From: Altererythrobacter sp. BO-6
GTDB taxonomy: Bacteria > Pseudomonadota > Alphaproteobacteria > Sphingomonadales > Sphingomonadaceae
Reading direction: 5' to 3'
Assembly (NCBI RefSeq): GCF_011047315.1
Contig: NZ_CP049259.1
Span: 992,001-1,056,000 of the forward strand
Length of the DNA: 64,000 bases
Within the stretch, counting starts at the first letter, position 1. The number at the start of each line of letters is the position of its first letter. The notes under the pieces are model-generated. The model had not been told where the DNA came from. It ran no database searches and saw only the letters and a list, made by a program, of their open reading frames with translations. Of this stretch, positions 1 to 64,000 are shown piece after piece. Made by a program: the position numbers and the translations under genes.

Positions 1-677
1 ACCGCGACGATCTGCTGGTCCGACAGGTCAACGCTCGATGGCATGGCGATCATCCCGTTGGCAAAGCGATAGGGCAGCTCGTCATTGACCCAATCGGCGC
101 ACCACGTCAGCCCGTGCTCTTTCAGCAGGTCGAGCGTACGCCAGCTTTGCGAGCGTGCGATCGAATGCCACCCCCTGGCCTTCGTGCCAGTGGCCGCTTC
201 CAGCCGCGCCTGCGCGTCAGCGATCAGCGCGCGTTCGTCTTCCTCGCTCATCGAAGACGCGATGGTGCCATTCATATCGGTGGAATGCGCGACGATCTCG
301 TGCCCGCCCGCCTTTACCGCGTCGATCAGCGCGCCATAGCGTTCTGCCACGGCGGCATTGATCGCAAAGCTGGCCGTAACCCCGGCCTTGTCCAGCGCTT
401 CGAGGATGCGGAACACGGCCACCCGGTTGCCATAGTCGCGCACTGTGTAATGGCGATAATCGGGATAGGGCGTGACCATGTGGCCCGGTGCGCGAAACGG
501 CTGGTCAGTGGGCGTGATCGGGAAATATTCCAGATTGATGGTCAGGAATACGGCGACCGATCTGTCCCCCGGCCAGCGCACCGGCGGGCGCGTGTGGATA
601 TTGGACCAGGTGTAGAAATCGTGGTCATAGCCTTCCCCGCGCCGGGGATACTGCGTGTATTCGTCGGGAAGGCTCAT
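1..677 (-). CDS. PuuE/imidase-like polysaccharide deacetylase-fold hydrolase (3' end outside window)
   Basis: This minus-strand gene starts at ATG 677 and runs off the window at base 1, so its C-terminus is missing. The start overlaps the TGA of the upstream gene as ATGA, which fixes it. The visible product has the NodB-like fold of the polysaccharide deacetylase superfamily. The usual metal-binding Asp pair is replaced by NLEYF near residue 48, and the HxxxH motif keeps only its first His (IVAHSTDMN). This pattern matches the PuuE allantoinase and cyclic imide hydrolase branch, which opens cyclic amides, rather than true polysaccharide deacetylases. It is a diverged paralogue of its neighbour and of the enzyme at 30177-31094. 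The substrate is inferred, not seen. Confidence 0.8.
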   Translation of the reverse strand, partial: MSLPDEYTQYPRRGEGYDHDFYTWSNIHTRPPVRWPGDRSVAVFLTINLEYFPITPTDQPFRAPGHMVTPYPDYRHYTVRDYGNRVAVFRILEALDKAGVTASFAINAAVAERYGALIDAVKAGGHEIVAHSTDMNGTIASSMSEEDERALIADAQARLEAATGTKARGWHSIARSQSWRTLDLLKEHGLTWCADWVNDELPYRFANGMIAMPSSVDLSDQQIVA

Positions 678-1552
678 TGCTGCGCCCTCCAGCTGTCGAT
701 GATCTCTCCCGCGCGGGCTTTCCAGCAACGCGGATCGGCAGCAATATGGCGCAGCGCTTCCTCGAACGGGCCGATGCGGTGCGGCTGGCCGATCAGATAG
801 GCATGCAGCGGAATGCACATCACCGTACCCGATTGGTCGCCTTCACTCGCGAGCCGCTCAAACTGCTTGATCAGGCTATCGGCATATTCGCGCCCGGCCA
901 TGCCGTAGACGTTGAAGCCGTAATGGTCGTTGACCTCAAGGCTGTAGGGGATCGAGGCGAGATTTCCGGTCTTGGTCTTCACCTGCTGCACCTGGTCATC
1001 GTGATAGAGGTCGCAGGTGTAATCGAGCCCGTATTCGGCGATAAGGTCCAGCGTACGCGGCGTATGCGTCAGCGCCGGGGCCAGCCAGCCGCGAATGCGC
1101 TGCCCGGTCGCTTTCTCGACCGTCTCGAGCGAGTCCTCGATGATTGCCCGCTCCTGCTCTTCGGACATGCCGTAGGAATAGCGCGTGTTGTAGATGCCGT
1201 GACTGAAGAACTCCCATCCGCGCGCGACGCCATCCGCGACAACCTCAGGATGATGGTCGCATAATGCCACTGACAGGCTGACGCTGCCCGGAAAGCCGTG
1301 GCGATCCATTACATCTGCCATGCGCCAGTGGCTTACGCGGTTGGAATGGTCGCGATAGGAATAGCCGACGACATCGGGATGCGGCCGTCCCCACGGCTTG
1401 CGCTGCGGATTGAGCGGGGGGTCGATCTCGTAATATTCGAGATTGGGCGCGACCCATACCGCACAGGTCTTGCCTTCCGGCCAGACGATCTTCTTGCGGT
1501 CGCTGTAGGGATCGTAATCGTAAAGCCCCGGATCGGGCGCGCCCTCCTGCAT
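674..1552 (-). CDS. PuuE/imidase-like polysaccharide deacetylase-fold hydrolase
   Basis: The 292-residue product is about the length reported for PuuE allantoinase and bacterial cyclic imide hydrolase. Visible motifs are NLEYY (about residue 37) in place of the catalytic Asp pair, SHGIYNTR with a single His (about 118) where metal-dependent members have HxxxH, and PLHAYLIGQPHR near residue 250, the C-terminal His motif of the PuuE group. No signal peptide is visible, so it should be cytosolic. It lies between an amidohydrolase (ends 1556) and a second deacetylase-fold gene that it overlaps by 4 bases, which indicates one operon. A ring-opening imidase or hydantoinase-type reaction feeding the amidohydrolase is an inference from family and context. 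Confidence 0.82.
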   Translation of the reverse strand: MQEGAPDPGLYDYDPYSDRKKIVWPEGKTCAVWVAPNLEYYEIDPPLNPQRKPWGRPHPDVVGYSYRDHSNRVSHWRMADVMDRHGFPGSVSLSVALCDHHPEVVADGVARGWEFFSHGIYNTRYSYGMSEEQERAIIEDSLETVEKATGQRIRGWLAPALTHTPRTLDLIAEYGLDYTCDLYHDDQVQQVKTKTGNLASIPYSLEVNDHYGFNVYGMAGREYADSLIKQFERLASEGDQSGTVMCIPLHAYLIGQPHRIGPFEEALRHIAADPRCWKARAGEIIDSWRAQQ

Positions 1553-1555
1553 GGT

Positions 1556-2239
1556 TCAGCGTGCCTCCAGCCAATCGATCACCGCCTGCACCGGTTCGAC
1601 ATCGGCGTATTTGAGCTGCAGGTCAGTCAGGTTGGCGAAGTGATAGCTTTCGTGCTTGTCCGCGCAGGTCTCGATCGGCACGATCGTGCGATAGCCGTGG
1701 CTCAGCGCATCGACCGCCGTGGCGCGAACGCAGCCGCTGGTCGAACCGCCGGCCACCACCACCGTATCCACCTTGTGCCAGGTGAGATAGCTGGCCAGTG
1801 GCGTTTCGAAAAAGGCGCTGGGCATGCGCTTGGTATACTGCAGGTCATCGGCGCCGATCTCGCAGCGGGGGTCGAACTGGTGGCGCTCGCTGTCATACTT
1901 GATGTTCTGCAGCGAATCCTCGGTATCGGTGCGCGTACCCCACACGCCGGCATCGCCCGCATCCGCCTTGTAAGCGACGCGGCTCCAGATCACCGGCATG
2001 CCGCGCTTGCGCGCCAGGCGGCTGATCGTATTGATATATTCGATCTGGCGCGGATCGGTTTCATAGGCGGTCTTGAACATGTCGAGCCGCGTATAGGCCT
2101 GCTGCACATCGACATTCACGATCGCCAGCTTTTCGCCAAAGCCGAATTTCTTGCGTGCGGGATTGGCCATCACCTCTTCGAAGATCTGGCGCGCCGTCTT
2201 GCCGTCTTCAACCATCTTCGTGCCGATCGGATCAGCCAT
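1556..2239 (-). CDS. isochorismatase-family cysteine amidohydrolase (N-carbamoylsarcosine/maleamate amidase-like)
   Basis: The start is placed at ATG 2239 because AGAGGAG lies just upstream, giving 227 residues; a longer reading is open but lacks family similarity. The family triad is visible as Asp44 (NVDVQQAY), Lys137 (YTKRMPS) and Cys170 (GGSTSGCVRATA). The stretch around the Cys closely resembles N-carbamoylsarcosine amidohydrolase and maleamate amidase. Members hydrolyse a linear amide to an acid plus ammonia in the cytosol. It is the first gene of a minus-strand operon with two imidase-like hydrolases, so it could act on the half-amide they release. A palindromic operator at 2307-2318 lies 68 bases upstream, between it and the divergent catabolic operon. 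Confidence 0.87.
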   Translation of the reverse strand: MADPIGTKMVEDGKTARQIFEEVMANPARKKFGFGEKLAIVNVDVQQAYTRLDMFKTAYETDPRQIEYINTISRLARKRGMPVIWSRVAYKADAGDAGVWGTRTDTEDSLQNIKYDSERHQFDPRCEIGADDLQYTKRMPSAFFETPLASYLTWHKVDTVVVAGGSTSGCVRATAVDALSHGYRTIVPIETCADKHESYHFANLTDLQLKYADVEPVQAVIDWLEAR

Positions 2240-2306
2240 GATGCTCCTCTTCGATTCCACTTTGACATCGGACAATAAACCCGCGTAGAGGCTTGTCGAG
2301 CAAAAT

Positions 2307-2318
2307 TTGTCCGGACAA
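2307..2318. promoter_or_regulatory. palindromic operator TTGTCCGGACAA
   Basis: This is a perfect 12-base palindrome in the 90-base gap between two divergent operons (starts at 2239 and 2330). The identical 12-mer recurs at 11420-11431 and 20760-20771, and a variant with the same half-sites is at 14270-14281, always in a 5' region. This spacing resembles dimeric GntR-type operators, but the regulator is not in the window. The site ends 11 bases before ATG 2330, so bound protein would block transcription of the plus-strand operon. Confidence 0.75.
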
Positions 2319-2329
2319 CTTTTGCCGTT

Positions 2330-3715
2330 ATGAGCGAAGCGGAAATCAAGCGCATGATCACCCGTCACGTCCTGACTGTTCGCAGTGCGAGTGGCGCGCC
2401 GCCGCGCAAGGTACACTATCGCCGATGCGGCAGCGGACCGGTGCTGTTGATGGTGCATCAAAGCCCGCGCTCCTCGGCCGAATATGAGGCACTGATGCAC
2501 CAATGGGGTGCGCATTTCACCTGCATCGCGCCCGACACCCCCGGCTTCGGCCAGTCTGACGCATTACCGGGGAAACCCGAAATCGCCGACTTTGCCGATG
2601 GCCTGTGCGAATTCCTCGACGCACTGGGTGTTGCCCGCTGCGCCGCCTATGGCTTCCATTCGGGCGGGATCATCCTGGTCACCGCGATCAAGCGCCAGCC
2701 GCAGCGCTTCAGCTGCCTGGCGGTGGGCGGCTATGCGATCTGGACAGAAGAAGAGATGCGGATCTTCGGCGAGCGCTATCTGCCGGAATGGCATCCGTCC
2801 GCTTATGGGGAGCACCTGACCTGGCTATGGCACCGCATGCTTGAGCAGAGCTGGGTGTTCCCCTGGTTCGACACGCGCGAAGAGGCGCGCCTCAGCGTTG
2901 CCCATGCCGATATCGCGCGGGTGGCGCAGGCGGTGTCGGAAATGCTCGACGCGGGCAACGCCTATCAGGCCGGATATGGCGCGGTGCTGCGCGCACCGCG
3001 CGACATTCCTGCGCCAGAGTCCACAGTGCCCCCCTGCCTGATCAGCGCTTTCGACGGCGATCCGTTGCAGGCCCATATCGACCGGCTGGGCGCGATGCCG
3101 CAAGGTTGGCGCGCCGAGAAAGTGCGCACACCGGCGGACCATCACGCAACGAGCCTGGCTTTCTTGCAGGCGCATGGCGGCGATGGCCCCTGCCCCGATC
3201 TGGCCGAAGACTTGGACGAGGGCTGGCTGGCGCTCGATGGCGGGCTGATCCACTGGAAAGGAACCCGTGGCGGGTCATTGCTGCTGCATAGTCCCGCCGG
3301 GGAAATGGTGGAACAAGCCCCCGGCGAACTCGCGATCGACGTACCCGGGCACGGACAATCGAGCGACTTCGAAGACATTGAAGGCGCCGTGGAAGCGGCT
3401 GCCGCGGCACTGGGGGCAAGCGCCATCGCCTGGCCCGAAGCGCCTGCGGGCGATCCTGACCGGCTATATCCCGACATGACGCCGGATCGCTTCGGCAATT
3501 ACCTCCAGCGCGCATGGGCCGTGGCGCGCGCCGAATGTTTCTTCGCACCGTGGTATGCCGCAGGGGCCGCGAACGCCATCCCGCTCGATCCTGCGCGGCT
3601 CGATCCGCAAGCGCTGCACCGCCGCGCCCGCGCCCGCATCCGCGCAGGGGACGCCGCACGCCGCTGGCACGACACACTTGTCGCAAGGCGTCGATTTGAT
3701 CGAAGGTCGATTTGA
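2330..3715 (+). CDS. alpha/beta hydrolase with GxHxG nucleophile elbow and long C-terminal extension
   Basis: The 461-residue product begins with an alpha/beta hydrolase domain (residues about 25-290). It has DTPGFGQSD after the fourth strand and GFHSGG at the nucleophile elbow (107-112), so the position normally held by Ser, Cys or Asp is His110. The acid and His positions look kept (FDGDPLQ and PADHHATS). Two other hydrolases here, at 16651 and 27794, share DTPGxG and GxHTG. Residues 300-461 are an extra region not typical of about 280-residue hydrolases; I do not recognise it. No clear Shine-Dalgarno sequence precedes ATG 2330. It is the first gene of the operon running to 8796. Its activity is unknown. 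Confidence 0.85.
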   Translation: MSEAEIKRMITRHVLTVRSASGAPPRKVHYRRCGSGPVLLMVHQSPRSSAEYEALMHQWGAHFTCIAPDTPGFGQSDALPGKPEIADFADGLCEFLDALGVARCAAYGFHSGGIILVTAIKRQPQRFSCLAVGGYAIWTEEEMRIFGERYLPEWHPSAYGEHLTWLWHRMLEQSWVFPWFDTREEARLSVAHADIARVAQAVSEMLDAGNAYQAGYGAVLRAPRDIPAPESTVPPCLISAFDGDPLQAHIDRLGAMPQGWRAEKVRTPADHHATSLAFLQAHGGDGPCPDLAEDLDEGWLALDGGLIHWKGTRGGSLLLHSPAGEMVEQAPGELAIDVPGHGQSSDFEDIEGAVEAAAAALGASAIAWPEAPAGDPDRLYPDMTPDRFGNYLQRAWAVARAECFFAPWYAAGAANAIPLDPARLDPQALHRRARARIRAGDAARRWHDTLVARRRFDRRSI

Positions 3716-3879
3716 TGCAGGATAGGGCCACAGAAGTTCCGCTGGACGAATATAATCGCTCCATATTGTTGTCTTGTCAGACGGCCGGTGTTCCCACGCA
3801 TCTTTACGATCGGATCCAGGAACGTTTCGTCACCCGGGACTGGCGCAGCGTCGAACAGGAGATGAAGGCCACCGCCTGA
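3715..3879 (+). CDS. small protein of 54 residues
   Basis: This short reading frame starts at ATG 3715, where the hydrolase stop and the start overlap as TGATG, and ends in TGA at 3877-3879, 9 bases before the aconitase-type gene. It therefore fills the gap of an otherwise gapless operon, which supports it being real. The product is acidic to neutral, with a Tyr- and Arg-containing middle (THLYDRIQERF) and a C-terminal segment that looks helical (DWRSVEQEMKATA). There is no signal peptide or membrane segment. I do not recognise the family. Translational coupling suggests a product needed in stoichiometry with the hydrolase or the dehydratase, but that is inference. Confidence 0.55.
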   Translation: MQDRATEVPLDEYNRSILLSCQTAGVPTHLYDRIQERFVTRDWRSVEQEMKATA

Positions 3880-3888
3880 GACAATGCC

Positions 3889-5268
3889 ATGCCGCACACG
3901 CTGTTCGACAAGATCTGGCAAGCCCACCATGTCGGCGACACGGCGGCAGGCGCCGCGCTGATCGCGATCGACCGCGTGTTCCTGCACGAACGTACCGGCG
4001 CGGCCGCCTTGAAGCGCATGGCGGAAATGGGCCGGGAAGTGCTTGATCCCGCGCGCGTCTTCGCGGTGATGGACCATATCGTCGACACCAGGCCGGGCCG
4101 CGGAGACGGGACACTGATGCAGGGCGGCGAAGGCTTCATCACCGAAACCCGCGCTGCCTGCCGGGCGGCCGGGATCACCCTGTTCGATGTCAACGATCCG
4201 AACCAGGGCATCGTCCATGTCATCAGCCCCGAGCAAGGGATTGTCCTTCCCGGGGTGACACTGGTCGCGCCTGACAGCCACACCTGCACGCAAGGGGCCT
4301 TTGGCGCGCTGGCCTGGGGGATCGGCTCGTCCGAGGCCGAACATGCCATGGCCACCGGCACGCTGCGGCTGGCCAAGCCGAAGACGATGCGGGTGACGTT
4401 CGACGGGCAGCTGGCACAGGGCGTTACGCCCAAGGACATGGCACTGACGCTGATCGCCACCCACGGCGCGGGCGGCGGTGCGGGCCATGTGGTCGAATTC
4501 GCCGGCGAGGCTGTGCGCGCGCTCGACATGGAAGGGCGCATGACGCTGTGCAACATGGCGACCGAGTTCAGCGCCATGGCCGGGATCATCGCGCCCGATA
4601 CCAAGACATTCGAATACCTCGCCGGGCGACCCTATGCGCCGGACGATTTCGACGATCTCTACTGGCAAAGTCTCACATCTGACGAGGGAGCCACGTTCGA
4701 CCGCGAGATCGCGATCAATGCCGGTTCGATCGCCCCGATGGTGAGCTGGGGCACCAGCCCGGAGCAAGCCATCCCGGTCGATGGCATCGTCCCGCAAGGG
4801 CCGGAACGCGCGCACGAATATATCGGACTGGCGGCGGGCAGCGCGCTTGCCGGAACGCCGATCGACGCCGCCTTCATCGGCAGCTGCACCAACAGCCGCA
4901 TTTCAGACCTGCGCCGCGCCGCAGCCATCCTGCGCGGCCGCCAGATTGCGCCGTCGATCAGAAAGGCGCTGGTCGTCCCCGGATCAATGGCGGTGAAACG
5001 CCAGGCCGAGGCGGAAGGGCTGGACAAGATATTCGAAGCCGCCGGTTTCGAATGGCGGATGAGCGGATGTTCGCTATGTTTCTATGCCGGGGGCGAAGGC
5101 TTTCCGGAAGGGTCGCGCGTGATTTCCAGCACCAATCGCAATTTCGAAGGGCGCCAGGGGCCGGGCATCCGCACCCATATCGCCTCGCCCGAAACGGTCG
5201 CCGCCAGTGCCATCGCCGGGGCCATCGCCGATCCGCGCGAGTTCGCACGCGAGGAGGCAGCGTCATGA
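3889..5268 (+). CDS. aconitase-family hydro-lyase large subunit (isopropylmalate/maleate dehydratase type)
   Basis: The 459-residue product has the length of LeuC-type large subunits. The three [4Fe-4S] ligands are visible as Cys333 (GSCTNSR) and Cys394/Cys397 (SGCSLC), and PDSHTCT lies near residue 130. The family interconverts an unsaturated dicarboxylate and a 2-hydroxy-dicarboxylate. The small subunit follows with an ATGA overlap. No leuA or leuB is present. The next genes encode an HMG-CoA-lyase-like enzyme and a CoA transferase, so leucine biosynthesis is unlikely. A better fit is hydration of maleate, citraconate or a dialkylmaleate to a malate or citramalate, as for 2,3-dimethylmalate dehydratase. 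The exact substrate is inferred. Confidence 0.93.
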   Translation: MPHTLFDKIWQAHHVGDTAAGAALIAIDRVFLHERTGAAALKRMAEMGREVLDPARVFAVMDHIVDTRPGRGDGTLMQGGEGFITETRAACRAAGITLFDVNDPNQGIVHVISPEQGIVLPGVTLVAPDSHTCTQGAFGALAWGIGSSEAEHAMATGTLRLAKPKTMRVTFDGQLAQGVTPKDMALTLIATHGAGGGAGHVVEFAGEAVRALDMEGRMTLCNMATEFSAMAGIIAPDTKTFEYLAGRPYAPDDFDDLYWQSLTSDEGATFDREIAINAGSIAPMVSWGTSPEQAIPVDGIVPQGPERAHEYIGLAAGSALAGTPIDAAFIGSCTNSRISDLRRAAAILRGRQIAPSIRKALVVPGSMAVKRQAEAEGLDKIFEAAGFEWRMSGCSLCFYAGGEGFPEGSRVISSTNRNFEGRQGPGIRTHIASPETVAASAIAGAIADPREFAREEAAS

Positions 5269-5885
5269 AGCCTGTCTCCACCATCACCAGTCCGGCGGTG
5301 CCGCTGCTGCGCGACAATATCGACACCGATACGATCATCCCCAGCCGCGAAATGCGCAGCACCGGGCGCACTGGCCTTGCGGACGGGCTGTTCGCCCCGT
5401 GGCGCTATACCGATGCGACCACGCGCACGCGCAATCCGGCTTTCGTGCTGAACCAGCGCGACGCGATCGGCACGCGGTTGCTGCTCGCGGGCAAGAATTT
5501 CGGCTGCGGTTCAAGCCGCGAGCATGCTGTGTGGGCGCTGGCCGAATTCGGCATCGAAGCGATCATCGCCCCCAGCTTTGCCCCGATCTTCAAGGGCAAT
5601 TGCATCCGCAACGGGCTGTTGCCGATCGAATTGCCCGAAGAGGTGGTCCGCTCATTGCCATGGGAAATGGTCCGGATCGACCTCGCGGCGCAGACCGTGA
5701 GCGCGGGCGAGCGCAGCTGGCGCTTCGAGATCGATCGCGAAGCGAAAGAGATGCTGCTCAACGGGCTCGACGCGATCGACCTGACGCTGGCAAACATCAA
5801 ATCCACCATGGGCCGCTGGCTCAAGGCCGACCGGTCGATGCGCCCATGGATCTATCTGTCCGGCAAAAACGGAGCGCGCGAATGA
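5265..5885 (+). CDS. aconitase-family hydro-lyase small subunit (swivel domain, LeuD-like)
   Basis: The start is ATG 5265, overlapping the large-subunit stop as ATGA; longer readings upstream are shadows. The 206-residue protein has the LeuD hallmarks NIDTDTIIPSR (about 18-28) and FGCGSSREHA (about 79-88), which supply substrate-binding Arg and Ser residues to the heterodimer's active site. Length is typical of LeuD. It must pair with the 459-residue subunit at 3889-5268. The next recognised gene begins 216 bases downstream, so there may be a break or weaker coupling after this gene. Confidence 0.93.
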   Translation: MKPVSTITSPAVPLLRDNIDTDTIIPSREMRSTGRTGLADGLFAPWRYTDATTRTRNPAFVLNQRDAIGTRLLLAGKNFGCGSSREHAVWALAEFGIEAIIAPSFAPIFKGNCIRNGLLPIELPEEVVRSLPWEMVRIDLAAQTVSAGERSWRFEIDREAKEMLLNGLDAIDLTLANIKSTMGRWLKADRSMRPWIYLSGKNGARE

Positions 5886-6101
5886 TTTTCCTACTCGGCC
5901 GGCCTGCGGCACACATCGCTGCATGGAAAGGATTACATCTCCGGCACGCTTCCCGCTCGTTCGCGGGACCGGGCTGCCTGCCAAAGGGCAAAGGTGACAC
6001 TTCAGGGCGTGGAAATCGTTCTATCCCGATGAATATGAACGGAAATCATCCATGAGCGTTTTTTTCAAACACGCAGCATCAGTGTTCCATCGGAGGCTTA
6101 G
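5886..6101. other. 216-base intergenic stretch, no convincing gene
   Basis: No frame across this stretch gives a recognisable protein. A frame beginning at 5882 can be read to TGA 6053-6055 (57 codons), but its composition is unlike a folded protein. A good ribosome-binding site (GGAGG, about 6092-6096) precedes ATG 6102. The stretch could hold a secondary promoter for the lyase and transferase genes or a gene remnant. Confidence 0.4.
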
Positions 6102-7019
6102 ATGACCGAAATCCTCGTATCCGAGGTCGGCCCGCGCGACGGGCTGCAGTCGATCGACCGCGTGATGCCGCTCGAAGCCAAGAAGCGCTGGATCGCTGCC
6201 GAGGCAGCCGCCGGTGTGCCCGAAATCGAAGTCGGCAGTTTCGTGCCACCCAGCCTGTTGCCGCAAATGGCGGACACGGCGGAGCTGGTCGCCTTCGCGC
6301 GCACGATCCCCGGGCTCAACGTCGTGGCTCTGGTCCCCAATGCGAAGGGCGCGGCACGCGCGGTCGAGGCCGGTGTCCACGGCATGTCGATCCCCTTTTC
6401 GATGAGCGAGACCCACAGCCTGAAGAACGTCCGCAAGGACCATCCGGCAATGCTGGCCGAAATCGCCGAAGCCGCGCGCATCGCACAGGACGGCGGCGTA
6501 CATTTCGCCGTCGGGCTTTCCACCGCCTTCGGCTGCACCATGGAAGGCGCGGTGAGCGAAGAGCAGGTCGTGCGCCTCGCCGCCGCTGCCGCCGAGGCCG
6601 GAGCGCAGGAATTCAGCCTGTCCGACACCACCGGCTATGCCGATCCGGCACAGGTGCGCCGCCTGGTGAAGAAGGTGCGCGGCGCGGTGGGGGACAAGCT
6701 CACCACGCTGCACCTGCACAACACGCGCGGGCTGGGCCTTGCCAATGTGGTGGCCGGGCTTGAGGAAGGGATCACTACCTTCGATGCCTCGTTGGGCGGC
6801 CTGGGCGGATGCCCCTATGCCCCCGGCGCATCGGGCAATCTGGTGACCGAGGACCTGGTACTGATGCTCAATTCCATGGGCCTCAAGACCGGGATCGACC
6901 TCGAAAAGCTGCTAGAAGTCCGCAAGATCCTGATCGAAGCGCTGCCGGGCGAGCCGCTTTATGGCTTCACCCCCGATGCCGGGCCGATGCTCGATTACCG
7001 GCAGAGGGTTGCGGCATGA
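6102..7019 (+). CDS. HMG-CoA lyase-family acyl-CoA lyase (citramalyl-CoA lyase-like)
   Basis: The 305-residue TIM-barrel protein carries the DRE-TIM signature EVGPRDGLQ at residues 8-16. The metal ligands are in HLHNTRGLG (His204, His206), and the mobile loop GGLGGCPYAPGASGN holds the catalytic Cys237. HMG-CoA lyases usually read HDTYG after the ligands; here it is HNTRG, a divergence consistent with a different acyl-CoA. The reaction would be retro-aldol cleavage of a 3-hydroxy-3-alkyl dicarboxyl-CoA into an acyl-CoA and a keto acid. Placed between an aconitase-type hydratase and a CaiB-type CoA transferase (ATGA overlap with the latter), it fits cleavage of citramalyl-CoA or an alkyl homologue. 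That substrate is an inference. Confidence 0.9.
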   Translation: MTEILVSEVGPRDGLQSIDRVMPLEAKKRWIAAEAAAGVPEIEVGSFVPPSLLPQMADTAELVAFARTIPGLNVVALVPNAKGAARAVEAGVHGMSIPFSMSETHSLKNVRKDHPAMLAEIAEAARIAQDGGVHFAVGLSTAFGCTMEGAVSEEQVVRLAAAAAEAGAQEFSLSDTTGYADPAQVRRLVKKVRGAVGDKLTTLHLHNTRGLGLANVVAGLEEGITTFDASLGGLGGCPYAPGASGNLVTEDLVLMLNSMGLKTGIDLEKLLEVRKILIEALPGEPLYGFTPDAGPMLDYRQRVAA

Positions 7020-8197
7020 GCGCCCCGACACCGCTGAAGGGCATCAAGGTCGTCGAATTCACCCACATGGTGATGGGGCCGACCGTCGGCCACATCCTTG
7101 CCGGACTGGGCGCCGAAGTGGTGCGGGTCGAGCCGATCGGGGGCGACCAGACCCGGCGTCTGCTCGGTTCGGGCGCGGGCTATTTCCCGATGTACAATCG
7201 CGGCAAGCAATCGATTTGCCTCGATCTCAAGTCTGCCGAAGGGCTGGCCGTGGCCAGGGACCTGTGCGCGCAGGCCGACATACTGGTCGAGAACTTCCGC
7301 CCCGGGGCGCTCGACCGGCTTGGGCTGGGTTACGAGCCACTCTCCGAAATAAATCCCCGCCTGATCTATTGCAGCGAGAAGGGCTTCCTGCCCGGCCCCT
7401 ACGAGCAGCGCACCGCGCTGGACGAAGTGGCGCAGATGATGGGCGGGCTGGCCTATATGACCGGGCCGCCGGGCAAGCCGCTGCGCGCCGGTGCCAGCGT
7501 GATCGACGTGACTGGCGGCATGTTCGGCGTGATCGGCGTGCTTGCCGCGCTGGAGGAACGCCACCGCACCGGGCGCGGGCAAAAGGTCGTCGCCAGCCTG
7601 TTCGAGACCACCGCCTATCTCGTCGGCCAGCACATGGCGCAGTTCGCGGTAACCGGAAAACCGGCCGCGCCCATGCCCGCGCGCGTTTCCGCCTGGGCGA
7701 TCTACGACGTGTTCGAGACGCAGGACGATCCGGTGTTCATCGGCGTGGTCACCGATGCGCTGTGGGAGAAATTCTGCGCGATCTTCGAGCTTGACGATCT
7801 TTGGGCCGATGAGAGCATTCGCGCCAACAACCAGCGGGTGCTGGCGCGCGACCGCATCCTGCCACGCATTCGCGAGCTGATCGGCGGGATGACGCGGGCC
7901 GAAGTGATCGCAAGGCTCGACGGGACCGGCATGCCCTTCGCGCCGATCGGCAAGCCCGAAGAGCTGTTCGACGATCCGCATCTCAATGCCGGGGGTATGG
8001 AGCCGGTCACGCTCGACACCGGCGCGCAGACGAAGCTGCCGACAATCCCGCTGGAGATGGACGGCAAGCGCCCTGGTGCGGCTCAAACCCTGCCGGTACC
8101 GGGCCGGGACGCGCAAGATGTGCTCAAATCCTTGGGCTATGACACCGGCAAAATCGAGGCGCTGATAGCCTCGGGCGCAGTGGGAGAAGGCGAATGA
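7016..8197 (+). CDS. CaiB/BaiF family (class III) CoA transferase
   Basis: The start is ATG 7016, overlapping the lyase stop as ATGA, giving 393 residues, normal for class III CoA transferases. The N-terminal Rossmann-like part shows LAGLGAEVVRVEP, followed by NRGKQSICLDLK and ENFRPGALDRLGL. The probable catalytic Asp is Asp136 in TALDEVAQMMGG, the position that forms the acyl anhydride in formyl-CoA transferase. It should move CoA from a donor such as succinyl-CoA onto the hydroxy-dicarboxylate made by the upstream hydratase, giving the substrate of the lyase. Both substrate and donor are inferred from gene order. Confidence 0.93.
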   Translation: MSAPTPLKGIKVVEFTHMVMGPTVGHILAGLGAEVVRVEPIGGDQTRRLLGSGAGYFPMYNRGKQSICLDLKSAEGLAVARDLCAQADILVENFRPGALDRLGLGYEPLSEINPRLIYCSEKGFLPGPYEQRTALDEVAQMMGGLAYMTGPPGKPLRAGASVIDVTGGMFGVIGVLAALEERHRTGRGQKVVASLFETTAYLVGQHMAQFAVTGKPAAPMPARVSAWAIYDVFETQDDPVFIGVVTDALWEKFCAIFELDDLWADESIRANNQRVLARDRILPRIRELIGGMTRAEVIARLDGTGMPFAPIGKPEELFDDPHLNAGGMEPVTLDTGAQTKLPTIPLEMDGKRPGAAQTLPVPGRDAQDVLKSLGYDTGKIEALIASGAVGEGE

Positions 8198-8796
8198 AGC
8201 GGATCGGAGCGATTGTTGCCATTGGCCTTCTGGCGGGTTGCAGCGCCGTCGGCGGAGTGACGGGCGACCGGCCACAAGCGGTTGCAGCCGTGCCATCCGC
8301 GCCGGGCGTCACCGCGCCCACAGAGCGGCTTCCGACCGACATCCGCCGGACCACCATCATCGTGCGCGACATGGAAAATTCGCTGCGGCTCTACCGCGAT
8401 GTGGTGGGCATGCAGGTCAATTACGATACAGTGGTCGAAACCAGCGGGGTCGCCCTTCCCGCTGGCGAGCCGGGTGCCAAGGCGCGGCTGGTGCTGCTCA
8501 ATGCCAATGATTCCTGGGTCGGCTGGATCGGCCTGATGGAATGGCTCGATCCGCCCATTCCTGCCGGTGAATACCCCAAGCGCATGGGCCCGGGCGATAC
8601 CGTGATCGTGATGAACACCGATGATGTCGAGGGGCGCTGTGCAGCTGCCAAGCAAGTGCCAGGGGTTACCTTTACCGCGGAGGCGCGGCTGCAAGTTTAC
8701 CCTGGCCGCAATGGCGGGCCGGACATTCGCGTGATGGGCTGCAACTTCTTCGACCCGGATGGCATCCTGATCGAGATGAACCAGATCCTCGAGTAA
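8194..8796 (+). CDS. lipoprotein with VOC (glyoxalase/dioxygenase fold) domain
   Basis: The 200-residue product begins with a lipoprotein signal and lipobox (GLLAGC, Cys16), then a linker of about 35 residues, then one VOC domain starting at RRTTIIVRDMENSLRLYRDV and ending with FFDPDGILIEMNQ, the typical last strand with a Glu. VOC enzymes use paired beta-alpha-beta modules and often a metal for isomerisation, dioxygenation or ring opening; they are normally cytosolic, so lipid anchoring is unusual. The start overlaps the CoA transferase stop as ATGA, so it belongs to the same operon. A second lipoprotein VOC gene is at 16102. The function is unknown. Confidence 0.85.
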   Translation: MKRIGAIVAIGLLAGCSAVGGVTGDRPQAVAAVPSAPGVTAPTERLPTDIRRTTIIVRDMENSLRLYRDVVGMQVNYDTVVETSGVALPAGEPGAKARLVLLNANDSWVGWIGLMEWLDPPIPAGEYPKRMGPGDTVIVMNTDDVEGRCAAAKQVPGVTFTAEARLQVYPGRNGGPDIRVMGCNFFDPDGILIEMNQILE

Positions 8797-8799
8797 TGT

Positions 8800-9102
8800 T
8801 CAGCCGATCTCCGGCCCGTCGATCAGCAGCACCTGCACATCGGCCAGCCCTTCGCGCAGCTTTTTGACTTCGGCGTATTCGGGGCTGTTCCAGAAGGCTT
8901 TGGCCGCATCCCGGTCAGGCCATTTCGAAATGACCATGGAGGCGCCGTCGCCCCACTCGCCCTCCAGGCATTCCGCCCCGGGCCCGCGCAGCAGGTACTG
9001 ACCGCCGAACTGCGGGATCAGCGCGGCCGCGGCGGCGCCATAGCCTGAAACGAAAGCGTCGCGGTCGTGGATGGCGGCAGTCACGATCATATAGGCTGGC
9101 AT
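8800..9102 (-). CDS. DUF1330 family protein
   Basis: This 100-residue protein has the DUF1330 pattern: an N-terminal strand (PAYMIVTAAI), DRDAFVSGYGAAA, GGQYLLRG, and WPDRDAAKAFWNSPEY near the end. This is a ferredoxin-like dimeric alpha/beta barrel related to stress-responsive and monooxygenase-like small proteins. No catalytic role is established for the family. It is the last gene of the minus-strand run that starts with the methyltransferase at 11402, and it ends 3 bases from the convergent VOC gene, leaving no room for a separate terminator. Confidence 0.85.
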   Translation of the reverse strand: MPAYMIVTAAIHDRDAFVSGYGAAAAALIPQFGGQYLLRGPGAECLEGEWGDGASMVISKWPDRDAAKAFWNSPEYAEVKKLREGLADVQVLLIDGPEIG

Positions 9103-9113
9103 GGCGTCTCCGA

Positions 9114-9806
9114 TCAGAACGGCTTGACCGCGCCCAGGAAACAGACCGAGGCGATGGTGATCCAGTAGATATAGGCGGCGAGCCGCGCCTGCCCGATCTC
9201 ACGCTCCAGCGCCGCTTCTTGCGCGGCGTCGGGCCCCATGGCGAGGATGCGGAACCGCGCGGTCCAGCGCCGCATGACCAGCCGAAGGAACAGGCCGATG
9301 CACAGGGCAAAGGCGTAGAGCGCCATCTTGGCCGGATACCAGAAATTGCCGGGACCGCTCTCGATCGGACCCGAGCCGCCAAAGGCAAGGAAGGCCGCGA
9401 TGAAGATCGCCGCGATCAGCGGGTAACGCAGCAGTTCCTCGGTCCGGGTGACCTTGATCCCGATATCGGTTTCGCGCTTGAAGAAGGCGGTCCAGGTCAT
9501 CCCCAGCCACACCGCGAAGAACAGCCACATCCACCACACGCCCGCACCCTCAAGCCAGGGCACGAAGCCGAACAGCTTGCCCATGTGCAGGCCCAGCGGC
9601 AGCAACAGGACGATGCCGGTGCGCGCAAGGATGTCGATGCGATAGGCGGTTTCCATGTGCCGCTTGCGCTCTTCCAGGCTGAGCGCGCGATTGGTCACAT
9701 GATAGCTGGTCTGGAACACGCCCCATTCGCCGCCCAGCCAATAGACCATCGACAGGATGTGGAGCCATCGCAGGATGGCGAGTTCGTTGGCGACGAGAAA
9801 TTCCAT
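9114..9806 (-). CDS. integral membrane protein with six predicted helices (CopD-like)
   Basis: The start is ATG 9806, preceded by GGGGAGGAACA, giving 230 residues; a longer reading runs into the upstream gene. Six hydrophobic segments are visible, beginning with WLHILSMVYWLGGEWG near residue 14. The LHILxMVxWLGG pattern recalls CopD and related cytochrome-b-like membrane proteins, whose His residues can bind heme or copper. Other His residues sit at the membrane edges (SYHVTN, GLHMGK). It lies between the small helical protein and the DUF1330 gene. A role in electron transfer or in membrane tethering of the neighbouring methyltransferase pathway is possible but unproven. Confidence 0.75.
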   Translation of the reverse strand: MEFLVANELAILRWLHILSMVYWLGGEWGVFQTSYHVTNRALSLEERKRHMETAYRIDILARTGIVLLLPLGLHMGKLFGFVPWLEGAGVWWMWLFFAVWLGMTWTAFFKRETDIGIKVTRTEELLRYPLIAAIFIAAFLAFGGSGPIESGPGNFWYPAKMALYAFALCIGLFLRLVMRRWTARFRILAMGPDAAQEAALEREIGQARLAAYIYWITIASVCFLGAVKPF

Positions 9807-9831
9807 TGTTCCTCCCCAAAAGGTACTTCGA

Positions 9832-10191
9832 CTATTCGCGTGACAGCTTTTCGACGATATCCGCGATCGGCGGATCGCCAGCATCCAGCGCTTCGACCTC
9901 CTGCTGGAAGCCGCGCATGATCCGCGCGATGTAGGCCCGCGTCGCCAGCCCGCGCTCTTCCCCGGCCTGCCGGTCGGGCGCGTAGTTTTCGATATCCTCG
10001 CGCCGGATCGTGCCCTTGGCATCGAGCAGGCGCTCGACCGTGTCCTGCCGCTCGCGCAGTGCGGAAACCTCCGCCGCTAGCGCGAAGACCGTGGAATAGA
10101 GCCGGTCAAGCGCGGGATCGTCGAAATACTCCGGGCGCTTGCCCTTCGCGCGGCGGCCCGAAAGCGCGACCCAGTCCAGCTCTTCACTCAT
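9832..10191 (-). CDS. small helical methyltransferase-partner protein (copy 1 of 3)
   Basis: The 119-residue protein starts at ATG 10191, overlapping the methyltransferase stop as ATGA. It has no signal peptide or membrane helix. Its core (about residues 24-72) is a long amphipathic helix, FALAAEVSALRERQDTVE, followed by a turn and EDIENYAPD. Two other genes, at 26755 and 50430, encode proteins with the same core, roughly LxxEVxxLxxRxxxxExLxxxxG then (D/A)I(E/D)xYxP, and each also follows a methyltransferase gene. I do not recognise a named family. Constant pairing and translational coupling suggest a subunit or activator of the methyltransferase. The C-terminal 40 residues are specific to this copy. 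Confidence 0.8.
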   Translation of the reverse strand: MSEELDWVALSGRRAKGKRPEYFDDPALDRLYSTVFALAAEVSALRERQDTVERLLDAKGTIRREDIENYAPDRQAGEERGLATRAYIARIMRGFQQEVEALDAGDPPIADIVEKLSRE

Positions 10192-11402
10192 GCCGCTTCC
10201 GCCTGTGCAACCGGTTTCCAGGCGCCATAGGCATTCCAGATCGCCGCGCGCCCATAATCCTCTTCGCCATCGTCCGGCGATGGCGGGAATATTTCCGGAT
10301 CGACCACCGCGCGCACCCCAACGGTAAACTGGCTTTCACGCGGGAAGCCGGCATCGGCCATCACCTGCTTCAGATCCTGCCCATGCATTGCCGACCAGAA
10401 CGGCTCATTATTGTTGAACGCATCCCAGTCGCGCATGAACTGTTCGAACAGCGGCATTTCGTCCGAATATTGCGGCTGTTCGATATGGAAGATCAGCCCG
10501 CCGGGAGCGAGCATGCGGTTCGCCTCTGCCAGAATGCGCGGCATGGCTTTCGCAGAAAGCTCGTGCAGGAACATGGTGGTCTGGACCCAGTCGAAATAGC
10601 CATCGGGCCAGCGCGACAGGTCCTCTCCCGATGCCTGGACGAACCTGATGTTCTTGACGCCCAGCCCGGCTGCGCGCGCCGCGCCATAGCGCAGCGAGGG
10701 CGCCGCTGTGTCGATCGCGATCACTTCGGCATCGGGGAAGGCCTGCGCGATCGGCACCGCGTTATGGCCCACCGTGCAGCCGATATCGAGGATGCGGCGC
10801 GGCTGCCAGTCTGGCCGCTCCTGCTTGATCCATTCGACAATCGCCTGCCCGCCGCCATCATTGAGCCCGCCCAGCGCACCGCCGGTCGTGGCGAACAGCC
10901 CGACGTCGTAATTGGCGCCCACGGTGATGTCGCCGGGCCGCTCTTCGCTGTGATAACCCCCGGGCTGGCAATGGATGTCCACCGCGGTCTGATAATGTGG
11001 CTGCTCGACCGCCGGATCGAGTTCGAGCATGCCCGAATGTTCGTTGTACTGCTTGGCCATGGCGTCGAGCTCATCGAGCTGGCGCAGTACCACCTGCCGC
11101 CCGTTGTGCTGGCGCATTTCCATCGAATTGCGCTTGAGCGCGGACCATGTGCGGTGCCATGGATCCTTGTTCATCGCGTCGCGGATCTCATAGCGATGCT
11201 CGGGATCGCGCCCGTGTTCGGCCCGAAAAGCGGGCAGCACGCGCTTTTCATAAGCGAGCCGGTTGCCCGCGCCGATCGGCCCCGACAGATAACGATTGAA
11301 ATGGGTCAGAAAATTGAATCGCGCCGCTTCGTCATGGGTGGTGCGCGGCATCATCGGATGGCGCGTCAGCGCGGTATAGGGCGGGGGAAGATCGGCGGAC
11401 AT
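10188..11402 (-). CDS. class I SAM-dependent methyltransferase with long N-terminal domain
   Basis: The start is ATG 11402, after GAGAGG and just downstream of the operator at 11420-11431; an upstream extension would cross that operator. The 404-residue product has an N-terminal domain of about 190 residues (NRLAYEKRVLPAF, SALKRNSMEMR, VDIHCQPGGY), then a Rossmann methyltransferase domain with motif I ILDIGCTVGHN, the acidic strand VIAIDTAA and the post-motif LAPGGLIFHIEQP. It is closely similar along its length to 42781-44001 and more distantly to 25641 and 50717. Such enzymes transfer a methyl group from SAM; the acceptor is unknown. The partner gene follows with an ATGA overlap. Confidence 0.9.
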   Translation of the reverse strand: MSADLPPPYTALTRHPMMPRTTHDEAARFNFLTHFNRYLSGPIGAGNRLAYEKRVLPAFRAEHGRDPEHRYEIRDAMNKDPWHRTWSALKRNSMEMRQHNGRQVVLRQLDELDAMAKQYNEHSGMLELDPAVEQPHYQTAVDIHCQPGGYHSEERPGDITVGANYDVGLFATTGGALGGLNDGGGQAIVEWIKQERPDWQPRRILDIGCTVGHNAVPIAQAFPDAEVIAIDTAAPSLRYGAARAAGLGVKNIRFVQASGEDLSRWPDGYFDWVQTTMFLHELSAKAMPRILAEANRMLAPGGLIFHIEQPQYSDEMPLFEQFMRDWDAFNNNEPFWSAMHGQDLKQVMADAGFPRESQFTVGVRAVVDPEIFPPSPDDGEEDYGRAAIWNAYGAWKPVAQAEAA

Positions 11403-11419
11403 CGCACTACCTCTCAAAG

Positions 11420-11431
11420 TTGTCCGGACAA
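11420..11431. promoter_or_regulatory. palindromic operator TTGTCCGGACAA
   Basis: This perfect palindrome is identical to those at 2307-2318 and 20760-20771. It lies 17 bases upstream of the methyltransferase start codon at 11402 and 3 bases upstream of its ribosome-binding site, a position suited to repression of the minus-strand unit 11402 to 8800. The gap to the preceding gene (stop at 11517) is 114 bases, enough for a separate promoter. Confidence 0.75.
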
Positions 11432-11516
11432 ATTTGACCGAAGCTATACCTCGTGTCAATCGCGAGTGTCGCCCCTTACCGAATAAAGTCCTTGACCGCT
11501 GTCAAACAGACCGAAT

Positions 11517-11972
11517 TCACCCAATGCGGTAGACCAGCACGAGATTGTCATCGAAATCGACAATGCCGATCTCCCGGCCGGTGCGCCCGTCATGAGTATG
11601 AAGTACTTCAGCGGGATAGACTTGCAGCCCAAGCTCGCGCGCGCTCGCTGCGACCTGATCCGGATCACCCGCTTCGAGCACCAGCGCTGCACGCCGCGGG
11701 TGTTGCGACGGTGGCAGGTCGATCCCGGCAATTTCGGTGAGTGCCATCACCCGCGGCTGGCCTGGCAGCGACAGGATTGCGAAACCCAGTTGCGCGCCAG
11801 CAGGGATTTCGAACAAGTCGATCGAATAGCTATCGGGATTGTGGCCCTGGCGATAGGTCACCTCGAACCCCAGTACATCGACATAGAATGACAACGCACG
11901 ATCAAGGTTAGCGACCACGAAATTGGCCCGCTGGAACCGGACCGGCGCGCATTCGGGATTCGTCACAGCCAT
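11517..11972 (-). CDS. VOC family protein, cytosolic
   Basis: The start is ATG 11972, which overlaps the end of the upstream reductase gene by 10 bases, giving 151 residues. The protein is a single two-module VOC domain: FQRANFVVANLDRALSFYVDV at the start, then the second module with ALVLEAGDPDQVAASARELG and a final strand VDFDDNLVLVYRIG. No signal peptide is present, unlike the VOC lipoproteins elsewhere in the window. The expected final-strand Glu ligand is replaced (LVLVYR), so metal binding is uncertain. It is co-transcribed with the MDR reductase and may act on the same intermediate; the reaction is unknown. Confidence 0.85.
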   Translation of the reverse strand: MAVTNPECAPVRFQRANFVVANLDRALSFYVDVLGFEVTYRQGHNPDSYSIDLFEIPAGAQLGFAILSLPGQPRVMALTEIAGIDLPPSQHPRRAALVLEAGDPDQVAASARELGLQVYPAEVLHTHDGRTGREIGIVDFDDNLVLVYRIG

Positions 11973-13051
11973 TCGCCCGGCTCCCCGCGCACGCTGCAGC
12001 ACTGGACCCCGACATTCTGCCCATAATAAAGGTTTGCGAGCGCGCGCGGCATCTCGGCAAACCCGTTGGCGATATCCTGAACAGGCTTCAACTTGCCGCC
12101 CCTGATCCAGCCGGCAAGATCTTCCATCACCTGTTCCCAGCGATCGAGATGGTTGTAAACGAAGAAGCCGCGCATGCTGCTGTCGGTTGCACGCAGCCGG
12201 GTATAGTTCGCCAGGCCGAATGGCTCGTCCCGGGTATATTCGCTGATCGACCCGCACAGCACGATCCGCGCATGCATCCGCAGCCGTTCGAGGCAGGCGG
12301 AAAGTATCTCGCCACCGACATTGTCGAAATAGAGGTCGATCCCATCCGGTCGCAATTCGTCAAGCCGGGCGGCGACAGCTTCGGCCTTATAGTCGATCGC
12401 GGCAGAGCAGCCGTGCTGCAGGACGAAACGGCATTTGTCGGGCCCGCCGGCCAGCCCGACCACGTCACAACCGGCCACATTCGCTGCGAGCTGGCTGACC
12501 ATCGAACCAACCCCGCCTGCCGCGCCGGACAGGACCATCCGGTCCCCTGCCCGGGGCTGGCCACAGGCGAATAGCCCGGCATGCGCGGAAAGGCCGGTCA
12601 TGCCCAACACGCCTGCACCCAGCGCGGCGGGCAGGCCATTGTTGGGCATACGGAAGAACTTTTCCTGCGGCGTCATCCGGCTGACTTTCCAGGTCTGCCA
12701 GCCCATTTGTCCCTGCACCACTTCGCCTTCACGCCATTGCGGATGGCGCGACTTCACGATCTGGGCAACGCCGCGTCCATGGATCAAGTCGCCGGGCTGG
12801 AGGATGTCATCCCCGGTCCGGGCGGTGCCCTGCATATAGAAGCGCATCACGGGCGCGAGCCCCAGATAGAGAGTCTTCAAGAGGACTTCGCCGGGCCCAG
12901 GTTCCGGTACATCCGTAACATGCCACGAAAAATCCTCGGGCCGAACGTTGCCTTGCGGCCGGCGCGCGATGCGCCACTGGCAATTCACCGCATCATCGAC
13001 TTCGCGGGCGGAAAGCACATCGAACCGGTCCAGCTCGGTCACTGTACCCAT
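11963..13051 (-). CDS. MDR-family NADP-dependent enone reductase (CurA-like)
   Basis: With ATG 13051 the product is 362 residues; a GTG three codons upstream has a better-spaced AGGA and is an alternative. The N-terminal GroES-like part holds PGPGEVLLKTLYLGLAP. The nucleotide-binding fold shows LSGAAGGVGSMVSQLA and the NADP-type segment GLAGGPDKC, followed by YFDNVGGEIL. No zinc ligands are seen, as expected for the leukotriene B4 dehydrogenase/curcumin reductase branch, which reduces the double bond of an alpha,beta-unsaturated ketone. It is divergent from the LysR gene, which may control it. Substrate unknown. Confidence 0.9.
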   Translation of the reverse strand: MGTVTELDRFDVLSAREVDDAVNCQWRIARRPQGNVRPEDFSWHVTDVPEPGPGEVLLKTLYLGLAPVMRFYMQGTARTGDDILQPGDLIHGRGVAQIVKSRHPQWREGEVVQGQMGWQTWKVSRMTPQEKFFRMPNNGLPAALGAGVLGMTGLSAHAGLFACGQPRAGDRMVLSGAAGGVGSMVSQLAANVAGCDVVGLAGGPDKCRFVLQHGCSAAIDYKAEAVAARLDELRPDGIDLYFDNVGGEILSACLERLRMHARIVLCGSISEYTRDEPFGLANYTRLRATDSSMRGFFVYNHLDRWEQVMEDLAGWIRGGKLKPVQDIANGFAEMPRALANLYYGQNVGVQCCSVRGEPGEWL

Positions 13052-13158
13052 GGCATGCACCCGTTTCCTGTCCCGCGCCGCTGGTCCCGCATTGGCGCCC
13101 GTCCTCTTATCGGCGAGAGGGTCCCAGCCGTTCGGCTGGCCCATCGCATTGATGCGCA

Positions 13159-13196
13159 TGCAGGGTGCAGGCTCCTATGCTTCCATGCGCCCTGCA
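13159..13196. repeat. inverted repeat TGCAGGG / CCCTGCA
   Basis: Two 7-base arms, 13159-13165 and 13190-13196, are perfectly complementary around a 24-base loop. They lie in the intergenic region upstream of the reductase start (13051), about 100 bases from it. The structure could fold in the reductase leader RNA or bind a regulator; nothing else identifies its role. Confidence 0.35.
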
Positions 13197-13229
13197 CGCG
13201 CTCGACCAGTCATAGCTGCGGCTGCTAGG

Positions 13230-13247
13230 ATTGTAATTCTTATCAAT
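13230..13247. promoter_or_regulatory. possible LysR-type binding site
   Basis: ATTG and CAAT half-sites bracket an AT-rich 18-base stretch in the divergent region between the reductase and the LysR gene, just upstream of the likely LysR promoter. LysR regulators typically bind such interrupted dyads near their own genes. The match is loose and unsupported by a second copy. Confidence 0.35.
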
Positions 13248-13251
13248 GCTT

Positions 13252-13280
13252 TTGACAGAACTATAAGCTCACCTTACTAA
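13252..13280 (+). promoter_or_regulatory. sigma70-like promoter of the LysR gene (TTGACA-17-TACTAA)
   Basis: A perfect -35 box TTGACA (13252-13257) is followed after exactly 17 bases by TACTAA (13275-13280). Transcription should begin near 13287, which is only a couple of bases before ATG 13289. The message would therefore be almost leaderless, and no Shine-Dalgarno sequence fits either ATG 13289 or ATG 13298. Confidence 0.55.
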
Positions 13281-13288
13281 ATCGGTGC

Positions 13289-14209
13289 ATGCCCCAGATG
13301 GAAATCACGCTGCGTCAGCTGACCTATCTGACGCGATTGCATGAAAAAGGGTCTTTCACTGCCGCCGCCGATGCGCTCGGCATCACCCAGCCCGCCTTGA
13401 GCATCGCGATTTCGCAGCTGGAAGAGGCACTGGGCGTACCCATGGTCGAACGCGGCACCAGGCCCGTGGCGCTGACTGAAGCGGGCGAACTGATGACGGC
13501 CTGTGCGCAGCGAGTCGTGCGTGAAATAAAGCAAGCCCGCGAAGAGGTCAGCGCGATGGAAAGCGGCCGCATCGGTCGGCTCGATATCTGCATGTCACCC
13601 AGCGCCACTGGAACTGTGATCAGCGACGTGCTGAGCCGGATGGTGGAGGAATTCCCGCAGCTGGAGATCCACATTTCGCACGGGGTGCTGCCGGCTGCGG
13701 CGGAGCGGCTTCATAATGGCGAGATAGCCGTGCTGGTGGGGGCATCGGTCGATGGCCTGCGCGACTCGGCGCTCCATTTCACGCCGCTGCTTGATGTCGC
13801 CATGGTTGCTGTCGCCGGCCCCGGTCATCCCCTGGCCAAGAAGCTGGATGTTTCGCTGGAAGACCTGACCCGGCATCCGTGGATCCAGATCGGCGACATC
13901 AATGCCAACTTGCCCGAATGGAGCAGAACCTTTGCCCGCGCCCGCCTTTCGCCGCCGCGCATCGCGGTCGATATCCGCAACCTGGCGCTGGTGCGCGACA
14001 TGCTGCACCGAGGCAAGCTGTTGACGGTGCTGCCCAAGCCGATGGTGCAGGCCGATCTCGACGCCGGGCTGCTACACTCGGTAACGCCGCCGGAAATCAA
14101 CTGGCGGCTGACCATCAACGCGATCACTTCCACGATCAAGCGCCCGCCTGCCAGCGTGCGGATATTCCTGGAGCGGCTTGATGAGCGACTAGCCGAGGCA
14201 AGCCATTAA
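13289..14209 (+). CDS. LysR-family transcriptional regulator
   Basis: The 306-residue protein has the LysR N-terminal winged helix-turn-helix (about residues 5-64): LRQLTYLTRLHEKGSFTAAA then ITQPALSIAISQLEEALG. The C-terminal half is a LysR substrate-binding domain with two periplasmic-binding-protein-like lobes. It is the only regulator recognised in the window. It is divergent from the reductase/VOC pair at 13051-11517, the usual target arrangement, and upstream of the DUF1838 operon. The TTGTC-NN-GACAA palindromes do not look like LysR sites, so a second regulator is probably encoded elsewhere. The start could also be ATG 13298. Confidence 0.95.
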   Translation: MPQMEITLRQLTYLTRLHEKGSFTAAADALGITQPALSIAISQLEEALGVPMVERGTRPVALTEAGELMTACAQRVVREIKQAREEVSAMESGRIGRLDICMSPSATGTVISDVLSRMVEEFPQLEIHISHGVLPAAAERLHNGEIAVLVGASVDGLRDSALHFTPLLDVAMVAVAGPGHPLAKKLDVSLEDLTRHPWIQIGDINANLPEWSRTFARARLSPPRIAVDIRNLALVRDMLHRGKLLTVLPKPMVQADLDAGLLHSVTPPEINWRLTINAITSTIKRPPASVRIFLERLDERLAEASH

Positions 14210-14267
14210 GGCTGCATATGCAGCGGCGAATTTTATAAATTTGACCGAATGACGGCGCGTCCGCATC

Positions 14268-14283
14268 CCTTGTCATGACAAGG
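14268..14283. promoter_or_regulatory. 16-base perfect palindrome overlapping the ribosome-binding site
   Basis: CCTTGTCATGACAAGG is a perfect palindrome. Its inner 12 bases, 14270-14281, keep the half-sites TTGTC and GACAA of the operators at 2307, 11420 and 20760 and differ only in the two central bases (AT for CG). It runs into the AGGAGAGG ribosome-binding site of the gene at 14295, so a bound protein would block the DUF1838 operon. Confidence 0.65.
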
Positions 14284-14294
14284 AGAGGAAACGG

Positions 14295-15197
14295 ATGCTT
14301 CGACACCGATTTGTCGCAATGTGCCTGCCGTTAGCTGCTGGCTTGCTTGCTGTGCCGACGATGGCGGAACCACTCGACCAGGACGATCCGCAAGACGCGC
14401 TCAAGATCATGCGCAAGGCGATCTGTTCGCTCAATGATGGCGAGACTGTGATATATTGGTGGCAAGGCTCGATGTTCAGCCGCGTCGAGGGTGAGCGCGA
14501 TCGCAAGCTGTTTGGCCTTCAGGGCATGAACATCCGCCAATGCGCGACCGTGCGCGATCCACAGCGAGGCGAGGGGTTTCGCAGCGTCAGCCGCGAGATC
14601 ATGATCCATCTCGACCCCGAAACCGGCGAAGTGCGCGACAGCTGGACCAATCCATGGACCGGCGAGGAACTGGAAGTGATCCATGTCGCCAATGATCCGG
14701 TGAACATGCGCGCGCCGATTTTCGCCCGCCGCGCCGATGGAAAGCCGCTGACAACAGATTACCTCGTCATCAACGGCCGGGCGATCAGCACCGGCAATGC
14801 CCCGCTGTTCTACAAGAATCCGCTGGGCGGCGACTACCAGGACTGGGTCGGCGGCAGCTATCACGCGATGGAGATGGGCAACGAGTTCTTCTACGCCGAT
14901 GACCTGTTCGACGGTGACAAGCCGACCGTGGCGCATCATTCGATCAGCTGGTCACGCACGTCACGCTGGCTGCCGTGGATGAAAATGGGTGACCGCAACG
15001 GGATCGTCTACACCGCGACCGTCGGCGGGCGTGCGAACTCGATCGACGAGTTGCCCGAACCTTTGCGGACGACCTTGCGCGAACGCTATCCGCTCTATGC
15101 TGCCCCGCCGCCGCTTGATGACAAGCGTCCCAACGAAACCAGCTGGGAAGTGTTCAAGAAGCTGATGGAAACCCGCAAGCAAGGGGGCGAGAAATGA
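14295..15197 (+). CDS. exported DUF1838 family protein (copy 1)
   Basis: The 300-residue protein begins with a Sec signal peptide (MLRHRFVAMCLPLAAG to about residue 25, cleavage near TMAEP). The rest matches DUF1838: a beta-rich domain with SREIMIHLDPETGEV, NPWTGEELEVIHVANDPVN and the C-terminal RTSRWLPWMKMGDRNG. The family has no established function; its fold and periplasmic location suggest binding or modifying a small molecule. The next gene is a paralogue that overlaps it by 4 bases. Two more copies are at 37942 and 46218. It heads an operon with a VOC lipoprotein and a GxHxG hydrolase, all with export signals, and an operator lies at its ribosome-binding site. Confidence 0.88.
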   Translation: MLRHRFVAMCLPLAAGLLAVPTMAEPLDQDDPQDALKIMRKAICSLNDGETVIYWWQGSMFSRVEGERDRKLFGLQGMNIRQCATVRDPQRGEGFRSVSREIMIHLDPETGEVRDSWTNPWTGEELEVIHVANDPVNMRAPIFARRADGKPLTTDYLVINGRAISTGNAPLFYKNPLGGDYQDWVGGSYHAMEMGNEFFYADDLFDGDKPTVAHHSISWSRTSRWLPWMKMGDRNGIVYTATVGGRANSIDELPEPLRTTLRERYPLYAAPPPLDDKRPNETSWEVFKKLMETRKQGGEK

Positions 15198-16105
15198 TCC
15201 GCACTATTGCAACTGCAGCCGCGGCAGGTGCCCTTATCGCCAGCCCCCTCGCTGCCGATGAGCTGGATCCGAACAACGCGGATGACGCATTCCGCATGAG
15301 CACCAAGATGTTCTGCTCGCTCGAGACGGAAGATCCGACCGTCTATTACTGGGAGGGGACGGTCTATTCGGTGATCCGCGGCGAAAAGGACCGCCACCTG
15401 TTCGACGTGATCGCCATGAACACGCGGCAATGCGAAGCCTTTGAAGACCCGGTGCGCGGTGTGGGCTCGCGATCCGTCAGCCGCGAGGTGATGTTCTACC
15501 TCGATCCGGAAACCGGCGAAATCCTGCGCCAATGGAACAATCCGTGGACTGGTGAAACGGTGGAAGTGCTGCATGTCGCCAACGATCCGGTGAATTCGCG
15601 CAGACCCAGCTGGTCGCGCGACGAGAAGGGCGAGCCAACAGCGAAGTTCGATCCGATCGTCATGGGCGAGTATGCCTATCAGGGCGGCGGCGCGGCACTG
15701 CTGTTCTATGACAATCCGCTGGCGGGCGACTACCAGGATTACGTCGGCAACAAGTACCAGGCGGCCGAATTCCTGACCTGGACCGCGCCCCTTGCCGATA
15801 TCAAGGACGGCGATACGCCGCATGTGGTCGACAATGTCATTTCCTGGGGCCGGATTTCGCGCTGGCTGCCGTGGATGAAGATGGGCGGGCGTGAAGGCGT
15901 GCTGGTTTTCTATACCGGCGGCCTGAGGCTCAACACCTGGGACGAAATGCCGGACAAGATGAAGAACGAAATCCGCACGAATTACCCGGCCTATGTTGCG
16001 CCGCCTCCGGTCGACGACGATCGACCCAACGACACGAGCTGGACCGTTGCCAAGCGTGCGATCGATGCCGCGCGCGCCGCCAAAGAGCCAGCGGGAAGCG
16101 AATGA
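15194..16105 (+). CDS. exported DUF1838 family protein (copy 2)
   Basis: This 303-residue protein starts at ATG 15194, overlapping the previous stop as ATGA. It has a short Sec signal peptide (to about ASPLAADE) and the same DUF1838 core as copy 1: SREVMFYLDPETGEI, NPWTGETVEVLHVANDPVN and ISRWLPWMKMGGREG, ending in the Pro-rich VAPPPVDDDRPNDTSW. The two tandem copies align over their length, so they arose by duplication and may form a heterodimer or act on successive compounds. The function is unknown. Confidence 0.88.
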   Translation: MIRTIATAAAAGALIASPLAADELDPNNADDAFRMSTKMFCSLETEDPTVYYWEGTVYSVIRGEKDRHLFDVIAMNTRQCEAFEDPVRGVGSRSVSREVMFYLDPETGEILRQWNNPWTGETVEVLHVANDPVNSRRPSWSRDEKGEPTAKFDPIVMGEYAYQGGGAALLFYDNPLAGDYQDYVGNKYQAAEFLTWTAPLADIKDGDTPHVVDNVISWGRISRWLPWMKMGGREGVLVFYTGGLRLNTWDEMPDKMKNEIRTNYPAYVAPPPVDDDRPNDTSWTVAKRAIDAARAAKEPAGSE

Positions 16106-16654
16106 CGCGCTGGGCCATTGTTGCATCGCTGCTGAGCCTTGCGGGCTGCGCAATGCCCCCCTCCCCCGATCTCCGCCAACACTCCGGGTGCCAGCGACGG
16201 GACCGTGCTGCGGCGTGCCACGCTGGTCGTGCATGATATCGATGCCTCGGTTGCCTTCTACGAAGCGATCGGGTTCGAGCGCTGGTATGTCGGCAAAGGC
16301 GGCACGGTTTCGGGAGAGGGATTGCCGATCGACGGCGTCAAACCCGGCGACCCAAGTCAGCTGATCATCATGAAAGGCAAGCACCCCTACATCGGGATGA
16401 TCGGGTTGCTGCAATATGGCGCAAAGCGTCCATTGCCCGAAGTCGGGCGCATGACACCGGGGGATGCGATCATGATGATCGAGACCACCGGGCTTGCCGC
16501 GATCTCCGGAAAGCTTGCACAGGAGGGCTATCGCATCCACAAACCGCTGGAGACGACGCATATCGAAAGCGTCGACAGCGAGTGGGATGCAAGCTTCCTG
16601 ATGGTATTCGACCCTGACGGCAATATGGTGGAACTGACCGAGAGGCACAATTGA
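16102..16654 (+). CDS. lipoprotein VOC protein, frameshifted in a C-run after the signal peptide
   Basis: ATG 16102 overlaps the DUF1838 stop as ATGA and encodes a lipoprotein signal (MTRWAIVASLLSLAGC). That frame then hits a stop at 16225-16227. The VOC domain (LRRATLVVHDIDASVAFYEA to FDPDGNMVELTER, about 140 residues) is in the next frame. The frames meet in a C-rich tract at 16156-16167 (C6-T-C5); removing one C joins signal and domain into a protein laid out like 8194-8796. This is either a sequencing error, a phase-variable tract or a recent mutation. As written, a TTG at 16139 could still start the domain without its signal. Confidence 0.75.
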
Positions 16655-17553
16655 TCGGCAGGCGGCGCGTGCTCGCTGGCCTTGGCCTGGCTGGCGCATT
16701 CGCGACTTTCACACCGGCTCGCGCCCTGCCCGATCCGCCCAATCCGGCGATGCGCCGACAGTATGTCGATGGCGCTTTCGGCCAGATCCATCTGCGGATT
16801 GCCGATCCGTCGGGCGCCTCGGCGACGGCAAACACGCTGGTCCTGCTGCACCAGACCGCGTTGTCAGGCCGGATGTTCGAGCGGTTCATGCCTTACCTTG
16901 CTCGGCAGCGTCGGGTGATAGCGGTCGACACGCCCGGATATGGCGAGTCGGACCGTCCTTCGGTTCGCCCCAACCTGGCCGGTTATGCTGACGCCATTAC
17001 CGAGGCGATACAGGCGGTTGCCGGTGAGCGCTTCGATGTGCTGGGCTATCATACCGGCGCCGCGATTGCGGCTGACATGGCGGCAAGGCGGGAAGAGGTG
17101 GCGAAGTGCGTCCTCGTTTCCATGCCCTATTTCTCGGCCGAGCGACGCGACGAGCTCATCGCGATGATCGGCAATCCCGATGATCCGATCGAAGACTATG
17201 CCGAAGACGGGTCACACCTGTTGCCGCTGTGGCAAGGCTCGTTCCGCGCGCGGGCCGATGGCCAGTCGAATGACGACATTGCCCGGCTGGTTGCCGAAAA
17301 GCAGCGCGCCGGGCGGTTTGGTGCATGGGCCCTGCTGTCGGCGCTCGAAGCGAGCCTCGCCGCGACGCTGGCTAGTATTGAGAAACCGGTGCTGGTGCTT
17401 GCCCCGCATGACGGCTTGCAGGCCGAAAGTCGCGCCGCCGCCAGCGCAATCCGCGATGCCGCGCTAATCGAGCTGCCCGATCATGCCTATGGCCTGTTCG
17501 ACGTAGCACCTGCCATTGTTGCGGCCCCGGTGCTGGCATTCCTTGATCGCTAG
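16651..17553 (+). CDS. exported alpha/beta hydrolase with GxHxG nucleophile elbow
   Basis: Translation probably starts at TTG 16651, overlapping the previous stop as TTGA, giving 300 residues. The N-terminus MIGRRRVLAGLGLAGAF is Tat-like with cleavage near PARA. The mature protein has an alpha/beta hydrolase fold: LVLLHQTALSG, AVDTPGYGESD and the elbow LGYHTGAA, where His134 replaces the nucleophile. Candidate acid and base are in APHDGLQ and LPDHAYG. The DTPGxG and GxHTG motifs are shared with 2330-3715 and 27794-28582. It ends the DUF1838 operon and its stop overlaps that of the convergent cytochrome gene within CTAG. The reaction is unknown. Confidence 0.85.
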   Translation: MIGRRRVLAGLGLAGAFATFTPARALPDPPNPAMRRQYVDGAFGQIHLRIADPSGASATANTLVLLHQTALSGRMFERFMPYLARQRRVIAVDTPGYGESDRPSVRPNLAGYADAITEAIQAVAGERFDVLGYHTGAAIAADMAARREEVAKCVLVSMPYFSAERRDELIAMIGNPDDPIEDYAEDGSHLLPLWQGSFRARADGQSNDDIARLVAEKQRAGRFGAWALLSALEASLAATLASIEKPVLVLAPHDGLQAESRAAASAIRDAALIELPDHAYGLFDVAPAIVAAPVLAFLDR

Positions 17554-18110
17554 CCGCGCTCAGGCAACATGGCCGTAAGCACCCGGTCCTTGCGCACGAA
17601 GTGGTGGTAGAGCGCACCGCCGATGTGCCCAACCACCAACAGCATCAGCGCCCAGGCCAGGCCGAAATGCGCCCAATAGGCGAACGGCACCATGTCCTTG
17701 TTTTCCGGCACGATGCCCGGGACCACGAACCAGCCGAATACCTTGGTTGGGCTGCCGAAGAAGCTGGAGCTGACCCAACCGCTGATCGGCACAATCACCA
17801 TCAGAATATAAAAAGCGGCGTGCACCCGTTTGCTCCAGCGCTCCTCGAACGGGGTCAGCTCGGCAACCTGCGGCGGCGGGTTGCGGCGTCGCCACCACAG
17901 CCGCACCAGGATCAGCACCAGCGCCAACAGACCGAACGCCTTGTGCCAATGGACATATTCCAGGAAAATCGGCGCGGTCGACTTGAACCAATAGGTGCTG
18001 TCATTGACGTGCCAGATCAGCACCGATGTGCCGATGATCAGGAGCGCGATCAGCCAGTGTAACCACTTGCTGAGCGCGCCCCATTTGTCGGCGCTATTTC
18101 CGAGCGGCAT
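17550..18110 (-). CDS. cytochrome b561 family membrane protein
   Basis: The 186-residue protein has four hydrophobic helices and the His residues that bind two b-type hemes in this family: WLHWLIALLI in helix 1, YVHWHKAFGLLA in helix 2, HAAFYILMV in helix 3 and LVVGHIGGALYHHF in helix 4. Members carry electrons in the inner membrane, often between quinol and a periplasmic acceptor. It follows the TonB receptor on the same strand. In this island it could accept electrons from a periplasmic or membrane oxidation, but the partner is unknown. Confidence 0.92.
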   Translation of the reverse strand: MPLGNSADKWGALSKWLHWLIALLIIGTSVLIWHVNDSTYWFKSTAPIFLEYVHWHKAFGLLALVLILVRLWWRRRNPPPQVAELTPFEERWSKRVHAAFYILMVIVPISGWVSSSFFGSPTKVFGWFVVPGIVPENKDMVPFAYWAHFGLAWALMLLVVGHIGGALYHHFVRKDRVLTAMLPERG

Positions 18111-18128
18111 GGCCCGGCCTCCCGTCGA

Positions 18129-20594
18129 TCAGTAACGCCAGCTTACAGTCACGCCGAACTGCCGCTTGCGCGGGGCACCGACAATATAGTCGCGATAGAA
18201 GGTCAGGCGCGCCGGACGTCCGGCAAAGGTACGCACCGGATCCGGTACCAGCAGGGTACGATTGAAGTCGAACAGGCGCGTGATCACCAGCGGCGTCTGG
18301 TCTTCCAGCACATTGTCGACAAAGGCTGTGACAGTGATGTCGCCGAATTCGGCACCGGCGCGGATATTCCAGTTATAGCTGTCACCTGTGCGCGTGAGGT
18401 TGTGGACCTGCGCATAGCGATTGCTTTCGTACATCAGGTCATTGCGCAGGAACAATTCGACATTGTTGCCCACCGGGAAGCGCAGGGTGCCTGACGCATT
18501 GAGCTGGTGAACAGGGGTTTGCGGCAACCGGTTTCCGGCAACCTGGCCGTTCGGACCGTCAACATCTGCCGGGTTGGGGATGGTGAAGTCCGCATCAAGG
18601 AAACTCGGACGACCATCGGTGTCGAGCAGTTCCTCGGTATTCTCGTCATAGAAATCCTTGAACGTGGCATCGTTGTAGGAATAGCCGAGGCGGATATCGA
18701 ACCAGTCAGTCAGGCTGCCGAACAGTTCCATTTCCAGCCCCTTGATCTCCGAAGCGCCGGCATTGACGATGAACGGAGTAGTGGTGAAGCTGCCATTGAG
18801 CTGCTGATAGGGCTGCGACTGGGTCAGCTGCTGGCTGGTCCAGTCAAGATAGAAGCCCGCCACGTTGAAGGCCAGATTGGTACCGGGGATCAGCCCCTTG
18901 GTGCCGACTTCGTAAGACCAGACCTGTTCCTCATCGAAGGTCTCGATCCCGTCCGCAATGAAATCGTCGAGGAATGACTGGACGATATTGGTCGGCAAAT
19001 CGTTGAAGCCACCCGGCTTGTTGCCCTTGGCCACGGCGGCATAAAGGTTCCAGTCGGGTGTCAGCTCATACCGAGCGGTAAAGCGTGGCAGGAAGGCAGT
19101 GTAGGTTTCGTCACGTTGCCCGGTTGCCGGGGTGATCGCCGCGCTATTGCCGTTGCTTTCGATCGAAGCGAAGATCTTGTCTTCCTGATAACGCGCTTCG
19201 GCGCTCATCGTCAGCCTGTCGGTCAGATCGAATTCGACCATGCCGTAGACGGCCCAGTTGTTGACGCCGTCGTCAGAGTCGAAGCGATAGATGTCGCCCA
19301 ACGCGGGGTTGGGCGCGCCGCCGGTTACCGTCCATGTGGTGTTGACATCGAAGCCTTCGCCATCCCGCTGGCGGTAGTAATAGGCGCCAACCAAGCCACG
19401 CAGGCGGCCTTCCTGTGGCGAAAGCAGGCGCACATTCTGGCTGAAGTCATGCGTCGAGCTGCCGCCGATTGTCAGGCTGGGGTTCGTCTTTGCGACAAGG
19501 TCATTGTCGAAGCCGTTGATGTTTTCCGATCCGTTGTAGGCCGTGATCGAGGTCAGCTGCCAGCCGCTGTCGAAGAAGTAATTCATCGTCAGGTCGCTGC
19601 GGAAATAATCGCGCGTCAACCCGCGATAGCCGAGCTGCTCGAGCTCGTCATTGTTGTAGGCCAGCGTATCGGGCTGTTCGACTTCGCCACAGAAATAGCC
19701 GCGCGACCGCGTCGTGCTGCGCGGGATCCCGAACACAGGAGTCAGGACATTGGTGATCGGCAGGAAGCAGTTGAGATTGTTCGATCCGACCTTGTAGGTG
19801 GCATAGCCCTTGTCGCGGTCTTCACCATAGGCGACGCCCAGGATAGCCTCGAAATTGTCACTCGGCGTCAGGCGGAACTTGGCGCCCACGTTCCAGCTTT
19901 GCTGGTCATTGATATCGCGTTTGCCGTTGTCTGCATTGCGATAGTCGCCGCCGAAACTGTAATAGCGCCCGTTCACCTCCAGCGCGGCGACCCCTTCCTG
20001 TAGCGGAGTGGAGACATATCCTGAAATCTCCTGATGATCGTACTGGCCAAGCGTCAGTTTGACGCCAGCGCGCAGCGTGTCGTCAGGCTTGCGGGTGACG
20101 AAGTTCACTGCCCCGGCAAAGGTCTGGCGGCCATAGAGCGCCGCCTGCGGGCCGCGGATCACCTCGACCCGTTCAAGGTTTTCCAGCTGGTAGCTGGTGA
20201 TATTGCCAGAAACGAAGATACCATCGACGAAGAAGCCCGCATTCGGCGCGCCAAGGATGTTCGACATGCCGCGGATCGCAGGCCGCACGCTGGCCCCGCC
20301 ATCGCCGCCGCCAGTGCGACCAAAGCCCTGGCGGAACGAAAAGCCCGGCGTCTGCAACGCGACATCGGCGATGTTGTCGATCCCCGCCTCAGCGATTTCC
20401 TCGCTGCCGAGCGCGGTGATCGAGAGCGGCACATCGATCAGGTCTTCCTCGCGCTTGCGTGCGGTGACGACAATGACAGGGGAGCCAGCCGCCCTCTGTT
20501 CGGCTTCATCGGAACCGCTTTCCTGCGCCTGAGCAGTTACCGGCAAAGCCACGGCAAATGTTGCAACACCGGCCAACCACCGCATTTTTCGCAT
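18129..20594 (-). CDS. TonB-dependent outer-membrane receptor
   Basis: The start is ATG 20594 after GGGAGGAAATT, giving 821 residues with a Sec signal peptide (cleavage near TAQAQE). The plug domain follows (about 35-165) with VIVVTARKREED, VRPAIRGMSN and VEVIRGPQAALYGRQTFAGAVNF, then a 22-strand barrel ending in the aromatic FGVTVSWRY. Such receptors import large or scarce substrates with TonB energy. The receptor shares its upstream region, and an operator at 20760-20771, with the divergent MFS carrier at 20916, so outer- and inner-membrane uptake are probably co-regulated. The ligand cannot be told from sequence. Confidence 0.95.
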   Translation of the reverse strand: MRKMRWLAGVATFAVALPVTAQAQESGSDEAEQRAAGSPVIVVTARKREEDLIDVPLSITALGSEEIAEAGIDNIADVALQTPGFSFRQGFGRTGGGDGGASVRPAIRGMSNILGAPNAGFFVDGIFVSGNITSYQLENLERVEVIRGPQAALYGRQTFAGAVNFVTRKPDDTLRAGVKLTLGQYDHQEISGYVSTPLQEGVAALEVNGRYYSFGGDYRNADNGKRDINDQQSWNVGAKFRLTPSDNFEAILGVAYGEDRDKGYATYKVGSNNLNCFLPITNVLTPVFGIPRSTTRSRGYFCGEVEQPDTLAYNNDELEQLGYRGLTRDYFRSDLTMNYFFDSGWQLTSITAYNGSENINGFDNDLVAKTNPSLTIGGSSTHDFSQNVRLLSPQEGRLRGLVGAYYYRQRDGEGFDVNTTWTVTGGAPNPALGDIYRFDSDDGVNNWAVYGMVEFDLTDRLTMSAEARYQEDKIFASIESNGNSAAITPATGQRDETYTAFLPRFTARYELTPDWNLYAAVAKGNKPGGFNDLPTNIVQSFLDDFIADGIETFDEEQVWSYEVGTKGLIPGTNLAFNVAGFYLDWTSQQLTQSQPYQQLNGSFTTTPFIVNAGASEIKGLEMELFGSLTDWFDIRLGYSYNDATFKDFYDENTEELLDTDGRPSFLDADFTIPNPADVDGPNGQVAGNRLPQTPVHQLNASGTLRFPVGNNVELFLRNDLMYESNRYAQVHNLTRTGDSYNWNIRAGAEFGDITVTAFVDNVLEDQTPLVITRLFDFNRTLLVPDPVRTFAGRPARLTFYRDYIVGAPRKRQFGVTVSWRY

Positions 20595-20915
20595 AATTTC
20601 CTCCCATCGCACCAAGGTGCAGTCGGCCACACGGTGCCATTCGAACCACCAAAGTCGAATTTATTATTTTTAGCTTTCAATAGTTTCGATAAATGTAGCG
20701 ATCTTCAGATCGCATCGATCGGCCAGCGTCGTCTGCAGGCCCTTAATTTTGCTCCAAATTTGTCCGGACAACTGCTACTGAGCTAATGGATCATGCGGAC
20801 TCAGAAGGATAAATTGCGCATCGTCCTGTTGCGAATTTGTCCCACATTGGTCGCAGTTCTGCGCAGCAGGGGCTCTTACGGGCACGCGCGAGGGGAAATT
20901 GGGGGTAATTGAACC
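20595..20915. promoter_or_regulatory. 321-base divergent promoter region
   Basis: No gene is visible between the TonB receptor (minus) and the MFS carrier (plus). The region holds an AT-rich patch at about 20656-20690 that could contain the receptor promoter, the operator at 20760-20771 roughly in the middle, and a GGGGGTAA ribosome-binding site just before ATG 20916. Central placement of the operator suggests control of both directions. Confidence 0.6.
20760..20771. promoter_or_regulatory. palindromic operator TTGTCCGGACAA
   Basis: This is the third identical 12-base palindrome in the window. It sits 166 bases upstream of the TonB receptor start and 145 bases upstream of the MFS start. The flanking AAAT on its left also occurs at the site at 2307, which hints at a slightly longer recognition sequence. 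Confidence 0.75.
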
Positions 20916-22259
20916 ATGACCAGTACCGAGCCTAGCGGCAGCGACGCATGGCCCTCCCTATCACGTTCGTGGGCCATGGTCGTACTGCTGACGATTGCCT
21001 ATATTTTCAGCTTCGTCGATCGCTATATCCTTGGCCTGCTGATCGAGCCGATCAAGGCGGATCTGTCGCTGAGCGACGAGCAGATCGGCTGGCTGATCGG
21101 CTGGGCCTTCGCGATTTTCTATGCGACGATGGGGCTTCCGCTGGGGTGGCTGGTCGATCGCAAGCGGCGCACATGGATCGTTGCGGCGGGGATCGCGGTG
21201 TGGTCGCTGGCGACTGCGGCATCGGGACTGGCAAGCAAGTTCTGGCACCTCTTTCTGGCCCGAATGGCGGTGGGCGCAGGAGAGGCAACACTCAGCCCGG
21301 CGGCCTTTTCGATGATCGCCGACAGCTTTCCGCCTGACCGGCGGGGCAAGCCGATCGCCTTTTATTCCGCCGCCCTGACGCTGGGCGCTGGGCTCGCATC
21401 GCTGATCGGCAGCGCGGTGATCTCGTGGGCGAAACGTCACGACACGGTTGCAGTCCCGCTGTTGGGTGAAATGGCGCCATGGCAGGCAACCTTCATCGCT
21501 GTCGGATTGCCCGGCGTTACCCTGGCGCTTGTCTTCCTGTTCCTGCGTGAACCGGCGCGCCGCGCGAGCGAAGCTGAGGCTGACAAGCTGGCCGGCAACG
21601 GCCTGCGCGATGCGCTGCAGTATGTGGCTGCCAACGGGCGGCTGTTCGGCGGATTCGTCGCGCTGGTCTGCGTGATGACGATCATCGCCTATAGCCAGGC
21701 TTTCCTGCCCTCCACCTTTAACCGGATCTGGGGCTGGGAAGTGGAGTATTACGCTTTGGTCAACGGGCTTGTCATGCTGGTGATCGGACCATTGTCAGTG
21801 ATGGGAACAGGCTATTTGTCCGACCGGTGGAGCCAGAAAGGGCTGCGCATCGCGCCGTTTCGACTGCTGATGATTGGCTACGGCGTCATGCTGGCCAGCG
21901 GGGTACTGCCCTATTTCATGCCCAGCGCACCGCTCGCCTACACCATGCTGGCGATCAATACCGTTGGCATTGCCATGGTATCCGCAGTCGGCGTCACAGC
22001 CTTGCTGATGATAACGCCGGCATCGATCCGCGGGCAAATGGTCGCGCTCTATTACATGGTGGTGAGCATGGCGGGGCTGCTGCTTGGCCCGACCACCGTA
22101 GGCACCCTGTCCACCCGCCTGCTGGGCGAGGAAAACATCCATTATGCGCTCGCCGCCATTCCGGTGATTTACGGGATTGTGCCCGCGCTACTGCTGCCCG
22201 GCACATATCGCCTCTATAAGCTGCATGTCGAACAACATAGGCATGACCAAGGGCCTTGA
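20916..22259 (+). CDS. MFS transporter, spinster-like
   Basis: The 447-residue protein has twelve hydrophobic segments. The MFS signature between helices 2 and 3 reads GLPLGWLVDRKRRTW, and VDRYILGLLIEPIKADL follows helix 1, typical of spinster-like sphingomonad carriers found in catabolic clusters. GAGEATLSPAAFSMIAD is the conserved helix 4-5 motif. It is divergent from the TonB receptor and upstream of an FAD oxidase. It probably moves an organic acid or aromatic breakdown product across the inner membrane. It resembles 61221-62579 and is a different subgroup from 41521 and 51754. Confidence 0.9.
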   Translation: MTSTEPSGSDAWPSLSRSWAMVVLLTIAYIFSFVDRYILGLLIEPIKADLSLSDEQIGWLIGWAFAIFYATMGLPLGWLVDRKRRTWIVAAGIAVWSLATAASGLASKFWHLFLARMAVGAGEATLSPAAFSMIADSFPPDRRGKPIAFYSAALTLGAGLASLIGSAVISWAKRHDTVAVPLLGEMAPWQATFIAVGLPGVTLALVFLFLREPARRASEAEADKLAGNGLRDALQYVAANGRLFGGFVALVCVMTIIAYSQAFLPSTFNRIWGWEVEYYALVNGLVMLVIGPLSVMGTGYLSDRWSQKGLRIAPFRLLMIGYGVMLASGVLPYFMPSAPLAYTMLAINTVGIAMVSAVGVTALLMITPASIRGQMVALYYMVVSMAGLLLGPTTVGTLSTRLLGEENIHYALAAIPVIYGIVPALLLPGTYRLYKLHVEQHRHDQGP

Positions 22260-22277
22260 GAACGACCGCCATGTTCG

Positions 22278-22289
22278 TTGTCCGGATAG
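22278..22289. promoter_or_regulatory. degenerate operator-like site TTGTCCGGATAG
   Basis: This matches the TTGTCCGGACAA palindrome at 10 of 12 positions, with the right half-site altered. It lies about 100 bases upstream of the FAD oxidase start at 22389, in the 129-base gap after the MFS gene. It could be a weak site of the same regulator or chance. Confidence 0.35.
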
Positions 22290-22388
22290 GTGGGCACACG
22301 CGCGTGGCAAATTACCCGATCACTGTTCAAAAGCGTGTGGCAGCGCATCGCTTTGACGGTGCCGGAAACCTCAATTGGAGGCTAATCA

Positions 22389-23951
22389 ATGGCAACACTT
22401 GCCGAACTGTCGCTTATTTCCACCTTGCGCGACACCGGCGCCGAGGTTTTGGACGACCCTGGCTCGCTCGATTTCTACGCGCACGATATCTATTCGCGCG
22501 GTGCCGATCTTGCCGCCATCGTGCGTCCTGCCAACACCGGGCAGCTCGCCGCCGCAGTCAAAGTGGCAATCGAAGCGGGCCGCCCTGTTGCCCCGCGCGG
22601 CGGCGGCATGAGCTACACCGGTGGCTACACCCAGCAACAGCCCGGCGCCGTGCTGTTCGACCTTGCAGCATTGGACCGGATTCTCGACATCAACGAGACC
22701 GACATGACGGTCAAGGTCGAGGCAGGCTGTACCTGGGCCAAGCTGTACGAGGCGCTCCAGCCAATGGGGCTGCGCACCCCGATGTGGGGTACTCTTTCCG
22801 GTCTGAAGGCCAGCATCGGCGGGGGGATGAGCCAGAATGGTATCTTCTGGGGATCGAGCCGCCACGGCTCCGCCGCGCTCAGTTGCGTGGCACTCGAAGT
22901 GGTCCTGGCCGACGGCACCGTCATGCGGACGGGCAGCGAATTCTCCCGGCCCTACGGCCCCGATCTCACCGGCCTGTTCTGCGGCGACACAGGGGCGCTC
23001 GGCATCAAGGCCACTGTCACGCTGCGGCTGGTGCGGGAAGCGGCGCACAACGCCTATGCCAGCTTCGTGTTCGACGATCATGCGAGCTGGCTGGCTGCGT
23101 CATCGGAAATCGAGCGCAGCGATATTGCCACCGAATGCTTCGGTTTCGACCCTAACCTCAATGCCCTGCGCATGAAGCGCGACAGCCTGAGCAGCGATGC
23201 CAGGCAGCTGGTCGGCATGATGAAGAAAGAGGCCGGATCGGGTGGCGGCGTGCTGAAAGCGCTCAAGGAAGGCGCAAAAGTGGTCGCGGCTGGTCGCGAT
23301 TTCCTCAAGGATGCCAGGTTCTCGCTGCACGTCCTGGCCGAGGGGCGGATCGCGGCAGCTGCCGAAGCCGATATCGAGGCGGCCCGTGCGATTGTACACC
23401 GCCACGGCGGGCGCGAAGTCGAAAACTCCATCCCGAAAATCGTGCGCGCCAATCCGTTCGGGCCGTTGAACTCCATGCTCGGCCCCGATGGCGAACGCTG
23501 GGCGCCGATCCATGGACTGCTGCCGCACGGCAAGGCGCAGGATTGTTACAATGCGATCAATGCCCTGTTCGATCGTCACCGTGACGAGATGGAGCGGCTC
23601 GGCATCCATATCGGCACGCTCGTTGCCAATGTCGGGGGGCAAGGCGTCATCATTGAGCCATGCATCTACTGGCCCGATGCCAGCAATCCGCTGATCCGCG
23701 ACACAGTGGAAGACTCGCATCTAAAACGTTTGCCGAAGCTTGCAGCCAACGCCGAAAGCTGGGCGCTGACGCAAAAACTGAAGCGCGCGCTGGTCGACCT
23801 GTTCTTCGAGCACAAGGCCGTGCATTTCCAGATCGGGCGCACCTATCGCTATCGCGAAAGTCTCGATCCGGCCGCGAACGCGCTGTTACAGTTGCTCAAG
23901 CGCCAGCTTGATCCGAAGGGCTTGATGAATCCAGGCTCGCTGGGACTCTAG
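22389..23951 (+). CDS. FAD-linked oxidase (FAD_binding_4, vanillyl-alcohol oxidase/lactate dehydrogenase type)
   Basis: The 520-residue cytosolic protein has a PCMH-type FAD-binding domain in its N-terminal half: IVRPANTGQLAAAVKVA, PRGGGMSYTGGYT, KVEAGCTWAKLYEAL and SIGGGMSQNG, then CGDTGALGIKATVTLRL. The C-terminal part, FQIGRTYRYRESL to GLMNPGSLGL, is the substrate-domain ending of the D-lactate/glycolate dehydrogenase branch. Such enzymes oxidise alcohols, hydroxy acids or phenols. A paralogue starts at 62699. It is followed by an aldehyde dehydrogenase, suggesting an alcohol to aldehyde to acid route. Electron acceptor and substrate are unknown. Confidence 0.9.
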   Translation: MATLAELSLISTLRDTGAEVLDDPGSLDFYAHDIYSRGADLAAIVRPANTGQLAAAVKVAIEAGRPVAPRGGGMSYTGGYTQQQPGAVLFDLAALDRILDINETDMTVKVEAGCTWAKLYEALQPMGLRTPMWGTLSGLKASIGGGMSQNGIFWGSSRHGSAALSCVALEVVLADGTVMRTGSEFSRPYGPDLTGLFCGDTGALGIKATVTLRLVREAAHNAYASFVFDDHASWLAASSEIERSDIATECFGFDPNLNALRMKRDSLSSDARQLVGMMKKEAGSGGGVLKALKEGAKVVAAGRDFLKDARFSLHVLAEGRIAAAAEADIEAARAIVHRHGGREVENSIPKIVRANPFGPLNSMLGPDGERWAPIHGLLPHGKAQDCYNAINALFDRHRDEMERLGIHIGTLVANVGGQGVIIEPCIYWPDASNPLIRDTVEDSHLKRLPKLAANAESWALTQKLKRALVDLFFEHKAVHFQIGRTYRYRESLDPAANALLQLLKRQLDPKGLMNPGSLGL

Positions 23952-23967
23952 CGAAGTGGCGGGCCGA

Positions 23968-24006
23968 TTCCAGAAAGGCGTTCGATTGACAATCGGTCTT
24001 CTGGAA
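23968..24006. repeat. nested inverted repeat downstream of the FAD oxidase
   Basis: Outer arms TTCCAGAA (23968-23975) and TTCTGGAA (23999-24006) are perfectly complementary. Inside them CGATT-GAC-AATCG (23983-23995) is a second inverted repeat. The element lies 17 bases after the oxidase stop and 110 bases before the aldehyde dehydrogenase start. It lacks a T-run, so it is a weak terminator candidate; RNA processing or protein binding are alternatives. Confidence 0.45.
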
Positions 24007-24115
24007 CCACGTTGCTATCCACTGGACGATCAGGACGAACGTGCCGCATCAGTTCCCTTGTTGATTTGACTAGATGAAATTCCTCGAAGTTTCGCGCAGC
24101 TGAGAAGGTAGGTTG

Positions 24116-25631
24116 ATGCTTACGGAATTCGCCATTTCCACTCCGCAGAACGCGGCAGCTGCGGCCTTTCTTGGCCGCAAGACACACCGCCACCTGATTG
24201 GCGGCGAATGGGTCGAGAGCAGTTCGGGCGAGTATTTTGAGACCTTCGACCCTGCGACTGGTAAAAGCATCGGCCAGTTGGCGCGCGGCTCCGCCGCAGA
24301 GGTGGACGCGGCGGTAGCGGCAGCCAGAAAAGCCTTCGAAAGCGGGCCGTGGCCCAAGATGCTTCCGCTCGAACGCAGCAAGCTGTTGTGGCGGATCGCC
24401 GACAAGCTGGAAGAGAATATCGACGAGCTGGCCGAGTTGGAGACGCTCGACCAGGGCAAGGCGCTCTATGTCGGGCGGTGGGCAGAAATCCCCGGAGCGA
24501 TCAACCAGTTCCGCTATTTCGCAGGGCTCGCCACAAAGATCGAAGGGGCGACCATTCCGACATCGATCAATTACCAGCCCGAGGGCAAGGAAGTCTTTGC
24601 CTACACCCAGCATTTGCCGGTCGGAGTGGTCGGCGCGATCGTGCCGTGGAATTCGCCGCTGGTGCTGACCGCGATGAAGCTAGCTCCTGCGCTGGCGGCG
24701 GGATGCACGGTCGTGCTGAAGCCGGCCGAAGACACTTCGCTCACCGCTGTGCGTCTGCTCGAGCTTATGCAGGAAGCCGGGCTGCCGGATGGTGTCGTCA
24801 ACCTCGTGACGGGGCTCGGAGCCGAAGCTGGCGCGGCACTGGCCAAGCATTCGGGGGTCGATAAGATCGCCTTCACCGGCTCGACCGCAACGGGCCGCGC
24901 CATTCTCGACGCCGCCAAGGGCAACCTCAAGCGGGTCACGCTGGAGCTTGGCGGCAAGTCCCCGGTCATCATCATGGACGATGCTGATCTTGACGCGGCC
25001 ATTCCCGGGGCCGCCAATGCGATCTTCTTCAACGGCGGGCAGGTTTGTATCGCCGGCTCCCGCCTTTACGCCCATTCCTCGGTGTTCGACCGCGTCGTTG
25101 AAGGGATCGCGAAGCAGGCCGAAGCGATCAAGCTGGGCCACGGCCTCGATCCGCAAACGCAAATGGGGCCGCTCGTCTCGAAACACCATGCGAGCAAGGT
25201 CGCAAGCTACATCGATGATGGGCGCAAGGCCGGGGCCAGTGTGCTGGTCGGCGGCGAGACCTGTGGCCCGAATGACAGCTTTGTCGTTCCGACCGTGCTG
25301 ACCGATGTCACGCCCGACATGTCCGTAGTGCGCGAGGAAATCTTCGGCCCGGTGGTGGTGGCGACCCGGTTCGATGAGCTCGACGCGGTGATCGCTGCCG
25401 CCAATGACAGCGACTATGGCCTCGCCGCGGGATTGTGGACCGAAAGCCTTTCCACCGCGACGCGCACCGCGCGCCGCCTTGAGGCTGGAACGGTCTGGAT
25501 CAATAGCCATGCCATGTATGATCCCTCACTGCCCATCGGCGGCATCAAGCAGTCGGGCTGGGGGGCGTGACAGTGGCCAGGTGGCGATCGAGAACTATCT
25601 CAATCTCCAAACAGTCTGCGCAATAGTGTAA
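24116..25631 (+). CDS. NAD(P)-dependent aldehyde dehydrogenase, frameshifted near the C-terminus
   Basis: The start is ATG 24116. The protein has the full aldehyde dehydrogenase fold: VVGAIVPWNSPLVL, the NAD-binding FTGSTATGR, catalytic Glu in LELGGKSP and catalytic Cys in GGQVCIAGSR. As written the frame stops at TGA 25568-25570 after QSGWGA (484 residues). Removing one G from the G6 run at 25560-25565 restores GWGRDSGQVAIENYLNLQ and a stop at 25629-25631, the normal family ending of about 505 residues. The last helix and oligomerisation strand are lost in the written frame, so activity would be doubtful. It probably oxidises the aldehyde made by the upstream oxidase. Confidence 0.88.
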
Positions 25632-25640
25632 GGAGACGTC

Positions 25641-26744
25641 ATGACCCACATCGCCGAAATCTATAGCGCCGATCATGACGAAGCCGCACGCCAGGCCTTT
25701 GTCGGCGCACTCAAGTCGCATGTGAACGGCCCGATGGAGGCCGACCTTGCCGAACTGTACGAAAAGAAGCTTGCCGCGCGTGATAGTGGCCAGCTCGACG
25801 ATGTTATCGCCTTGTACGAGCGCGAAGCGCCCTATCAGCTCTGGGGTAGCGCAGTGTACACCTCGCAGGATCTCCTGTGGGAATCGGTCGGGCAGACGGT
25901 CGACCGGGTAACGCCCGAATTCGATGCGCGCTGGCAGGCGCTGCAGGATCGAGGAGAAACGCTAGGCTCGCTCGTGCTCGATCCGGAGCTTGCCCTTCCT
26001 GAGCCAATTGCCTCGCGCGAAATCCATCGCCAGCCGGGCGGCTATTTCCACGAAACCGGCCCCGACGACCTGATCTCACCCCTGCTCTATTTTTCCAGCG
26101 TCGAGCTCTATCGCGCCGCAAAGGGCCTTGGGACCAATGCCAAAACCGGCCAACCCGGGATGGCACCGTTGATGCTGAAGGTGCTGGGCGAGAAGTTCAC
26201 AGGGTTTGCACCCAAGCGTATTCTCGATCTTGGCTGCGGCCCGGGCACGGAAACACTCGGTTTTGCCCGCGCATTCGAGGGTGCAGAGGTTCATGGCCTC
26301 GACCTTTCGGCGCCGTTTTTGCGCTTCGCCCACCTGTGGGCAGAGGAGCACGAAATTCCCGTCCATTACCGGCAGGGCAATGCCGCGTGCACGCCTTATC
26401 CTGACGGGCATTTCGACCTCATCGTCTCACATATCCTGTTCCACGAGACATCGCATGAGATCCTGCCGCAGATCATGCAGGAGGCACAGCGCCTGCTCGC
26501 ACCCGGCGGCGTATTCCTCAATGCCGACGTGGCCTACCAGATGCACCGTATCCCGGTTCCCAAGCAGGTCACCAACGCCTGGCAGGTTGCCTACAATGGC
26601 GAGCCCTTCTGGCGCGGTTTCGCGGAGACCGACGTGACTGACGCCATGCGCGCGGCAGGTTTCGACGAGGACAGGATCTTCGCCGATTACATCCCGCTCG
26701 GCAGCGGCGACTATTTCATGTTCGGCGCCAGCAAGGCGGGCTAA
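25641..26744 (+). CDS. class I SAM-dependent methyltransferase with N-terminal domain
   Basis: The 367-residue protein starts after AAGGAGACGTC. An N-terminal domain of about 180 residues contains LDPELALPEPIASREIHRQPGGYF, which corresponds to the DP...HxQPGGY segment of the homologues at 10188 and 42781. The Rossmann domain follows with motif I ILDLGCGPGTE, VHGLDLSAPFL, and LLAPGGVFLNADV. The insert after it, ending YNGEPFWRGFAETD, also matches the other copies. The methyl acceptor is unknown. A small helical partner gene follows after 10 bases, repeating the pairing seen at 10188 and 50717. Confidence 0.9.
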   Translation: MTHIAEIYSADHDEAARQAFVGALKSHVNGPMEADLAELYEKKLAARDSGQLDDVIALYEREAPYQLWGSAVYTSQDLLWESVGQTVDRVTPEFDARWQALQDRGETLGSLVLDPELALPEPIASREIHRQPGGYFHETGPDDLISPLLYFSSVELYRAAKGLGTNAKTGQPGMAPLMLKVLGEKFTGFAPKRILDLGCGPGTETLGFARAFEGAEVHGLDLSAPFLRFAHLWAEEHEIPVHYRQGNAACTPYPDGHFDLIVSHILFHETSHEILPQIMQEAQRLLAPGGVFLNADVAYQMHRIPVPKQVTNAWQVAYNGEPFWRGFAETDVTDAMRAAGFDEDRIFADYIPLGSGDYFMFGASKAG

Positions 26745-26754
26745 GGCAGCAGGC

Positions 26755-27048
26755 ATGAGCAAACCCGACCAGCCCGGCGCGATTTCCCTGCTGAACGATC
26801 CTGACCGCAAGAAGCCGCAATTCCTGGATAACCCGGGTCAGGACAAGGCAGTCGCTGCAATCCTGCGGCTCGCGATGGAAATTTCGGTCCTGCGCGACCG
26901 GATCGACACGCATGAAGCCCTGGCCGAGCAAAGTGGGGCCTACACCGCCCTGGATGTGGAATCCTACAATCCCGATCCGGAGCGTGCGGCCAGGCGCGCC
27001 GCGCGCCGCAAAAGCCTGATCGAAGGGTTGATGCACGATCTTTCCTGA
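26755..27048 (+). CDS. small helical methyltransferase-partner protein (copy 2 of 3)
   Basis: The 97-residue protein contains the shared core: LRLAMEISVLRDRIDTHEAL, a short loop with a Gly, and DVESYNPDPE, matching EVSALRERQDTVERLL/EDIENYAPD in copy 1 and EVAVLSDRVMVLEELL/AIDTYQPSD in copy 3. The N-terminus has a DNPGQD segment preceding the helix, as copy 1 has DDPALD. The C-terminus is rich in Arg. No signal peptide or membrane segment is visible. It ends the plus-strand run and converges with the SDR gene, whose stop is 6 bases away. The function is unknown. Confidence 0.8.
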   Translation: MSKPDQPGAISLLNDPDRKKPQFLDNPGQDKAVAAILRLAMEISVLRDRIDTHEALAEQSGAYTALDVESYNPDPERAARRAARRKSLIEGLMHDLS

Positions 27049-27054
27049 ACCGGC

Positions 27055-27801
27055 TCAGGCGGTCCGGCCGCCATCGACCGGTATGACGCTGCCGGCGAGA
27101 TAGGCCGGCGCTTCGCGCAGCAGCCAGTCGACCACTTCGGCGATCTCCCTCATCTCGCCGAACCGCCCCACCGGCGTTTCTTGCCGCAACCGCTCGAACA
27201 ATTCGGGCATCTGCGCTTCGAACTGGCTGAATTTCTCGGTCGCGATGATGCCCGGCGCAATCACATTGATGATCACGTTCTGGCTGGCGTATTCCAGCGC
27301 GGCGGATTTGGTGAGCCCGATCAGTCCCCATTTCGCGGCGGAATAATCGCTCATGTTGCGCGTGCCGCGCAGCCCGCCGGTCGAGCTGTTGTTCACGATC
27401 CTTCCGCCGCCATTCGCAAGCATCAGCGGGATTTGCGATCGCATCAGGTAGAACACGGCACTCAGGTTGACCGCTAGCGCATCATGCCAGCGTTCCAGCG
27501 GTGTTTCATGAAGCGGCGAATCTCCGAAAGTATGGCCCAGATTGTTGAACGCCCCATCGAGCCGGCCATGGGAGCTGGCGATCTGTGCGATCATGGCTTC
27601 AACCGACTGCGGATCGGCCCCGTCGAATGCCATCGCTTCGGCCGACCCTCCCGCCGACCGAATCCGCTCTGCTGCCTCTTCAAGCGGCTCGATCCGGCGC
27701 GCGGCCAAAATGATGTGCCCCTCGCCCTGCCCGAGTTTGAGCGCGGCCAGCCGCCCCATGCCCGAACTTGCCCCGGCCACCAGGAATACCGGCCTATCCA
27801 T
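27055..27801 (-). CDS. short-chain dehydrogenase/reductase
   Basis: The start is ATG 27801, overlapping the hydrolase gene by 8 bases, giving 248 residues, the classical SDR length. The cofactor motif is GASSGMG (residues 9-15), the NNAG strand reads FNNLGH, the catalytic Ser is in IVNNSSTGG, and the Tyr/Lys pair is in YSAAK. The C-terminus GSVIPVDGGRTA is the usual SDR ending. AARRIEP after the second strand leans to NADP. It is the last gene of the minus-strand operon from 33090 and presumably oxidises or reduces a hydroxyl on an intermediate. Confidence 0.93.
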   Translation of the reverse strand: MDRPVFLVAGASSGMGRLAALKLGQGEGHIILAARRIEPLEEAAERIRSAGGSAEAMAFDGADPQSVEAMIAQIASSHGRLDGAFNNLGHTFGDSPLHETPLERWHDALAVNLSAVFYLMRSQIPLMLANGGGRIVNNSSTGGLRGTRNMSDYSAAKWGLIGLTKSAALEYASQNVIINVIAPGIIATEKFSQFEAQMPELFERLRQETPVGRFGEMREIAEVVDWLLREAPAYLAGSVIPVDGGRTA

Positions 27802-28582
27802 GTTCAACCTCCTTGAGGAACCGGACGATCGCCGCAGCCTTGTCTGCCAGCCCGTGGCAATCCGTCGCCATTCGCGCGCCCGGAACCAATCGCCCCAGTT
27901 CTTCATTCGCGTCCTGCAACGGCCCTTCCGCCTCGCCAAGGATCAGCGCAGGCACCTTGAGGCGCGCTAGTGCATCTCTCGCCTCGTGGCGAAAGACAGC
28001 TTCATAAGGCTGGTGATAGGTCGTGAGGTTGTTCAAGATGCCCACGGTCAGCTCGTGCAGGATATCCGCGTCGAACCTGCCGCCAGCGCGAATATGCGCC
28101 GCATCCTTCCTGTAATGCGGGAAGAAGATCATTTGATCACGAATATAACTCCACGCCCAATGGAACTGAGCGCCATTCGGGTCGGGTTGCTGCGGCGGGG
28201 CATAGACCTCAAGAAATTCGCGGCGTGTTACCTCGTCCAGCAGCGCAACCCCATCGAGCACCAAGGCCGCGACCCGCTCTGGCTCTGCCAGTGCCCATTC
28301 AATCGCAATATGCGCGCCGGTGTGGGTGCCATACAGCGCCAATTTTTCGATCCCCAGTGCGCTTGCCCCGCGCGACAGCATGTCGGCATAGTCGGCCACC
28401 TCCGGCTGCAGCTGAAGCGGCAGGCAGGACTGACCATTGCCGGGCGTGTCGAAAGCATAGAGCGGGTGACGCTCGCCCAACTGCCGCATCAATGGTTCGA
28501 GTGCTCCCGAGTTGGCGGGCGACGCATGCATCAGCACAAGCGGCAGGTCGCCCGACTGTTCGTTCTTGCACCGCAGGTGCAA
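27794..28582 (-). CDS. alpha/beta hydrolase with GxHxG nucleophile elbow, start codon uncertain
   Basis: From TTG 28582 the product is 262 residues. It shares AFDTPGNGQS and the elbow LYGTHTGAH with 16651-17553, so His87 occupies the nucleophile position. The acid and His sites appear as AEGPLQ and DCHGLAD. The frame stays open upstream, and its translation (ARAYAAIAEGQLHLR) aligns with the first strand of 16651 (RRQYVDGAFGQIHLR), so the real protein is longer. No ATG, GTG or TTG lies there; the only candidate is CTG at 28630-28628, overlapping the upstream stop as CTGA. It is cytosolic, unlike the paralogue at 16651. The reaction is unknown. Confidence 0.82.
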   Translation of the reverse strand: MHLRCKNEQSGDLPLVLMHASPANSGALEPLMRQLGERHPLYAFDTPGNGQSCLPLQLQPEVADYADMLSRGASALGIEKLALYGTHTGAHIAIEWALAEPERVAALVLDGVALLDEVTRREFLEVYAPPQQPDPNGAQFHWAWSYIRDQMIFFPHYRKDAAHIRAGGRFDADILHELTVGILNNLTTYHQPYEAVFRHEARDALARLKVPALILGEAEGPLQDANEELGRLVPGARMATDCHGLADKAAAIVRFLKEVEHG

Positions 28583-28626
28583 TTGCCCCTCGGCAATCGC
28601 GGCATAGGCCCTGGCGAGCGCGCCGC

Positions 28627-30135
28627 TCAGGAGAGAGTCCCGCCCACCTTCGGCAGGTCGAGCGGCTCTTGCGGGATCATCGTGGTCTTCTCTTCAGTGA
28701 ATAGCTCGACCGACCCGGGCAGGCCGTCACGCCCGATCCCCGACTGCTTATAGCCGCCAAAGGGCGCACGCAGATCGCGCGACATCGGCGTGTTGACCCA
28801 CACCGTTCCGGCCTGAAGTTCGCGCCGGGCGCGCATGACCGATGGCAAATCGTTCGACCAGATGTAGCTGACCAGCCCGAACTCGCTGTCATTGGCGCGC
28901 TGCAGTGCATCGTCGAGATCGCGCACGCGCTGAACCATTGCAAAGGGGCCGAACACCTCTTCCTGGCAAAGCCGCGTCGAATTTTCGAACGCTTCCACTA
29001 CCGTTGGCGCAACGTAATAGCCGCGCTCGAACCCCTCGGCCCGCTTCGCACCTGTCAGCACGCGGTAATCGGGGCTGGCATGCGCTTCCTGTGCGAACGA
29101 GAGCACGCGTTCGTAATGCGCACGGAACGCCATCGGGCCCAGCTCGGTATCGGCAGCGAACGGATCGCCAACCTTCACATTCTCGACCCTGGCGACCAGC
29201 GCCTCAATGAAGCGATCGGCAATCGAATCCTCGACCATGATGCGCGATCCGGACAGGCACTGCTCGCCATTGCCGGCCAGGAAACCCAGAATCGTCCCAT
29301 CCAGCGCGCGCTCGAAATCGGCCGATGCCAGAACGATATTGGCCGATTTGCCGCCCAGTTCCAGACCGACCTTCTTCAAGCCGGAAGCGGCATCGGCCAT
29401 GATCCGTTTTCCTGTTGCGGTGCCGCCGATGAAGCCGACCACGTCGATGCCAGGATGCCGCACCAGCTGCGAGCCCACGCTGGCGCCGGGCCCGGTAACC
29501 ACCTGCACCACGCCTGGCGGAAGGCCGGCTTCCTCCAGGATTTCGACCAGCCGCATGATCGCCAGCGGGGCATATTCGCTCGGCTTTACGATCACCGAAT
29601 TGCCCAGCGCGATGGCTGCAGCCATCTTCATCGAACCCAAGACGAGCGGCGCATTCCACGGAGCGATTAGCAGCCCGACACCGACCGGTTCGCGCGTCAC
29701 GATCGAAAGATAGCGCCCGGTCTGCTCGTAACTTTCGCCCGAGAGCGAGGTGACAAGCTCGCCAAAGAACCGAAAATTCTCCGCCGTCCGCGACACATGC
29801 ATGCCGCGAATTTGCGCATAGGGAATCCCGGTCTCCAGCGCCTGTAGTGTTGCAAGTTCATCGGCATGGGCGAGCACCGCGGCTTCGCATTTGGCGAGGA
29901 TGCGCGCGCGGTCGGCAGCAGTCAATTTGCGCCAGGGGCCATTAGCAAACGCATGGCGCGCCCGCGCGACAGCAGCGTCGACCTGCGCTTCGCTGGTATC
30001 GGGCACATCCACCAGTGGTTCTTCGGTGGCCGCGTAGATCAGCCTCGATTGGCCCGGCTGAGCCTCCCCCGCAGCCCAATCAAGGCCGTGCGGCAGAATT
30101 GGCGTACCATGCGGCAGGTTGACATCAATCTTCAC
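28627..30135 (-). CDS. NAD(P)-dependent aldehyde dehydrogenase
   Basis: The start is GTG 30135, with GGGAGGACATA directly upstream, giving 502 residues. The family motifs are all present: LLIAPWNAPLVLG, FIGGTATGKR at the NAD site, LELGGKSANI with the general-base Glu and GNGEQCLSGSR with the catalytic Cys. The C-terminus has GGYKQSGIGRDG. It lies between the third imidase-like gene and a GxHxG hydrolase. It should oxidise an aldehyde intermediate to an acid; the substrate is unknown. It is less like 24116 than 59727 is. Confidence 0.93.
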   Translation of the reverse strand: MKIDVNLPHGTPILPHGLDWAAGEAQPGQSRLIYAATEEPLVDVPDTSEAQVDAAVARARHAFANGPWRKLTAADRARILAKCEAAVLAHADELATLQALETGIPYAQIRGMHVSRTAENFRFFGELVTSLSGESYEQTGRYLSIVTREPVGVGLLIAPWNAPLVLGSMKMAAAIALGNSVIVKPSEYAPLAIMRLVEILEEAGLPPGVVQVVTGPGASVGSQLVRHPGIDVVGFIGGTATGKRIMADAASGLKKVGLELGGKSANIVLASADFERALDGTILGFLAGNGEQCLSGSRIMVEDSIADRFIEALVARVENVKVGDPFAADTELGPMAFRAHYERVLSFAQEAHASPDYRVLTGAKRAEGFERGYYVAPTVVEAFENSTRLCQEEVFGPFAMVQRVRDLDDALQRANDSEFGLVSYIWSNDLPSVMRARRELQAGTVWVNTPMSRDLRAPFGGYKQSGIGRDGLPGSVELFTEEKTTMIPQEPLDLPKVGGTLS

Positions 30136-30176
30136 TCTATGTCCTCCCACAGCTCTGCCAGCCTTTGCATCGATCC

Positions 30177-31094
30177 CTAGCCAAGCTGTCCGGGAAAGTG
30201 ATCCGCGTGGTGCTCGACATACCAGTCGGCAATCTCCTCGCGGGTGGCCCACCAAATCCCGTCCAGACCTTGCGCGAATTCGATGAACTCGCGCAACGCA
30301 CGGATTGTATAGGCTCGGCCCGAGACATGCGGATGCAGGCCAATGTTCATGATCCGGCCGGTCTTTTCGCCTTCCTTGTGCAGCACCGTGAGTTCTTCGA
30401 TCAGCAGATCTCGATACTCGTCGGTCGTGCGCATGTTGCGGGTCAGGATCGTGAAGTCATTGATGACGTTGGAATAGGGGGTCGCGACGATCGGCCCGGC
30501 ATCGGTGCGGATCATATAAGGCTGATCGTCATTCATGATGTCGCAGTAGGCCTTGAACCCCTCTTCGACGAGGATGGTCGGGGTATTGAGCGTGCCGCGC
30601 AAGGATGAGGACAGCCATACCTTCGGCTTCCTGCCCGCGTGTTTCTCGTACATCTCGACCGAACGCTGGATGATGTCGCGTTCGGTATCGATGTCATCAT
30701 GGAAGTCGGTCAGCAGTTCGCCCTGTTCGTAATTGTGCGCGATCAGTTCCCAGCCACGCTCAAGGCAGGCATCGGCCATCGCCTTGCGCCGCTCGAAGGT
30801 CACCGCGTTGACGGTGCAGCCGGCTTTGGCGCCCATCTCGTCGAACATGTCGAACATCCGCCACACGCCCACGCGTTGGCCGTATTCGCGCCAGGAGTAG
30901 TTGGGATAGTCTGGAATCCGGCCGGCCAGCGCATTCGGCAAAAGCGCAGGCCCCCCGGCGTAATACGGCTGGTCCGTGTCCTTGACGAGATCCCAGGTCT
31001 CCAGGTTGAAAGTGAACATGAGCGCCACTTTCGCACCGTTCGGCCAGCGCAGCGGTGCGCGCTCGGGAAGCGGGACATAATCGTATTCGAACAT
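30177..31094 (-). CDS. PuuE/imidase-like polysaccharide deacetylase-fold hydrolase
   Basis: The start is ATG 31094, with AGGA at suitable spacing, giving 305 residues. It matches the two enzymes at 1-1552: NLETWD (about residue 31) replaces the catalytic Asp pair, LIAHNYEQG keeps a single His of the HxxxH motif, and NIGLHPHVSGR is the C-terminal His motif. Loss of the metal ligands again points to the PuuE and cyclic imide hydrolase branch. It follows an Asp/Glu-racemase-fold gene, whose family includes maleate isomerase, so an imide or cyclic amide substrate is a reasonable inference. Confidence 0.85.
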   Translation of the reverse strand: MFEYDYVPLPERAPLRWPNGAKVALMFTFNLETWDLVKDTDQPYYAGGPALLPNALAGRIPDYPNYSWREYGQRVGVWRMFDMFDEMGAKAGCTVNAVTFERRKAMADACLERGWELIAHNYEQGELLTDFHDDIDTERDIIQRSVEMYEKHAGRKPKVWLSSSLRGTLNTPTILVEEGFKAYCDIMNDDQPYMIRTDAGPIVATPYSNVINDFTILTRNMRTTDEYRDLLIEELTVLHKEGEKTGRIMNIGLHPHVSGRAYTIRALREFIEFAQGLDGIWWATREEIADWYVEHHADHFPGQLG

Positions 31095-31102
31095 GCGATA
31101 TC

Positions 31103-31870
31103 CTAGAATTCGGCCATCAGCCGGCCTAAACCGGTCTTCTGGTCCATAATGCCGTTCTGGCGCAGCGCGTTCCAATAGGTCGCGGTGTTGATCGCGATGA
31201 CGGGCTTGCCGAGCCATTCCTCCGCCGCCGCCGCAAATCGCACCATGGAAAGGTTGGTGCCAACCTGGACCAGCGCGTCGACATCGTCGCCATCGAGTTT
31301 CTTGAGTTCTTCGCGCAGGGTGGCGGTCGGCACTTGCGCAATGGCGGTCCAGCTGGGGCATTTGAGGCAGGTATCGCGCACCACTTCAATCCCGTGATCG
31401 GACATGAAATGCGCAACCTGCGCGTTGGCTGACGGGTAATAGGGCGAAATCACCGCAATCTTCTTGATGCCGCCATAGGCATTGAAGGCCTCGATCAGCG
31501 ATTGCGAACCGGTGCAAAGTTTGAGGCCACTCGCCTCCTCAATGTTCTGGCGCCACTGCTCCGCACCCTTCGCGCCGCCGTAGAATGTAACGGCGCTCAT
31601 CCCCATGACCAGGTAATCGGGGTTGCAGGTCAGCACACCGCGAACCGCATCCAGCGTGTTACGGCTGATCTCCAGCGTGCCCGCCATAAAGGTCTCGTCC
31701 GAAATGGCATTGGCATCGTCCACCACGATGCGGCTGTAATGATTGGTCACCCCGCGCACGCGCAGGTCGTCGAAATCCGGCTGCACGATAGTGTTGGTAG
31801 ACGGCCCCAAGACACCGAACAGCTTGCGATAGCCCTGGACATCCGGATTGGGTCTTGGCCGGACAGGCAT
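31103..31870 (-). CDS. Asp/Glu racemase-superfamily protein (maleate isomerase/arylmalonate decarboxylase-like) without the catalytic Cys pair
   Basis: The start is ATG 31870, overlapping the monooxygenase stop as TGATG, giving 255 residues. The fold is recognised from LFGVLGPSTNTIVQPDF, TGSQSLIEAFNAYGGIKKIAV and GKPVIAINTATYWNALRQNG, which align with arylmalonate decarboxylase and maleate isomerase. Both catalytic Cys positions are changed: the first motif reads MGMSAVTF (Met91, Ser92) and the second reads VQVGTNLS (Val203). Other Cys residues (119, 168, 171) lie elsewhere. It may be a decarboxylase or lyase with a different mechanism, or inactive. It sits in an operon with an FAD monooxygenase and an imidase-like hydrolase. 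Confidence 0.82.
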   Translation of the reverse strand: MPVRPRPNPDVQGYRKLFGVLGPSTNTIVQPDFDDLRVRGVTNHYSRIVVDDANAISDETFMAGTLEISRNTLDAVRGVLTCNPDYLVMGMSAVTFYGGAKGAEQWRQNIEEASGLKLCTGSQSLIEAFNAYGGIKKIAVISPYYPSANAQVAHFMSDHGIEVVRDTCLKCPSWTAIAQVPTATLREELKKLDGDDVDALVQVGTNLSMVRFAAAAEEWLGKPVIAINTATYWNALRQNGIMDQKTGLGRLMAEF

Positions 31871-33090
31871 CAGCTCATTTCCTTCTCTTTTTCCAGGCAT
31901 TCGATCATCGACTGTCTTAGCAGGAATTCCCGGCGACGCACCGGATCGTCGCGGATTGCAGCCATTTCCGCCTTGCGCCTGGCGTGCAACTGGCCGTCAC
32001 CTTCCTTCAGATACTCCATGTTGCGAATCGTCTGCGCTTGGATGAAATCGTGGGTGGTGGTGCGGCGCTGATGCTCGAATGCCTTCAGTTCGGTGTCGGC
32101 ATCCGCCCCGTGCTGGTAGATCCGGATCAATCGCTCACCGAGATTGAACGCATCGTGGATGCCGGAGTTCATTCCGAAACCACCGATCGGGTTGTTGAGA
32201 TGCGCAGCATCGCCGATGAGTGCGGTGCGACCGGTCAGGAAGCTTTTCGCCACCCGCTGGTGGACGCGGTAGATCGTGCGATGCTGGGTCTCCACCTCTT
32301 CGCCTTTGCCGATCAACCGCTCGAACACTTCGTTCTTTTTGGCATCAGCCAGCAGCTCTTCGTCCGGCGCATCCATGCTGGCTGGGACCAGCACCCGCCA
32401 CAAGGACGGCACGCGCAGCAGCACCATCCATTCTTCCGGGTCCGACACATAGTTCACATAGGCGAGGTTTTCGATGTGCTGCTCGAGCGGCTCTTCCGTG
32501 GTGAAACACAGGAACTTTTCGGGATAGGTGAATCCGGCAAACTGCGTCCCCAGCCATTTGCGCACTGTGCTGTTCGAGCCATCGGCGCCGATCAGATAGT
32601 CGGCCCTGATCTTGAGGATCGCAAAGGGGGTTTCGGCATAGACCGTCACGTCCTCGCTCGTCTGCTCGAGCGCCACCACCCGGTGATTGAACAGCACCTC
32701 GGCACCAGCCTGTTCGCGCACCTTTTGCGACAGCATCCGCGAAAGATGATATTGCTCGCACTGGATGCGATAGGGATGGCGCGTGACATCGGCGAGTTCG
32801 CTCATGTCGAAATCAATAACTTCACCGGTGCGGCGTTCACGGAAGTGATAGACCGGCGCCTTCAATCCCATTTCGATCAGCCGCGGCGTGATGTCGAAGC
32901 GCTCCAGCATTTCAAGCGTCGGTGGGTGAAATGTCGAGGCCCGCAGATCCAGCGCGCAATCCGCACCGTCTTCGAGCAAGACCACATCGACCCCGCGACT
33001 TGCCAGCATAAAGGCAGCAACCGTCCCGACAGGACCTGCACCGGCCACAACCACCTGTGTGCGGATCTCTTGCATGCTTTTCAGCTCCAT
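31870..33090 (-). CDS. FAD-dependent aromatic-type monooxygenase (UbiH/PHBH family)
   Basis: The 406-residue protein has the group A flavin monooxygenase motifs: VVVAGAGPVGTVAAFMLASRG at the N-terminus, the DG motif in YLIGADGSNSTVRK, and the GD motif in ALIGDAAHLNNPIGGFGMNSG. The family hydroxylates an activated ring using NAD(P)H and oxygen. It is the first gene of the minus-strand operon ending at 27055. It is divergent from the GMC oxidoreductase with a 161-base gap. ATG 33075 is a possible shorter start. A phenolic, pyrrolic or similar ring is a plausible substrate. Confidence 0.93.
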   Translation of the reverse strand: MELKSMQEIRTQVVVAGAGPVGTVAAFMLASRGVDVVLLEDGADCALDLRASTFHPPTLEMLERFDITPRLIEMGLKAPVYHFRERRTGEVIDFDMSELADVTRHPYRIQCEQYHLSRMLSQKVREQAGAEVLFNHRVVALEQTSEDVTVYAETPFAILKIRADYLIGADGSNSTVRKWLGTQFAGFTYPEKFLCFTTEEPLEQHIENLAYVNYVSDPEEWMVLLRVPSLWRVLVPASMDAPDEELLADAKKNEVFERLIGKGEEVETQHRTIYRVHQRVAKSFLTGRTALIGDAAHLNNPIGGFGMNSGIHDAFNLGERLIRIYQHGADADTELKAFEHQRRTTTHDFIQAQTIRNMEYLKEGDGQLHARRKAEMAAIRDDPVRRREFLLRQSMIECLEKEKEMS

Positions 33091-33251
33091 TCAAAACTGA
33101 CCTGACGGACGGCAGAGGCCGCGCAGGACACCGTTGTCCTTGGGGGGTAGCTTCGAGCACACGACCAATCGAAAGCGGTTATCAACTTAGCCGCCATGCG
33201 AACAACAATGATCGACCGATTGGGCGATAGCCAACTTGTGGCACTGACAAG

Positions 33252-34853
33252 GTGATGGAAGAATTCGATTACATCATTGTCGGGGGAGGATCGGCGGGAT
33301 CCGTTCTTGCCAATCGTCTCAGCGAAGATCCCGCAGCCAGCGTCCTGTTGCTCGAAGCGGGTGGAGAGGATCGATCACCCTTCATCAAGGTCCCAGCCGC
33401 GCTGATCAAACTGATCGGCAATCCGAAATATGATTGGGGCTTCCAGGTTGAACCTGATGCTAGCCGCTCCGGCCGCCAGGATTATTGGCCGGCTGGCAAA
33501 GTCCTCGGCGGAAGCAGTTCGATCAACGGCATGCTGTATGTCCGCGGGGCATCGCAGGATTTCGATGCCTGGGCCGCAGGTGGTAATGCAGGTTGGAGCT
33601 TTGCCGATTGTGAGCCCTATTTCCGCAAGCTTGAGCATTGCACATTCGAGGTCGGACAGGAACGGGGCGCGTTGGGGCCACTGGCAATCAGTCATTTGCG
33701 AACCCGGCATCCGCTGGCAGAGCCATTCGTGGCGGCGGCGCTGGCAGCCGGTTTGCAGTCGAATGACGATTACAACGCAGGATCGCAGGAAGGGATCGGC
33801 CCGCCGCAGCTGACCCAGCTGAAGGGACGGCGCTTCAGCGCTGCCGACGCCTATCTCAAGCCGGCGCGCGGGCGCGCCAACCTATCAATCCGAACGCAGA
33901 CGCAAGTGACCCGGCTGACATTCGAGGAATCTCGCGCGAACGGAGTTGAATTTGTCAGCCGCGGCAAGCTGGGCGAGGCGAAAGCGCGGCGCGAAGTCAT
34001 CCTGGCCGCCGGAGCGCTGCAGTCGCCCAAGCTGTTGATGTTGTCGGGCATTGGTCCTGCGCAAGGGCTCAAGGAACTAGGTATCGATATCAGGATCGAT
34101 AACCTGCATGTCGGCGCCAACCTGCGTGAGCATCCCAACGCCCAGCTCGGCTTTGCGGTCGACCAGCGAACCTTCAACCAGGAGATCAATAGCGTCCGCA
34201 TCGCCTGGCACGCGCTGCGCTGGCTGGTCGCAAGGCGCGGGCCTGCGACAAGCCCCTACCCACATGCCGTGGGATTCTATCGCTCAAGTCCGGACAAGTC
34301 GTCACCAGACATCCAGCTGCTGTTTGGCCCATTCGGTTTCGAACTGACCCCGCAAGGTGTCGCACCTTCGCGCAATCCGATGGTCACACTGGTGGTCGGT
34401 CTTTCCTATGCAAGGAGTTCCGGCAAGCTGAGCTTGAGCAGCGCCGATTGGCGTGACAAGCCCCGGATCGAGCTGGAAATGCTGTCAGATCCGCAAGACG
34501 TCGCAGATCTGACCGCGGCGTGCCGGATCGCGCGGAACATCATGGAACACCAGCCGATCGCCGCCCATGCCAAGGCCGAGATGACACCCGGCAGGGAAGT
34601 GCAAAGCGATGCCGAGTGGGAGGAATATCTGCGCCGAACCGTCGATCCGACATATCACCCCGTCGGCACCTGCCGCATGGCGCCCGATATCGCACAAGGC
34701 GTGGTCGATCCGCAGCTGCGCGTGCACGGGGTGCAAGGGCTGCGCGTTGTCGACGCCAGCGTGTTCCCCGAACATGTCAGCGGAAACACCAACGGGGCGG
34801 TCATGATGGTGGCCGAGAAGGCCGCAGACATCATCAAAGGGAAGGCAGGCTAA
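33252..34853 (+). CDS. GMC-family flavin oxidoreductase (choline dehydrogenase-like)
   Basis: The 533-residue protein begins with the FAD-binding YIIVGGGSAGSVLANRLSED and continues with WPAGKVLGGSSSINGMLYVRG, the GMC signature. GALQSPKLLMLSGIGP is the second signature. The C-terminus has HPVGTCRM with the catalytic His and PEHVSGNTNGAVMMVAEKAA with the partner Asn. GMC enzymes oxidise an alcohol to an aldehyde or ketone. It heads a three-gene run with a KMO-like monooxygenase 7 bases downstream and a CpeT-like lipoprotein. The substrate is unknown. Confidence 0.93.
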   Translation: MMEEFDYIIVGGGSAGSVLANRLSEDPAASVLLLEAGGEDRSPFIKVPAALIKLIGNPKYDWGFQVEPDASRSGRQDYWPAGKVLGGSSSINGMLYVRGASQDFDAWAAGGNAGWSFADCEPYFRKLEHCTFEVGQERGALGPLAISHLRTRHPLAEPFVAAALAAGLQSNDDYNAGSQEGIGPPQLTQLKGRRFSAADAYLKPARGRANLSIRTQTQVTRLTFEESRANGVEFVSRGKLGEAKARREVILAAGALQSPKLLMLSGIGPAQGLKELGIDIRIDNLHVGANLREHPNAQLGFAVDQRTFNQEINSVRIAWHALRWLVARRGPATSPYPHAVGFYRSSPDKSSPDIQLLFGPFGFELTPQGVAPSRNPMVTLVVGLSYARSSGKLSLSSADWRDKPRIELEMLSDPQDVADLTAACRIARNIMEHQPIAAHAKAEMTPGREVQSDAEWEEYLRRTVDPTYHPVGTCRMAPDIAQGVVDPQLRVHGVQGLRVVDASVFPEHVSGNTNGAVMMVAEKAADIIKGKAG

Positions 34854-34860
34854 AGCGAAC

Positions 34861-36303
34861 ATGGCAAAGAGATCGGTATTCATCAGCGGCGGCGGTCCAG
34901 CAGGCCTGGCCGCTGCGCTATTGTTCGACCAGCTTGGCTGGGACGAGATCGTGCTGGCCGAACGCCGCCCCTCCCCCAGCGATTTCGAAAAAAACAAGAG
35001 CTTCAACTACCTGGTGGATCGGCGCGGGTTGCGCATTCTCGAACGCCTCGGAATTGCCGATCGGATGTATCAATGCGGTGTCGATACGACCAATTTCACT
35101 GCCACTACTATCGCCCCGGATGGTTCCGTCCATACCAGGGTGGTTCCGATCATCGATCCTGATCGCCCGACCTGCTTCTGGACCACCCGCCGCGCACTCC
35201 TGACCATGCTCTATTGCGCGATCGAAGAGAAGGGTTCGGAACGACTCCGGGTCCTCTACGGACATGGCGTTGCCGGCATCGAGCGGAGCGATGACGGAAG
35301 AGTAAGCGTAAAGGTAGAGAACCCGGCAGGGGACATCGAAGCCTTCGCACCGGATCTCATACTTGCCTGTGACGGGCTCAATTCGGCCATCCGCGCAGCC
35401 TTGATCGAACAATCGGAAACGCCAGCCGGCTTTTTCGACATGATTGCGGGGGACTCGATCAGCACCGGCCTGCGCTACAAGGTGCTGAACCTTCCGTCCC
35501 AGTTCACGGCGGCAGGCGGTAAGGTCGCGGTCAACGACAACCGGATGAGCTACATCATTCCTTCTCGCCACAAGGACCGGCGAAAAGCCTGCGCATTGTA
35601 CGCTTTCCCGGTCGTCGATCCCAGCCATCCACGCAGCGTCAACCTGATCCGCGAAGGCGACCATGAGTTGTGGACGCTCAAAAGTGGCGAAGAGCTTCTG
35701 GCCTGGATGGAGGACTCCTTCCCGCAGCTGGATGTTCGCGCACTGGTCTCTCGTGAAGAGGCCGACGACTTTGTCGGGTTGGAAGCGGGCGCATTCCCGG
35801 CACCGCAATATGCCCGCAATTTGCACATCGCGCTTGGTCCGGACAGTGCGAAAACCCAGGTATTACTGATCGGCGATGCCGCACACGCGTTCCCGCCCGA
35901 TCTTGGCCTTGGTGTCAATGCGGCGCTGCAGGATCTCGACATTCTTGCGAAGGAAATCGATCAAGCTGGCTCAATCGAACAGGCTGCTACCAGATATGCC
36001 AAGATGCGTTGGCCAGAAGCACGCGATCTCGTGTGGGTGGTCGAAAAAACCTTTCCGGAGCAGTACAATCATCGGCCGCTGCGCCTGAAACTGTGGGCAC
36101 TGGGATTTTTCGGCCGCTGGGGCCTGCACAAGCTTGCGCCCGGCCTGTTCGACAAGCCCGCTTTCCTCCTCAGTCAGGATCCAGACATGCCATATGGCGA
36201 AATGAAACGGCGCAAGCTGCGCACTGACTTTCGCTTTCGGGCTCTGGTCGGCGGTATAGCCGCAATCCTGACTGCTGGGCTGGCGACCCTAACCTTCAGT
36301 TAG
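34861..36303 (+). CDS. kynurenine 3-monooxygenase-like FAD monooxygenase with C-terminal membrane helix
   Basis: The 480-residue protein has a Rossmann FAD site (FISGGGPAGLAAALLFDQLG), a segment like that of kynurenine 3-monooxygenase (NKSFNYLVDRRGLRILERLG), the DG motif as ILACDGLNSAIR and the GD motif LLIGDAAHAFPPDLGLGVN. The last 20 residues (ALVGGIAAILTAGLATL) form a hydrophobic helix, which recalls the membrane anchor of eukaryotic KMO. Kynurenine is not implied; no kynurenine pathway neighbour is present. The enzyme should hydroxylate an electron-rich ring while bound to the inner membrane. It begins 7 bases after the GMC gene. Confidence 0.9.
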   Translation: MAKRSVFISGGGPAGLAAALLFDQLGWDEIVLAERRPSPSDFEKNKSFNYLVDRRGLRILERLGIADRMYQCGVDTTNFTATTIAPDGSVHTRVVPIIDPDRPTCFWTTRRALLTMLYCAIEEKGSERLRVLYGHGVAGIERSDDGRVSVKVENPAGDIEAFAPDLILACDGLNSAIRAALIEQSETPAGFFDMIAGDSISTGLRYKVLNLPSQFTAAGGKVAVNDNRMSYIIPSRHKDRRKACALYAFPVVDPSHPRSVNLIREGDHELWTLKSGEELLAWMEDSFPQLDVRALVSREEADDFVGLEAGAFPAPQYARNLHIALGPDSAKTQVLLIGDAAHAFPPDLGLGVNAALQDLDILAKEIDQAGSIEQAATRYAKMRWPEARDLVWVVEKTFPEQYNHRPLRLKLWALGFFGRWGLHKLAPGLFDKPAFLLSQDPDMPYGEMKRRKLRTDFRFRALVGGIAAILTAGLATLTFS

Positions 36304-36328
36304 GCGATCTGGCCGAGAGGAGCCGCGC

Positions 36329-36973
36329 ATGAAACGGTCGATCAAGGTATTCCTTATTTGCGGATTGCTGGCCGGCTGCGCGCATCCCGCACAAAAATCG
36401 GTCGCGCCACTCGAAAACGAGTTGGCAGCTTTGCTTGATCTCCTACCCGGTACATTTGCTGGCGAGGCGCCGAAGGGCATGAAGCCGGGCGCCGAAATCC
36501 ACATGCTGGTTCACAGTTTCACCCCGGTGGTGGCGCCCCAATTCGGCGAGCAAGTGCTCTATTACCAGGTAACGCGCGGCACCGCTGAGGGGCCAATCCT
36601 GCAAGCAAAGATCTTCGTCTTTGCGACCGAGCCGCAACGGCCAGCCAACACCATGCATGCGCTGGTCCTTGCACCCGAACAGGCTGAAGCCCTGCGAAGC
36701 CGAGATGCCGCCGACTGGCAGCAGCTTGCGCCCGACCGGCTAATGTCCTTTCCCGAGACATGCTTTTTCACCTGGACGCGGCAAGAGGACGGTTTTGTTG
36801 GCGAAGGGTCAGACACTTGTTCCTATGCCAGCAAGGCATTCGGCCAGACAATCACGCCCGACATGCGTTACCGGATATCCCGCGATGCCTTTGAACTTGA
36901 AGAAACCCTGACCGGCGAGGATGGCGGCATTATCGTGACGACCGGAGGCACACTTGTCACCCGGCGCCAATAA
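36329..36973 (+). CDS. CpeT/CpcT-like lipoprotein
   Basis: The 214-residue product has a lipoprotein signal with lipobox LLAGC (Cys16). The mature part resembles the CpeT/CpcT family: LAALLDLLPGTFAGEA at the start, a central QVLYYQVTRG and KIFVFATE, and the later CFFTWTRQEDGFVGEG followed by ITPDMRYRIS. Cyanobacterial CpcT attaches bilin to phycobiliprotein; many heterotroph homologues have no known role but share the calycin-like barrel that can hold a hydrophobic ligand. It is the last gene of the GMC/KMO-like run and ends 12 bases from the convergent VOC gene. Family assignment is by eye and moderately sure; function is unknown. Confidence 0.65.
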   Translation: MKRSIKVFLICGLLAGCAHPAQKSVAPLENELAALLDLLPGTFAGEAPKGMKPGAEIHMLVHSFTPVVAPQFGEQVLYYQVTRGTAEGPILQAKIFVFATEPQRPANTMHALVLAPEQAEALRSRDAADWQQLAPDRLMSFPETCFFTWTRQEDGFVGEGSDTCSYASKAFGQTITPDMRYRISRDAFELEETLTGEDGGIIVTTGGTLVTRRQ

Positions 36974-36985
36974 GGCTCGTCCATG

Positions 36986-37927
36986 TCAATCTTCAGCGAT
37001 TTCAACCAGTTCGATCAGTTCACCGGCCGGGCCAAGAAACGTAGCCGCCCGCGCACCGAAATAGGGGGCGCCTCTTCGCACTGACGGAGGCTCCAGCCAT
37101 TCGACCGAGCACGCATCTAGATCGCGCACGGCCAGCGTTACCAATGCATTGCCCGGGGGCAGCATCCCAGCCCGCGACTTCCGCGGGCGCGCTGCGGCGG
37201 GGTAATCGTCGATCTCCAGCAGCGGCTCCAGCCCGCGATGGATCATGCTGATCGTCGTCTTTGTATCGGGCGCGAGATCGAACGCGCGATTGATCATGGA
37301 ATAGGCGAGCGTGTAATCGGGCCCGCGATCCATCCCCAGCCGTTCCGAGTAAAAGGCAGCGCTCGCTACGCGATCGGGCGTCGCCAATACGCAGATAAAG
37401 ATCCGGTCGACCGGGCATTTGGCGCGGGGTAGCCGGGCGTCCGACGGATCGCGCAGCACCTGGTTGAGGTAAAGCATCTCGCGCCCTGTCCCCAACACTT
37501 GCATGGGGATGAAGGTGGGCTCGAAATTGTCGAGGTGGCGCGGCGGGCCGACAATCTCGAAATGGTCGGGCGGCAGCTTGTCCGGCCATTGCCAGACATC
37601 CTCCACCGTCAATTCGAAAGCGGCCCAGCCATAGGTCGTGGTCGGCTTGAATTCAGGATCGGCGGGTTGCTCTACCAGCCGCAGCCAGCAGGGCGCATCG
37701 CTGCGCGGCTTGAGCACAGCCATCCGCGCATTGGCCACGCCCGGGCAGCCCCAGCTTTGGGCCAGCGCGGTCGAGACGTTCTTGACCGCGACCAGTTCCA
37801 GGCCGAGCGTATCGCGATAGGCCGCGATCGCCCGGTCGAGATCGGGAACCGTCGAAAGCCCGCCAAGGATTGCCCCGTGCCCGATCGGCGCAATCCCATC
37901 TGGCATGCCGCCGCGTGCCCCCGGCAC
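36986..37927 (-). CDS. two-domain VOC family protein
   Basis: With GTG 37927 the protein has 313 residues; ATG 37906 is an alternative start. It holds two VOC domains: the first from HGAILGGLSTVPDLDRAIAAYRD, the second from DRIFICVLATPDRVASAAFYSE to FLGPAGELIELVEI, whose final Glu is a typical ligand. Duplicated VOC proteins include extradiol dioxygenases and related ring-cleaving enzymes, but the full dioxygenase His/His/Glu set cannot be confirmed by eye. It lacks a signal peptide. It is the last gene of the minus-strand operon that begins with MmgE/PrpD and includes a DUF1838 gene, 14 bases upstream. Confidence 0.87.
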   Translation of the reverse strand: MPGARGGMPDGIAPIGHGAILGGLSTVPDLDRAIAAYRDTLGLELVAVKNVSTALAQSWGCPGVANARMAVLKPRSDAPCWLRLVEQPADPEFKPTTTYGWAAFELTVEDVWQWPDKLPPDHFEIVGPPRHLDNFEPTFIPMQVLGTGREMLYLNQVLRDPSDARLPRAKCPVDRIFICVLATPDRVASAAFYSERLGMDRGPDYTLAYSMINRAFDLAPDTKTTISMIHRGLEPLLEIDDYPAAARPRKSRAGMLPPGNALVTLAVRDLDACSVEWLEPPSVRRGAPYFGARAATFLGPAGELIELVEIAED

Positions 37928-37941
37928 AGGCTAAACCCCGA

Positions 37942-38985
37942 TCAGAACGGCAGCTTCGGCGGCGGGGCGACGGGCACTACCCCGTTGACCAGCGGCGCCG
38001 GTGTCTGTTCGCGCGAATACATCTCGAGCGATGACAGCGAGTCCTTCTCCCACGCGTCAGGACCGGGAGCCTCGAGATATTTGGGATAGTGTTTGGCCGC
38101 GTATTCAACTGCAACCGGATCGGCATACTCAAGCGAGTCCACCGCGCCGAAATGGCAGGTGTAGAAGCAATGACCATCAGTCGGCCCCATCAACATCCAC
38201 GGCAGCCACGGTGTAATGCGGTTCCACACCCCGCGCGCCTTCACTGCTGTCAGGCTGGGATCCTGCATCTCGTCCCAGTTGAAGTGATAGAGGAACATCT
38301 CGCTCACCCGGTTGAACTTGCCCGGGCTTTCGCGCGGCCACTTTTCCGGCTGAAGCGCAGATGGATAGAACAGGTTGATCCGCCGCGAGAGGTTCAAGTC
38401 GTTGCCGTGGCGCTCCCAATTGAGGATCATCGGCACCTTCTTGGGCTTTTCGGTATTCAGACCCCCATAAGTCGGTGGCGGAGGATTGTAGGCAGTAATC
38501 AGCTCATTGAACGGATCATTGGCGATCGGGACCACCCGCACGCGCTCCTCGAGATAGGGGTTCTGCCAATATTCCATGATCTCGCCGGTCTCAAGGTCGG
38601 TATAGAAACCCACCTCGCGCAGCACCTTGCGATATCCGGGATATTCGGGATCGTTCGAGGGCAGCAGCTTTGCTGCGCTGAAACCGGTGAAGCCGAACAG
38701 GTCACGCACCTTTTCGTTCGGCCGTGCGCCATGCACGACGCCCTTGAACCAGCCAAACTTGGTCGTCTCCATGTCGATATTGCCGTTGGTCCGGCCGATC
38801 GCCTCGCGATTGCCCTCGGGTGTGGTGAGATCCAGGTAATCGCCGACAAGGCTCGTTTCCATTCCCTTGCCGCCATGTGCGCCCTTGTGGCTGTGACCCA
38901 TGGTCATAGCTTCGGCGGCGGCATGGCCCAACACGAGGGATGAGGCGCCTGCGGCACCTGCCATCATGAAATCTCTTCTATGCAT
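37942..38985 (-). CDS. Tat-exported DUF1838 family protein (copy 3)
   Basis: The 347-residue product starts with a Tat-type signal (MHRRDFMMAGAAGASSLVLG, cleavage near AAAEA) followed by a His-rich linker (MGHSHKGAHGG). The DUF1838 core shows DLETGEIMEYWQNPY, VRVVPIANDPFNE and ITPWLPWMLMGPTDG. Tat export of this copy suggests folding, perhaps with a cofactor or metal, before translocation; the His-rich stretch could bind metal. It is longer than copies 1 and 2 and lies next to VOC and DUF3598-like genes. The molecular function is unknown. Confidence 0.88.
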   Translation of the reverse strand: MHRRDFMMAGAAGASSLVLGHAAAEAMTMGHSHKGAHGGKGMETSLVGDYLDLTTPEGNREAIGRTNGNIDMETTKFGWFKGVVHGARPNEKVRDLFGFTGFSAAKLLPSNDPEYPGYRKVLREVGFYTDLETGEIMEYWQNPYLEERVRVVPIANDPFNELITAYNPPPPTYGGLNTEKPKKVPMILNWERHGNDLNLSRRINLFYPSALQPEKWPRESPGKFNRVSEMFLYHFNWDEMQDPSLTAVKARGVWNRITPWLPWMLMGPTDGHCFYTCHFGAVDSLEYADPVAVEYAAKHYPKYLEAPGPDAWEKDSLSSLEMYSREQTPAPLVNGVVPVAPPPKLPF

Positions 38986-39030
38986 CTGTCATTCTCCTGA
39001 ATCGGTCGGTTTGCACTGCAGGGCGATACT

Positions 39031-39546
39031 TCAGTCAGTCGGCGCGTCGTGATTGGTCCAGTTCTGCCAGTCATCGGACACGCGATGTTCGTCGATCAGG
39101 GTCCGCTGATAGCATTTGCCATCGCGGAACCATTGCCACACACGGCTGCGGAAATTGTGGCTCTCATCGACCTGGATCATCTCGTAGAGGTATATCCCGG
39201 GTTCGTTCTTGCGCACCCAGTTGAGACAGGTGGAAAGGTTCTGGTCGTCAGGCTGCATGGCGGCCGCCCACCCCTTGATCAGGTCATTATCCCACCAGAT
39301 CCGTCCGTCGGCGTAATTGGCAGGAAATTCGCGCACTTCGACCCGGCCATCTTCCCAGAAATAGTGATTGGTCTGGTGATAGTCCGCTGGCTTGCCATCT
39401 TCCGGCAGGCGGCAGATCAGGCGAGAGCGGTGCTGGTCGATCAATTCGCCGGTGGCCGCGTCGTAATAGCGATACCACCCTTCCCACACGCCCTCACCGG
39501 CTGCGAGGAGCGGCATGTTCTTTGCGATTTCTGCTTTGGTGGCCAT
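39031..39546 (-). CDS. DUF3598-like protein
   Basis: The start is ATG 39546 after AGAGAGAATAGG, giving 171 residues. The sequence resembles the DUF3598 family, a lipocalin-like barrel: GEGVWEGWYRYYDAATGELID, HQTNHYFWEDGRVEVREFP, DGRIWWDNDLIKGWA and FRSRVWQWFRDGKCYQRTLI. Most known relatives are in cyanobacteria, plants and environmental bacteria, and none has a proven function. No signal peptide is present. It lies between SnoaL-like and DUF1838 genes in one operon. A role in holding or isomerising a hydrophobic intermediate is a guess. Confidence 0.7.
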   Translation of the reverse strand: MATKAEIAKNMPLLAAGEGVWEGWYRYYDAATGELIDQHRSRLICRLPEDGKPADYHQTNHYFWEDGRVEVREFPANYADGRIWWDNDLIKGWAAAMQPDDQNLSTCLNWVRKNEPGIYLYEMIQVDESHNFRSRVWQWFRDGKCYQRTLIDEHRVSDDWQNWTNHDAPTD

Positions 39547-39568
39547 CCTATTCTCTCTTTCTCGAAGC

Positions 39569-39976
39569 TTAGCTGCGCCCGACCTGGAACCCCTTGTCGA
39601 GGGGTTTGGTGGCAATGATGAGCACGCGGGAGATCTGGTGATCGTCATCGAACTCGAAGAAATTGGCGTTGCGCATTTCCGTGACCTCACCTTGGTCGTC
39701 GGTCAGCGTCACCGTGAAGGTCGCAGCCAAGCGCTTTTCCAGCGGGTCGGGCACCAGCGTGAAATCGTGGAAATTGATCTTAGCGAATGTCTGCGTGAAA
39801 TCCTCAAGGTGCACGATCATGTCATGCGCATCCTTGTAGACGAGATCGGACGAGGGAATGATCATCGGGCATTCCGGCGTAAAGGTTTCGCGCAGGCGGG
39901 CGATATCCTTCGCGTTCAGGGCCAGGAAGAAGCCCTCCAGCGCCTGCCGGATCATCCGTTCTCGGTCGAGCGTCAT
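39569..39976 (-). CDS. SnoaL-like (NTF2 fold) protein
   Basis: The start is ATG 39976, overlapping the MmgE/PrpD stop as ATGA, giving 135 residues, typical of single-domain NTF2-fold proteins. It begins with a helix (RMIRQALEGFFLALNAKD), continues with LRETFTPECPMIIPSSDLVY and ends in long strands (FTVTLTDDQGEVTEMRN, NFFEFDDDHQISRVLI). This fold includes ketosteroid isomerases, SnoaL cyclases and scytalone dehydratase. Catalytic residues cannot be assigned with confidence. It may isomerise or dehydrate an intermediate handled by the operon. Confidence 0.85.
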   Translation of the reverse strand: MTLDRERMIRQALEGFFLALNAKDIARLRETFTPECPMIIPSSDLVYKDAHDMIVHLEDFTQTFAKINFHDFTLVPDPLEKRLAATFTVTLTDDQGEVTEMRNANFFEFDDDHQISRVLIIATKPLDKGFQVGRS

Positions 39977-41481
39977 GCACTGCCTCCAGTCTGCGCCAGG
40001 ACAAGCTCGCGCGCTTTCTGATCCAGCGGAGCGCTCTCGAATGCAGCCATGAATTGCGCTGGATCGCCCTTCCAGCCGCCGGCAGCGAAGCACCGTGCGA
40101 TCTTGTCGATCCGCTGTGCTGCGCTCAGCGGGTGCCCCGGCGCACCAAGCGGCGCATCGACAAAACGCTGCATTTTGGTGCCGTCCTTGAGCGTCACGGT
40201 CACTGTCTGCGGCCCCAGCGCATTGGGATCGGGATTGTCATCGACTACGCATTCGATCCTCTGTGCGAGCGCGGCGACATCATCCTCGCCGATGAAAGCA
40301 TCGGTAAAGCGGACCGGATCGATCGTGCGATCGAGCAGCATGCGCGCGACGATATATTCAAGGCACAGCCGCGCATAGGCTGGCGACATCTTGGGCGACC
40401 ATGGCCGCGAGACCAGCAAACCGATCAGCGAAGGCACCTCTGCCCGCACCAGTGCCACGTCCTCGGCATCGAAATCCCGTTCTGCCCGCAGCTCGAGCAG
40501 CGCCGTCAGCACCGCCTGTGTTGCCCGTCCTGCCGGGAACGGCTTGTGCGCCATCTCCGTGATCTTCCACGGACTGCCCCATTGCGCGAGCGCCCCATCG
40601 AGATCCTCCGGCTGTTCGATCAGCGTGAAATAGCCAAACTTCCCGCTGACAACTTCATGCGGACCGGTAATGCCATGCGCAACCAGATCGGCGGCAGTGA
40701 GCGCAGCGCGCGCGGCGAATCCCACCTGTAAGGCCAGCGCTTCCGAGCCTTCCCAATGCGCTTGCATCGTGCCGCCCACCTGCGAATACGCCAGCCCGAG
40801 GACGTTGTGGAGTTGTTCCCGATCGTAGCCGCGCAGCTTGCCAACTGCCATCGCCGCACCCATCGTGCCCGCCGCCGAGGGCCTGAAAAAGCGGGGTGCG
40901 GTCGCGGCTGCCGAGCCGAAGAAGACCGCCGTCTCCACCCCGACAGCAAAGGCCAGCAGCAGGTCGCCATAGGTCGCGTCGCTCGATGCAAGGTCTGCGT
41001 GCAGGGCCGCAATGGTCGCACAAAGCGCGATGACAACAGAGGGTTCGTGCAGGCCGTCCCATTCGAGGCAGTGAATCTGGAAGCCGTTGATGACTGCCGC
41101 CTGGTGTGCCGGCAGGGCAATGTCGGGCCGGCCCAGGCAGCCGACATGTCCCGCTCCGCCAACAGCTTGCATAGCAGCAAGCACTCCATCGGCAGCCGGG
41201 TTGCATTTGCCGGCAATGCCGACCGCTAACGTGTCCGCCAAGAATATCCGTAAGGCGTTGATTGCGGCTGGATCGAGCGAACCGATATCAGCCTTTGCCA
41301 CCAGCTCGATCAGCCGCGCACTGTGCGTGTCGAAGCCGAAACGACTGTCCGCACGCGTGCTAGGGGGGAGGAGACAAGCTGCATCGCTCAGCCGAATTGC
41401 CAAGTCCCTGCCGCTCCAGCGATGCTGCCCCGGCAAATGCTCGACAGGCGGACATCCAACAGTACGGCAGGTTTCGCGCAC
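39973..41481 (-). CDS. MmgE/PrpD family protein (2-methylcitrate dehydratase-like)
   Basis: The reading from 41481 gives 502 residues, but similarity begins only near residue 50 (SARLIELVAKADIGS); a TTG at 41403 with AGGGAC upstream is a likelier start, which also leaves room for the divergent MFS promoter. Family segments are LRIFLADTLAVGIAG, AAVINGFQIHCLEWDG, RFFRPSAAGTMGAAMAVGKL and MAHKPFPAGRATQAVL. Members dehydrate 2-methylcitrate, decarboxylate cis-aconitate to itaconate or epimerise iminodisuccinate. It is the first gene of the minus-strand operon to 36986. Its true substrate may be a tricarboxylate-like breakdown product. Confidence 0.9.
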   Translation of the reverse strand: MRETCRTVGCPPVEHLPGQHRWSGRDLAIRLSDAACLLPPSTRADSRFGFDTHSARLIELVAKADIGSLDPAAINALRIFLADTLAVGIAGKCNPAADGVLAAMQAVGGAGHVGCLGRPDIALPAHQAAVINGFQIHCLEWDGLHEPSVVIALCATIAALHADLASSDATYGDLLLAFAVGVETAVFFGSAAATAPRFFRPSAAGTMGAAMAVGKLRGYDREQLHNVLGLAYSQVGGTMQAHWEGSEALALQVGFAARAALTAADLVAHGITGPHEVVSGKFGYFTLIEQPEDLDGALAQWGSPWKITEMAHKPFPAGRATQAVLTALLELRAERDFDAEDVALVRAEVPSLIGLLVSRPWSPKMSPAYARLCLEYIVARMLLDRTIDPVRFTDAFIGEDDVAALAQRIECVVDDNPDPNALGPQTVTVTLKDGTKMQRFVDAPLGAPGHPLSAAQRIDKIARCFAAGGWKGDPAQFMAAFESAPLDQKARELVLAQTGGSA

Positions 41482-41520
41482 GCAAAAAAGGCAATGTAAG
41501 GCGCTGAAGGGAAGACAGAT

Positions 41521-42756
41521 ATGGCATCAGAATTCCGCAAGGGCTGGAAGCCATTGGCGGCAGCAACGATTGGCGTTGCCTGCGGCTCTTCGCCGATTCC
41601 CTTCAACGTCCTTCCGATCGTGATCGGGCCCATCAATGCCGACCTGGGCTGGAGTTTCTTCGAAATCAGCGCAGCGGTAACCATTTACGGCATCATCGGC
41701 GCCTTGCTGGCTCCGGTCATCGGGTCGCTGGTGGACAAGCACGGCGTCAAACCGGTTGCACTGACCGCCTTGGGCCTGTTCGGCGTCAGTTTCGCCTCAA
41801 TGTATTTCGTTCCGGCGTTCCTGCCGGCATTCTACATCCTTTGGGCGATCATCGGGATTGTCGGGATCGGGTCGACGCCGGTGTCCTGGAGCCGCGCGAT
41901 CAGCATGTGGTTTCATGCCAACCGCGGGCTAGCGCTTGGGATCCTGTTGCTCGGTACAAGCTTGGCCGCGCTGGTCGTACCCCAATTGAGCAATTTTGTG
42001 CTGGAGAAGTCCGGCTGGCGGACAGTCTTTCCCGTGGTAGCCTTGTTGCCGCTCCTCGTAGCGCTCCCGCTGGCGCTGGTTTTCTTCCGCGAACCCAGGC
42101 CGGACGAAATGCCAGAGCAAGCCCTGGGAGAAGGCGGTGTATTGCGAGGATTTACACGGAACGAGGCGCTCCGCTCCTATCGCTTCTACGTCCTTTTCGG
42201 CAGCATCTGCCTGGTCGCGCTCGCCTATGGCGGCGCGCACATCCATATGGTCCAGATTGTCGTCCTGAAGGGCTTTGACACGACTTTTGCGGCAGGGGTC
42301 ATTTCTGTTGTCGCCATCGGCATCTTTGCCGGTCGCATCATAGTTGGCGCGTTGTTTGACCGTTTCTGGGCGCCGGGCATCGCATTCCCTGTTCTCTGCC
42401 TGCCCGTAATCTCCTGTATCCTGCTTGTCAGCGGCACCAATAGCGAAGCGCTCATCCTGGTTGCGGGCTTCTTCCTTGGCTTTGCGGCCGGAGCGGAGTC
42501 CGATGTCGTCGCGTTCATGGCGGCGCGGTATTTCGGGATGATCGAATACGGCCGGATTTACGGCCTGCTCTACATGCCGTTCGGGATCTTCGCTTCGATT
42601 TCCCCATTGTTGTATGGCATCGTGCGCGACCAGACCGGATCCTATGACCTGATGCTGATGGTCAGCATGGTCTTGTTCGCGATTGGCGGTGGAATCTTGC
42701 TTACACTGGGGCGTTATCCCGAACTTCCTGCGGCGCGTTCGGCCGCACCCGCATAA
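41521..42756 (+). CDS. MFS transporter (monocarboxylate/oxalate antiporter type)
   Basis: The 411-residue protein has twelve hydrophobic segments. Helices 1-3 read ACGSSPIPFNVLPIVIGPIN and IGALLAPVIGSLVDKHGVKP with the MFS loop motif. SMWFHANRGLALGILLLGTSL is typical of the MCT/OFA branch that carries monocarboxylates or oxalate-like acids. It heads a plus-strand operon followed 24 bases later by a methyltransferase. It likely imports or exports an organic acid intermediate. Confidence 0.9.
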   Translation: MASEFRKGWKPLAAATIGVACGSSPIPFNVLPIVIGPINADLGWSFFEISAAVTIYGIIGALLAPVIGSLVDKHGVKPVALTALGLFGVSFASMYFVPAFLPAFYILWAIIGIVGIGSTPVSWSRAISMWFHANRGLALGILLLGTSLAALVVPQLSNFVLEKSGWRTVFPVVALLPLLVALPLALVFFREPRPDEMPEQALGEGGVLRGFTRNEALRSYRFYVLFGSICLVALAYGGAHIHMVQIVVLKGFDTTFAAGVISVVAIGIFAGRIIVGALFDRFWAPGIAFPVLCLPVISCILLVSGTNSEALILVAGFFLGFAAGAESDVVAFMAARYFGMIEYGRIYGLLYMPFGIFASISPLLYGIVRDQTGSYDLMLMVSMVLFAIGGGILLTLGRYPELPAARSAAPA

Positions 42757-42780
42757 TTACGACCTTACCGGAGAAAATCC

Positions 42781-44001
42781 ATGACCGATATCAGCATCGC
42801 ACCGCCCTATACGGAAGTGCACCAGCATGATGTCTTTCCCAAGCCTAACCATGACGAAGCGGCGAGGTACAATTTCCTCGCAAACTTCAACCGCTACATG
42901 GCGCAGGCACTCGGGCCCGGTAATGCACTCGCTTACGAAAAGCGCGTACTGCCGAAATTCATCGCCGAACATGGCCGCGAACCGAACAACCGCCACGAAG
43001 TGCGCAAGGCTATGAATGCAGACCCGTATCACCGGATGTGGTCGGCGTTGCGGCGCAATTCGATGGAATTCCGCCAGCAGAACGGGCGCGGCATTGTGCT
43101 GCGCCAGCACGCCGAACTTTCGGAAAAGATACGCGAAGCCAATGGCAACGGCCCCGGGCTGGAGCTTGACCCAACGATTTCCACCCCGCGTTATCAGGAT
43201 GCCGTAGATATCCATTGCATGCCGGGAAGCTATCACGGGGAAGAATGCCCTGGCGATTTCTCAGCGGGTGCAAATTACGACAGTGGCATCTTCGCGACCA
43301 CGGCGGGCGGCATTGGCGCGCTGTCCGACGGTGCGGGGCAGGCCATCGTCGACTGGATCAAACGCACCCGGCCGGGCTGGCAGCCGCGCCGCGTGCTCGA
43401 TATCGGTGTGACAATCGGGCACAATATCGTCCCGCTGGCGCTGGCGTTTCCGGAAACGGAGATTGTCGCGATAGACACCGCCGCACCCGTGCTGCGGTAT
43501 GGCCATGCCCGTGCTCGGGCGCTGGGCGCGCACAACATCACTTTCATCCAGGCCAATGCGGAAGACCTGTCGCGCTGGGCGGACGGGCATTTCGACTGGG
43601 TGCAAACCACCATGTTCATGCACGAAACCAGCCGCTCGGCGCTGCCCCGGATCATGGCCGAGGGGTATCGCGTGCTCGCTGAAGGCGGGCTCATGCTGCA
43701 CCTCGAGCAGCCGCCCTACAAGCCGGAAATGCCGGTCTACGAGCAGTTCATCCGCGACTGGGATTCGTTCAATAACAACGAGCCATTCTGGAGCACGGTC
43801 CACACGCTGAACCTTACCGGCATGATGCAGGATGCCGGGTTCGACGAAAGCGAAGTGTTCGAGGATCACGTCAAGGCCGTGGTCGATCGCAGCGTTTTCA
43901 CCGCCACCGCCGACGAGGGCGAGAAGGAAGATCATGGTCGCGCCGCAGCCTGGTATGCGCTGGGCGGATGGAAGGGCAGTCACGGGGAAGCCGCCGCCTG
44001 A
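42781..44001 (+). CDS. class I SAM-dependent methyltransferase with long N-terminal domain (close paralogue of 10188-11402)
   Basis: The 406-residue protein matches 10188-11402 along its whole length: PPYTEVHQHDVFPKPNHDE, NALAYEKRVLPKF, SALRRNSMEFR, VDIHCMPGSYHGE and motif I VLDIGVTIGHN. In motif I the usual Gly-Cys-Gly is IGVTIGHN, parallel to IGCTVGHN in the paralogue. EPFWSTVHTLNLTGMMQDAGF is also shared. Unlike the other three methyltransferases it is not followed by the small helical partner gene; its stop overlaps the start of a beta-lactamase-fold gene as TGATG. The acceptor is unknown. Confidence 0.9.
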   Translation: MTDISIAPPYTEVHQHDVFPKPNHDEAARYNFLANFNRYMAQALGPGNALAYEKRVLPKFIAEHGREPNNRHEVRKAMNADPYHRMWSALRRNSMEFRQQNGRGIVLRQHAELSEKIREANGNGPGLELDPTISTPRYQDAVDIHCMPGSYHGEECPGDFSAGANYDSGIFATTAGGIGALSDGAGQAIVDWIKRTRPGWQPRRVLDIGVTIGHNIVPLALAFPETEIVAIDTAAPVLRYGHARARALGAHNITFIQANAEDLSRWADGHFDWVQTTMFMHETSRSALPRIMAEGYRVLAEGGLMLHLEQPPYKPEMPVYEQFIRDWDSFNNNEPFWSTVHTLNLTGMMQDAGFDESEVFEDHVKAVVDRSVFTATADEGEKEDHGRAAAWYALGGWKGSHGEAAA

Positions 44002-45284
44002 TGCAACGGGCCAACAGCCGTAGCAGGATCGAGGCAGCGCTCCACCGCGCTGAAATCTGCCTGGCGGCTTGCTTGCTGGGATGGTCCGCACCGTTGCTGG
44101 CGCAAGATTTTCCCCCGAATGTCTCAAACCCGGACCAAGCAATCACTGACTGGCGCTACAACGATCCCGTCTTTTTCTGGCGCTTGGCCTCGCAACCCGA
44201 AGACCCGTTCGAACCACCTGACTGGTTCTACTGGCCAGACGCGGTGATCGAAGGCGCCCCTGCCCCCTTCCTGCCGCAGGTCGAGCAGGGGCGTGAGACC
44301 ATTTCGCCCGCCGCACTGCGGGATATGGAAGCTTGGGCCGAGGCACGGAAAAGCAACGTCCTGATCGTGATCCATAAGGGCCAGGTACTGCTCGAACGGT
44401 ACTGGAACGACACCAGGCCCGACCAACTGCTTAACGGTCGGGCCATCTCCCGCTCGGTCACGCCGATGGTTCTGGGTTTTGCGGCAGAGGACGGCAAATT
44501 GTCGCTCGACGATCCGATCGGCAAGTTCATCACCGAATGGCAGGAAGATCCCCGCGGGAAGATTTCGATCCGCCAGCTTGCCCAGAATGTATCCGGCCTG
44601 GAAGTCGCCAGGCAAATGCCAGCCGACCAGATCGAAGGAAACAAGGACCTGTGCCTCGTTTATTGCGGCGATGTGGTTCGTGCCGCTCTCGCCTACGATC
44701 TGGTGACCGCGCCTGGCACCAGGTTCGAGGTCGCGCAGGAAAACATGCAGCTGCTGGCGCTGGTCATCGAACGGGCAACCGGCACCCCGATCCAGACGCT
44801 CGTCTCGCGGCACATCTGGCAGCCGATGGGCGGATCTAATGCGACATTCCAGTTCGACCGGCCCGGTGGCACCGCCCGCACCATGTGCTGCATGCGGGCA
44901 ACGGCGCGCGACTGGACGCGACTTGGCGTGCTGCTTGCCAATCAAGGCAAATGGCAAGGGCGGCAAGTGGTGCCGGCCAGCTGGATTGCGACCATGGCAA
45001 CGCCATCAGCCCGCAACGCGAATTTCGGGCTGGGCCTGTGGCTTGGCTCACCCTTTGTCGAAATGCGTGGCTATTTCGAAGGTCAGCCAGGGGTCATCCC
45101 GCAGTCCGAACCGTTCCTGGCTGACGATGTCAGGATCATGGAAGGCGGCGGCTTCCGGATCGTTCATGCTGTGCCTTCGCAAGAGCTGGTGATCTTCCGC
45201 CACGGCCAATTCGTGGATGATTGGGACACGGCATTTCTGGTGAACACGGCGATCCGCGGGATGCAAAAAGGCAAACGCCGATGA
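44001..45284 (+). CDS. exported beta-lactamase-fold protein with degenerate active site
   Basis: The start is ATG 44001, overlapping the methyltransferase stop as TGATG, giving 427 residues with a signal peptide ending near LLAQD. The fold is that of serine beta-lactamase/class C esterases and it aligns well with 53189-54547. However, the SxxK motif reads SVTP (152-155), so Lys is Pro, and the YxN motif reads VAQ (244-246), so both Tyr and Asn are lost. Only the Ser remains. The protein is therefore probably a pseudoenzyme, perhaps a ligand-binding or partner subunit. It is coupled to a periplasmic hydrolase downstream by an ATGA overlap. Confidence 0.85.
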   Translation: MQRANSRSRIEAALHRAEICLAACLLGWSAPLLAQDFPPNVSNPDQAITDWRYNDPVFFWRLASQPEDPFEPPDWFYWPDAVIEGAPAPFLPQVEQGRETISPAALRDMEAWAEARKSNVLIVIHKGQVLLERYWNDTRPDQLLNGRAISRSVTPMVLGFAAEDGKLSLDDPIGKFITEWQEDPRGKISIRQLAQNVSGLEVARQMPADQIEGNKDLCLVYCGDVVRAALAYDLVTAPGTRFEVAQENMQLLALVIERATGTPIQTLVSRHIWQPMGGSNATFQFDRPGGTARTMCCMRATARDWTRLGVLLANQGKWQGRQVVPASWIATMATPSARNANFGLGLWLGSPFVEMRGYFEGQPGVIPQSEPFLADDVRIMEGGGFRIVHAVPSQELVIFRHGQFVDDWDTAFLVNTAIRGMQKGKRR

Positions 45285-46228
45285 CCCGTTTCTGGAAAGC
45301 CGCGCTGGCGCAAGCCGCGATCCTGCTCTCGCTCCTCACGGGATCGGTCGCCCAAGCGGAGACCTTTTACGTCGAAGGCTATCAAGGCGTGCCGCTGGCG
45401 GTGACGGTCGAAGGGCCTGAAGACGGGCCCGAAATTCTGTTTCTGCACGGGATCGGGATGGGCGCGGACAGTTTCAGCCCGCAGCTCCGATCTGATCTTG
45501 CAACGCGGTATCGCATGGTCGTGTTCGACCTGCGCGGTCACGGTATGTCAGGCAAACCATCCGAAGCGGAAGCCTACACCTTGCGCGACGTCTGGGCGGG
45601 CGATGTCAGCCGCGTGATCGCGGCAACCGGACTCAAGCGGCCGATCGTCGTCGCGTGGTCTTATGGAACGCTGGTAACGGCCGACTTCCTTCTGGCCGAA
45701 GGGACTGACAGCGTTTCCGGGTTGGTCATGGTGAGCGCGCTGGGCGGGCTTGTCACTCCAACGCCTCAAGCTGCGCCAATCGACCCGCAGGTGACGCAGG
45801 ACATGGCCGAATATTACAACCTGCGCCAAAGCGTGTCGCTGACGGATCAGGAAGCCGCAGTCAGTATCCTTGCTCCGCTTTTATACGAGGCAACCGAGGA
45901 TGGCCCCTCACGCGAATGGCAGGAGCGGGCGCGGCTGCTCGGCCTGATGGTCCCGCCCTATGCGCAGCCATTCTTGCGCAAGCATCCCAGCGATAACCTC
46001 GCGTTGCTGCCGCAGCTGAAGGAGACGCCGCTGCTCGTTGTGCATGGCGTATCGGACTTTGCCGTCAACCCGGCCGACATCGCGACGCTCCAGGCCTATT
46101 TGCCGCAAGCGCGCGTTCTGACCGTCGATCCGGGTGGTCATTCCCCCTTCGCGGAGCGGCCTGAGACATTCAATGCGGCGCTCGCTGCATTCGTCGACGA
46201 GAATTGGAGAAGCCCCCATGATAAGTAG
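45281..46228 (+). CDS. periplasmic alpha/beta hydrolase with Ser nucleophile
   Basis: The start is ATG 45281, overlapping the previous stop as ATGA, giving 315 residues. A Sec signal peptide ends near VAQAET. The mature domain shows ILFLHGIGMGADSFSPQL, VFDLRGHGMSGKP, the nucleophile elbow VAWSYG (Ser), an acid in VHGVSDFAVNP and the catalytic His in DPGGHSPFAERP. The complete triad contrasts with the GxHxG hydrolases in this window. It could cleave an ester, lactone or carbon-carbon bond in the periplasm. It overlaps the following DUF1838 gene by 11 bases. Confidence 0.9.
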   Translation: MTRFWKAALAQAAILLSLLTGSVAQAETFYVEGYQGVPLAVTVEGPEDGPEILFLHGIGMGADSFSPQLRSDLATRYRMVVFDLRGHGMSGKPSEAEAYTLRDVWAGDVSRVIAATGLKRPIVVAWSYGTLVTADFLLAEGTDSVSGLVMVSALGGLVTPTPQAAPIDPQVTQDMAEYYNLRQSVSLTDQEAAVSILAPLLYEATEDGPSREWQERARLLGLMVPPYAQPFLRKHPSDNLALLPQLKETPLLVVHGVSDFAVNPADIATLQAYLPQARVLTVDPGGHSPFAERPETFNAALAAFVDENWRSPHDK

Positions 46229-47105
46229 ACGCAGCTTTGTCGGTTCCGCCGCCGCTCTTTCAGCAGGTAGTGCGATGCTCAATTCCGGGACAGCAATGGC
46301 CAAGAAGGCGCAAGCGCAACATTGGCCCGAAAATCCCAAGATGACGTCGCAATTCGTGGAATTCGACGATCCGATCGAGGAGTTCGAAGCCCATTTCCGG
46401 ATCGAGCGTGACCTGGTGGAGCACCAAGGGACAGCGCTCACATGGTTCTACTGGATGGTCTACATGGTGCCTGGCGACCGTCCGCCCCTGCCGATGCTGC
46501 GCTACGAAGGATTGGAGTACAGCTATTTTCGCAAGGTGGCGGACCACACCTATCGCATCCATGCGCACAATATCTCGGTGCCGATGAGCCTGGAAACCAA
46601 TGATTACATGGAATCCATGGTCAACCCATTGACCGGCGAGACCATCGCCACACCGACCAACCTGCTGCTCAACGATCCAGGCACTGTGCATTCGCCCAAG
46701 GGGTTCCGCAATGTCTCCAGTGATGGCTCGCGCTACACCGTCCCCTATCGCCAGTTTCGCCTTGAGAACGGCAAGATGAAACTCGACAGCATTCGCTCGG
46801 CCCCGCCCGACTGGCCGCTCAATCACATGGAAAGCTCTATCCAGGAGGTCGACTATGACGATTTCATGGACAAGAGCATCACCAGCCTCGCGACCAAATC
46901 GACCGGGGTCTACGTCTTCCCCTATTCGAAGTGGATGAACATGGGCGACAGGCCCGGCCATCTTTTGGGCTATTGGGATGCCTACAAGATTCCGAGCGTG
47001 CAGCACTTTCCGGACAAGTTCCTGAGCAAACTGGAACGCGATCATCCCGATCTTCTCGAACCAAGGTGGGATGACTTCGAACGGCCGGTTTCGTTTGAGT
47101 ACTAA
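46218..47105 (+). CDS. Tat-exported DUF1838 family protein (copy 4)
   Basis: The start is ATG 46218, giving 295 residues that begin with a Tat signal (ISRRSFVGSAAALSAGSAM, cleavage near TAMAK). It is the most diverged DUF1838 copy: RIHAHNISVPMSLET, VNPLTGETIATPTNLLLNDPG and YSKWMNMGDRPGHLLGYW correspond to the HVANDPVN and WLPWMKMGDRNG regions of copies 1 and 2. It sits between a periplasmic hydrolase and a PhyH-type oxygenase. The function is unknown. Confidence 0.82.
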   Translation: MISRRSFVGSAAALSAGSAMLNSGTAMAKKAQAQHWPENPKMTSQFVEFDDPIEEFEAHFRIERDLVEHQGTALTWFYWMVYMVPGDRPPLPMLRYEGLEYSYFRKVADHTYRIHAHNISVPMSLETNDYMESMVNPLTGETIATPTNLLLNDPGTVHSPKGFRNVSSDGSRYTVPYRQFRLENGKMKLDSIRSAPPDWPLNHMESSIQEVDYDDFMDKSITSLATKSTGVYVFPYSKWMNMGDRPGHLLGYWDAYKIPSVQHFPDKFLSKLERDHPDLLEPRWDDFERPVSFEY

Positions 47106-47213
47106 CATCGGCGATTTGACCGAGATATCCGATGCGTGGACAAATGAAATCGGCAACGCGCTGCCGGGCACCCGAATTTGGTATCGGTGAGGAGTTTTCG
47201 AAGGAGCAATTTC

Positions 47214-48194
47214 ATGCCTCTCAATTCTCGCCCACTCCGCGACGTCACGCAACAGGATATCGATGATTACCAGCGCGATGGGGTGGTTTGCCTGCGCCAG
47301 GTGCTCGACAAGGACTGGATCGAACTGCTGGAGCCGATCGCACGCGAGGTCATCATCGAGAAGAAGGATGTTGGCCTGCTTCCCACGATACCGGGGCGAT
47401 ATATGGCGCGCCGACTGGAGGCCTATCGCAAGCTGATGTTCGAAGGCCCGATTGCCGAAGCCGCTGGCAAGGTCCTGCAGTCGAAGGAAATCCGTTTCTA
47501 TTTCGACGAATTCTTCGCGAAGCCGCCGCAGTCGGACGCCAAGACGCTGTGGCATTGCGACCGCATGGGTTTTCCCGTCGAGGGCAAAATGGTGCCATCG
47601 CTCTGGATCCCGCTGACCCCGATCGTGAAGGAAAATTGCCTCGAGGTGCTGGCTGAAACGCAGCATGACGATGTGCCCTATTGGTTGTTCAGCCCCAACG
47701 CGCGCAAAATGATCAAGCCCGATGACCGTGTGCCGCACCCGGATATCGAACCACTGCGCGGGCAGGAGGGCAAGCGCTTCCTGACCTGGGACATGGAGCC
47801 AGGCGATATGCTGGTGGTCCACCCATGGGCGCTGCACTATTCGGGCGGCAACCCGACCGACGACTGGCGCATCGCGATTTCCGAACGTGTGTTCGGCGAC
47901 GATATCCGCTGGGCGCCACGCCCCGATTGCCTCAATATCGCTGGCGTTTCCTTCGACGAAATGCTGGATGGCGAAAAGCCCGCCGGGCCGCTGTTCCCGC
48001 TGTTGTGGTCGGAAGACGGCCGCAAGGACGACGATAGCGAATATCCGCGTGGCTTCGCCACAACCTGGTCCAAGCGCGAAATGGGTGGCGTCAACGAGTA
48101 CGACACCTTCAAGAAGATGAAGATCAAGGAAGATGCCGGCGAGCTCTCTGCCAAAGAGCGTTCACCGGATCACCAGAAGGTCGGCATGCACTGA
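47214..48194 (+). CDS. phytanoyl-CoA dioxygenase (PhyH) family 2-oxoglutarate/Fe(II) oxygenase
   Basis: The start is ATG 47214 after AAGGAGCAATTTC, giving 326 residues. The jelly-roll iron site is visible as WHCDRMGFP (His-x-Asp), with the distal His in VVHPWALHYSGGNP and the 2-oxoglutarate-binding Arg in DWRIAISERV. SLWIPLTPIVKENCLEVL is a conserved PhyH strand pair. Such enzymes hydroxylate, demethylate or dehydrogenate using oxygen and 2-oxoglutarate. It has no signal peptide, so it acts in the cytosol. It ends the plus-strand run from 41521. Confidence 0.92.
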   Translation: MPLNSRPLRDVTQQDIDDYQRDGVVCLRQVLDKDWIELLEPIAREVIIEKKDVGLLPTIPGRYMARRLEAYRKLMFEGPIAEAAGKVLQSKEIRFYFDEFFAKPPQSDAKTLWHCDRMGFPVEGKMVPSLWIPLTPIVKENCLEVLAETQHDDVPYWLFSPNARKMIKPDDRVPHPDIEPLRGQEGKRFLTWDMEPGDMLVVHPWALHYSGGNPTDDWRIAISERVFGDDIRWAPRPDCLNIAGVSFDEMLDGEKPAGPLFPLLWSEDGRKDDDSEYPRGFATTWSKREMGGVNEYDTFKKMKIKEDAGELSAKERSPDHQKVGMH

Positions 48195-48236
48195 ACGGTC
48201 GCCTGACAAGCCAATGTGCAGGCGCATGGCAGCTGA

Positions 48237-49454
48237 TCAGTCGATTGCTCGCGCCAGCAAATTAGGCAGGACTGAATCGTCGAACTGCAGGTTGACGAGC
48301 CCCGAACGTGCGATCGTTAGCCCCTTGGACGGCATGACGTATACCCGCTGCCCGCCAAACCCGTCGAAATAAACGATGTCCTTCGCGACAAAGGGTTCTG
48401 CGTGCGGAACCTTGACGGGATTGGCCGCGCTGTAGGCGCGCTGCGGCGTCCACTCACGCCCCAGCCAGACCTGTAACCCATACTGGGCATTGGCCGCCGA
48501 CGGCTTTGCCATCGCCGCTATCCAGGCTGCCGACACGATCTGCCTGCCATTCGCCCTCCCCTTATTGCGAATGATCTCGCCGATCCGCGCCCAGTCCCGC
48601 AGGTTCGCATGCAACCCGGCATAACCGCGCATCTTGCCCGCCGCATCAAGCCAGATCAGCGCCTCCGATCCGCCCATCTGGCACCACAGTTCCGAATGCA
48701 GGAACTGCTCAAGGCTGGCATACCCCGCAGCTGTGACCCGGTGATCGAGCGCGAGAGCCAGTACCTTGCTTACCGCGTTGCCATAAGCAAATTCGCTGCC
48801 CGGAGTGGTAGCCAGTTCAGTCTGCAAGGCCACCGCCGCCACATCCGGCGCGAAGATCATCTGCATGAAATTGGCCTGGCCAAGCCCGCTCGACATGGTC
48901 AGCATCTGGCGCAACGTAATCTCGCCGCGCGGATCTCCAGCCCATTCGGCAACATAATTGCCCACTGGATCGTCGATCGAACCGATAATCCCTTTGTCGA
49001 GCGCGATCCCGTACAGCAGGGCGAGGACTGATTTCATCTGCGAAGCAGATGCGGTCAGCGTCGTTTCGTCAGCCCCGTCGGCATAGCTTTCATGAACCAG
49101 CTGGCCGTCTTTCATCACGATCAGGCCGACGCCTTGCTGCTCGTCGGAATAGGCCTTGGCCACCGCTATCGCCGCGGCAAGCTTCGGGTCGGCGGCCTCA
49201 GCTTTTGGCACTGGAGCCGCAGTGCAGGCGGTAAGGCGATAAGTGGGCCGATAGCGTTCGACATCCAGGATCGTCGCGCCCTGGAATTCGTCCGGCCGCA
49301 TCGGGTTGTCGAGATCCGAATAGAGCGAGGCCTGGTCGGCAATCGCCGCATTCGACGAAGCCGTCTCAGCTGCAGTCGGCGTTGCCGTTACGCTGGCACA
49401 GGAAGGCAGCAGCAACGCGCTCGTAATCGCGAGGGCAAGAGCACGTGTCCGCAT
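48237..49454 (-). CDS. lipoprotein serine hydrolase, beta-lactamase/class C esterase fold
   Basis: The start is ATG 49454, giving 405 residues with a lipoprotein signal (lipobox LLPSC, Cys19). The active site looks intact: SQMK (138-141) for SxxK and YGN (224-226) for YxN, with GFGGQRVYVMPSKG near the C-terminus. Family members are esterases, amidases or peptidases; resistance to antibiotics is not implied by this context. It is the last gene of the minus-strand operon and starts 3 bases after the COG4188-like hydrolase. It is a paralogue of 53189-54547 and of the degenerate 44001-45284. It should act on the periplasmic side of a membrane. Confidence 0.9.
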   Translation of the reverse strand: MRTRALALAITSALLLPSCASVTATPTAAETASSNAAIADQASLYSDLDNPMRPDEFQGATILDVERYRPTYRLTACTAAPVPKAEAADPKLAAAIAVAKAYSDEQQGVGLIVMKDGQLVHESYADGADETTLTASASQMKSVLALLYGIALDKGIIGSIDDPVGNYVAEWAGDPRGEITLRQMLTMSSGLGQANFMQMIFAPDVAAVALQTELATTPGSEFAYGNAVSKVLALALDHRVTAAGYASLEQFLHSELWCQMGGSEALIWLDAAGKMRGYAGLHANLRDWARIGEIIRNKGRANGRQIVSAAWIAAMAKPSAANAQYGLQVWLGREWTPQRAYSAANPVKVPHAEPFVAKDIVYFDGFGGQRVYVMPSKGLTIARSGLVNLQFDDSVLPNLLARAID

Positions 49455-49456
49455 AT

Positions 49457-50443
49457 TCAATCTTCCTGATAGCTTTCGCCGGCCGACGCATCGCCGAGGG
49501 CACAAACGTCCGCACGATTGACATGCCGGTCGATGAAATTGAGGCTTACAGCCAAAGCACGCCGGAAGAGCGCTTGGCTGCTCGCTGTTGCAGGCTTCTC
49601 GCGCCCGAACATGCCGCCAAAATAGTGATCGATCCCTTCGCCCACCCATAGTGCGCGATTACCTTGCGGCGCATAGTCATGGGACGCCTTGTGCGCGCGC
49701 CAATCATCAATGAATCCAGGCAGGATGTCGGCCGTGCCGGTGATCGTGAGTGTCGGCTTGGCAAGCGTGCCCCAGCCTTCTGCCGAAATCATGCCGGGCA
49801 CTTGGCCCGGCGGCGACCAACCTACCACTGCATCAACCGCTGAATTCGCCCGATTGACCTGCGAACCGTCCGGCTCCGTCGCCATGGCGCCCCCGGGCAA
49901 TTGCGCCATGATCGCGCCATAGCTGTGCCCGACCGAGGCAAGCCGTTCGGGATCGATTTTCATCCCTCGCTCCGCAAGCGCTCCAGTGATCTCAGCGGTT
50001 GGATCAAGCGCCAGCGCCATATCGAGATTGCGCGTACGCCAGGTGTCCGCCGGCGCCGGCCGCTCCGGCAATCCGAACTCTTCTGAATCGATATGCATCG
50101 GCGCAATCACGATATAGCCCGCGGCCGCCAGCGAAGCGAGCATCGCGCGATATCGCGTCGGGCTGGCAAAGGCACCATGCGAGAAGCCGATCAGCGGATA
50201 GGTTCCGGCCTGTTCAGGGACGAAGATAGTCAGAGGTACCTTGCGACCATTCTCGGCAGTTGCAGTTAGCGAAATTTCAGCAGAGGTCCCGGAAAGCCGC
50301 TCGGCACAGGTGGATACAACGGCCGGTGCTACCCGTTGATCGGTCGTCGCACACCCTGCCAGGGTGATGCCGACAACCAAAGCCGAAGCCAGGCGCCCCC
50401 GCCGCACAACACCCTGCAAACCAGACGTATCAATTGCCGCCAT
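49457..50443 (-). CDS. lipoprotein alpha/beta hydrolase (dienelactone hydrolase/PAF-acetylhydrolase-like)
   Basis: ATG 50443 overlaps the small partner gene by 14 bases and gives 328 residues; ATG 50470 is an alternative. A lipoprotein signal (lipobox TLAGC) follows a short charged N-terminus. The hydrolase domain shows PLIGFSHGAFASPTRYRAML, AGYIVIAPMHID, the nucleophile elbow ASVGHSYGA with Ser, TGTADILPGF with an acid and GIDHYFGG with a His. The layout resembles COG4188 dienelactone hydrolases, platelet-activating-factor acetylhydrolases and chlorophyllases. It likely cleaves an ester in the periplasm or outer-membrane face. Confidence 0.87.
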   Translation of the reverse strand: MAAIDTSGLQGVVRRGRLASALVVGITLAGCATTDQRVAPAVVSTCAERLSGTSAEISLTATAENGRKVPLTIFVPEQAGTYPLIGFSHGAFASPTRYRAMLASLAAAGYIVIAPMHIDSEEFGLPERPAPADTWRTRNLDMALALDPTAEITGALAERGMKIDPERLASVGHSYGAIMAQLPGGAMATEPDGSQVNRANSAVDAVVGWSPPGQVPGMISAEGWGTLAKPTLTITGTADILPGFIDDWRAHKASHDYAPQGNRALWVGEGIDHYFGGMFGREKPATASSQALFRRALAVSLNFIDRHVNRADVCALGDASAGESYQED

Positions 50444-50720
50444 CGGCACCTTGCAGTGCAGCGATGACATTACCAGCGATCACTTGCAGCGCCTTGTCCG
50501 CCCGCGCCTGAAATTGGTCCGAAGGCTGGTAGGTGTCGATCGCTTCGCGCAACACAACGCCGTTCTGCTCAAGCAATTCCTCAAGCACCATCACCCGGTC
50601 GCTCAACACAGCGACTTCGCGCGTCAAAGTCAGCACGGCACGGGCCACATTGTCGATATTGTGCGGCCCGAAAATGTCGGATTCGGGAGTATTGAAGCTC
50701 TTCGGATCGACGGCGCTCAT
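50430..50720 (-). CDS. small helical methyltransferase-partner protein (copy 3 of 3)
   Basis: The 96-residue protein starts at ATG 50720, overlapping the methyltransferase stop as ATGA. It carries the same core as the proteins at 9832 and 26755: LTLTREVAVLSDRVMVLEEL, a Gly-containing loop and EAIDTYQPSD. Heptad-like spacing of Leu and Val suggests a coiled coil. The C-terminus is Ala-rich and differs between copies. It has no signal peptide although it lies between a methyltransferase and two exported hydrolases. The function is unknown; a role as a methyltransferase subunit is inferred from repeated pairing. Confidence 0.8.
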   Translation of the reverse strand: MSAVDPKSFNTPESDIFGPHNIDNVARAVLTLTREVAVLSDRVMVLEELLEQNGVVLREAIDTYQPSDQFQARADKALQVIAGNVIAALQGADGGN

Positions 50721-51757
50721 GGTTTGCGACCCTGGATGACGTGCGGATAGGTTCCTTCCGCCTTCACGTCGACAAATCCTGCCTCACGCGCGATTTCGGC
50801 CAGGTCCAGGCTCGCGCTTTCACGCCAATGCGGCTCCCCGCCGAATTTCGCTCCGCGATCGGCCTTCCACACGGCCAGCTTGTCCATATCGGCAAAGCGC
50901 GTCACATCGCTCATCAGCATGTCGCCACCGGGTTCGAGCAGGCGGAACGCTTCCTTGAACAGCTTGCGGATCGCATCGGCCGGCATTTCGTGCAGGATGA
51001 TATAGCTCGCGACCAGGTCAAAACTCCCGTCGGGAAACCCGGTATCCTCCGCCAGCTTCTGGTAGAGTTTCCAACTCCAGCCTTTGGCATTGGCCGTGCG
51101 CCATGCGTGCTTGAGCATTTCCGCTGACAGTTCGACCCCGGTGATCTCCGCATCGGGATAGGCCAGTTGCAGGCCAGTAGTGAAATGCCCGGAGGAACAG
51201 CCCATGTCCAGGATGCGCTTGTAGTCGTCGCGCGGTGCCATCTTGGCCACATCGCGGCGCTGCTGGAAGATGCCGCCGGGAAAGAAGCGCGCGACCATCT
51301 TCTTATGGACGATCTCGCCATGGACATAGCCCATTTCGGGGTGCCCGTCCCACGGGCCGGTGCGATGGAAGCTTACGCCATCCCAATAGGCAGGAGGCTG
51401 CAGATCTGGATCGAGTACCAGTGTCGCCGGCCCCGCCTGCGAAGCTTCAAACGCTTCCGTCAAGTCGCGCTTGATCTCTTCATAAGCCTCGGCCGCGATC
51501 CTGCCATGCATGCGCCCATGCCAGTCGCCCAGCAATTGCTGCATCGTGTAGGCGCCGCAGTCAGCCAGCAAGGCATCCATATGGGCCAACCGCTCGTCGA
51601 GGTCGTCGGGCAAAGCAGACGGATCGGGCACGCGCTGCGCAATTGCTGCATCGACACCTTTACGCACGTCATTCGAAGCAATCGCCATTTGCGCCAGGAA
51701 ATCGACCGAGGCACGGCCACGCTGGCGCAATTGAGGGTCCTGATAGGTCTGGTTCAT
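50717..51757 (-). CDS. class I SAM-dependent methyltransferase with N-terminal domain
   Basis: The 346-residue protein starts at ATG 51757, overlapping the transporter stop as ATGA. The N-terminal domain of about 170 residues contains LDPDLQPPAYWDGVSFHRTG, which lines up with the LDP...P...VDIH segment of the other copies. The Rossmann domain shows motif I ILDMGCSSGHF, ITGVELSAEML, and LLEPGGDMLMSDV. It is the most diverged of the four methyltransferases and the shortest. The small partner gene follows with an ATGA overlap. The acceptor is unknown. Confidence 0.9.
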   Translation of the reverse strand: MNQTYQDPQLRQRGRASVDFLAQMAIASNDVRKGVDAAIAQRVPDPSALPDDLDERLAHMDALLADCGAYTMQQLLGDWHGRMHGRIAAEAYEEIKRDLTEAFEASQAGPATLVLDPDLQPPAYWDGVSFHRTGPWDGHPEMGYVHGEIVHKKMVARFFPGGIFQQRRDVAKMAPRDDYKRILDMGCSSGHFTTGLQLAYPDAEITGVELSAEMLKHAWRTANAKGWSWKLYQKLAEDTGFPDGSFDLVASYIILHEMPADAIRKLFKEAFRLLEPGGDMLMSDVTRFADMDKLAVWKADRGAKFGGEPHWRESASLDLAEIAREAGFVDVKAEGTYPHVIQGRKP

Positions 51758-53157
51758 GTCGTCACCTGGTCGTGCTTGCGGTTGATATCATCCTCATTCA
51801 ATCGGTAGCCGGAAAGTAGCCAAATCGCCATGAGCCCGAAAAGCGCCGGCAACCATGATACTGAAACGAGCAGGGCAAAGTTCACGTTCCCGCCTTGCGG
51901 AACATCAAAGGGCAGCTTGTTGTTGAACCCGGCGATCGAAAGCGCGAAGCCCACGATCAATGGCCCAACGGCGGCGGTCAGCTTTTCCACGAAGCTGTAA
52001 AGCGCCGTGAAGGCACCTTCGCGCCTTACCCCGGTCCGGTTCGCGTCTGCATTGATGATATCGGTCAGCATGGACATCGCCATCACCACGTTTCCGCTGA
52101 ACGCAAAACCAATCACTGCCGCCCTTACGAACAGCGCCCAAGCGGGCTCGGCGTCACTCGCGAGCGACCAGCTGAGCGCGTAAAGAACATTGGCCGATGC
52201 CGCGAGGTAGTATGTGTTGCGCTTGCCAAAACGCTTGGAGAAGCGAACCAGCAGCGGCGCGGAAATGATCGAAGCCGCCGTGCTGACCAGTCCAAAGATC
52301 GCCAGCACGTCGAAATTGCGTTCCAGGGTCTGGACGAAGAAATAGGCAAATGCCGCCAGGGTCGTCTGCACGCCCATGAGCTGTGCAAACTTGACGCCGA
52401 GCAAGCGCAGGAAGTGGTGGTTGCTCCGCACGGCGCCGAATTCCTCCACCATCTGCGCGGCGTTTGACTTGGTGCTCTTCGTTCCCTGCGTGAACCGCGC
52501 CGATGCAGTCGCATAATAGGCGATCATAAGGCTGATGAAGATCAGGACAGCGCACACAATCCCGACGATGGCGTAGCTTTCAGCCTCCGTCTTGCCGAGC
52601 CGTTCGAGCGCGAATTTGATGCCTGCCGAGGCAATCAGCGAACCGAGCGAAACGAAAACCATGCGATAGGCGTGGATCGAGGAACGCTCATGATAGCTGT
52701 CGGTCATCTCGGCCGGCATCGAGATGTAGGGAATATTGTAGATCGTGTAGGCGATCGCATAGAAGCTCAGCACCACGAACAGGTAAAGGGCCGAGACATA
52801 CTGGCTTTCGAACGAAGGCGTGGTGAATATCAGCGCGAAACTGGCTGCACCGGTGATTGCTCCCCAGAACAGGAACGGACGCCTGCGCCCACGAGGCGAT
52901 TCAAAGCGGTCGCTCCAGACGCCGACAATCGGGTCCGTGACCACGTCGATCAGCTTGGCCAGGAATATCACGGTCCCGGCGAGCCAAGGTTCGATCTGCA
53001 GGATACTCGCAGCAAACAGCAGGATCAGGCCGGCGATCCCGTTCATCAGCAAGGCAATTCCGAATGCCCCGCTGCCCCAGCCGAGTTTGAGCGAAACGGA
53101 AAGCGTGTCGTCATCCGCTCGCGATGCAGCATTTGTGGCGGGAGCTGTTGTTGCCAT
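51754..53157 (-). CDS. GPH-type sugar/organic-solute:cation symporter (MFS_2)
   Basis: The start is ATG 53157, giving 467 residues with twelve hydrophobic segments. The GPH (melibiose carrier) signature is seen in FLAKLIDVVTDPIVGVWSD followed by RRRPFLFWG. YNIPYISMPAEMTDSYHERS is another hallmark of the family. GPH carriers move glycosides or related solutes with Na+ or H+; in sphingomonads they often sit in degradation clusters. It lies between a beta-lactamase-fold lipoprotein and a methyltransferase in one operon. Confidence 0.92.
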   Translation of the reverse strand: MATTAPATNAASRADDDTLSVSLKLGWGSGAFGIALLMNGIAGLILLFAASILQIEPWLAGTVIFLAKLIDVVTDPIVGVWSDRFESPRGRRRPFLFWGAITGAASFALIFTTPSFESQYVSALYLFVVLSFYAIAYTIYNIPYISMPAEMTDSYHERSSIHAYRMVFVSLGSLIASAGIKFALERLGKTEAESYAIVGIVCAVLIFISLMIAYYATASARFTQGTKSTKSNAAQMVEEFGAVRSNHHFLRLLGVKFAQLMGVQTTLAAFAYFFVQTLERNFDVLAIFGLVSTAASIISAPLLVRFSKRFGKRNTYYLAASANVLYALSWSLASDAEPAWALFVRAAVIGFAFSGNVVMAMSMLTDIINADANRTGVRREGAFTALYSFVEKLTAAVGPLIVGFALSIAGFNNKLPFDVPQGGNVNFALLVSVSWLPALFGLMAIWLLSGYRLNEDDINRKHDQVTT

Positions 53158-53188
53158 CAGGCTATGACCCTTTTGTTTGCTGGCATCG

Positions 53189-54547
53189 TCACCTCGGTTG
53201 CGGCTCCGGCATGGGTTTGCCAGCACGCTGGGCTGCGTCGCGGATCAGCATATTGGGTAAGACGGTGTTGTCCCAAGGGGCCTCATTCGGCGGCCGCGCG
53301 CCGGTCCGCAGAACGATCATGTTCTGGGACGGTATCATGTAGACTACCTGGTTTGAATTGCCGTCAAACAGGAACAGGTCCTTATCGAGATAGGGTTCGG
53401 AATGTTCGACCTTGCCGTAGGGAACATCCGGGTGCGCGAACCCCCGGCGCTCGATATAGGGTCCCGCGATCCACAGGCCCAATCCATAATAAGGGTTTTG
53501 TGCTGTTCCGGTCCGCATTTCGGCGACATATCCTTCCGGCAACAGCCGCTGACCTTCCCAGACGCCGTCGTTCATGATCAGCATTGCCATGCGCAGCCAG
53601 CTTTGCGCAGGAAGCAGCATGCAGCAGCCCGAATGGGCCGTACCACCCTCCCGATTGACCCAGACGCTGCCGCCCATCGCACCGATCGGTTCAAGCAGCG
53701 CTTCGCTGACATACTCGCTGTAGCGTTTGCCTGTGGCACGCTCGATTAACGGCGAAACCAGTTCGGAATTGGCGTTGGAATATTCATACCGCGAGCCCGG
53801 TTCATGGGTCATGGGGTAATCGTTTATGATGATCTCGTCATGTCGTGGATGCAGGTACGCACGGTTCAGCATGTCTTCCGGCTTTGGTGAGAAGCCTTGC
53901 GGCAACAGCCCGCTGCGCATGTCGAGGAGATAGCGGATCTTGATCTTTTCCCGCTCTGGATCGCCCTTCCACTCCGTGATGAAATCGGCAACCGGCTGGT
54001 CTAACGACTTGATGTGACCCTGCATGAGTGCGCGCCCAACGAGCAGCGCCGTGATCGGTTTCGCCAAGGACTTCGAGACTATTGGCGTCGTGGCGTCAAA
54101 ATCGCCGAAATAGGCTTCATGCTGGAGCGCGCCATCCTTCCAGACAAGGAAGGCCGAAGTGTTGCGCGCCGCCACATAATCATGTGCTTGTGCGATTGCC
54201 TGAGCGGATAATGCCGGAGATGCGGTGGCGGGCATCTGCGTTGCTGCTGGGGCGCCCGGCACCGGTTCGAGCGGATCGTAGGAATCAAGTCCGATCCCGG
54301 ATCTCGCATCATCCATCAACCGGTTGAAGCGGCGCAGATACTCGGCCTCATCTTCGTCCGAATATGCGGAGGTGTCGGTTACTTCGTAAACGTTCATTCC
54401 CGGGACCGCTTCGCCACCAGCAGCAGATACTGGCGCAACGCCGGGTGCCTCCTGGCCGGCGGAGGATAATTCGGGCACGGAATAGCTCGCTGCACAACCT
54501 GCGGTCAGGCACGCTGCGAACAGACTCACCGCAACACGATCGATCAT
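53189..54547 (-). CDS. lipoprotein serine hydrolase, beta-lactamase/class C esterase fold
   Basis: The start is ATG 54547, giving 452 residues with a lipoprotein signal (lipobox LTAGC, Cys18) and a low-complexity linker of about 30 residues. The active site is intact: SLAK (160-163) and YSN (256-258). The C-terminal motif region reads FDGNSNQVVYMIPSQN. It is the first gene of the operon running to 48237. It aligns with the degenerate 44001-45284 protein over several hundred residues, which makes the losses there clear. It probably hydrolyses an ester or amide on the periplasmic side. Confidence 0.9.
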   Translation of the reverse strand: MIDRVAVSLFAACLTAGCAASYSVPELSSAGQEAPGVAPVSAAGGEAVPGMNVYEVTDTSAYSDEDEAEYLRRFNRLMDDARSGIGLDSYDPLEPVPGAPAATQMPATASPALSAQAIAQAHDYVAARNTSAFLVWKDGALQHEAYFGDFDATTPIVSKSLAKPITALLVGRALMQGHIKSLDQPVADFITEWKGDPEREKIKIRYLLDMRSGLLPQGFSPKPEDMLNRAYLHPRHDEIIINDYPMTHEPGSRYEYSNANSELVSPLIERATGKRYSEYVSEALLEPIGAMGGSVWVNREGGTAHSGCCMLLPAQSWLRMAMLIMNDGVWEGQRLLPEGYVAEMRTGTAQNPYYGLGLWIAGPYIERRGFAHPDVPYGKVEHSEPYLDKDLFLFDGNSNQVVYMIPSQNMIVLRTGARPPNEAPWDNTVLPNMLIRDAAQRAGKPMPEPQPR

Positions 54548-54659
54548 CGGGTCCTTACTCCACGGCCAATAGGCCATTTTGCCTGAAACCGGGCGCCAGC
54601 AGTCCAAACCCCTGCAAAGCGCCCGGCTCGTATTTGCTCAGGCCGACCGGCCTGCACGC

Positions 54660-57185
54660 TTAGAAGTCGAGCCGAAGTTCGACACCGATCTCGCGCGCCC
54701 GTGGCAGGGTACCGAAGGTCTTCCGAGTAGCGAAAGGTACCGCCGAGCCCAAAGAACCGGTGGTTGTACCACCCGACGATGTGAAGCTGAGATCATCGGT
54801 CAGGTTCAACCCGTAAAGATCAATGCGCAGGCTGTCGGTGACCTTCGCACCCAGACGGGCATTGAACTTCCAGAAGCCGTTGATCTTGTTGTATTCGAGG
54901 TTGTCCTCATAGAAGTCGCCGGTGTAATTGCCGTCGATCCGGAAGAAGACCTCGCGATCAAGGTTGAACAGCTGATCCAGGGCAACCCGTGCACCGAAGG
55001 CGCTGGTCCATTTCGAGATGTAACGCGGAACCAGACCATCCGACGAAATGTTGGTTGATCCCGAAATACCCGGGAAAAGGATCTGGGTCACAACCGAGCC
55101 GGTGCCGCCAAAATCGGTGAACTGCGCATCCACATAACTGATGTAGCCGTTGAGGTTCAACCATGGCACCGGCTTGAATGTCGCCTCTGCTTCGATCCCC
55201 TTATATTCGGAGTCGCCGGCCGTGTAGAGCGGGCGGAACTGCGGCCCCAGGTTGAAGGTGATCTGGTTCTTCCAGTCCATCATGTAGGCAGCAACCGATA
55301 CGCTGAGGTTCGAGGTTGGCTGTGCCTTGACGCCAATCTCGTAGGCAGTGAGCTTTTGCGGGTCGGTGAACAGGCCGATATTCTCGACCGTCAGGCCAAG
55401 GTCTGCGGCATTGGGGAACAGCAGCGCATATTCTGTGATATTGGTGTCTTGCCCCAGCAGATAGCTCAAAGCGAAGCTGCCGTAGATATTCAGGCTGTCA
55501 TTAGGATTATAGGACAGCAAGACACGCGGCATGAACTTGTTGAGCTTCTGGTCCTTGTCGGCAACGAACCTGACACTAGCCGGCAGATTGTTCCGGTCAT
55601 AGTCACGCAGCGTCGGGCCGTTGTAGACCGTGGTCAGCGTGTCCCAAGCATAGCGACCTTCCACCGACAGGGTCAGCTGGTCGGTTATGTCGAAATCGAC
55701 CGAACCGAACAGTGCATCCGATGTCAGATCGGAGAAGGTAAGCGGGTTGTCATCAGAGGCGCCGCCGAAACCTGCGAACAGCGGGAACTCGATCAGCCGG
55801 ACCTTCGAGTCGATATGACTGTAACCGAATACGTAACGCAGCCGCTTGTCATCGGGAGAAGCAATCCGGATTTCGCCGACCAGGTCAGCCGCATAAGACG
55901 CCAGTGCCCCAACCAGGATGTTCGGGCTTGCCGGATCGCTTTGTCCATAGTTGGTATCGTTGATCCGGTAATTGCCCGCACGACCGTATGAGAGGATCGC
56001 GCTGATCGTGTGATCGCCCAGTTCAAAATCGCCTGACTGGTTCACACGCCAGGTATAGTAATTGTTGCCAAGCCCATTGGGAGCGCTCGGGATCGGGAGA
56101 CCTTGTGCTTCCGGAGGAAGCGTTTGGTAAAACGGGATTTGTGCACTGAATGGGCTAAGCGGAACGGTATTCCCTTCGAAGCTGCCGACCGGCGAAACAT
56201 TGAAGCCGTTCTTGTCATAGTCAGGAATGTTGCCGCAGAACGTCCCGCGATTGCTCAAGGAGAGATCGGTCGAGAAATCGCCGATTTCATCGCCAGTCGC
56301 AATGTCGCGCAGCCTGCCGCTGTAGACCAGGTCGCAATCGCCCGGTGCAGTCGTGTAATCGAGCGAAACAAGGCCGCGTGTATCTTCGGCGTCGACCCAG
56401 TAAGCGGTGGTTTTCAGGCGGATGGGTCCGCTATCAAACAGCAAGGTACCCTGCAGGGCCAAGGTCTTGTCCTCACCCAGCGGGTCGCCGTTACCATAGG
56501 TAAAATCGGCTCCTTCCCGGCGATAATAGGCACCGACGCGAGCACCGAGGCTCTCTGCCAGAGGAAGGGAAACAGCGCCACTGACCTGGTATGTATCCTG
56601 ATCGCTGGGCGAATAGAGCGCCTGTGCGAAACCTTCGATCTCGTCGCCCGGCTCGGTCGGGAAGAAGTTCACCGCCCCGGCAAAGGTGTTGCGGCCGAAG
56701 AAGGCATTTTGCGGCCCCTTGATCACTTCAACCCGGCCGATATCGAACAGCGGCAACAGGCCGGCACCGGCGGAAAGATAGGCACCTTCATAGAACACCG
56801 CACCGGCGCGCGCTGCGGGGTTTTCGTTCTGCACGGCGACGCCGCGGAAACGGATGTTGGGGTTTTCACGGCCCGATGAACCGCCCTGGCCCACCTCCTG
56901 GAAAACGAAGCCGGGCGTATAATTCGAAAGCTGGGCAGCCGTCTGGATCCCGCGATCGGCAATCTCTTCCTGGGAGAAGACTGAGATGGCCAAAGGCACT
57001 TCAAGCAGCGTTTCTTCGCGCTTACGCGCAGTAACGATAATCACGTTCTGGTCGGTCGACGAAGCTTCTTCGTTTGCGCCCTGGCTCTGCGCAGCGGCAC
57101 CGGTTCCCGTAAGCGCCAAGGTCGAAGCTGCCGCAAGTGTAGCGGCCTTCAGCGCCCGAACGCTATTCGCATGTGAGTTCCTCAT
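54660..57185 (-). CDS. TonB-dependent outer-membrane receptor
   Basis: The 841-residue protein starts at ATG 57185 with a Sec signal peptide ending near GAAAQ. The plug shows VIIVTARKREET, IRFRGVAVQNENPAARAG and VEVIKGPQNAFFGRNTFAGAVNFFP, and the barrel ends in GVELRLDF. It is the second receptor here and differs from 18129-20594 in many loops, so it may take up a different compound. It lies downstream of the gap after the OCD gene and upstream of the beta-lactamase-fold operon, in a single-gene unit. Confidence 0.95.
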   Translation of the reverse strand: MRNSHANSVRALKAATLAAASTLALTGTGAAAQSQGANEEASSTDQNVIIVTARKREETLLEVPLAISVFSQEEIADRGIQTAAQLSNYTPGFVFQEVGQGGSSGRENPNIRFRGVAVQNENPAARAGAVFYEGAYLSAGAGLLPLFDIGRVEVIKGPQNAFFGRNTFAGAVNFFPTEPGDEIEGFAQALYSPSDQDTYQVSGAVSLPLAESLGARVGAYYRREGADFTYGNGDPLGEDKTLALQGTLLFDSGPIRLKTTAYWVDAEDTRGLVSLDYTTAPGDCDLVYSGRLRDIATGDEIGDFSTDLSLSNRGTFCGNIPDYDKNGFNVSPVGSFEGNTVPLSPFSAQIPFYQTLPPEAQGLPIPSAPNGLGNNYYTWRVNQSGDFELGDHTISAILSYGRAGNYRINDTNYGQSDPASPNILVGALASYAADLVGEIRIASPDDKRLRYVFGYSHIDSKVRLIEFPLFAGFGGASDDNPLTFSDLTSDALFGSVDFDITDQLTLSVEGRYAWDTLTTVYNGPTLRDYDRNNLPASVRFVADKDQKLNKFMPRVLLSYNPNDSLNIYGSFALSYLLGQDTNITEYALLFPNAADLGLTVENIGLFTDPQKLTAYEIGVKAQPTSNLSVSVAAYMMDWKNQITFNLGPQFRPLYTAGDSEYKGIEAEATFKPVPWLNLNGYISYVDAQFTDFGGTGSVVTQILFPGISGSTNISSDGLVPRYISKWTSAFGARVALDQLFNLDREVFFRIDGNYTGDFYEDNLEYNKINGFWKFNARLGAKVTDSLRIDLYGLNLTDDLSFTSSGGTTTGSLGSAVPFATRKTFGTLPRAREIGVELRLDF

Positions 57186-57381
57186 ATCTTATCTCCCCAT
57201 TCAAAAGGACTGCTCCTCTCGATCTTCCTATTCGGCCAAAAGCCCCTCCCTCGTCGTGCCTCTTCAAGCTAATTGCCCACTGTGCGAACAGATGCCCATT
57301 TGGCGGGCACTATCATTCGGCATCCCGCATCCCGGGACCTGTGAGTGATCGATGAAACTGCGTCGGCTCCGCCGCCCTGTC

Positions 57382-58380
57382 TTAGGCAAGCAGGTCGATC
57401 TCGATTCCCGCCCCTTCGGCTTGCGCCGCGCGCCAGACCATATGCGCTGCAGCAAGATCCTGCGCAGCCACGCCCAGCGATTTGTAGCAGGTGATCTCGT
57501 CCGCAGAGCTACGCGCCGGGGCGTCGCCTGCCGCAACCTCGCCGATTTCCGCAACGATGTGATCTTCCGTTATGATCCCAGCCTCGATCGCCTTCAGCAG
57601 TTCGCCTGCAGCCGCCATGGCTGCCGGGCGATAGTCCACATAGTAGCGACTGCGCCTGACTGCCTCATGATCGACCTCTGAGGTTGTCGGGATAGCCGAT
57701 CCGACAAGATTGAGGTGCTGGCCTGGCTTCAGGTCCGCCCCGAACAACACAGGTTCCTTGGCGGAAGTGGTTGTGCAGACGATGTCGGCATCCTTTACTG
57801 CCGGAGCTGGATCATCTGCCGGTTCGACCGGAATGCCGTACTGGTCTGTGGCCTCGCGGGCGAAGGCTGCCGCCCGTTTGGCGTCGCGTCCCCACACGGT
57901 GACATGACTGATCTGGCGCACCGCCTGCATCGCGGGGATGTGGCGCATGGCCTGTTCGCCATTGCCGATGATCGCCAGCCGTGTGGCATCCGGGCGCGCC
58001 AGCAGGTCGGTCGCCAGAGCGCTGGCCGCTGAGGTGCGAATGGCAGTCAGCGAGGAGCCTTCGACCATCGCCAGCGGTATCCCCTTGGCACTATCGAACA
58101 GCATTACCATGCCGACATGCGTTCCAAGCGGGTCGCCATGCGGCCGCTCGTATTTGCAGACGAGCTTGATCCCGAAACTTGCGTCCTCCGCCACGCCCGC
58201 TTCACCGAGCGAGCCCGGCATCAGCGCCAGTTTACCCGGCGCCCCTGGCACCGGCATGAACTGGCGGATCGGCAAGGATACATCGCCGCGCGACGTCGCG
58301 ATCATCGCTGCACGCATAACAGCTACGCAGGCGGACACCGGGAGCAAGCGCTCCACTTCGGATTGGGTAATGATGCGCAT
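57382..58380 (-). CDS. ornithine cyclodeaminase/mu-crystallin family protein
   Basis: ATG 58380 gives 332 residues; a TTG at 58392 that overlaps the cupin stop is an alternative. The family features are LVCKYERPHGDPLGTHVG, GSSLTAIRTSAASALA, the NAD site LAIIGNGEQAMRHI and the C-terminal EIGEVAAGDAPARSSADEIT. Members include ornithine cyclodeaminase, alanine dehydrogenase and ketimine reductases. Ornithine is not implied by the context. It is the last gene of the minus-strand operon from 62579. A ketimine or amino-acid-like intermediate would suit a nitrogen-containing substrate. Confidence 0.92.
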   Translation of the reverse strand: MRIITQSEVERLLPVSACVAVMRAAMIATSRGDVSLPIRQFMPVPGAPGKLALMPGSLGEAGVAEDASFGIKLVCKYERPHGDPLGTHVGMVMLFDSAKGIPLAMVEGSSLTAIRTSAASALATDLLARPDATRLAIIGNGEQAMRHIPAMQAVRQISHVTVWGRDAKRAAAFAREATDQYGIPVEPADDPAPAVKDADIVCTTTSAKEPVLFGADLKPGQHLNLVGSAIPTTSEVDHEAVRRSRYYVDYRPAAMAAAGELLKAIEAGIITEDHIVAEIGEVAAGDAPARSSADEITCYKSLGVAAQDLAAAHMVWRAAQAEGAGIEIDLLA

Positions 58381-58388
58381 GGCTGTGA

Positions 58389-58901
58389 TCAACTGCCTCG
58401 CGGCGGGAGGAAGCGCATCTTGTCCATCACTTCCTGGACATTGCCGGGGCGATCGAACGGCTCAGGCATCGGATCACCGGGCTGGCGTTCACGCCCGATC
58501 GCATTGAACCAGTCTTCGAGGCCGGGTGGAAAGAACACCCAGAACATCTTCAGGTCGGTTTCGCCGGTGTTCTTGATCCAGTGCGTGCAATTGCGCGCGA
58601 ACAGGATCGTCGTGCCGGGACCGAAAGCAGTCACCTCACCGTCGATATCGACCTCGCCAGTGCCTTCGTAAACGAAGATCAGCTCGTGGTTCTGCTTGTG
58701 GCCGTGTTCGCGCACCATACATCCCGGCGGCATGACCTGGATGCCGCTGGAAAAGGTGTCATACGGCATGTTGTCGGGTGTCAGGTTGACATTGACATAG
58801 CCACGGCTGGGCATCGGTTGCCACAGCGATCGGCCATCGTCGGGGCCGACAATCACCGATTTGCCCTTGGTTATATGGCCAACTGGCGGGTGAACGGACA
58901 T
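58389..58901 (-). CDS. cupin-domain protein
   Basis: The 170-residue protein has one cupin barrel. Motif 1 is PPGCMVREHGHKQNHELIFV, with His-x-His and a further His and Glu, and motif 2 includes FARNCTHWIKNTG. These residues normally bind Fe, Mn or Zn. The C-terminal region, FFPPGLEDWFNAIGRE, is a common ending in cupins of catabolic operons. It may be a dioxygenase, isomerase or sensor; no decision is possible. It precedes the OCD gene by a few bases. Confidence 0.9.
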   Translation of the reverse strand: MSVHPPVGHITKGKSVIVGPDDGRSLWQPMPSRGYVNVNLTPDNMPYDTFSSGIQVMPPGCMVREHGHKQNHELIFVYEGTGEVDIDGEVTAFGPGTTILFARNCTHWIKNTGETDLKMFWVFFPPGLEDWFNAIGRERQPGDPMPEPFDRPGNVQEVMDKMRFLPPRGS

Positions 58902-58914
58902 GAGCGCTGGCTCC

Positions 58915-59730
58915 TCAGTTCTTCAGGAATTCGAGTACACGCGGATTGTAGACATCGGGTACCACCATCGGACAGAAGTGGCCGCCGTGGTCCGCCAAAT
59001 GCTTCTCCGCACCCGGGATCAGCCGCGCCATCTCTTCGGTGAAGCCTGGCGGAGTGAGCTGGTCATCCATGGCGCCGATACAGAAAGTGGGCACGGCGAT
59101 CTGATGCAGGCGGCTGCGCAGGTCATGGGTGTAGACCGCGTTGATGCGTGACAATTCGACCTCAAGCCCGGGAAAAGCCGCCAGCCGCTCTTCCATGAAT
59201 GCGCGCGCGCTCTTCATCTGCGGCTGCAGATGGCGGCTCGGCATGGCAAGATATGTGCCGATGGTAAGATAAGCGAGTGGGCCGCAGCTGATCAGGATCT
59301 CGCGGCGCGTACGAAACAGCTCGGTCAGATAGGTGTCCGGCCCGGCCCAGCTGCACGACAGGACCAGCTTTTCCAGCCGCTGCGGCGCTTTCAGCGCGAT
59401 ATGCTGTCCTATCGCGCCGCCAGTCGAATGCCCGATCAGGTTCGCCCGCTCGATCTGCATTGCATCCATCAGCGCCAGCACATCGTCTGCCATGTGTTCC
59501 GCGCCGTAGACGACCTTGTCAGGGGTACTTTCGCCGCATCCGCGGTGGTCGAATGTAATCACGCGAAAAAGTCGGGCGAAAAACTGGACCTGTTTCGTCC
59601 AGAAGGCGCCCCTTCCGCCAAGACCGGCCACCAGAAACAGATCCGGGCCATCGCCCGTGATCTCGGTATGGATTTCCGCGTCCCCGACATCGACGCGGCG
59701 CACTTCGGTTGGAATCAGAGTTTCGCTCAC
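58915..59730 (-). CDS. alpha/beta hydrolase with Ser nucleophile (RutD-like)
   Basis: The start is ATG 59730, overlapping the aldehyde dehydrogenase stop as ATGA, giving 271 residues. LVAGLGGRGAFWTKQ, ITFDHRGCGEST and the elbow LIGHSTGGA with a normal Ser are visible; the acid is in GAMDDQLTP and the His in ADHGGHFCPM. The pattern of GLGG and the rest resembles RutD and related aminoacrylate hydrolases, but no other rut gene is present. It could hydrolyse an enol-lactone, amide or ester. It is cytosolic. Confidence 0.9.
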   Translation of the reverse strand: MSETLIPTEVRRVDVGDAEIHTEITGDGPDLFLVAGLGGRGAFWTKQVQFFARLFRVITFDHRGCGESTPDKVVYGAEHMADDVLALMDAMQIERANLIGHSTGGAIGQHIALKAPQRLEKLVLSCSWAGPDTYLTELFRTRREILISCGPLAYLTIGTYLAMPSRHLQPQMKSARAFMEERLAAFPGLEVELSRINAVYTHDLRSRLHQIAVPTFCIGAMDDQLTPPGFTEEMARLIPGAEKHLADHGGHFCPMVVPDVYNPRVLEFLKN

Positions 59731-61217
59731 CAGCCCGCCTTCAATTGCGTGAAAACCGATTTGGTATTGAGGTAAAGCTCCAGTCCATCGCGGCTGTTCT
59801 CACGCCCGATGCCCGATTGCTTGTAGCCACCCAGCGGCACGTCCCAGTCTGCACCCATCGCCGTATTCACGCCGATGATGCCAGCCTTGATCTTGCGCGC
59901 CATTGTGTGTGCCGCTGTCACGTCCCTCGTCCAGACGCATCCGGCCAGGCCATAGTCGCTGTCATTGGCGAGCGCGATGACCTCATCTTCGCTTGCGAAG
60001 CTCTGCGTCACGAGTACCGGGCCGAAAATTTCCTCTCGCACGACTGTCATGTCGTTTGTGGTACCGGAAATGACGGTCGGCTCCAGGAAGTAACCGCTGT
60101 TGCCATGACGAACACCGCCCGAGACGACTTCCGCCCCTTCGCTCAGGCCTTTTTCGATATAGCCGGTCACGCGCTCGAACTGCTTCGCCGAAACCAGCGG
60201 GCCCAGTTGGCTTTCGTCATCAAGGCCCGGCGCGATCTTCAGCGATTTACCGAATTCGGCGATGCCCTTGATCACTTCGTCCTTCACATCCTCATGCACG
60301 TAAAGGCGCGAAGGCGCAGTGCAGGTCTGCCCGCTGTTGTAGAAAATGCCGAGCGCAGAAGCCGGGATCGCTGCCTCGAGATCCGCATCGGGCATGATGA
60401 TGTTGGGCGACTTGCCGCCCAGCTCAAGGCTGACTTTCTTGAGCCCTTCGGCAGCCGCATGGGCAATGACCTTGCCGGTCGCGGTGGAGCCGGTGAAGGC
60501 GATCTTGTCGATCGCCGGGTGGTTGACCAGCGCCGCGCCAACGGTGTGGCCATAACCGGTCACGATGTTGAGCACGCCTTCGGGCAGGCCAGCCTCCAGC
60601 ATGATCTCGCCCAGCCGCAAAGCCGTGAGCGAGGTGTCCTCGGCAGGCTTCAGAACCGCAGTGCAACCGGCGGCAAGGCATGGCCCCAGCTTCATCGCTG
60701 CCATCACCAACGGGTAGTTCCACGGCACCACCAATGCCGCCACGCCTACCGGTTCCTTGATGGTGTAGACGTGGTGCTCGCCCGGCATGTTGATGTTGTG
60801 CGTGCTGCCCTGGATCTTGTCGGCCCATCCCGCGTAATAGCGGATTGCTCCGATCGCTGCGGCGATATCGCCGCGCGCGAAATTGATCGGCTTGCCATTG
60901 TCGAGCGTTTCAAGCTGGGCCAGCTGCTCCGCATTGGCTTCCATCAGATTGGCGATGCGGTTCATCAGCAGGACGCGCTCGCCGGGCTTCATGTGCGGCC
61001 ATGGGCCTTCGTCGAACGCCTTGCGCGCAGCCATGACGGCCCGATCGACATCGGCCACTGCGGCGTCGGCGATCCGGCCCAACACATCGCCATCAGCGGG
61101 ATTGACGATATCGATCGCGCTGTCGGAAGACGGGTCACGCCAGTCCGCGCCAATCAGGATCTTCTTGTCCTTGCCAAGGAAGGATGTGGTTTCCGGGGCT
61201 AGTGCGATGAGCGCCAT
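59727..61217 (-). CDS. NAD(P)-dependent aldehyde dehydrogenase
   Basis: The 496-residue protein is complete, with VAALVVPWNYPLVM, FTGSTATGKV, the Glu in LELGGKSPN, the Cys in SGQTCTAPSR and GGYKQSGIGRENSRDGLE at the end. The C-terminus LYLNTKSVFTQL is that missing from the frameshifted gene at 24116. It begins 3 bases after the MFS gene stop and is coupled to the hydrolase. It resembles betaine- and hydroxymuconic-type aldehyde dehydrogenases, but the substrate cannot be told. Confidence 0.94.
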   Translation of the reverse strand: MALIALAPETTSFLGKDKKILIGADWRDPSSDSAIDIVNPADGDVLGRIADAAVADVDRAVMAARKAFDEGPWPHMKPGERVLLMNRIANLMEANAEQLAQLETLDNGKPINFARGDIAAAIGAIRYYAGWADKIQGSTHNINMPGEHHVYTIKEPVGVAALVVPWNYPLVMAAMKLGPCLAAGCTAVLKPAEDTSLTALRLGEIMLEAGLPEGVLNIVTGYGHTVGAALVNHPAIDKIAFTGSTATGKVIAHAAAEGLKKVSLELGGKSPNIIMPDADLEAAIPASALGIFYNSGQTCTAPSRLYVHEDVKDEVIKGIAEFGKSLKIAPGLDDESQLGPLVSAKQFERVTGYIEKGLSEGAEVVSGGVRHGNSGYFLEPTVISGTTNDMTVVREEIFGPVLVTQSFASEDEVIALANDSDYGLAGCVWTRDVTAAHTMARKIKAGIIGVNTAMGADWDVPLGGYKQSGIGRENSRDGLELYLNTKSVFTQLKAGW

Positions 61218-61220
61218 TAA

Positions 61221-62579
61221 TCAGGACTCCAAGGAAGATTGAGTGGTTGAACTTGCTGCCGCAAGCGCGCGGTAGGGGCGGAGTGCCGCAAGGCACAGGA
61301 ACACGCCGACGACCATGATTGCCGGCGAGGCAACTGCGAGCGATTTGTCGATTGCTTCTGGCGAGGCGAAAACCGAATCCGTCAGCCAGGCGATCAGGAT
61401 CGGGCCGGCGCTGTACCCCAGCAAATTGGCAATGAGCAGGTAGACGGCGACTACCTGCGCACGCATCCGGTTGGGCGTTATCAGCGGGAATGTCGAAACG
61501 CCGGCGCCAAACGGGACCGTGCCCAGGAAAATGACGAGGCCGAGCAGCGCCAGGGATGCCCAGGCGTTTCCGACCAGCGGGAATGCTACCGCACACGGTA
61601 TCGCAAGCATGATCGCGTAGACCGGCAGGCGAATTGTCGCATCGACAATGCCCTGCGCCAACCAACGCTCAGCTAGGAAGCCGCTCACCACAACTCCGCC
61701 GATCCCGGCCAGCATGACTACGGGGCCGAAATACTGGCCGACTTCAAGCTGGGTCCATCCGTAGACCCGGATGAAAAAACTCGGTGCCCAGGAGCCGATC
61801 CCGTATTGCGCCGCCACAAAGCAGGCGAAGCCGAGCATCAGTGGCGCGAACACCCACAGATGCGATCGCAGGAAACTGATCACTTCCAAAGCCGGCGGTG
61901 CATCGTCTGTCGCCAGCACGACTGTGTCATCACGGCGCTGCGGTTCGCGCACGAACAGCAACAGGAAGAATACCGGCACGCTCAGCAGCGCCACTGCCAT
62001 AAACGTCAACTGCCATGGCGCAAAAGTTCCAAAAGGCAGTGTTTGCGGGCCGATAGCCTCGAGCTTGGCGTAGAGGAACCCGCCGACCATCAATGCAAAG
62101 CCGGAACCGATGAAGCCGGAGCCGGTGAAAACGCTGACCGCGGCCGGGAGTTTCTCTTTGGAAAAATAATCCGAAATGATCGAGAAGCCTGCGGGAGCGA
62201 GTGTCGCCTCACCGATCCCCACCAGCATGCGGGTGATAAACAGTACCGCAAAACCGATCGCGAGGCCGCTTGAGAATGTCGCTGCCGACCAGCAGATCAA
62301 GCCGCCCAGGATCACCCATTTCCGGTTATGGCGATCTGCCAGCCAAGCCAGCGGCAACGCCATGAACGCATAAAGCAACGCAAAGGAAAATCCCTGCAGC
62401 AGGCTGATCTGGACGTCGGTGAGAGCCAGATCTGCCTTGATCGGCTCTACCAGCAGGTTGATTATCTGGCGGTCGATCCAGCTGACGATAGAAGCAATCG
62501 AAAGGGCGATGACGACGAACCATGCCTGCTTGCTCGAAGGAAGCTGGATTGGCGCGGTTTTGCTGGTGGATTGCAACAT
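61221..62579 (-). CDS. MFS transporter, spinster-like
   Basis: The 452-residue protein has twelve hydrophobic segments with SWIDRQIINLLVEPIKADL after helix 1 and LPLAWLADRHNRKW in the loop between helices 2 and 3. VGIGEATLAPAGFSIISD is the helix 4-5 motif. It is a paralogue of 20916-22259. It heads the minus-strand operon to 57382 and is divergent from the FAD oxidase at 62699. It likely brings in the compound processed by the aldehyde dehydrogenase, hydrolase, cupin and OCD enzymes. Confidence 0.92.
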   Translation of the reverse strand: MLQSTSKTAPIQLPSSKQAWFVVIALSIASIVSWIDRQIINLLVEPIKADLALTDVQISLLQGFSFALLYAFMALPLAWLADRHNRKWVILGGLICWSAATFSSGLAIGFAVLFITRMLVGIGEATLAPAGFSIISDYFSKEKLPAAVSVFTGSGFIGSGFALMVGGFLYAKLEAIGPQTLPFGTFAPWQLTFMAVALLSVPVFFLLLFVREPQRRDDTVVLATDDAPPALEVISFLRSHLWVFAPLMLGFACFVAAQYGIGSWAPSFFIRVYGWTQLEVGQYFGPVVMLAGIGGVVVSGFLAERWLAQGIVDATIRLPVYAIMLAIPCAVAFPLVGNAWASLALLGLVIFLGTVPFGAGVSTFPLITPNRMRAQVVAVYLLIANLLGYSAGPILIAWLTDSVFASPEAIDKSLAVASPAIMVVGVFLCLAALRPYRALAAASSTTQSSLES

Positions 62580-62698
62580 GGCGACTGCCTACTCCGCTCT
62601 CGTTCAAGGCGCACACTGAGGGACGTCAATATCCGCGTGGTGGACAAGGCCCTGCCGACCCTCGCGAGCAAGGTAGTTTCGCATACAAATTTGCATTG

Positions 62699-64000
62699 AT
62701 GACCTCTGCCTTCGGTTCCAATGTCGATAATGCTGACGATGCGATCGTTCCGCTCGCCGGGCTGGTCGCTGAGCTCGGTGAGGAGGCCGTCGAAACACGC
62801 GAGAACGAGCGGCGCTTCGCCAGCCAGGATCTGTTTTTCGAGGGGATCTTGCCGCTGGCCGTGGTTTCGCCCTCTTCCACCGCGCAAGTTGCTTCGCTGG
62901 TCGAATGGTGCGTGCAACACAGGGTAGCGATTTGCCCGCGCGGCGGAGGCATGAGCTATACAGAGGCCTTCCAGCCTCAAGACGGTCGCAGCGTGATACT
63001 CGACTTCGCCAGGCTCGCGCAGATCCGCCAAATCAACCTCGAAGACGGGAACGTCACGGTTGAGGCCGGATGCACCTGGGCTGCGCTGGACGATGCGCTC
63101 GCCAAGCATGGTATGCGTGCGCGATTCTGGGGGCCGATGTCAGGTCGCACGGCCACAATCGGCGGCTCTTTGAGCCAGGGATCGGTCACCTTCGGTTCGG
63201 GAGTGACGGGCGCCTCAGCCAATGCGGTCAAAAGCTTCGAGATCGTTTCCGGCACCGGAAGCGTTCTCCTCACCGGCTCTGACGGCAGCGCGGGGACCGG
63301 CCCGTTCAATCGCCATTTCGGACCCGACCTGACCGGGATCTTTGCCAATGATGCCGGCGCGCTGGGAATCAAGACCGCTGCGACGCTCGAAATCGAACCT
63401 AGACCCGAACTGGTCAACGGCCTGTCGTTCGCGTTCAATGGCTTCGACCTGATGTCTGACATGCTGCGCGAAGTGCGATTGCGACGGCTGGCGAGCGAAT
63501 TGCTGGCGATGGATGCAGATGTGGCCCGGCAGAACGCAGGGCCACCCGACCTTGTCAGGGATGCCAAAGCAGCGTGGCGCATAGGCCTTGCGGCTGGCAG
63601 TCTTACCGCAGCAGTCAGCCGGGTTGCGCGCATTGCCATGGCTGGCAGGCGCTTCCTCGACGGCGCGGCCTACACGGCTCATTTCGTGGTCGAAGCGCGC
63701 GACCGGGACGAGATGCGCAGCCGCCTCAAGGCGATCAAACAACTCGCGAAAGGCGGGAAGGAAATCGTCAACACGGTGCCGCTATCGATCCGGGCCATAC
63801 CGTTCCCAGAGCTTCCGGTAACGCACCCAGATGGCCGCAGGATGCTGCCGATCCATGGCGTGATCGCGGAGTCGCGGATCAAGCAATTTCATCGCGACTA
63901 TCTGGCGCTGAAGGCAAGACGGCATGAACAGATGGCAGCCTGCGATGTGACCGTTGCGGAATTCTTCGCCGGCATTGCCGGAATCGGCACGCTCTATGAG
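62699..64000 (+). CDS. FAD-linked oxidase (FAD_binding_4), 3' end outside window
   Basis: The gene starts at ATG 62699 and runs past base 64000, so about 434 codons are visible. The PCMH FAD domain matches 22389-23951: VSPSSTAQVASLVEWC, CPRGGGMSYTEAF, TVEAGCTWAALDDAL, ATIGGSLSQGS and FANDAGALGIKTAATLEI. The N-terminus carries about 20 extra residues. No signal peptide is present. It is divergent from the MFS/aldehyde dehydrogenase operon, with a 119-base gap that must hold both promoters. Substrate unknown; the pairing with a spinster-like carrier repeats the arrangement at 20916-23951. Confidence 0.9.
   Translation, partial: MTSAFGSNVDNADDAIVPLAGLVAELGEEAVETRENERRFASQDLFFEGILPLAVVSPSSTAQVASLVEWCVQHRVAICPRGGGMSYTEAFQPQDGRSVILDFARLAQIRQINLEDGNVTVEAGCTWAALDDALAKHGMRARFWGPMSGRTATIGGSLSQGSVTFGSGVTGASANAVKSFEIVSGTGSVLLTGSDGSAGTGPFNRHFGPDLTGIFANDAGALGIKTAATLEIEPRPELVNGLSFAFNGFDLMSDMLREVRLRRLASELLAMDADVARQNAGPPDLVRDAKAAWRIGLAAGSLTAAVSRVARIAMAGRRFLDGAAYTAHFVVEARDRDEMRSRLKAIKQLAKGGKEIVNTVPLSIRAIPFPELPVTHPDGRRMLPIHGVIAESRIKQFHRDYLALKARRHEQMAACDVTVAEFFAGIAGIGTLYE

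Follow-up and report, generated by a model that had tools for sequence, protein, structure and literature searches.

Paired methyltransferase and small-protein genes in bacteria related to Erythrobacter suggest a two-part enzyme for organic-compound breakdown

When a methyltransferase gene is repeatedly accompanied by a gene for one kind of small protein, is the small protein part of the enzyme? The question is raised by a stretch of 64,000 nucleotides from Altererythrobacter sp. BO-6 (NZ_CP049259.1, positions 992,001 to 1,056,000), the whole of which is referred to here as the window. An earlier note on this DNA had described three such gene pairs and proposed the small protein as an obligate subunit. 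All six open reading frames were confirmed, with the coordinates and strands given below; the list also includes a solo methyltransferase of the same family.

9832..10191, minus strand: pair 1 small protein, 119 aa (ORF; ATGA overlap with the methyltransferase gene)
10188..11402, minus strand: pair 1 putative large subunit, class I SAM methyltransferase (ORF, Methyltransf_25, N-domain profile match)
about 10803-11402, minus strand: unnamed N-terminal domain of the pair 1 methyltransferase (N-domain profile)
25641..26744, plus strand: pair 2 putative large subunit (ORF, Pfam, N-domain profile)
about 25641-26204, plus strand: N-domain of the pair 2 methyltransferase
26755..27048, plus strand: pair 2 small protein, 97 aa (ORF)
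42781..44001, plus strand: solo methyltransferase, sixth in the host genome, with no adjacent small gene
50430..50720, minus strand: pair 3 small protein, 96 aa (ORF; ATGA overlap)
50717..51757, minus strand: pair 3 putative large subunit (ORF, Pfam, N-domain profile)
about 51230-51757, minus strand: divergent N-domain of the pair 3 methyltransferase

The junctions, read on the DNA, are likewise as first described: ATGA overlaps at 10188-10191 (pair 1) and 50717-50720 (pair 3), and in pair 2 a TAA stop of the methyltransferase gene followed by 10 bases and the small-gene ATG at 26755.

All three window methyltransferases match Pfam Methyltransf_25/11 above cut-off; in pair 1 the Methyltransf_25 match (E 4e-18) covers residues 204-302, which form the Rossmann part. 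By its Rossmann SAM domain and motif I, the large subunit is predicted to be a class I SAM-dependent methyltransferase. The ordinary Rossmann SAM domain is preceded by an unnamed N-terminal domain of about 170-200 aa with a conserved segment H-x-x-P-G-G/S-Y. The proposal of a common N-terminal domain with a His-Pro-Gly segment was thus borne out: H144 is invariant in 26/26 aligned methyltransferases, and P147 and G148 are conserved in at least 90% of these 26; the version in pair 3 (50717-51757) is degenerate (HRT-GPW). SAM-fold members that do not methylate exist, and the gene surroundings of the pairs are catabolic, with several paralogs inside one degradative cluster, so that a two-part enzyme whose Rossmann fold binds SAM or SAH in some other catabolic reaction has to be weighed. 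We consider this quite unlikely given the catalytic motifs, which are those of ordinary class I enzymes: among 163 distinct methyltransferases, 158 have motif I, 155 an FDxV-like motif and 159 LxPGG.

The small protein has roughly 85-125 residues, with a basic KGKRP-like stretch and, after it, amphipathic helices in which the pattern E...R....E is nearly invariant; amphipathic stretches are present in one of the window proteins, P0004. The relatedness of the small proteins stands, since the three in the window align with 15 invariant columns, the other two being 33 and 31% identical to P0004. A search for the family gave 1271 matches at E <= 0.01 out of 8000 scored. No site with a conserved Cys or His was seen in the small proteins (109 of 125 lack Cys entirely), and their strongest conservation lies in charged helix residues. 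That the small protein is homologous to a section of the methyltransferase N-domain was rejected (hhalign probability 0.2%), as was a phage origin: neither P0004 nor P0005 matched PHROGs, and P0006 had two weak matches there (E 0.002 and 0.07).

Three pairs is a correct count for the window and an undercount for the genome: the host carries five small-protein copies and six methyltransferases with the same N-domain, all inside about 71 kb. Close to the window but outside it are two further small genes (genome positions 987943-988197 and about 1058.7-1058.9 kb), both with a methyltransferase; in the fifth copy the order is reversed, the small gene preceding its neighbour. The solo methyltransferase at 42781-44001 is 61% identical to that of pair 1. 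On a crude estimate, the chance of all five small genes adjoining one of six methyltransferases is about 1e-14 genome-wide, and 1.4e-6, equally crude, when restricted to the 71-kb cluster.

The association extends well beyond the host. In a family sample of 199 genomes, host included, all 37 methyltransferase-bearing genomes also have the small protein, and in the order sample the same 10 of 60 genomes carry both genes. Hypergeometric values for co-occurrence outside the host were 8e-11 (order), 1.5e-18 (class) and 2e-36 (family), all overstated in that they ignore the relatedness of the genomes. The possibility, raised in the earlier note, that the small proteins are found mostly away from such methyltransferases is contradicted by their positions: outside the host, 81 of the 92 small genes in the family sample adjoin one of 87 methyltransferases, all on the same strand, and adjacency was seen for 28/30 small proteins in the order sample (host included) and 31/40 small matches in the class sample. 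In named loci 87/92 methyltransferases are paired, 68 of these 87 pairs with a 4-base ATGA overlap, and copy numbers of the two genes are equal in 34/36 family genomes (r 0.98). Pair clusters are patchy in their distribution and are found on plasmids too, where the methyltransferase accompanies the small protein in eight of the nine records that contain the latter, and adjoins it at the best places. Such a pattern might be expected of neighbours carried together in catabolic islands with no joint function, but the presence of both genes in 36/36 family genomes outside the host, and the retention of both where they have become separated, leave this reading with almost no credence.

Separation is seen in six genomes, where a methyltransferase and a small gene, both unpaired, are found on one strand at a distance of 5-15 kb; that such split pairs keep both members argues for joint function. 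Solo methyltransferases made up 30 of 159 sampled, in a sample enriched for solos and with some short flanks; the five of 92 without an adjacent small gene in named loci are joined by many in genomes G087 and G217, and class genomes G118 and G281 have the methyltransferase without a small-protein match. Conversely, in the class sample nine of the 40 matches to the small protein lack a methyltransferase alongside, a group that includes two strong orthologs, in G217 and G087, and a Novosphingobium ES2-1 plasmid carries an orphan small gene with no methyltransferase nearby. The methyltransferase at 42781-44001 belongs to a clade of six solo methyltransferases (SH-aLRT 99), which has retained nearly all residues conserved in paired relatives; it may therefore use a partner made elsewhere. 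The claim of an obligate subunit is thus upheld as to joint association, but the word “obligate” is made doubtful by the solo methyltransferases and orphan small genes. In their co-occurrence and stoichiometry the genes behave as those of a two-subunit enzyme would, with exceptions in G087, G217 and the solo clades.

On a midpoint-rooted methyltransferase tree the paired state occurs on both sides, with 9 changes versus 28 when shuffled. Over 125 pairs, distances among methyltransferases correlate with those among their small proteins at 0.93 (maximum under permutation 0.25), and at 0.43 among distant methyltransferases, although neighbouring genes are expected to show part of this co-inheritance anyway. 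The gene association is supported as old, conserved, nearly 1:1 and specific to this methyltransferase subtype. One host ORF (L007:2510-3997), with the small domain and the methyltransferase in one frame, was rejected as evidence of fusion: the 120 best of its 485 relatives (277-368 aa) are unfused and its junction coincides with a GC run, and we therefore take it as a local indel. A neighbouring in-frame pair, read through the stop as query, matched 4021 proteins at E <= 1e-10, some of which may be other methyltransferases, and the 120 best of these include no fusion.

Two further roles for the small protein can be weighed against this record. ATGA coupling and the basic KGKRP-like stretch would suit a regulator of the operon or of methyltransferase translation, standing outside the enzyme; this is highly improbable, as no match to a DNA- or RNA-binding family was found above cut-off in Pfam or NCBIfam, every paralogous methyltransferase of the host but one has its own diverged partner, and partners diverge along with their methyltransferases. 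Equal copy number and split pairs suit any obligatory joint step, and so also a small protein that acts on the same substrate or a neighbouring step, as carrier, chaperone, product remover or second enzyme, without being a stable subunit. A precedent of that kind is offered by the sections of one paper that describe PigF/PigN, in which a SAM methyltransferase shares one methylation step of prodigiosin synthesis with another protein, termed an oxidoreductase (PMC6667630). The likeness, a methyltransferase and a second protein for one small-molecule methylation, is one of description only, and the setting is biosynthetic there whereas it is catabolic here. Pfam and NCBIfam gave the small protein no enzyme or carrier family match above cut-off, and with its conservation in charged helix residues we regard such a separate role as unlikely.

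We think it probable that the two genes together specify a class I SAM-dependent methyltransferase of two subunits, encoded within catabolic gene clusters, a reading that rests on comparison of sequences. The small subunit would dock on the large one, most likely on its N-domain, and by analogy with Trm112 might maintain the methyltransferase in soluble form, competent to receive SAM or substrate. ATGA-coupled translation would set a 1:1 ratio of subunits, a lone methyltransferase would probably be served by a partner produced elsewhere in the cell, and the enzymes would act on small molecules within the catabolic clusters. Pigment or tetrapyrrole breakdown was considered as a lead to the substrate setting from neighbouring genes; literature on that subject yielded nothing useful for the substrate.

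Small dedicated methyltransferase partners are already known in principle. As portrayed in the relevant passages of PMC5372719, Trm112 is a Zn-knuckle protein that partners Trm9, Trm11, Mtq2 and Bud23, keeps these methyltransferases soluble and enables SAM binding; a single Trm112 serves several enzymes sharing under 20% identity, which modify tRNA, rRNA or eRF1. Set against that account, the present small proteins are alike in being small dedicated partners of class I methyltransferases, but they lie in catabolic clusters and lack the Zn-knuckle with its Cys/Asp ligands (0/125 have four or more Cys); Pfam gave no Trm112 match at E <= 1, and no match overall. The best NCBIfam match of the three window methyltransferases, in the Rossmann part, is NF043040 (corrinoid protein-associated methyltransferase CpaM), but scores of 54.7, 56.9 and 63.7 bits fall below its cut-off of 180, and the match starts at residue 162 or later, leaving nearly all of the N-domain outside. 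A defence origin was also rejected: the PADLOC mad2 (MADS defence) profile is matched at E 1e-12 to 2e-22, but over about 125-150 residues of its 492 positions (256-411), in the Rossmann part only, and the surroundings are catabolic. The ZorA match of P0006 is weak (E 0.009) and, with its PHROGs matches, is taken as a chance helix match. The statement that no system of this kind had been described holds for the family itself, which we did not find in openly licensed papers as judged by their titles, but not for two-part methyltransferases as such, given the Trm112 complexes.

The near-constant pairing across these genomes suggests an undescribed two-part enzyme for organic-compound breakdown, carried by environmental bacteria related to Erythrobacter. 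A broader and more tentative reading, which we hold as possible, places the pair in a large and as yet unnamed superfamily of methyltransferases that have two subunits and act on small molecules, common across Sphingomonadales and occurring also in Gammaproteobacteria and on plasmids. Each catalytic subunit would be activated by a dedicated helical subunit, in some lineages one small subunit would serve an expanded solo set, and the whole might form a combinatorial methylation toolkit for natural-product breakdown. Should the small protein prove to be a required subunit, methyltransferases expressed alone may appear inactive, and a component would be overlooked in pathway studies; a natural test of partner action in trans is offered by the split pairs and the solo methyltransferases. 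Among the matches listed, the named methyltransferase relatives are annotated as class I SAM-dependent methyltransferase, methyltransferase domain-containing protein or UbiE, and the partner mostly as “hypothetical protein.”

The earlier note had placed three gene pairs in the window, each of a methyltransferase (MTase) and a short helical partner (the small protein), and the open reading frames were verified at the positions it gave. The host genome, a single contig of 3.04 Mb of which the window covers bases 992001-1056000, holds in total five copies of the small gene and six MTases carrying the unnamed N-terminal domain (N-domain), all within about 987.9-1059.0 kb:

10188-11402 and 9832-10191 of the window, minus strand: MTase and small gene of pair 1
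25641-26744 and 26755-27048 of the window, plus strand: MTase and small gene of pair 2
50717-51757 and 50430-50720 of the window, minus strand: MTase and small gene of pair 3
42781-44001 of the window, plus strand: sixth host MTase, solo, with no neighbouring partner
988194-989381 and 987943-988197 of the contig, minus strand: MTase and small gene of an extra pair outside the window, with a 4-base overlap
1057510-1058994 of the contig (2510-3997 of the host stretch L007): reversed pair outside the window, small gene first, with one open frame for small domain and MTase

The junctions could be read on the DNA as described, with an ATGA overlap in pairs 1 and 3 and, in pair 2, a TAA stop, 10 bases and an ATG. 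The claimed kinship of the small proteins was borne out by alignment, the other two being 33 and 31% identical to that of pair 1 (P0004), and so was the N-domain common to the MTases, one of its histidines being invariant in 26 of 26 aligned. By alignment, the other two window MTases are 30 and 25% identical to the MTase P0001. An MTase of Erythrobacter tepidarius is 91% identical to that of pair 1, which in turn is the closest host relative of the solo MTase (61%). The single frame of the reversed pair apparently reflects an indel at a GC run, either an assembly error or a real mutation; its nearest relative, 93% identical, has 363 aa and is unfused.

Pfam and NCBIfam recognise the Rossmann part alone in the MTases, and neither has a match to the small proteins above curated cut-off. 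Searched against the PDB, a whole-MTase profile gave best stretches starting at profile position 161 or later in the best 60 of 179 rows, and the small-protein profile found no chain at E <= 1; with the N-domain profile, one chain at 0.11 was taken for chance. Of the 163 distinct MTases, 158 have motif I. Conserved features of the small proteins are a KGKRP-like stretch and a helix with the pattern E...R....E; in P0004, a hydrophobic-moment scan points to amphipathic stretches around residues 25-60 and 82-117.

Co-occurrence across genomes, which the earlier note had proposed as a check, was found in the order and family samples. In the order sample the small protein was present in 10 of 60 genomes, host included, and the N-domain in the same ten; for 28 of the 30 small matches an N-domain match was no more than 0.8 kb away (25 with both on one strand, 3 on opposite strands), and 28 of 35 MTase matches were paired within that distance. 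Among the seven unpaired MTases, one (G003:C3, genome and contig) has a weak small match adjoining (E 3e-4) and two are ORF fragments of 127 aa. In the family sample (199 genomes with the host; up to 22 small and 16 MTase candidates scored per genome), the small protein was found in 40 genomes and the MTase in 37, all 37 among those 40, and the three small-only genomes rest on weak matches (1e-8 to 8e-4). Without the host there were 92 small and 87 MTase matches, of which 81 were adjacent, all on the same strand, with the MTase first in 74 and the small gene first in 7; copy numbers were equal in 34 of 36 genomes. Of the small matches left unpaired (11), five belong to split pairs, two are in G541, a fragmented genome, and four are weak (E 1e-8 to 8e-4); of the six unpaired MTases, five belong to split pairs and one is in G541.

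In each genome with a split pair (G531, G572, G589, G644 and G549), one unpaired small gene and one unpaired MTase share contig and strand but are separated by some 5 to 15 kb that contains further ORFs, and G003 is likewise split, by about 13 kb. In one ortholog group (G531, G572, G589, G644) identities are 70-87% among the MTases and 54-82% among the small proteins; in a second (G003, G549) the values are 57 and 43%. Because their numbers are equal, we infer that the separated genes are partners. Linkage, overlapping frames or co-transcription could hardly account by themselves for the retention of both members once they are separated.

Among 240 genomes of the class, host included, the small protein was found in 15, the MTase in 16 and both in 14; G066 has the small protein alone (weak), G118 and G281 the MTase alone (weak in G281). 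Outside the host, coordinates placed an N-domain match no further than 2.5 kb from 24 of the 40 small matches. Reading the DNA around the remaining 16 showed that 7 adjoin an MTase which the scan, limited in candidates, had left unscored, a total of 31, three of them with 1.2-1.5 kb between the ORFs. Nine of the 40 had no MTase alongside in the surrounding DNA. Two of these are strong, G217:C5:215048 (1e-34) and its counterpart G087:C1:31722 (1e-33), with a Lys/Ala-rich N-terminal tail and, by eye, an adjoining GMC oxidoreductase and cytochrome-like gene; the others are in G259:C6, G157:C412, G283:C4, G085:C54, G157:C503 (near the contig start), G066 (weak) and G087:C60:23262 (weak). At loci L159 (3246-3884) and L160 (3720-4358), the small domain ends a protein whose tail is rich in Lys/Ala and resembles histone H1; no MTase match lies nearby, and the adjoining ORFs are GMC oxidoreductase-like and cytochrome-like. 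G087 and G217 each have at least 13 family MTases (13 scored of 58 and of 62 candidates) and 7 small matches, and many of the MTases whose surroundings were read have no nearby small gene. In the phylum sample (249 genomes) the small protein occurred in three (one weak) and the MTase in two; G373, outside the class, has an adjacent same-strand pair. Nine plasmid records carry the small gene (E <= 1e-3) and eight the MTase (E <= 1e-30), the best places being adjacent in all eight; the ninth, Novosphingobium ES2-1 p1, had no MTase match within the 16 kb read.

When the genome collection was scanned with MTases resembling that of pair 1, at least 591 relatives were obtained among at least 596 stretches, and 80 loci were kept, from Erythrobacter, Altererythrobacter, Novosphingobium, Sphingomonas, Blastomonas and others, including Steroidobacteraceae, Stenotrophomonas, Alteromonas, Brevundimonas and Nitrospirillum. 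The small gene lies directly downstream on the same strand for 87 of their 92 MTases, overlapping by exactly 4 bases in 68 of the 87. The five solo MTases (L129, L132, L133, L135, L137) group in the tree with that at window 42781, and each has a further, complete pair about 2.4-2.7 kb away.

On a tree of 159 MTases (129 paired, the reversed host pair being scored so by hand, and 30 solo, a share inflated because unpaired MTases were fetched on purpose; four unpaired rows at stretch ends were omitted), the paired or solo state changes 9 times, against 28 with shuffled labels, some flanks behind the solo calls being short. The midpoint root has paired rows to either side, and the solo rows fall in several nested groups. 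Distances between MTases and between their partners correlate at 0.93 (125 pairs, after removal of two of the 127 for shortness; the highest value under permutation was 0.25); restricted to distant MTases, the correlation is 0.43. When for each MTase the nearest neighbour at a distance of at least 0.5 was taken, its small protein also ranked within the closest 5% for 39 of the 125 (permutation mean 6, maximum 15). Part of the signal in the tree, distance and neighbour results alike comes from the common descent of adjacent genes. Only four conserved columns distinguish the solo clade (6 rows) from 65 paired relatives from L068-L139, and it is therefore plausible from the sequences that the MTases of this clade are served by a partner supplied in trans.

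We read the pair as a two-subunit MTase, in which translation of both subunits would be coupled and the small protein would dock on the large subunit and render it competent, the enzyme probably acting on small molecules. The closest parallel in this proposed mode of action is Trm112, a small partner that, according to a review, keeps class I MTases soluble and enables SAM binding (PMC5372719). Membership of the small proteins in the Trm112 family is excluded on sequence: four cysteines occur in none of 125, and there is no Pfam match. PigF/PigN, in the account of PMC6667630 a methylation step with two genes, may be comparable at the level of that description. The earlier note knew of no described system of this kind; the pair family indeed has no name in the libraries and papers searched, but the kind of system is already known.

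Catabolic neighbours in and around the window include FAD oxidases, aldehyde dehydrogenases, an MFS transporter and DUF1838, VOC, PhyH and MmgE/PrpD proteins, with TonB receptors named by eye; across the 80 loci MFS recurs in 36, carbon-nitrogen hydrolase in 33 and FAD oxidase in 21. Pair 1 is followed by a 230-aa protein with no Pfam match (9114-9806; membrane-like by eye) and a DUF1330 protein (8800-9102), with relatives in 32 and 22 of the 80 loci. A linked block (window 674-8197; locus L006 53-1379, 11024-12178 and 17757-18677) encodes PuuE-like hydrolases, an isochorismatase-fold amidase, LeuC/LeuD-like, HMG-CoA-lyase-like and RipB/RipC-like proteins, a CaiB CoA-transferase and a carbon-nitrogen hydrolase, the LeuCD and lyase matches being above subfamily cut-off and the PuuE, CaiB and Rip matches below. 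PuuE-like enzymes have a role on cyclic imides, one that our literature search did not find. We interpret the block as the end of a route via a cyclic imide and methylmaleate, and it might possibly be a trace of pyrrole or tetrapyrrole breakdown.

Several DUF1838 proteins occur in one cluster (window 14361-15197, 37942-38967 and, as a weak match, 46275-47105; L006 1518-2438), and window 15194-16105 is DUF1838-like by eye. Beta-lactamase-family (serine hydrolase) proteins lie at window 48237-49454 and L006 6961-8160, and window 43968-45284 and 53189-54577 resemble them by eye. On plasmid pJE1 (L212), the pair adjoins a protein annotated as RedY-like HapK, FAD oxidoreductases and hydantoinase genes.
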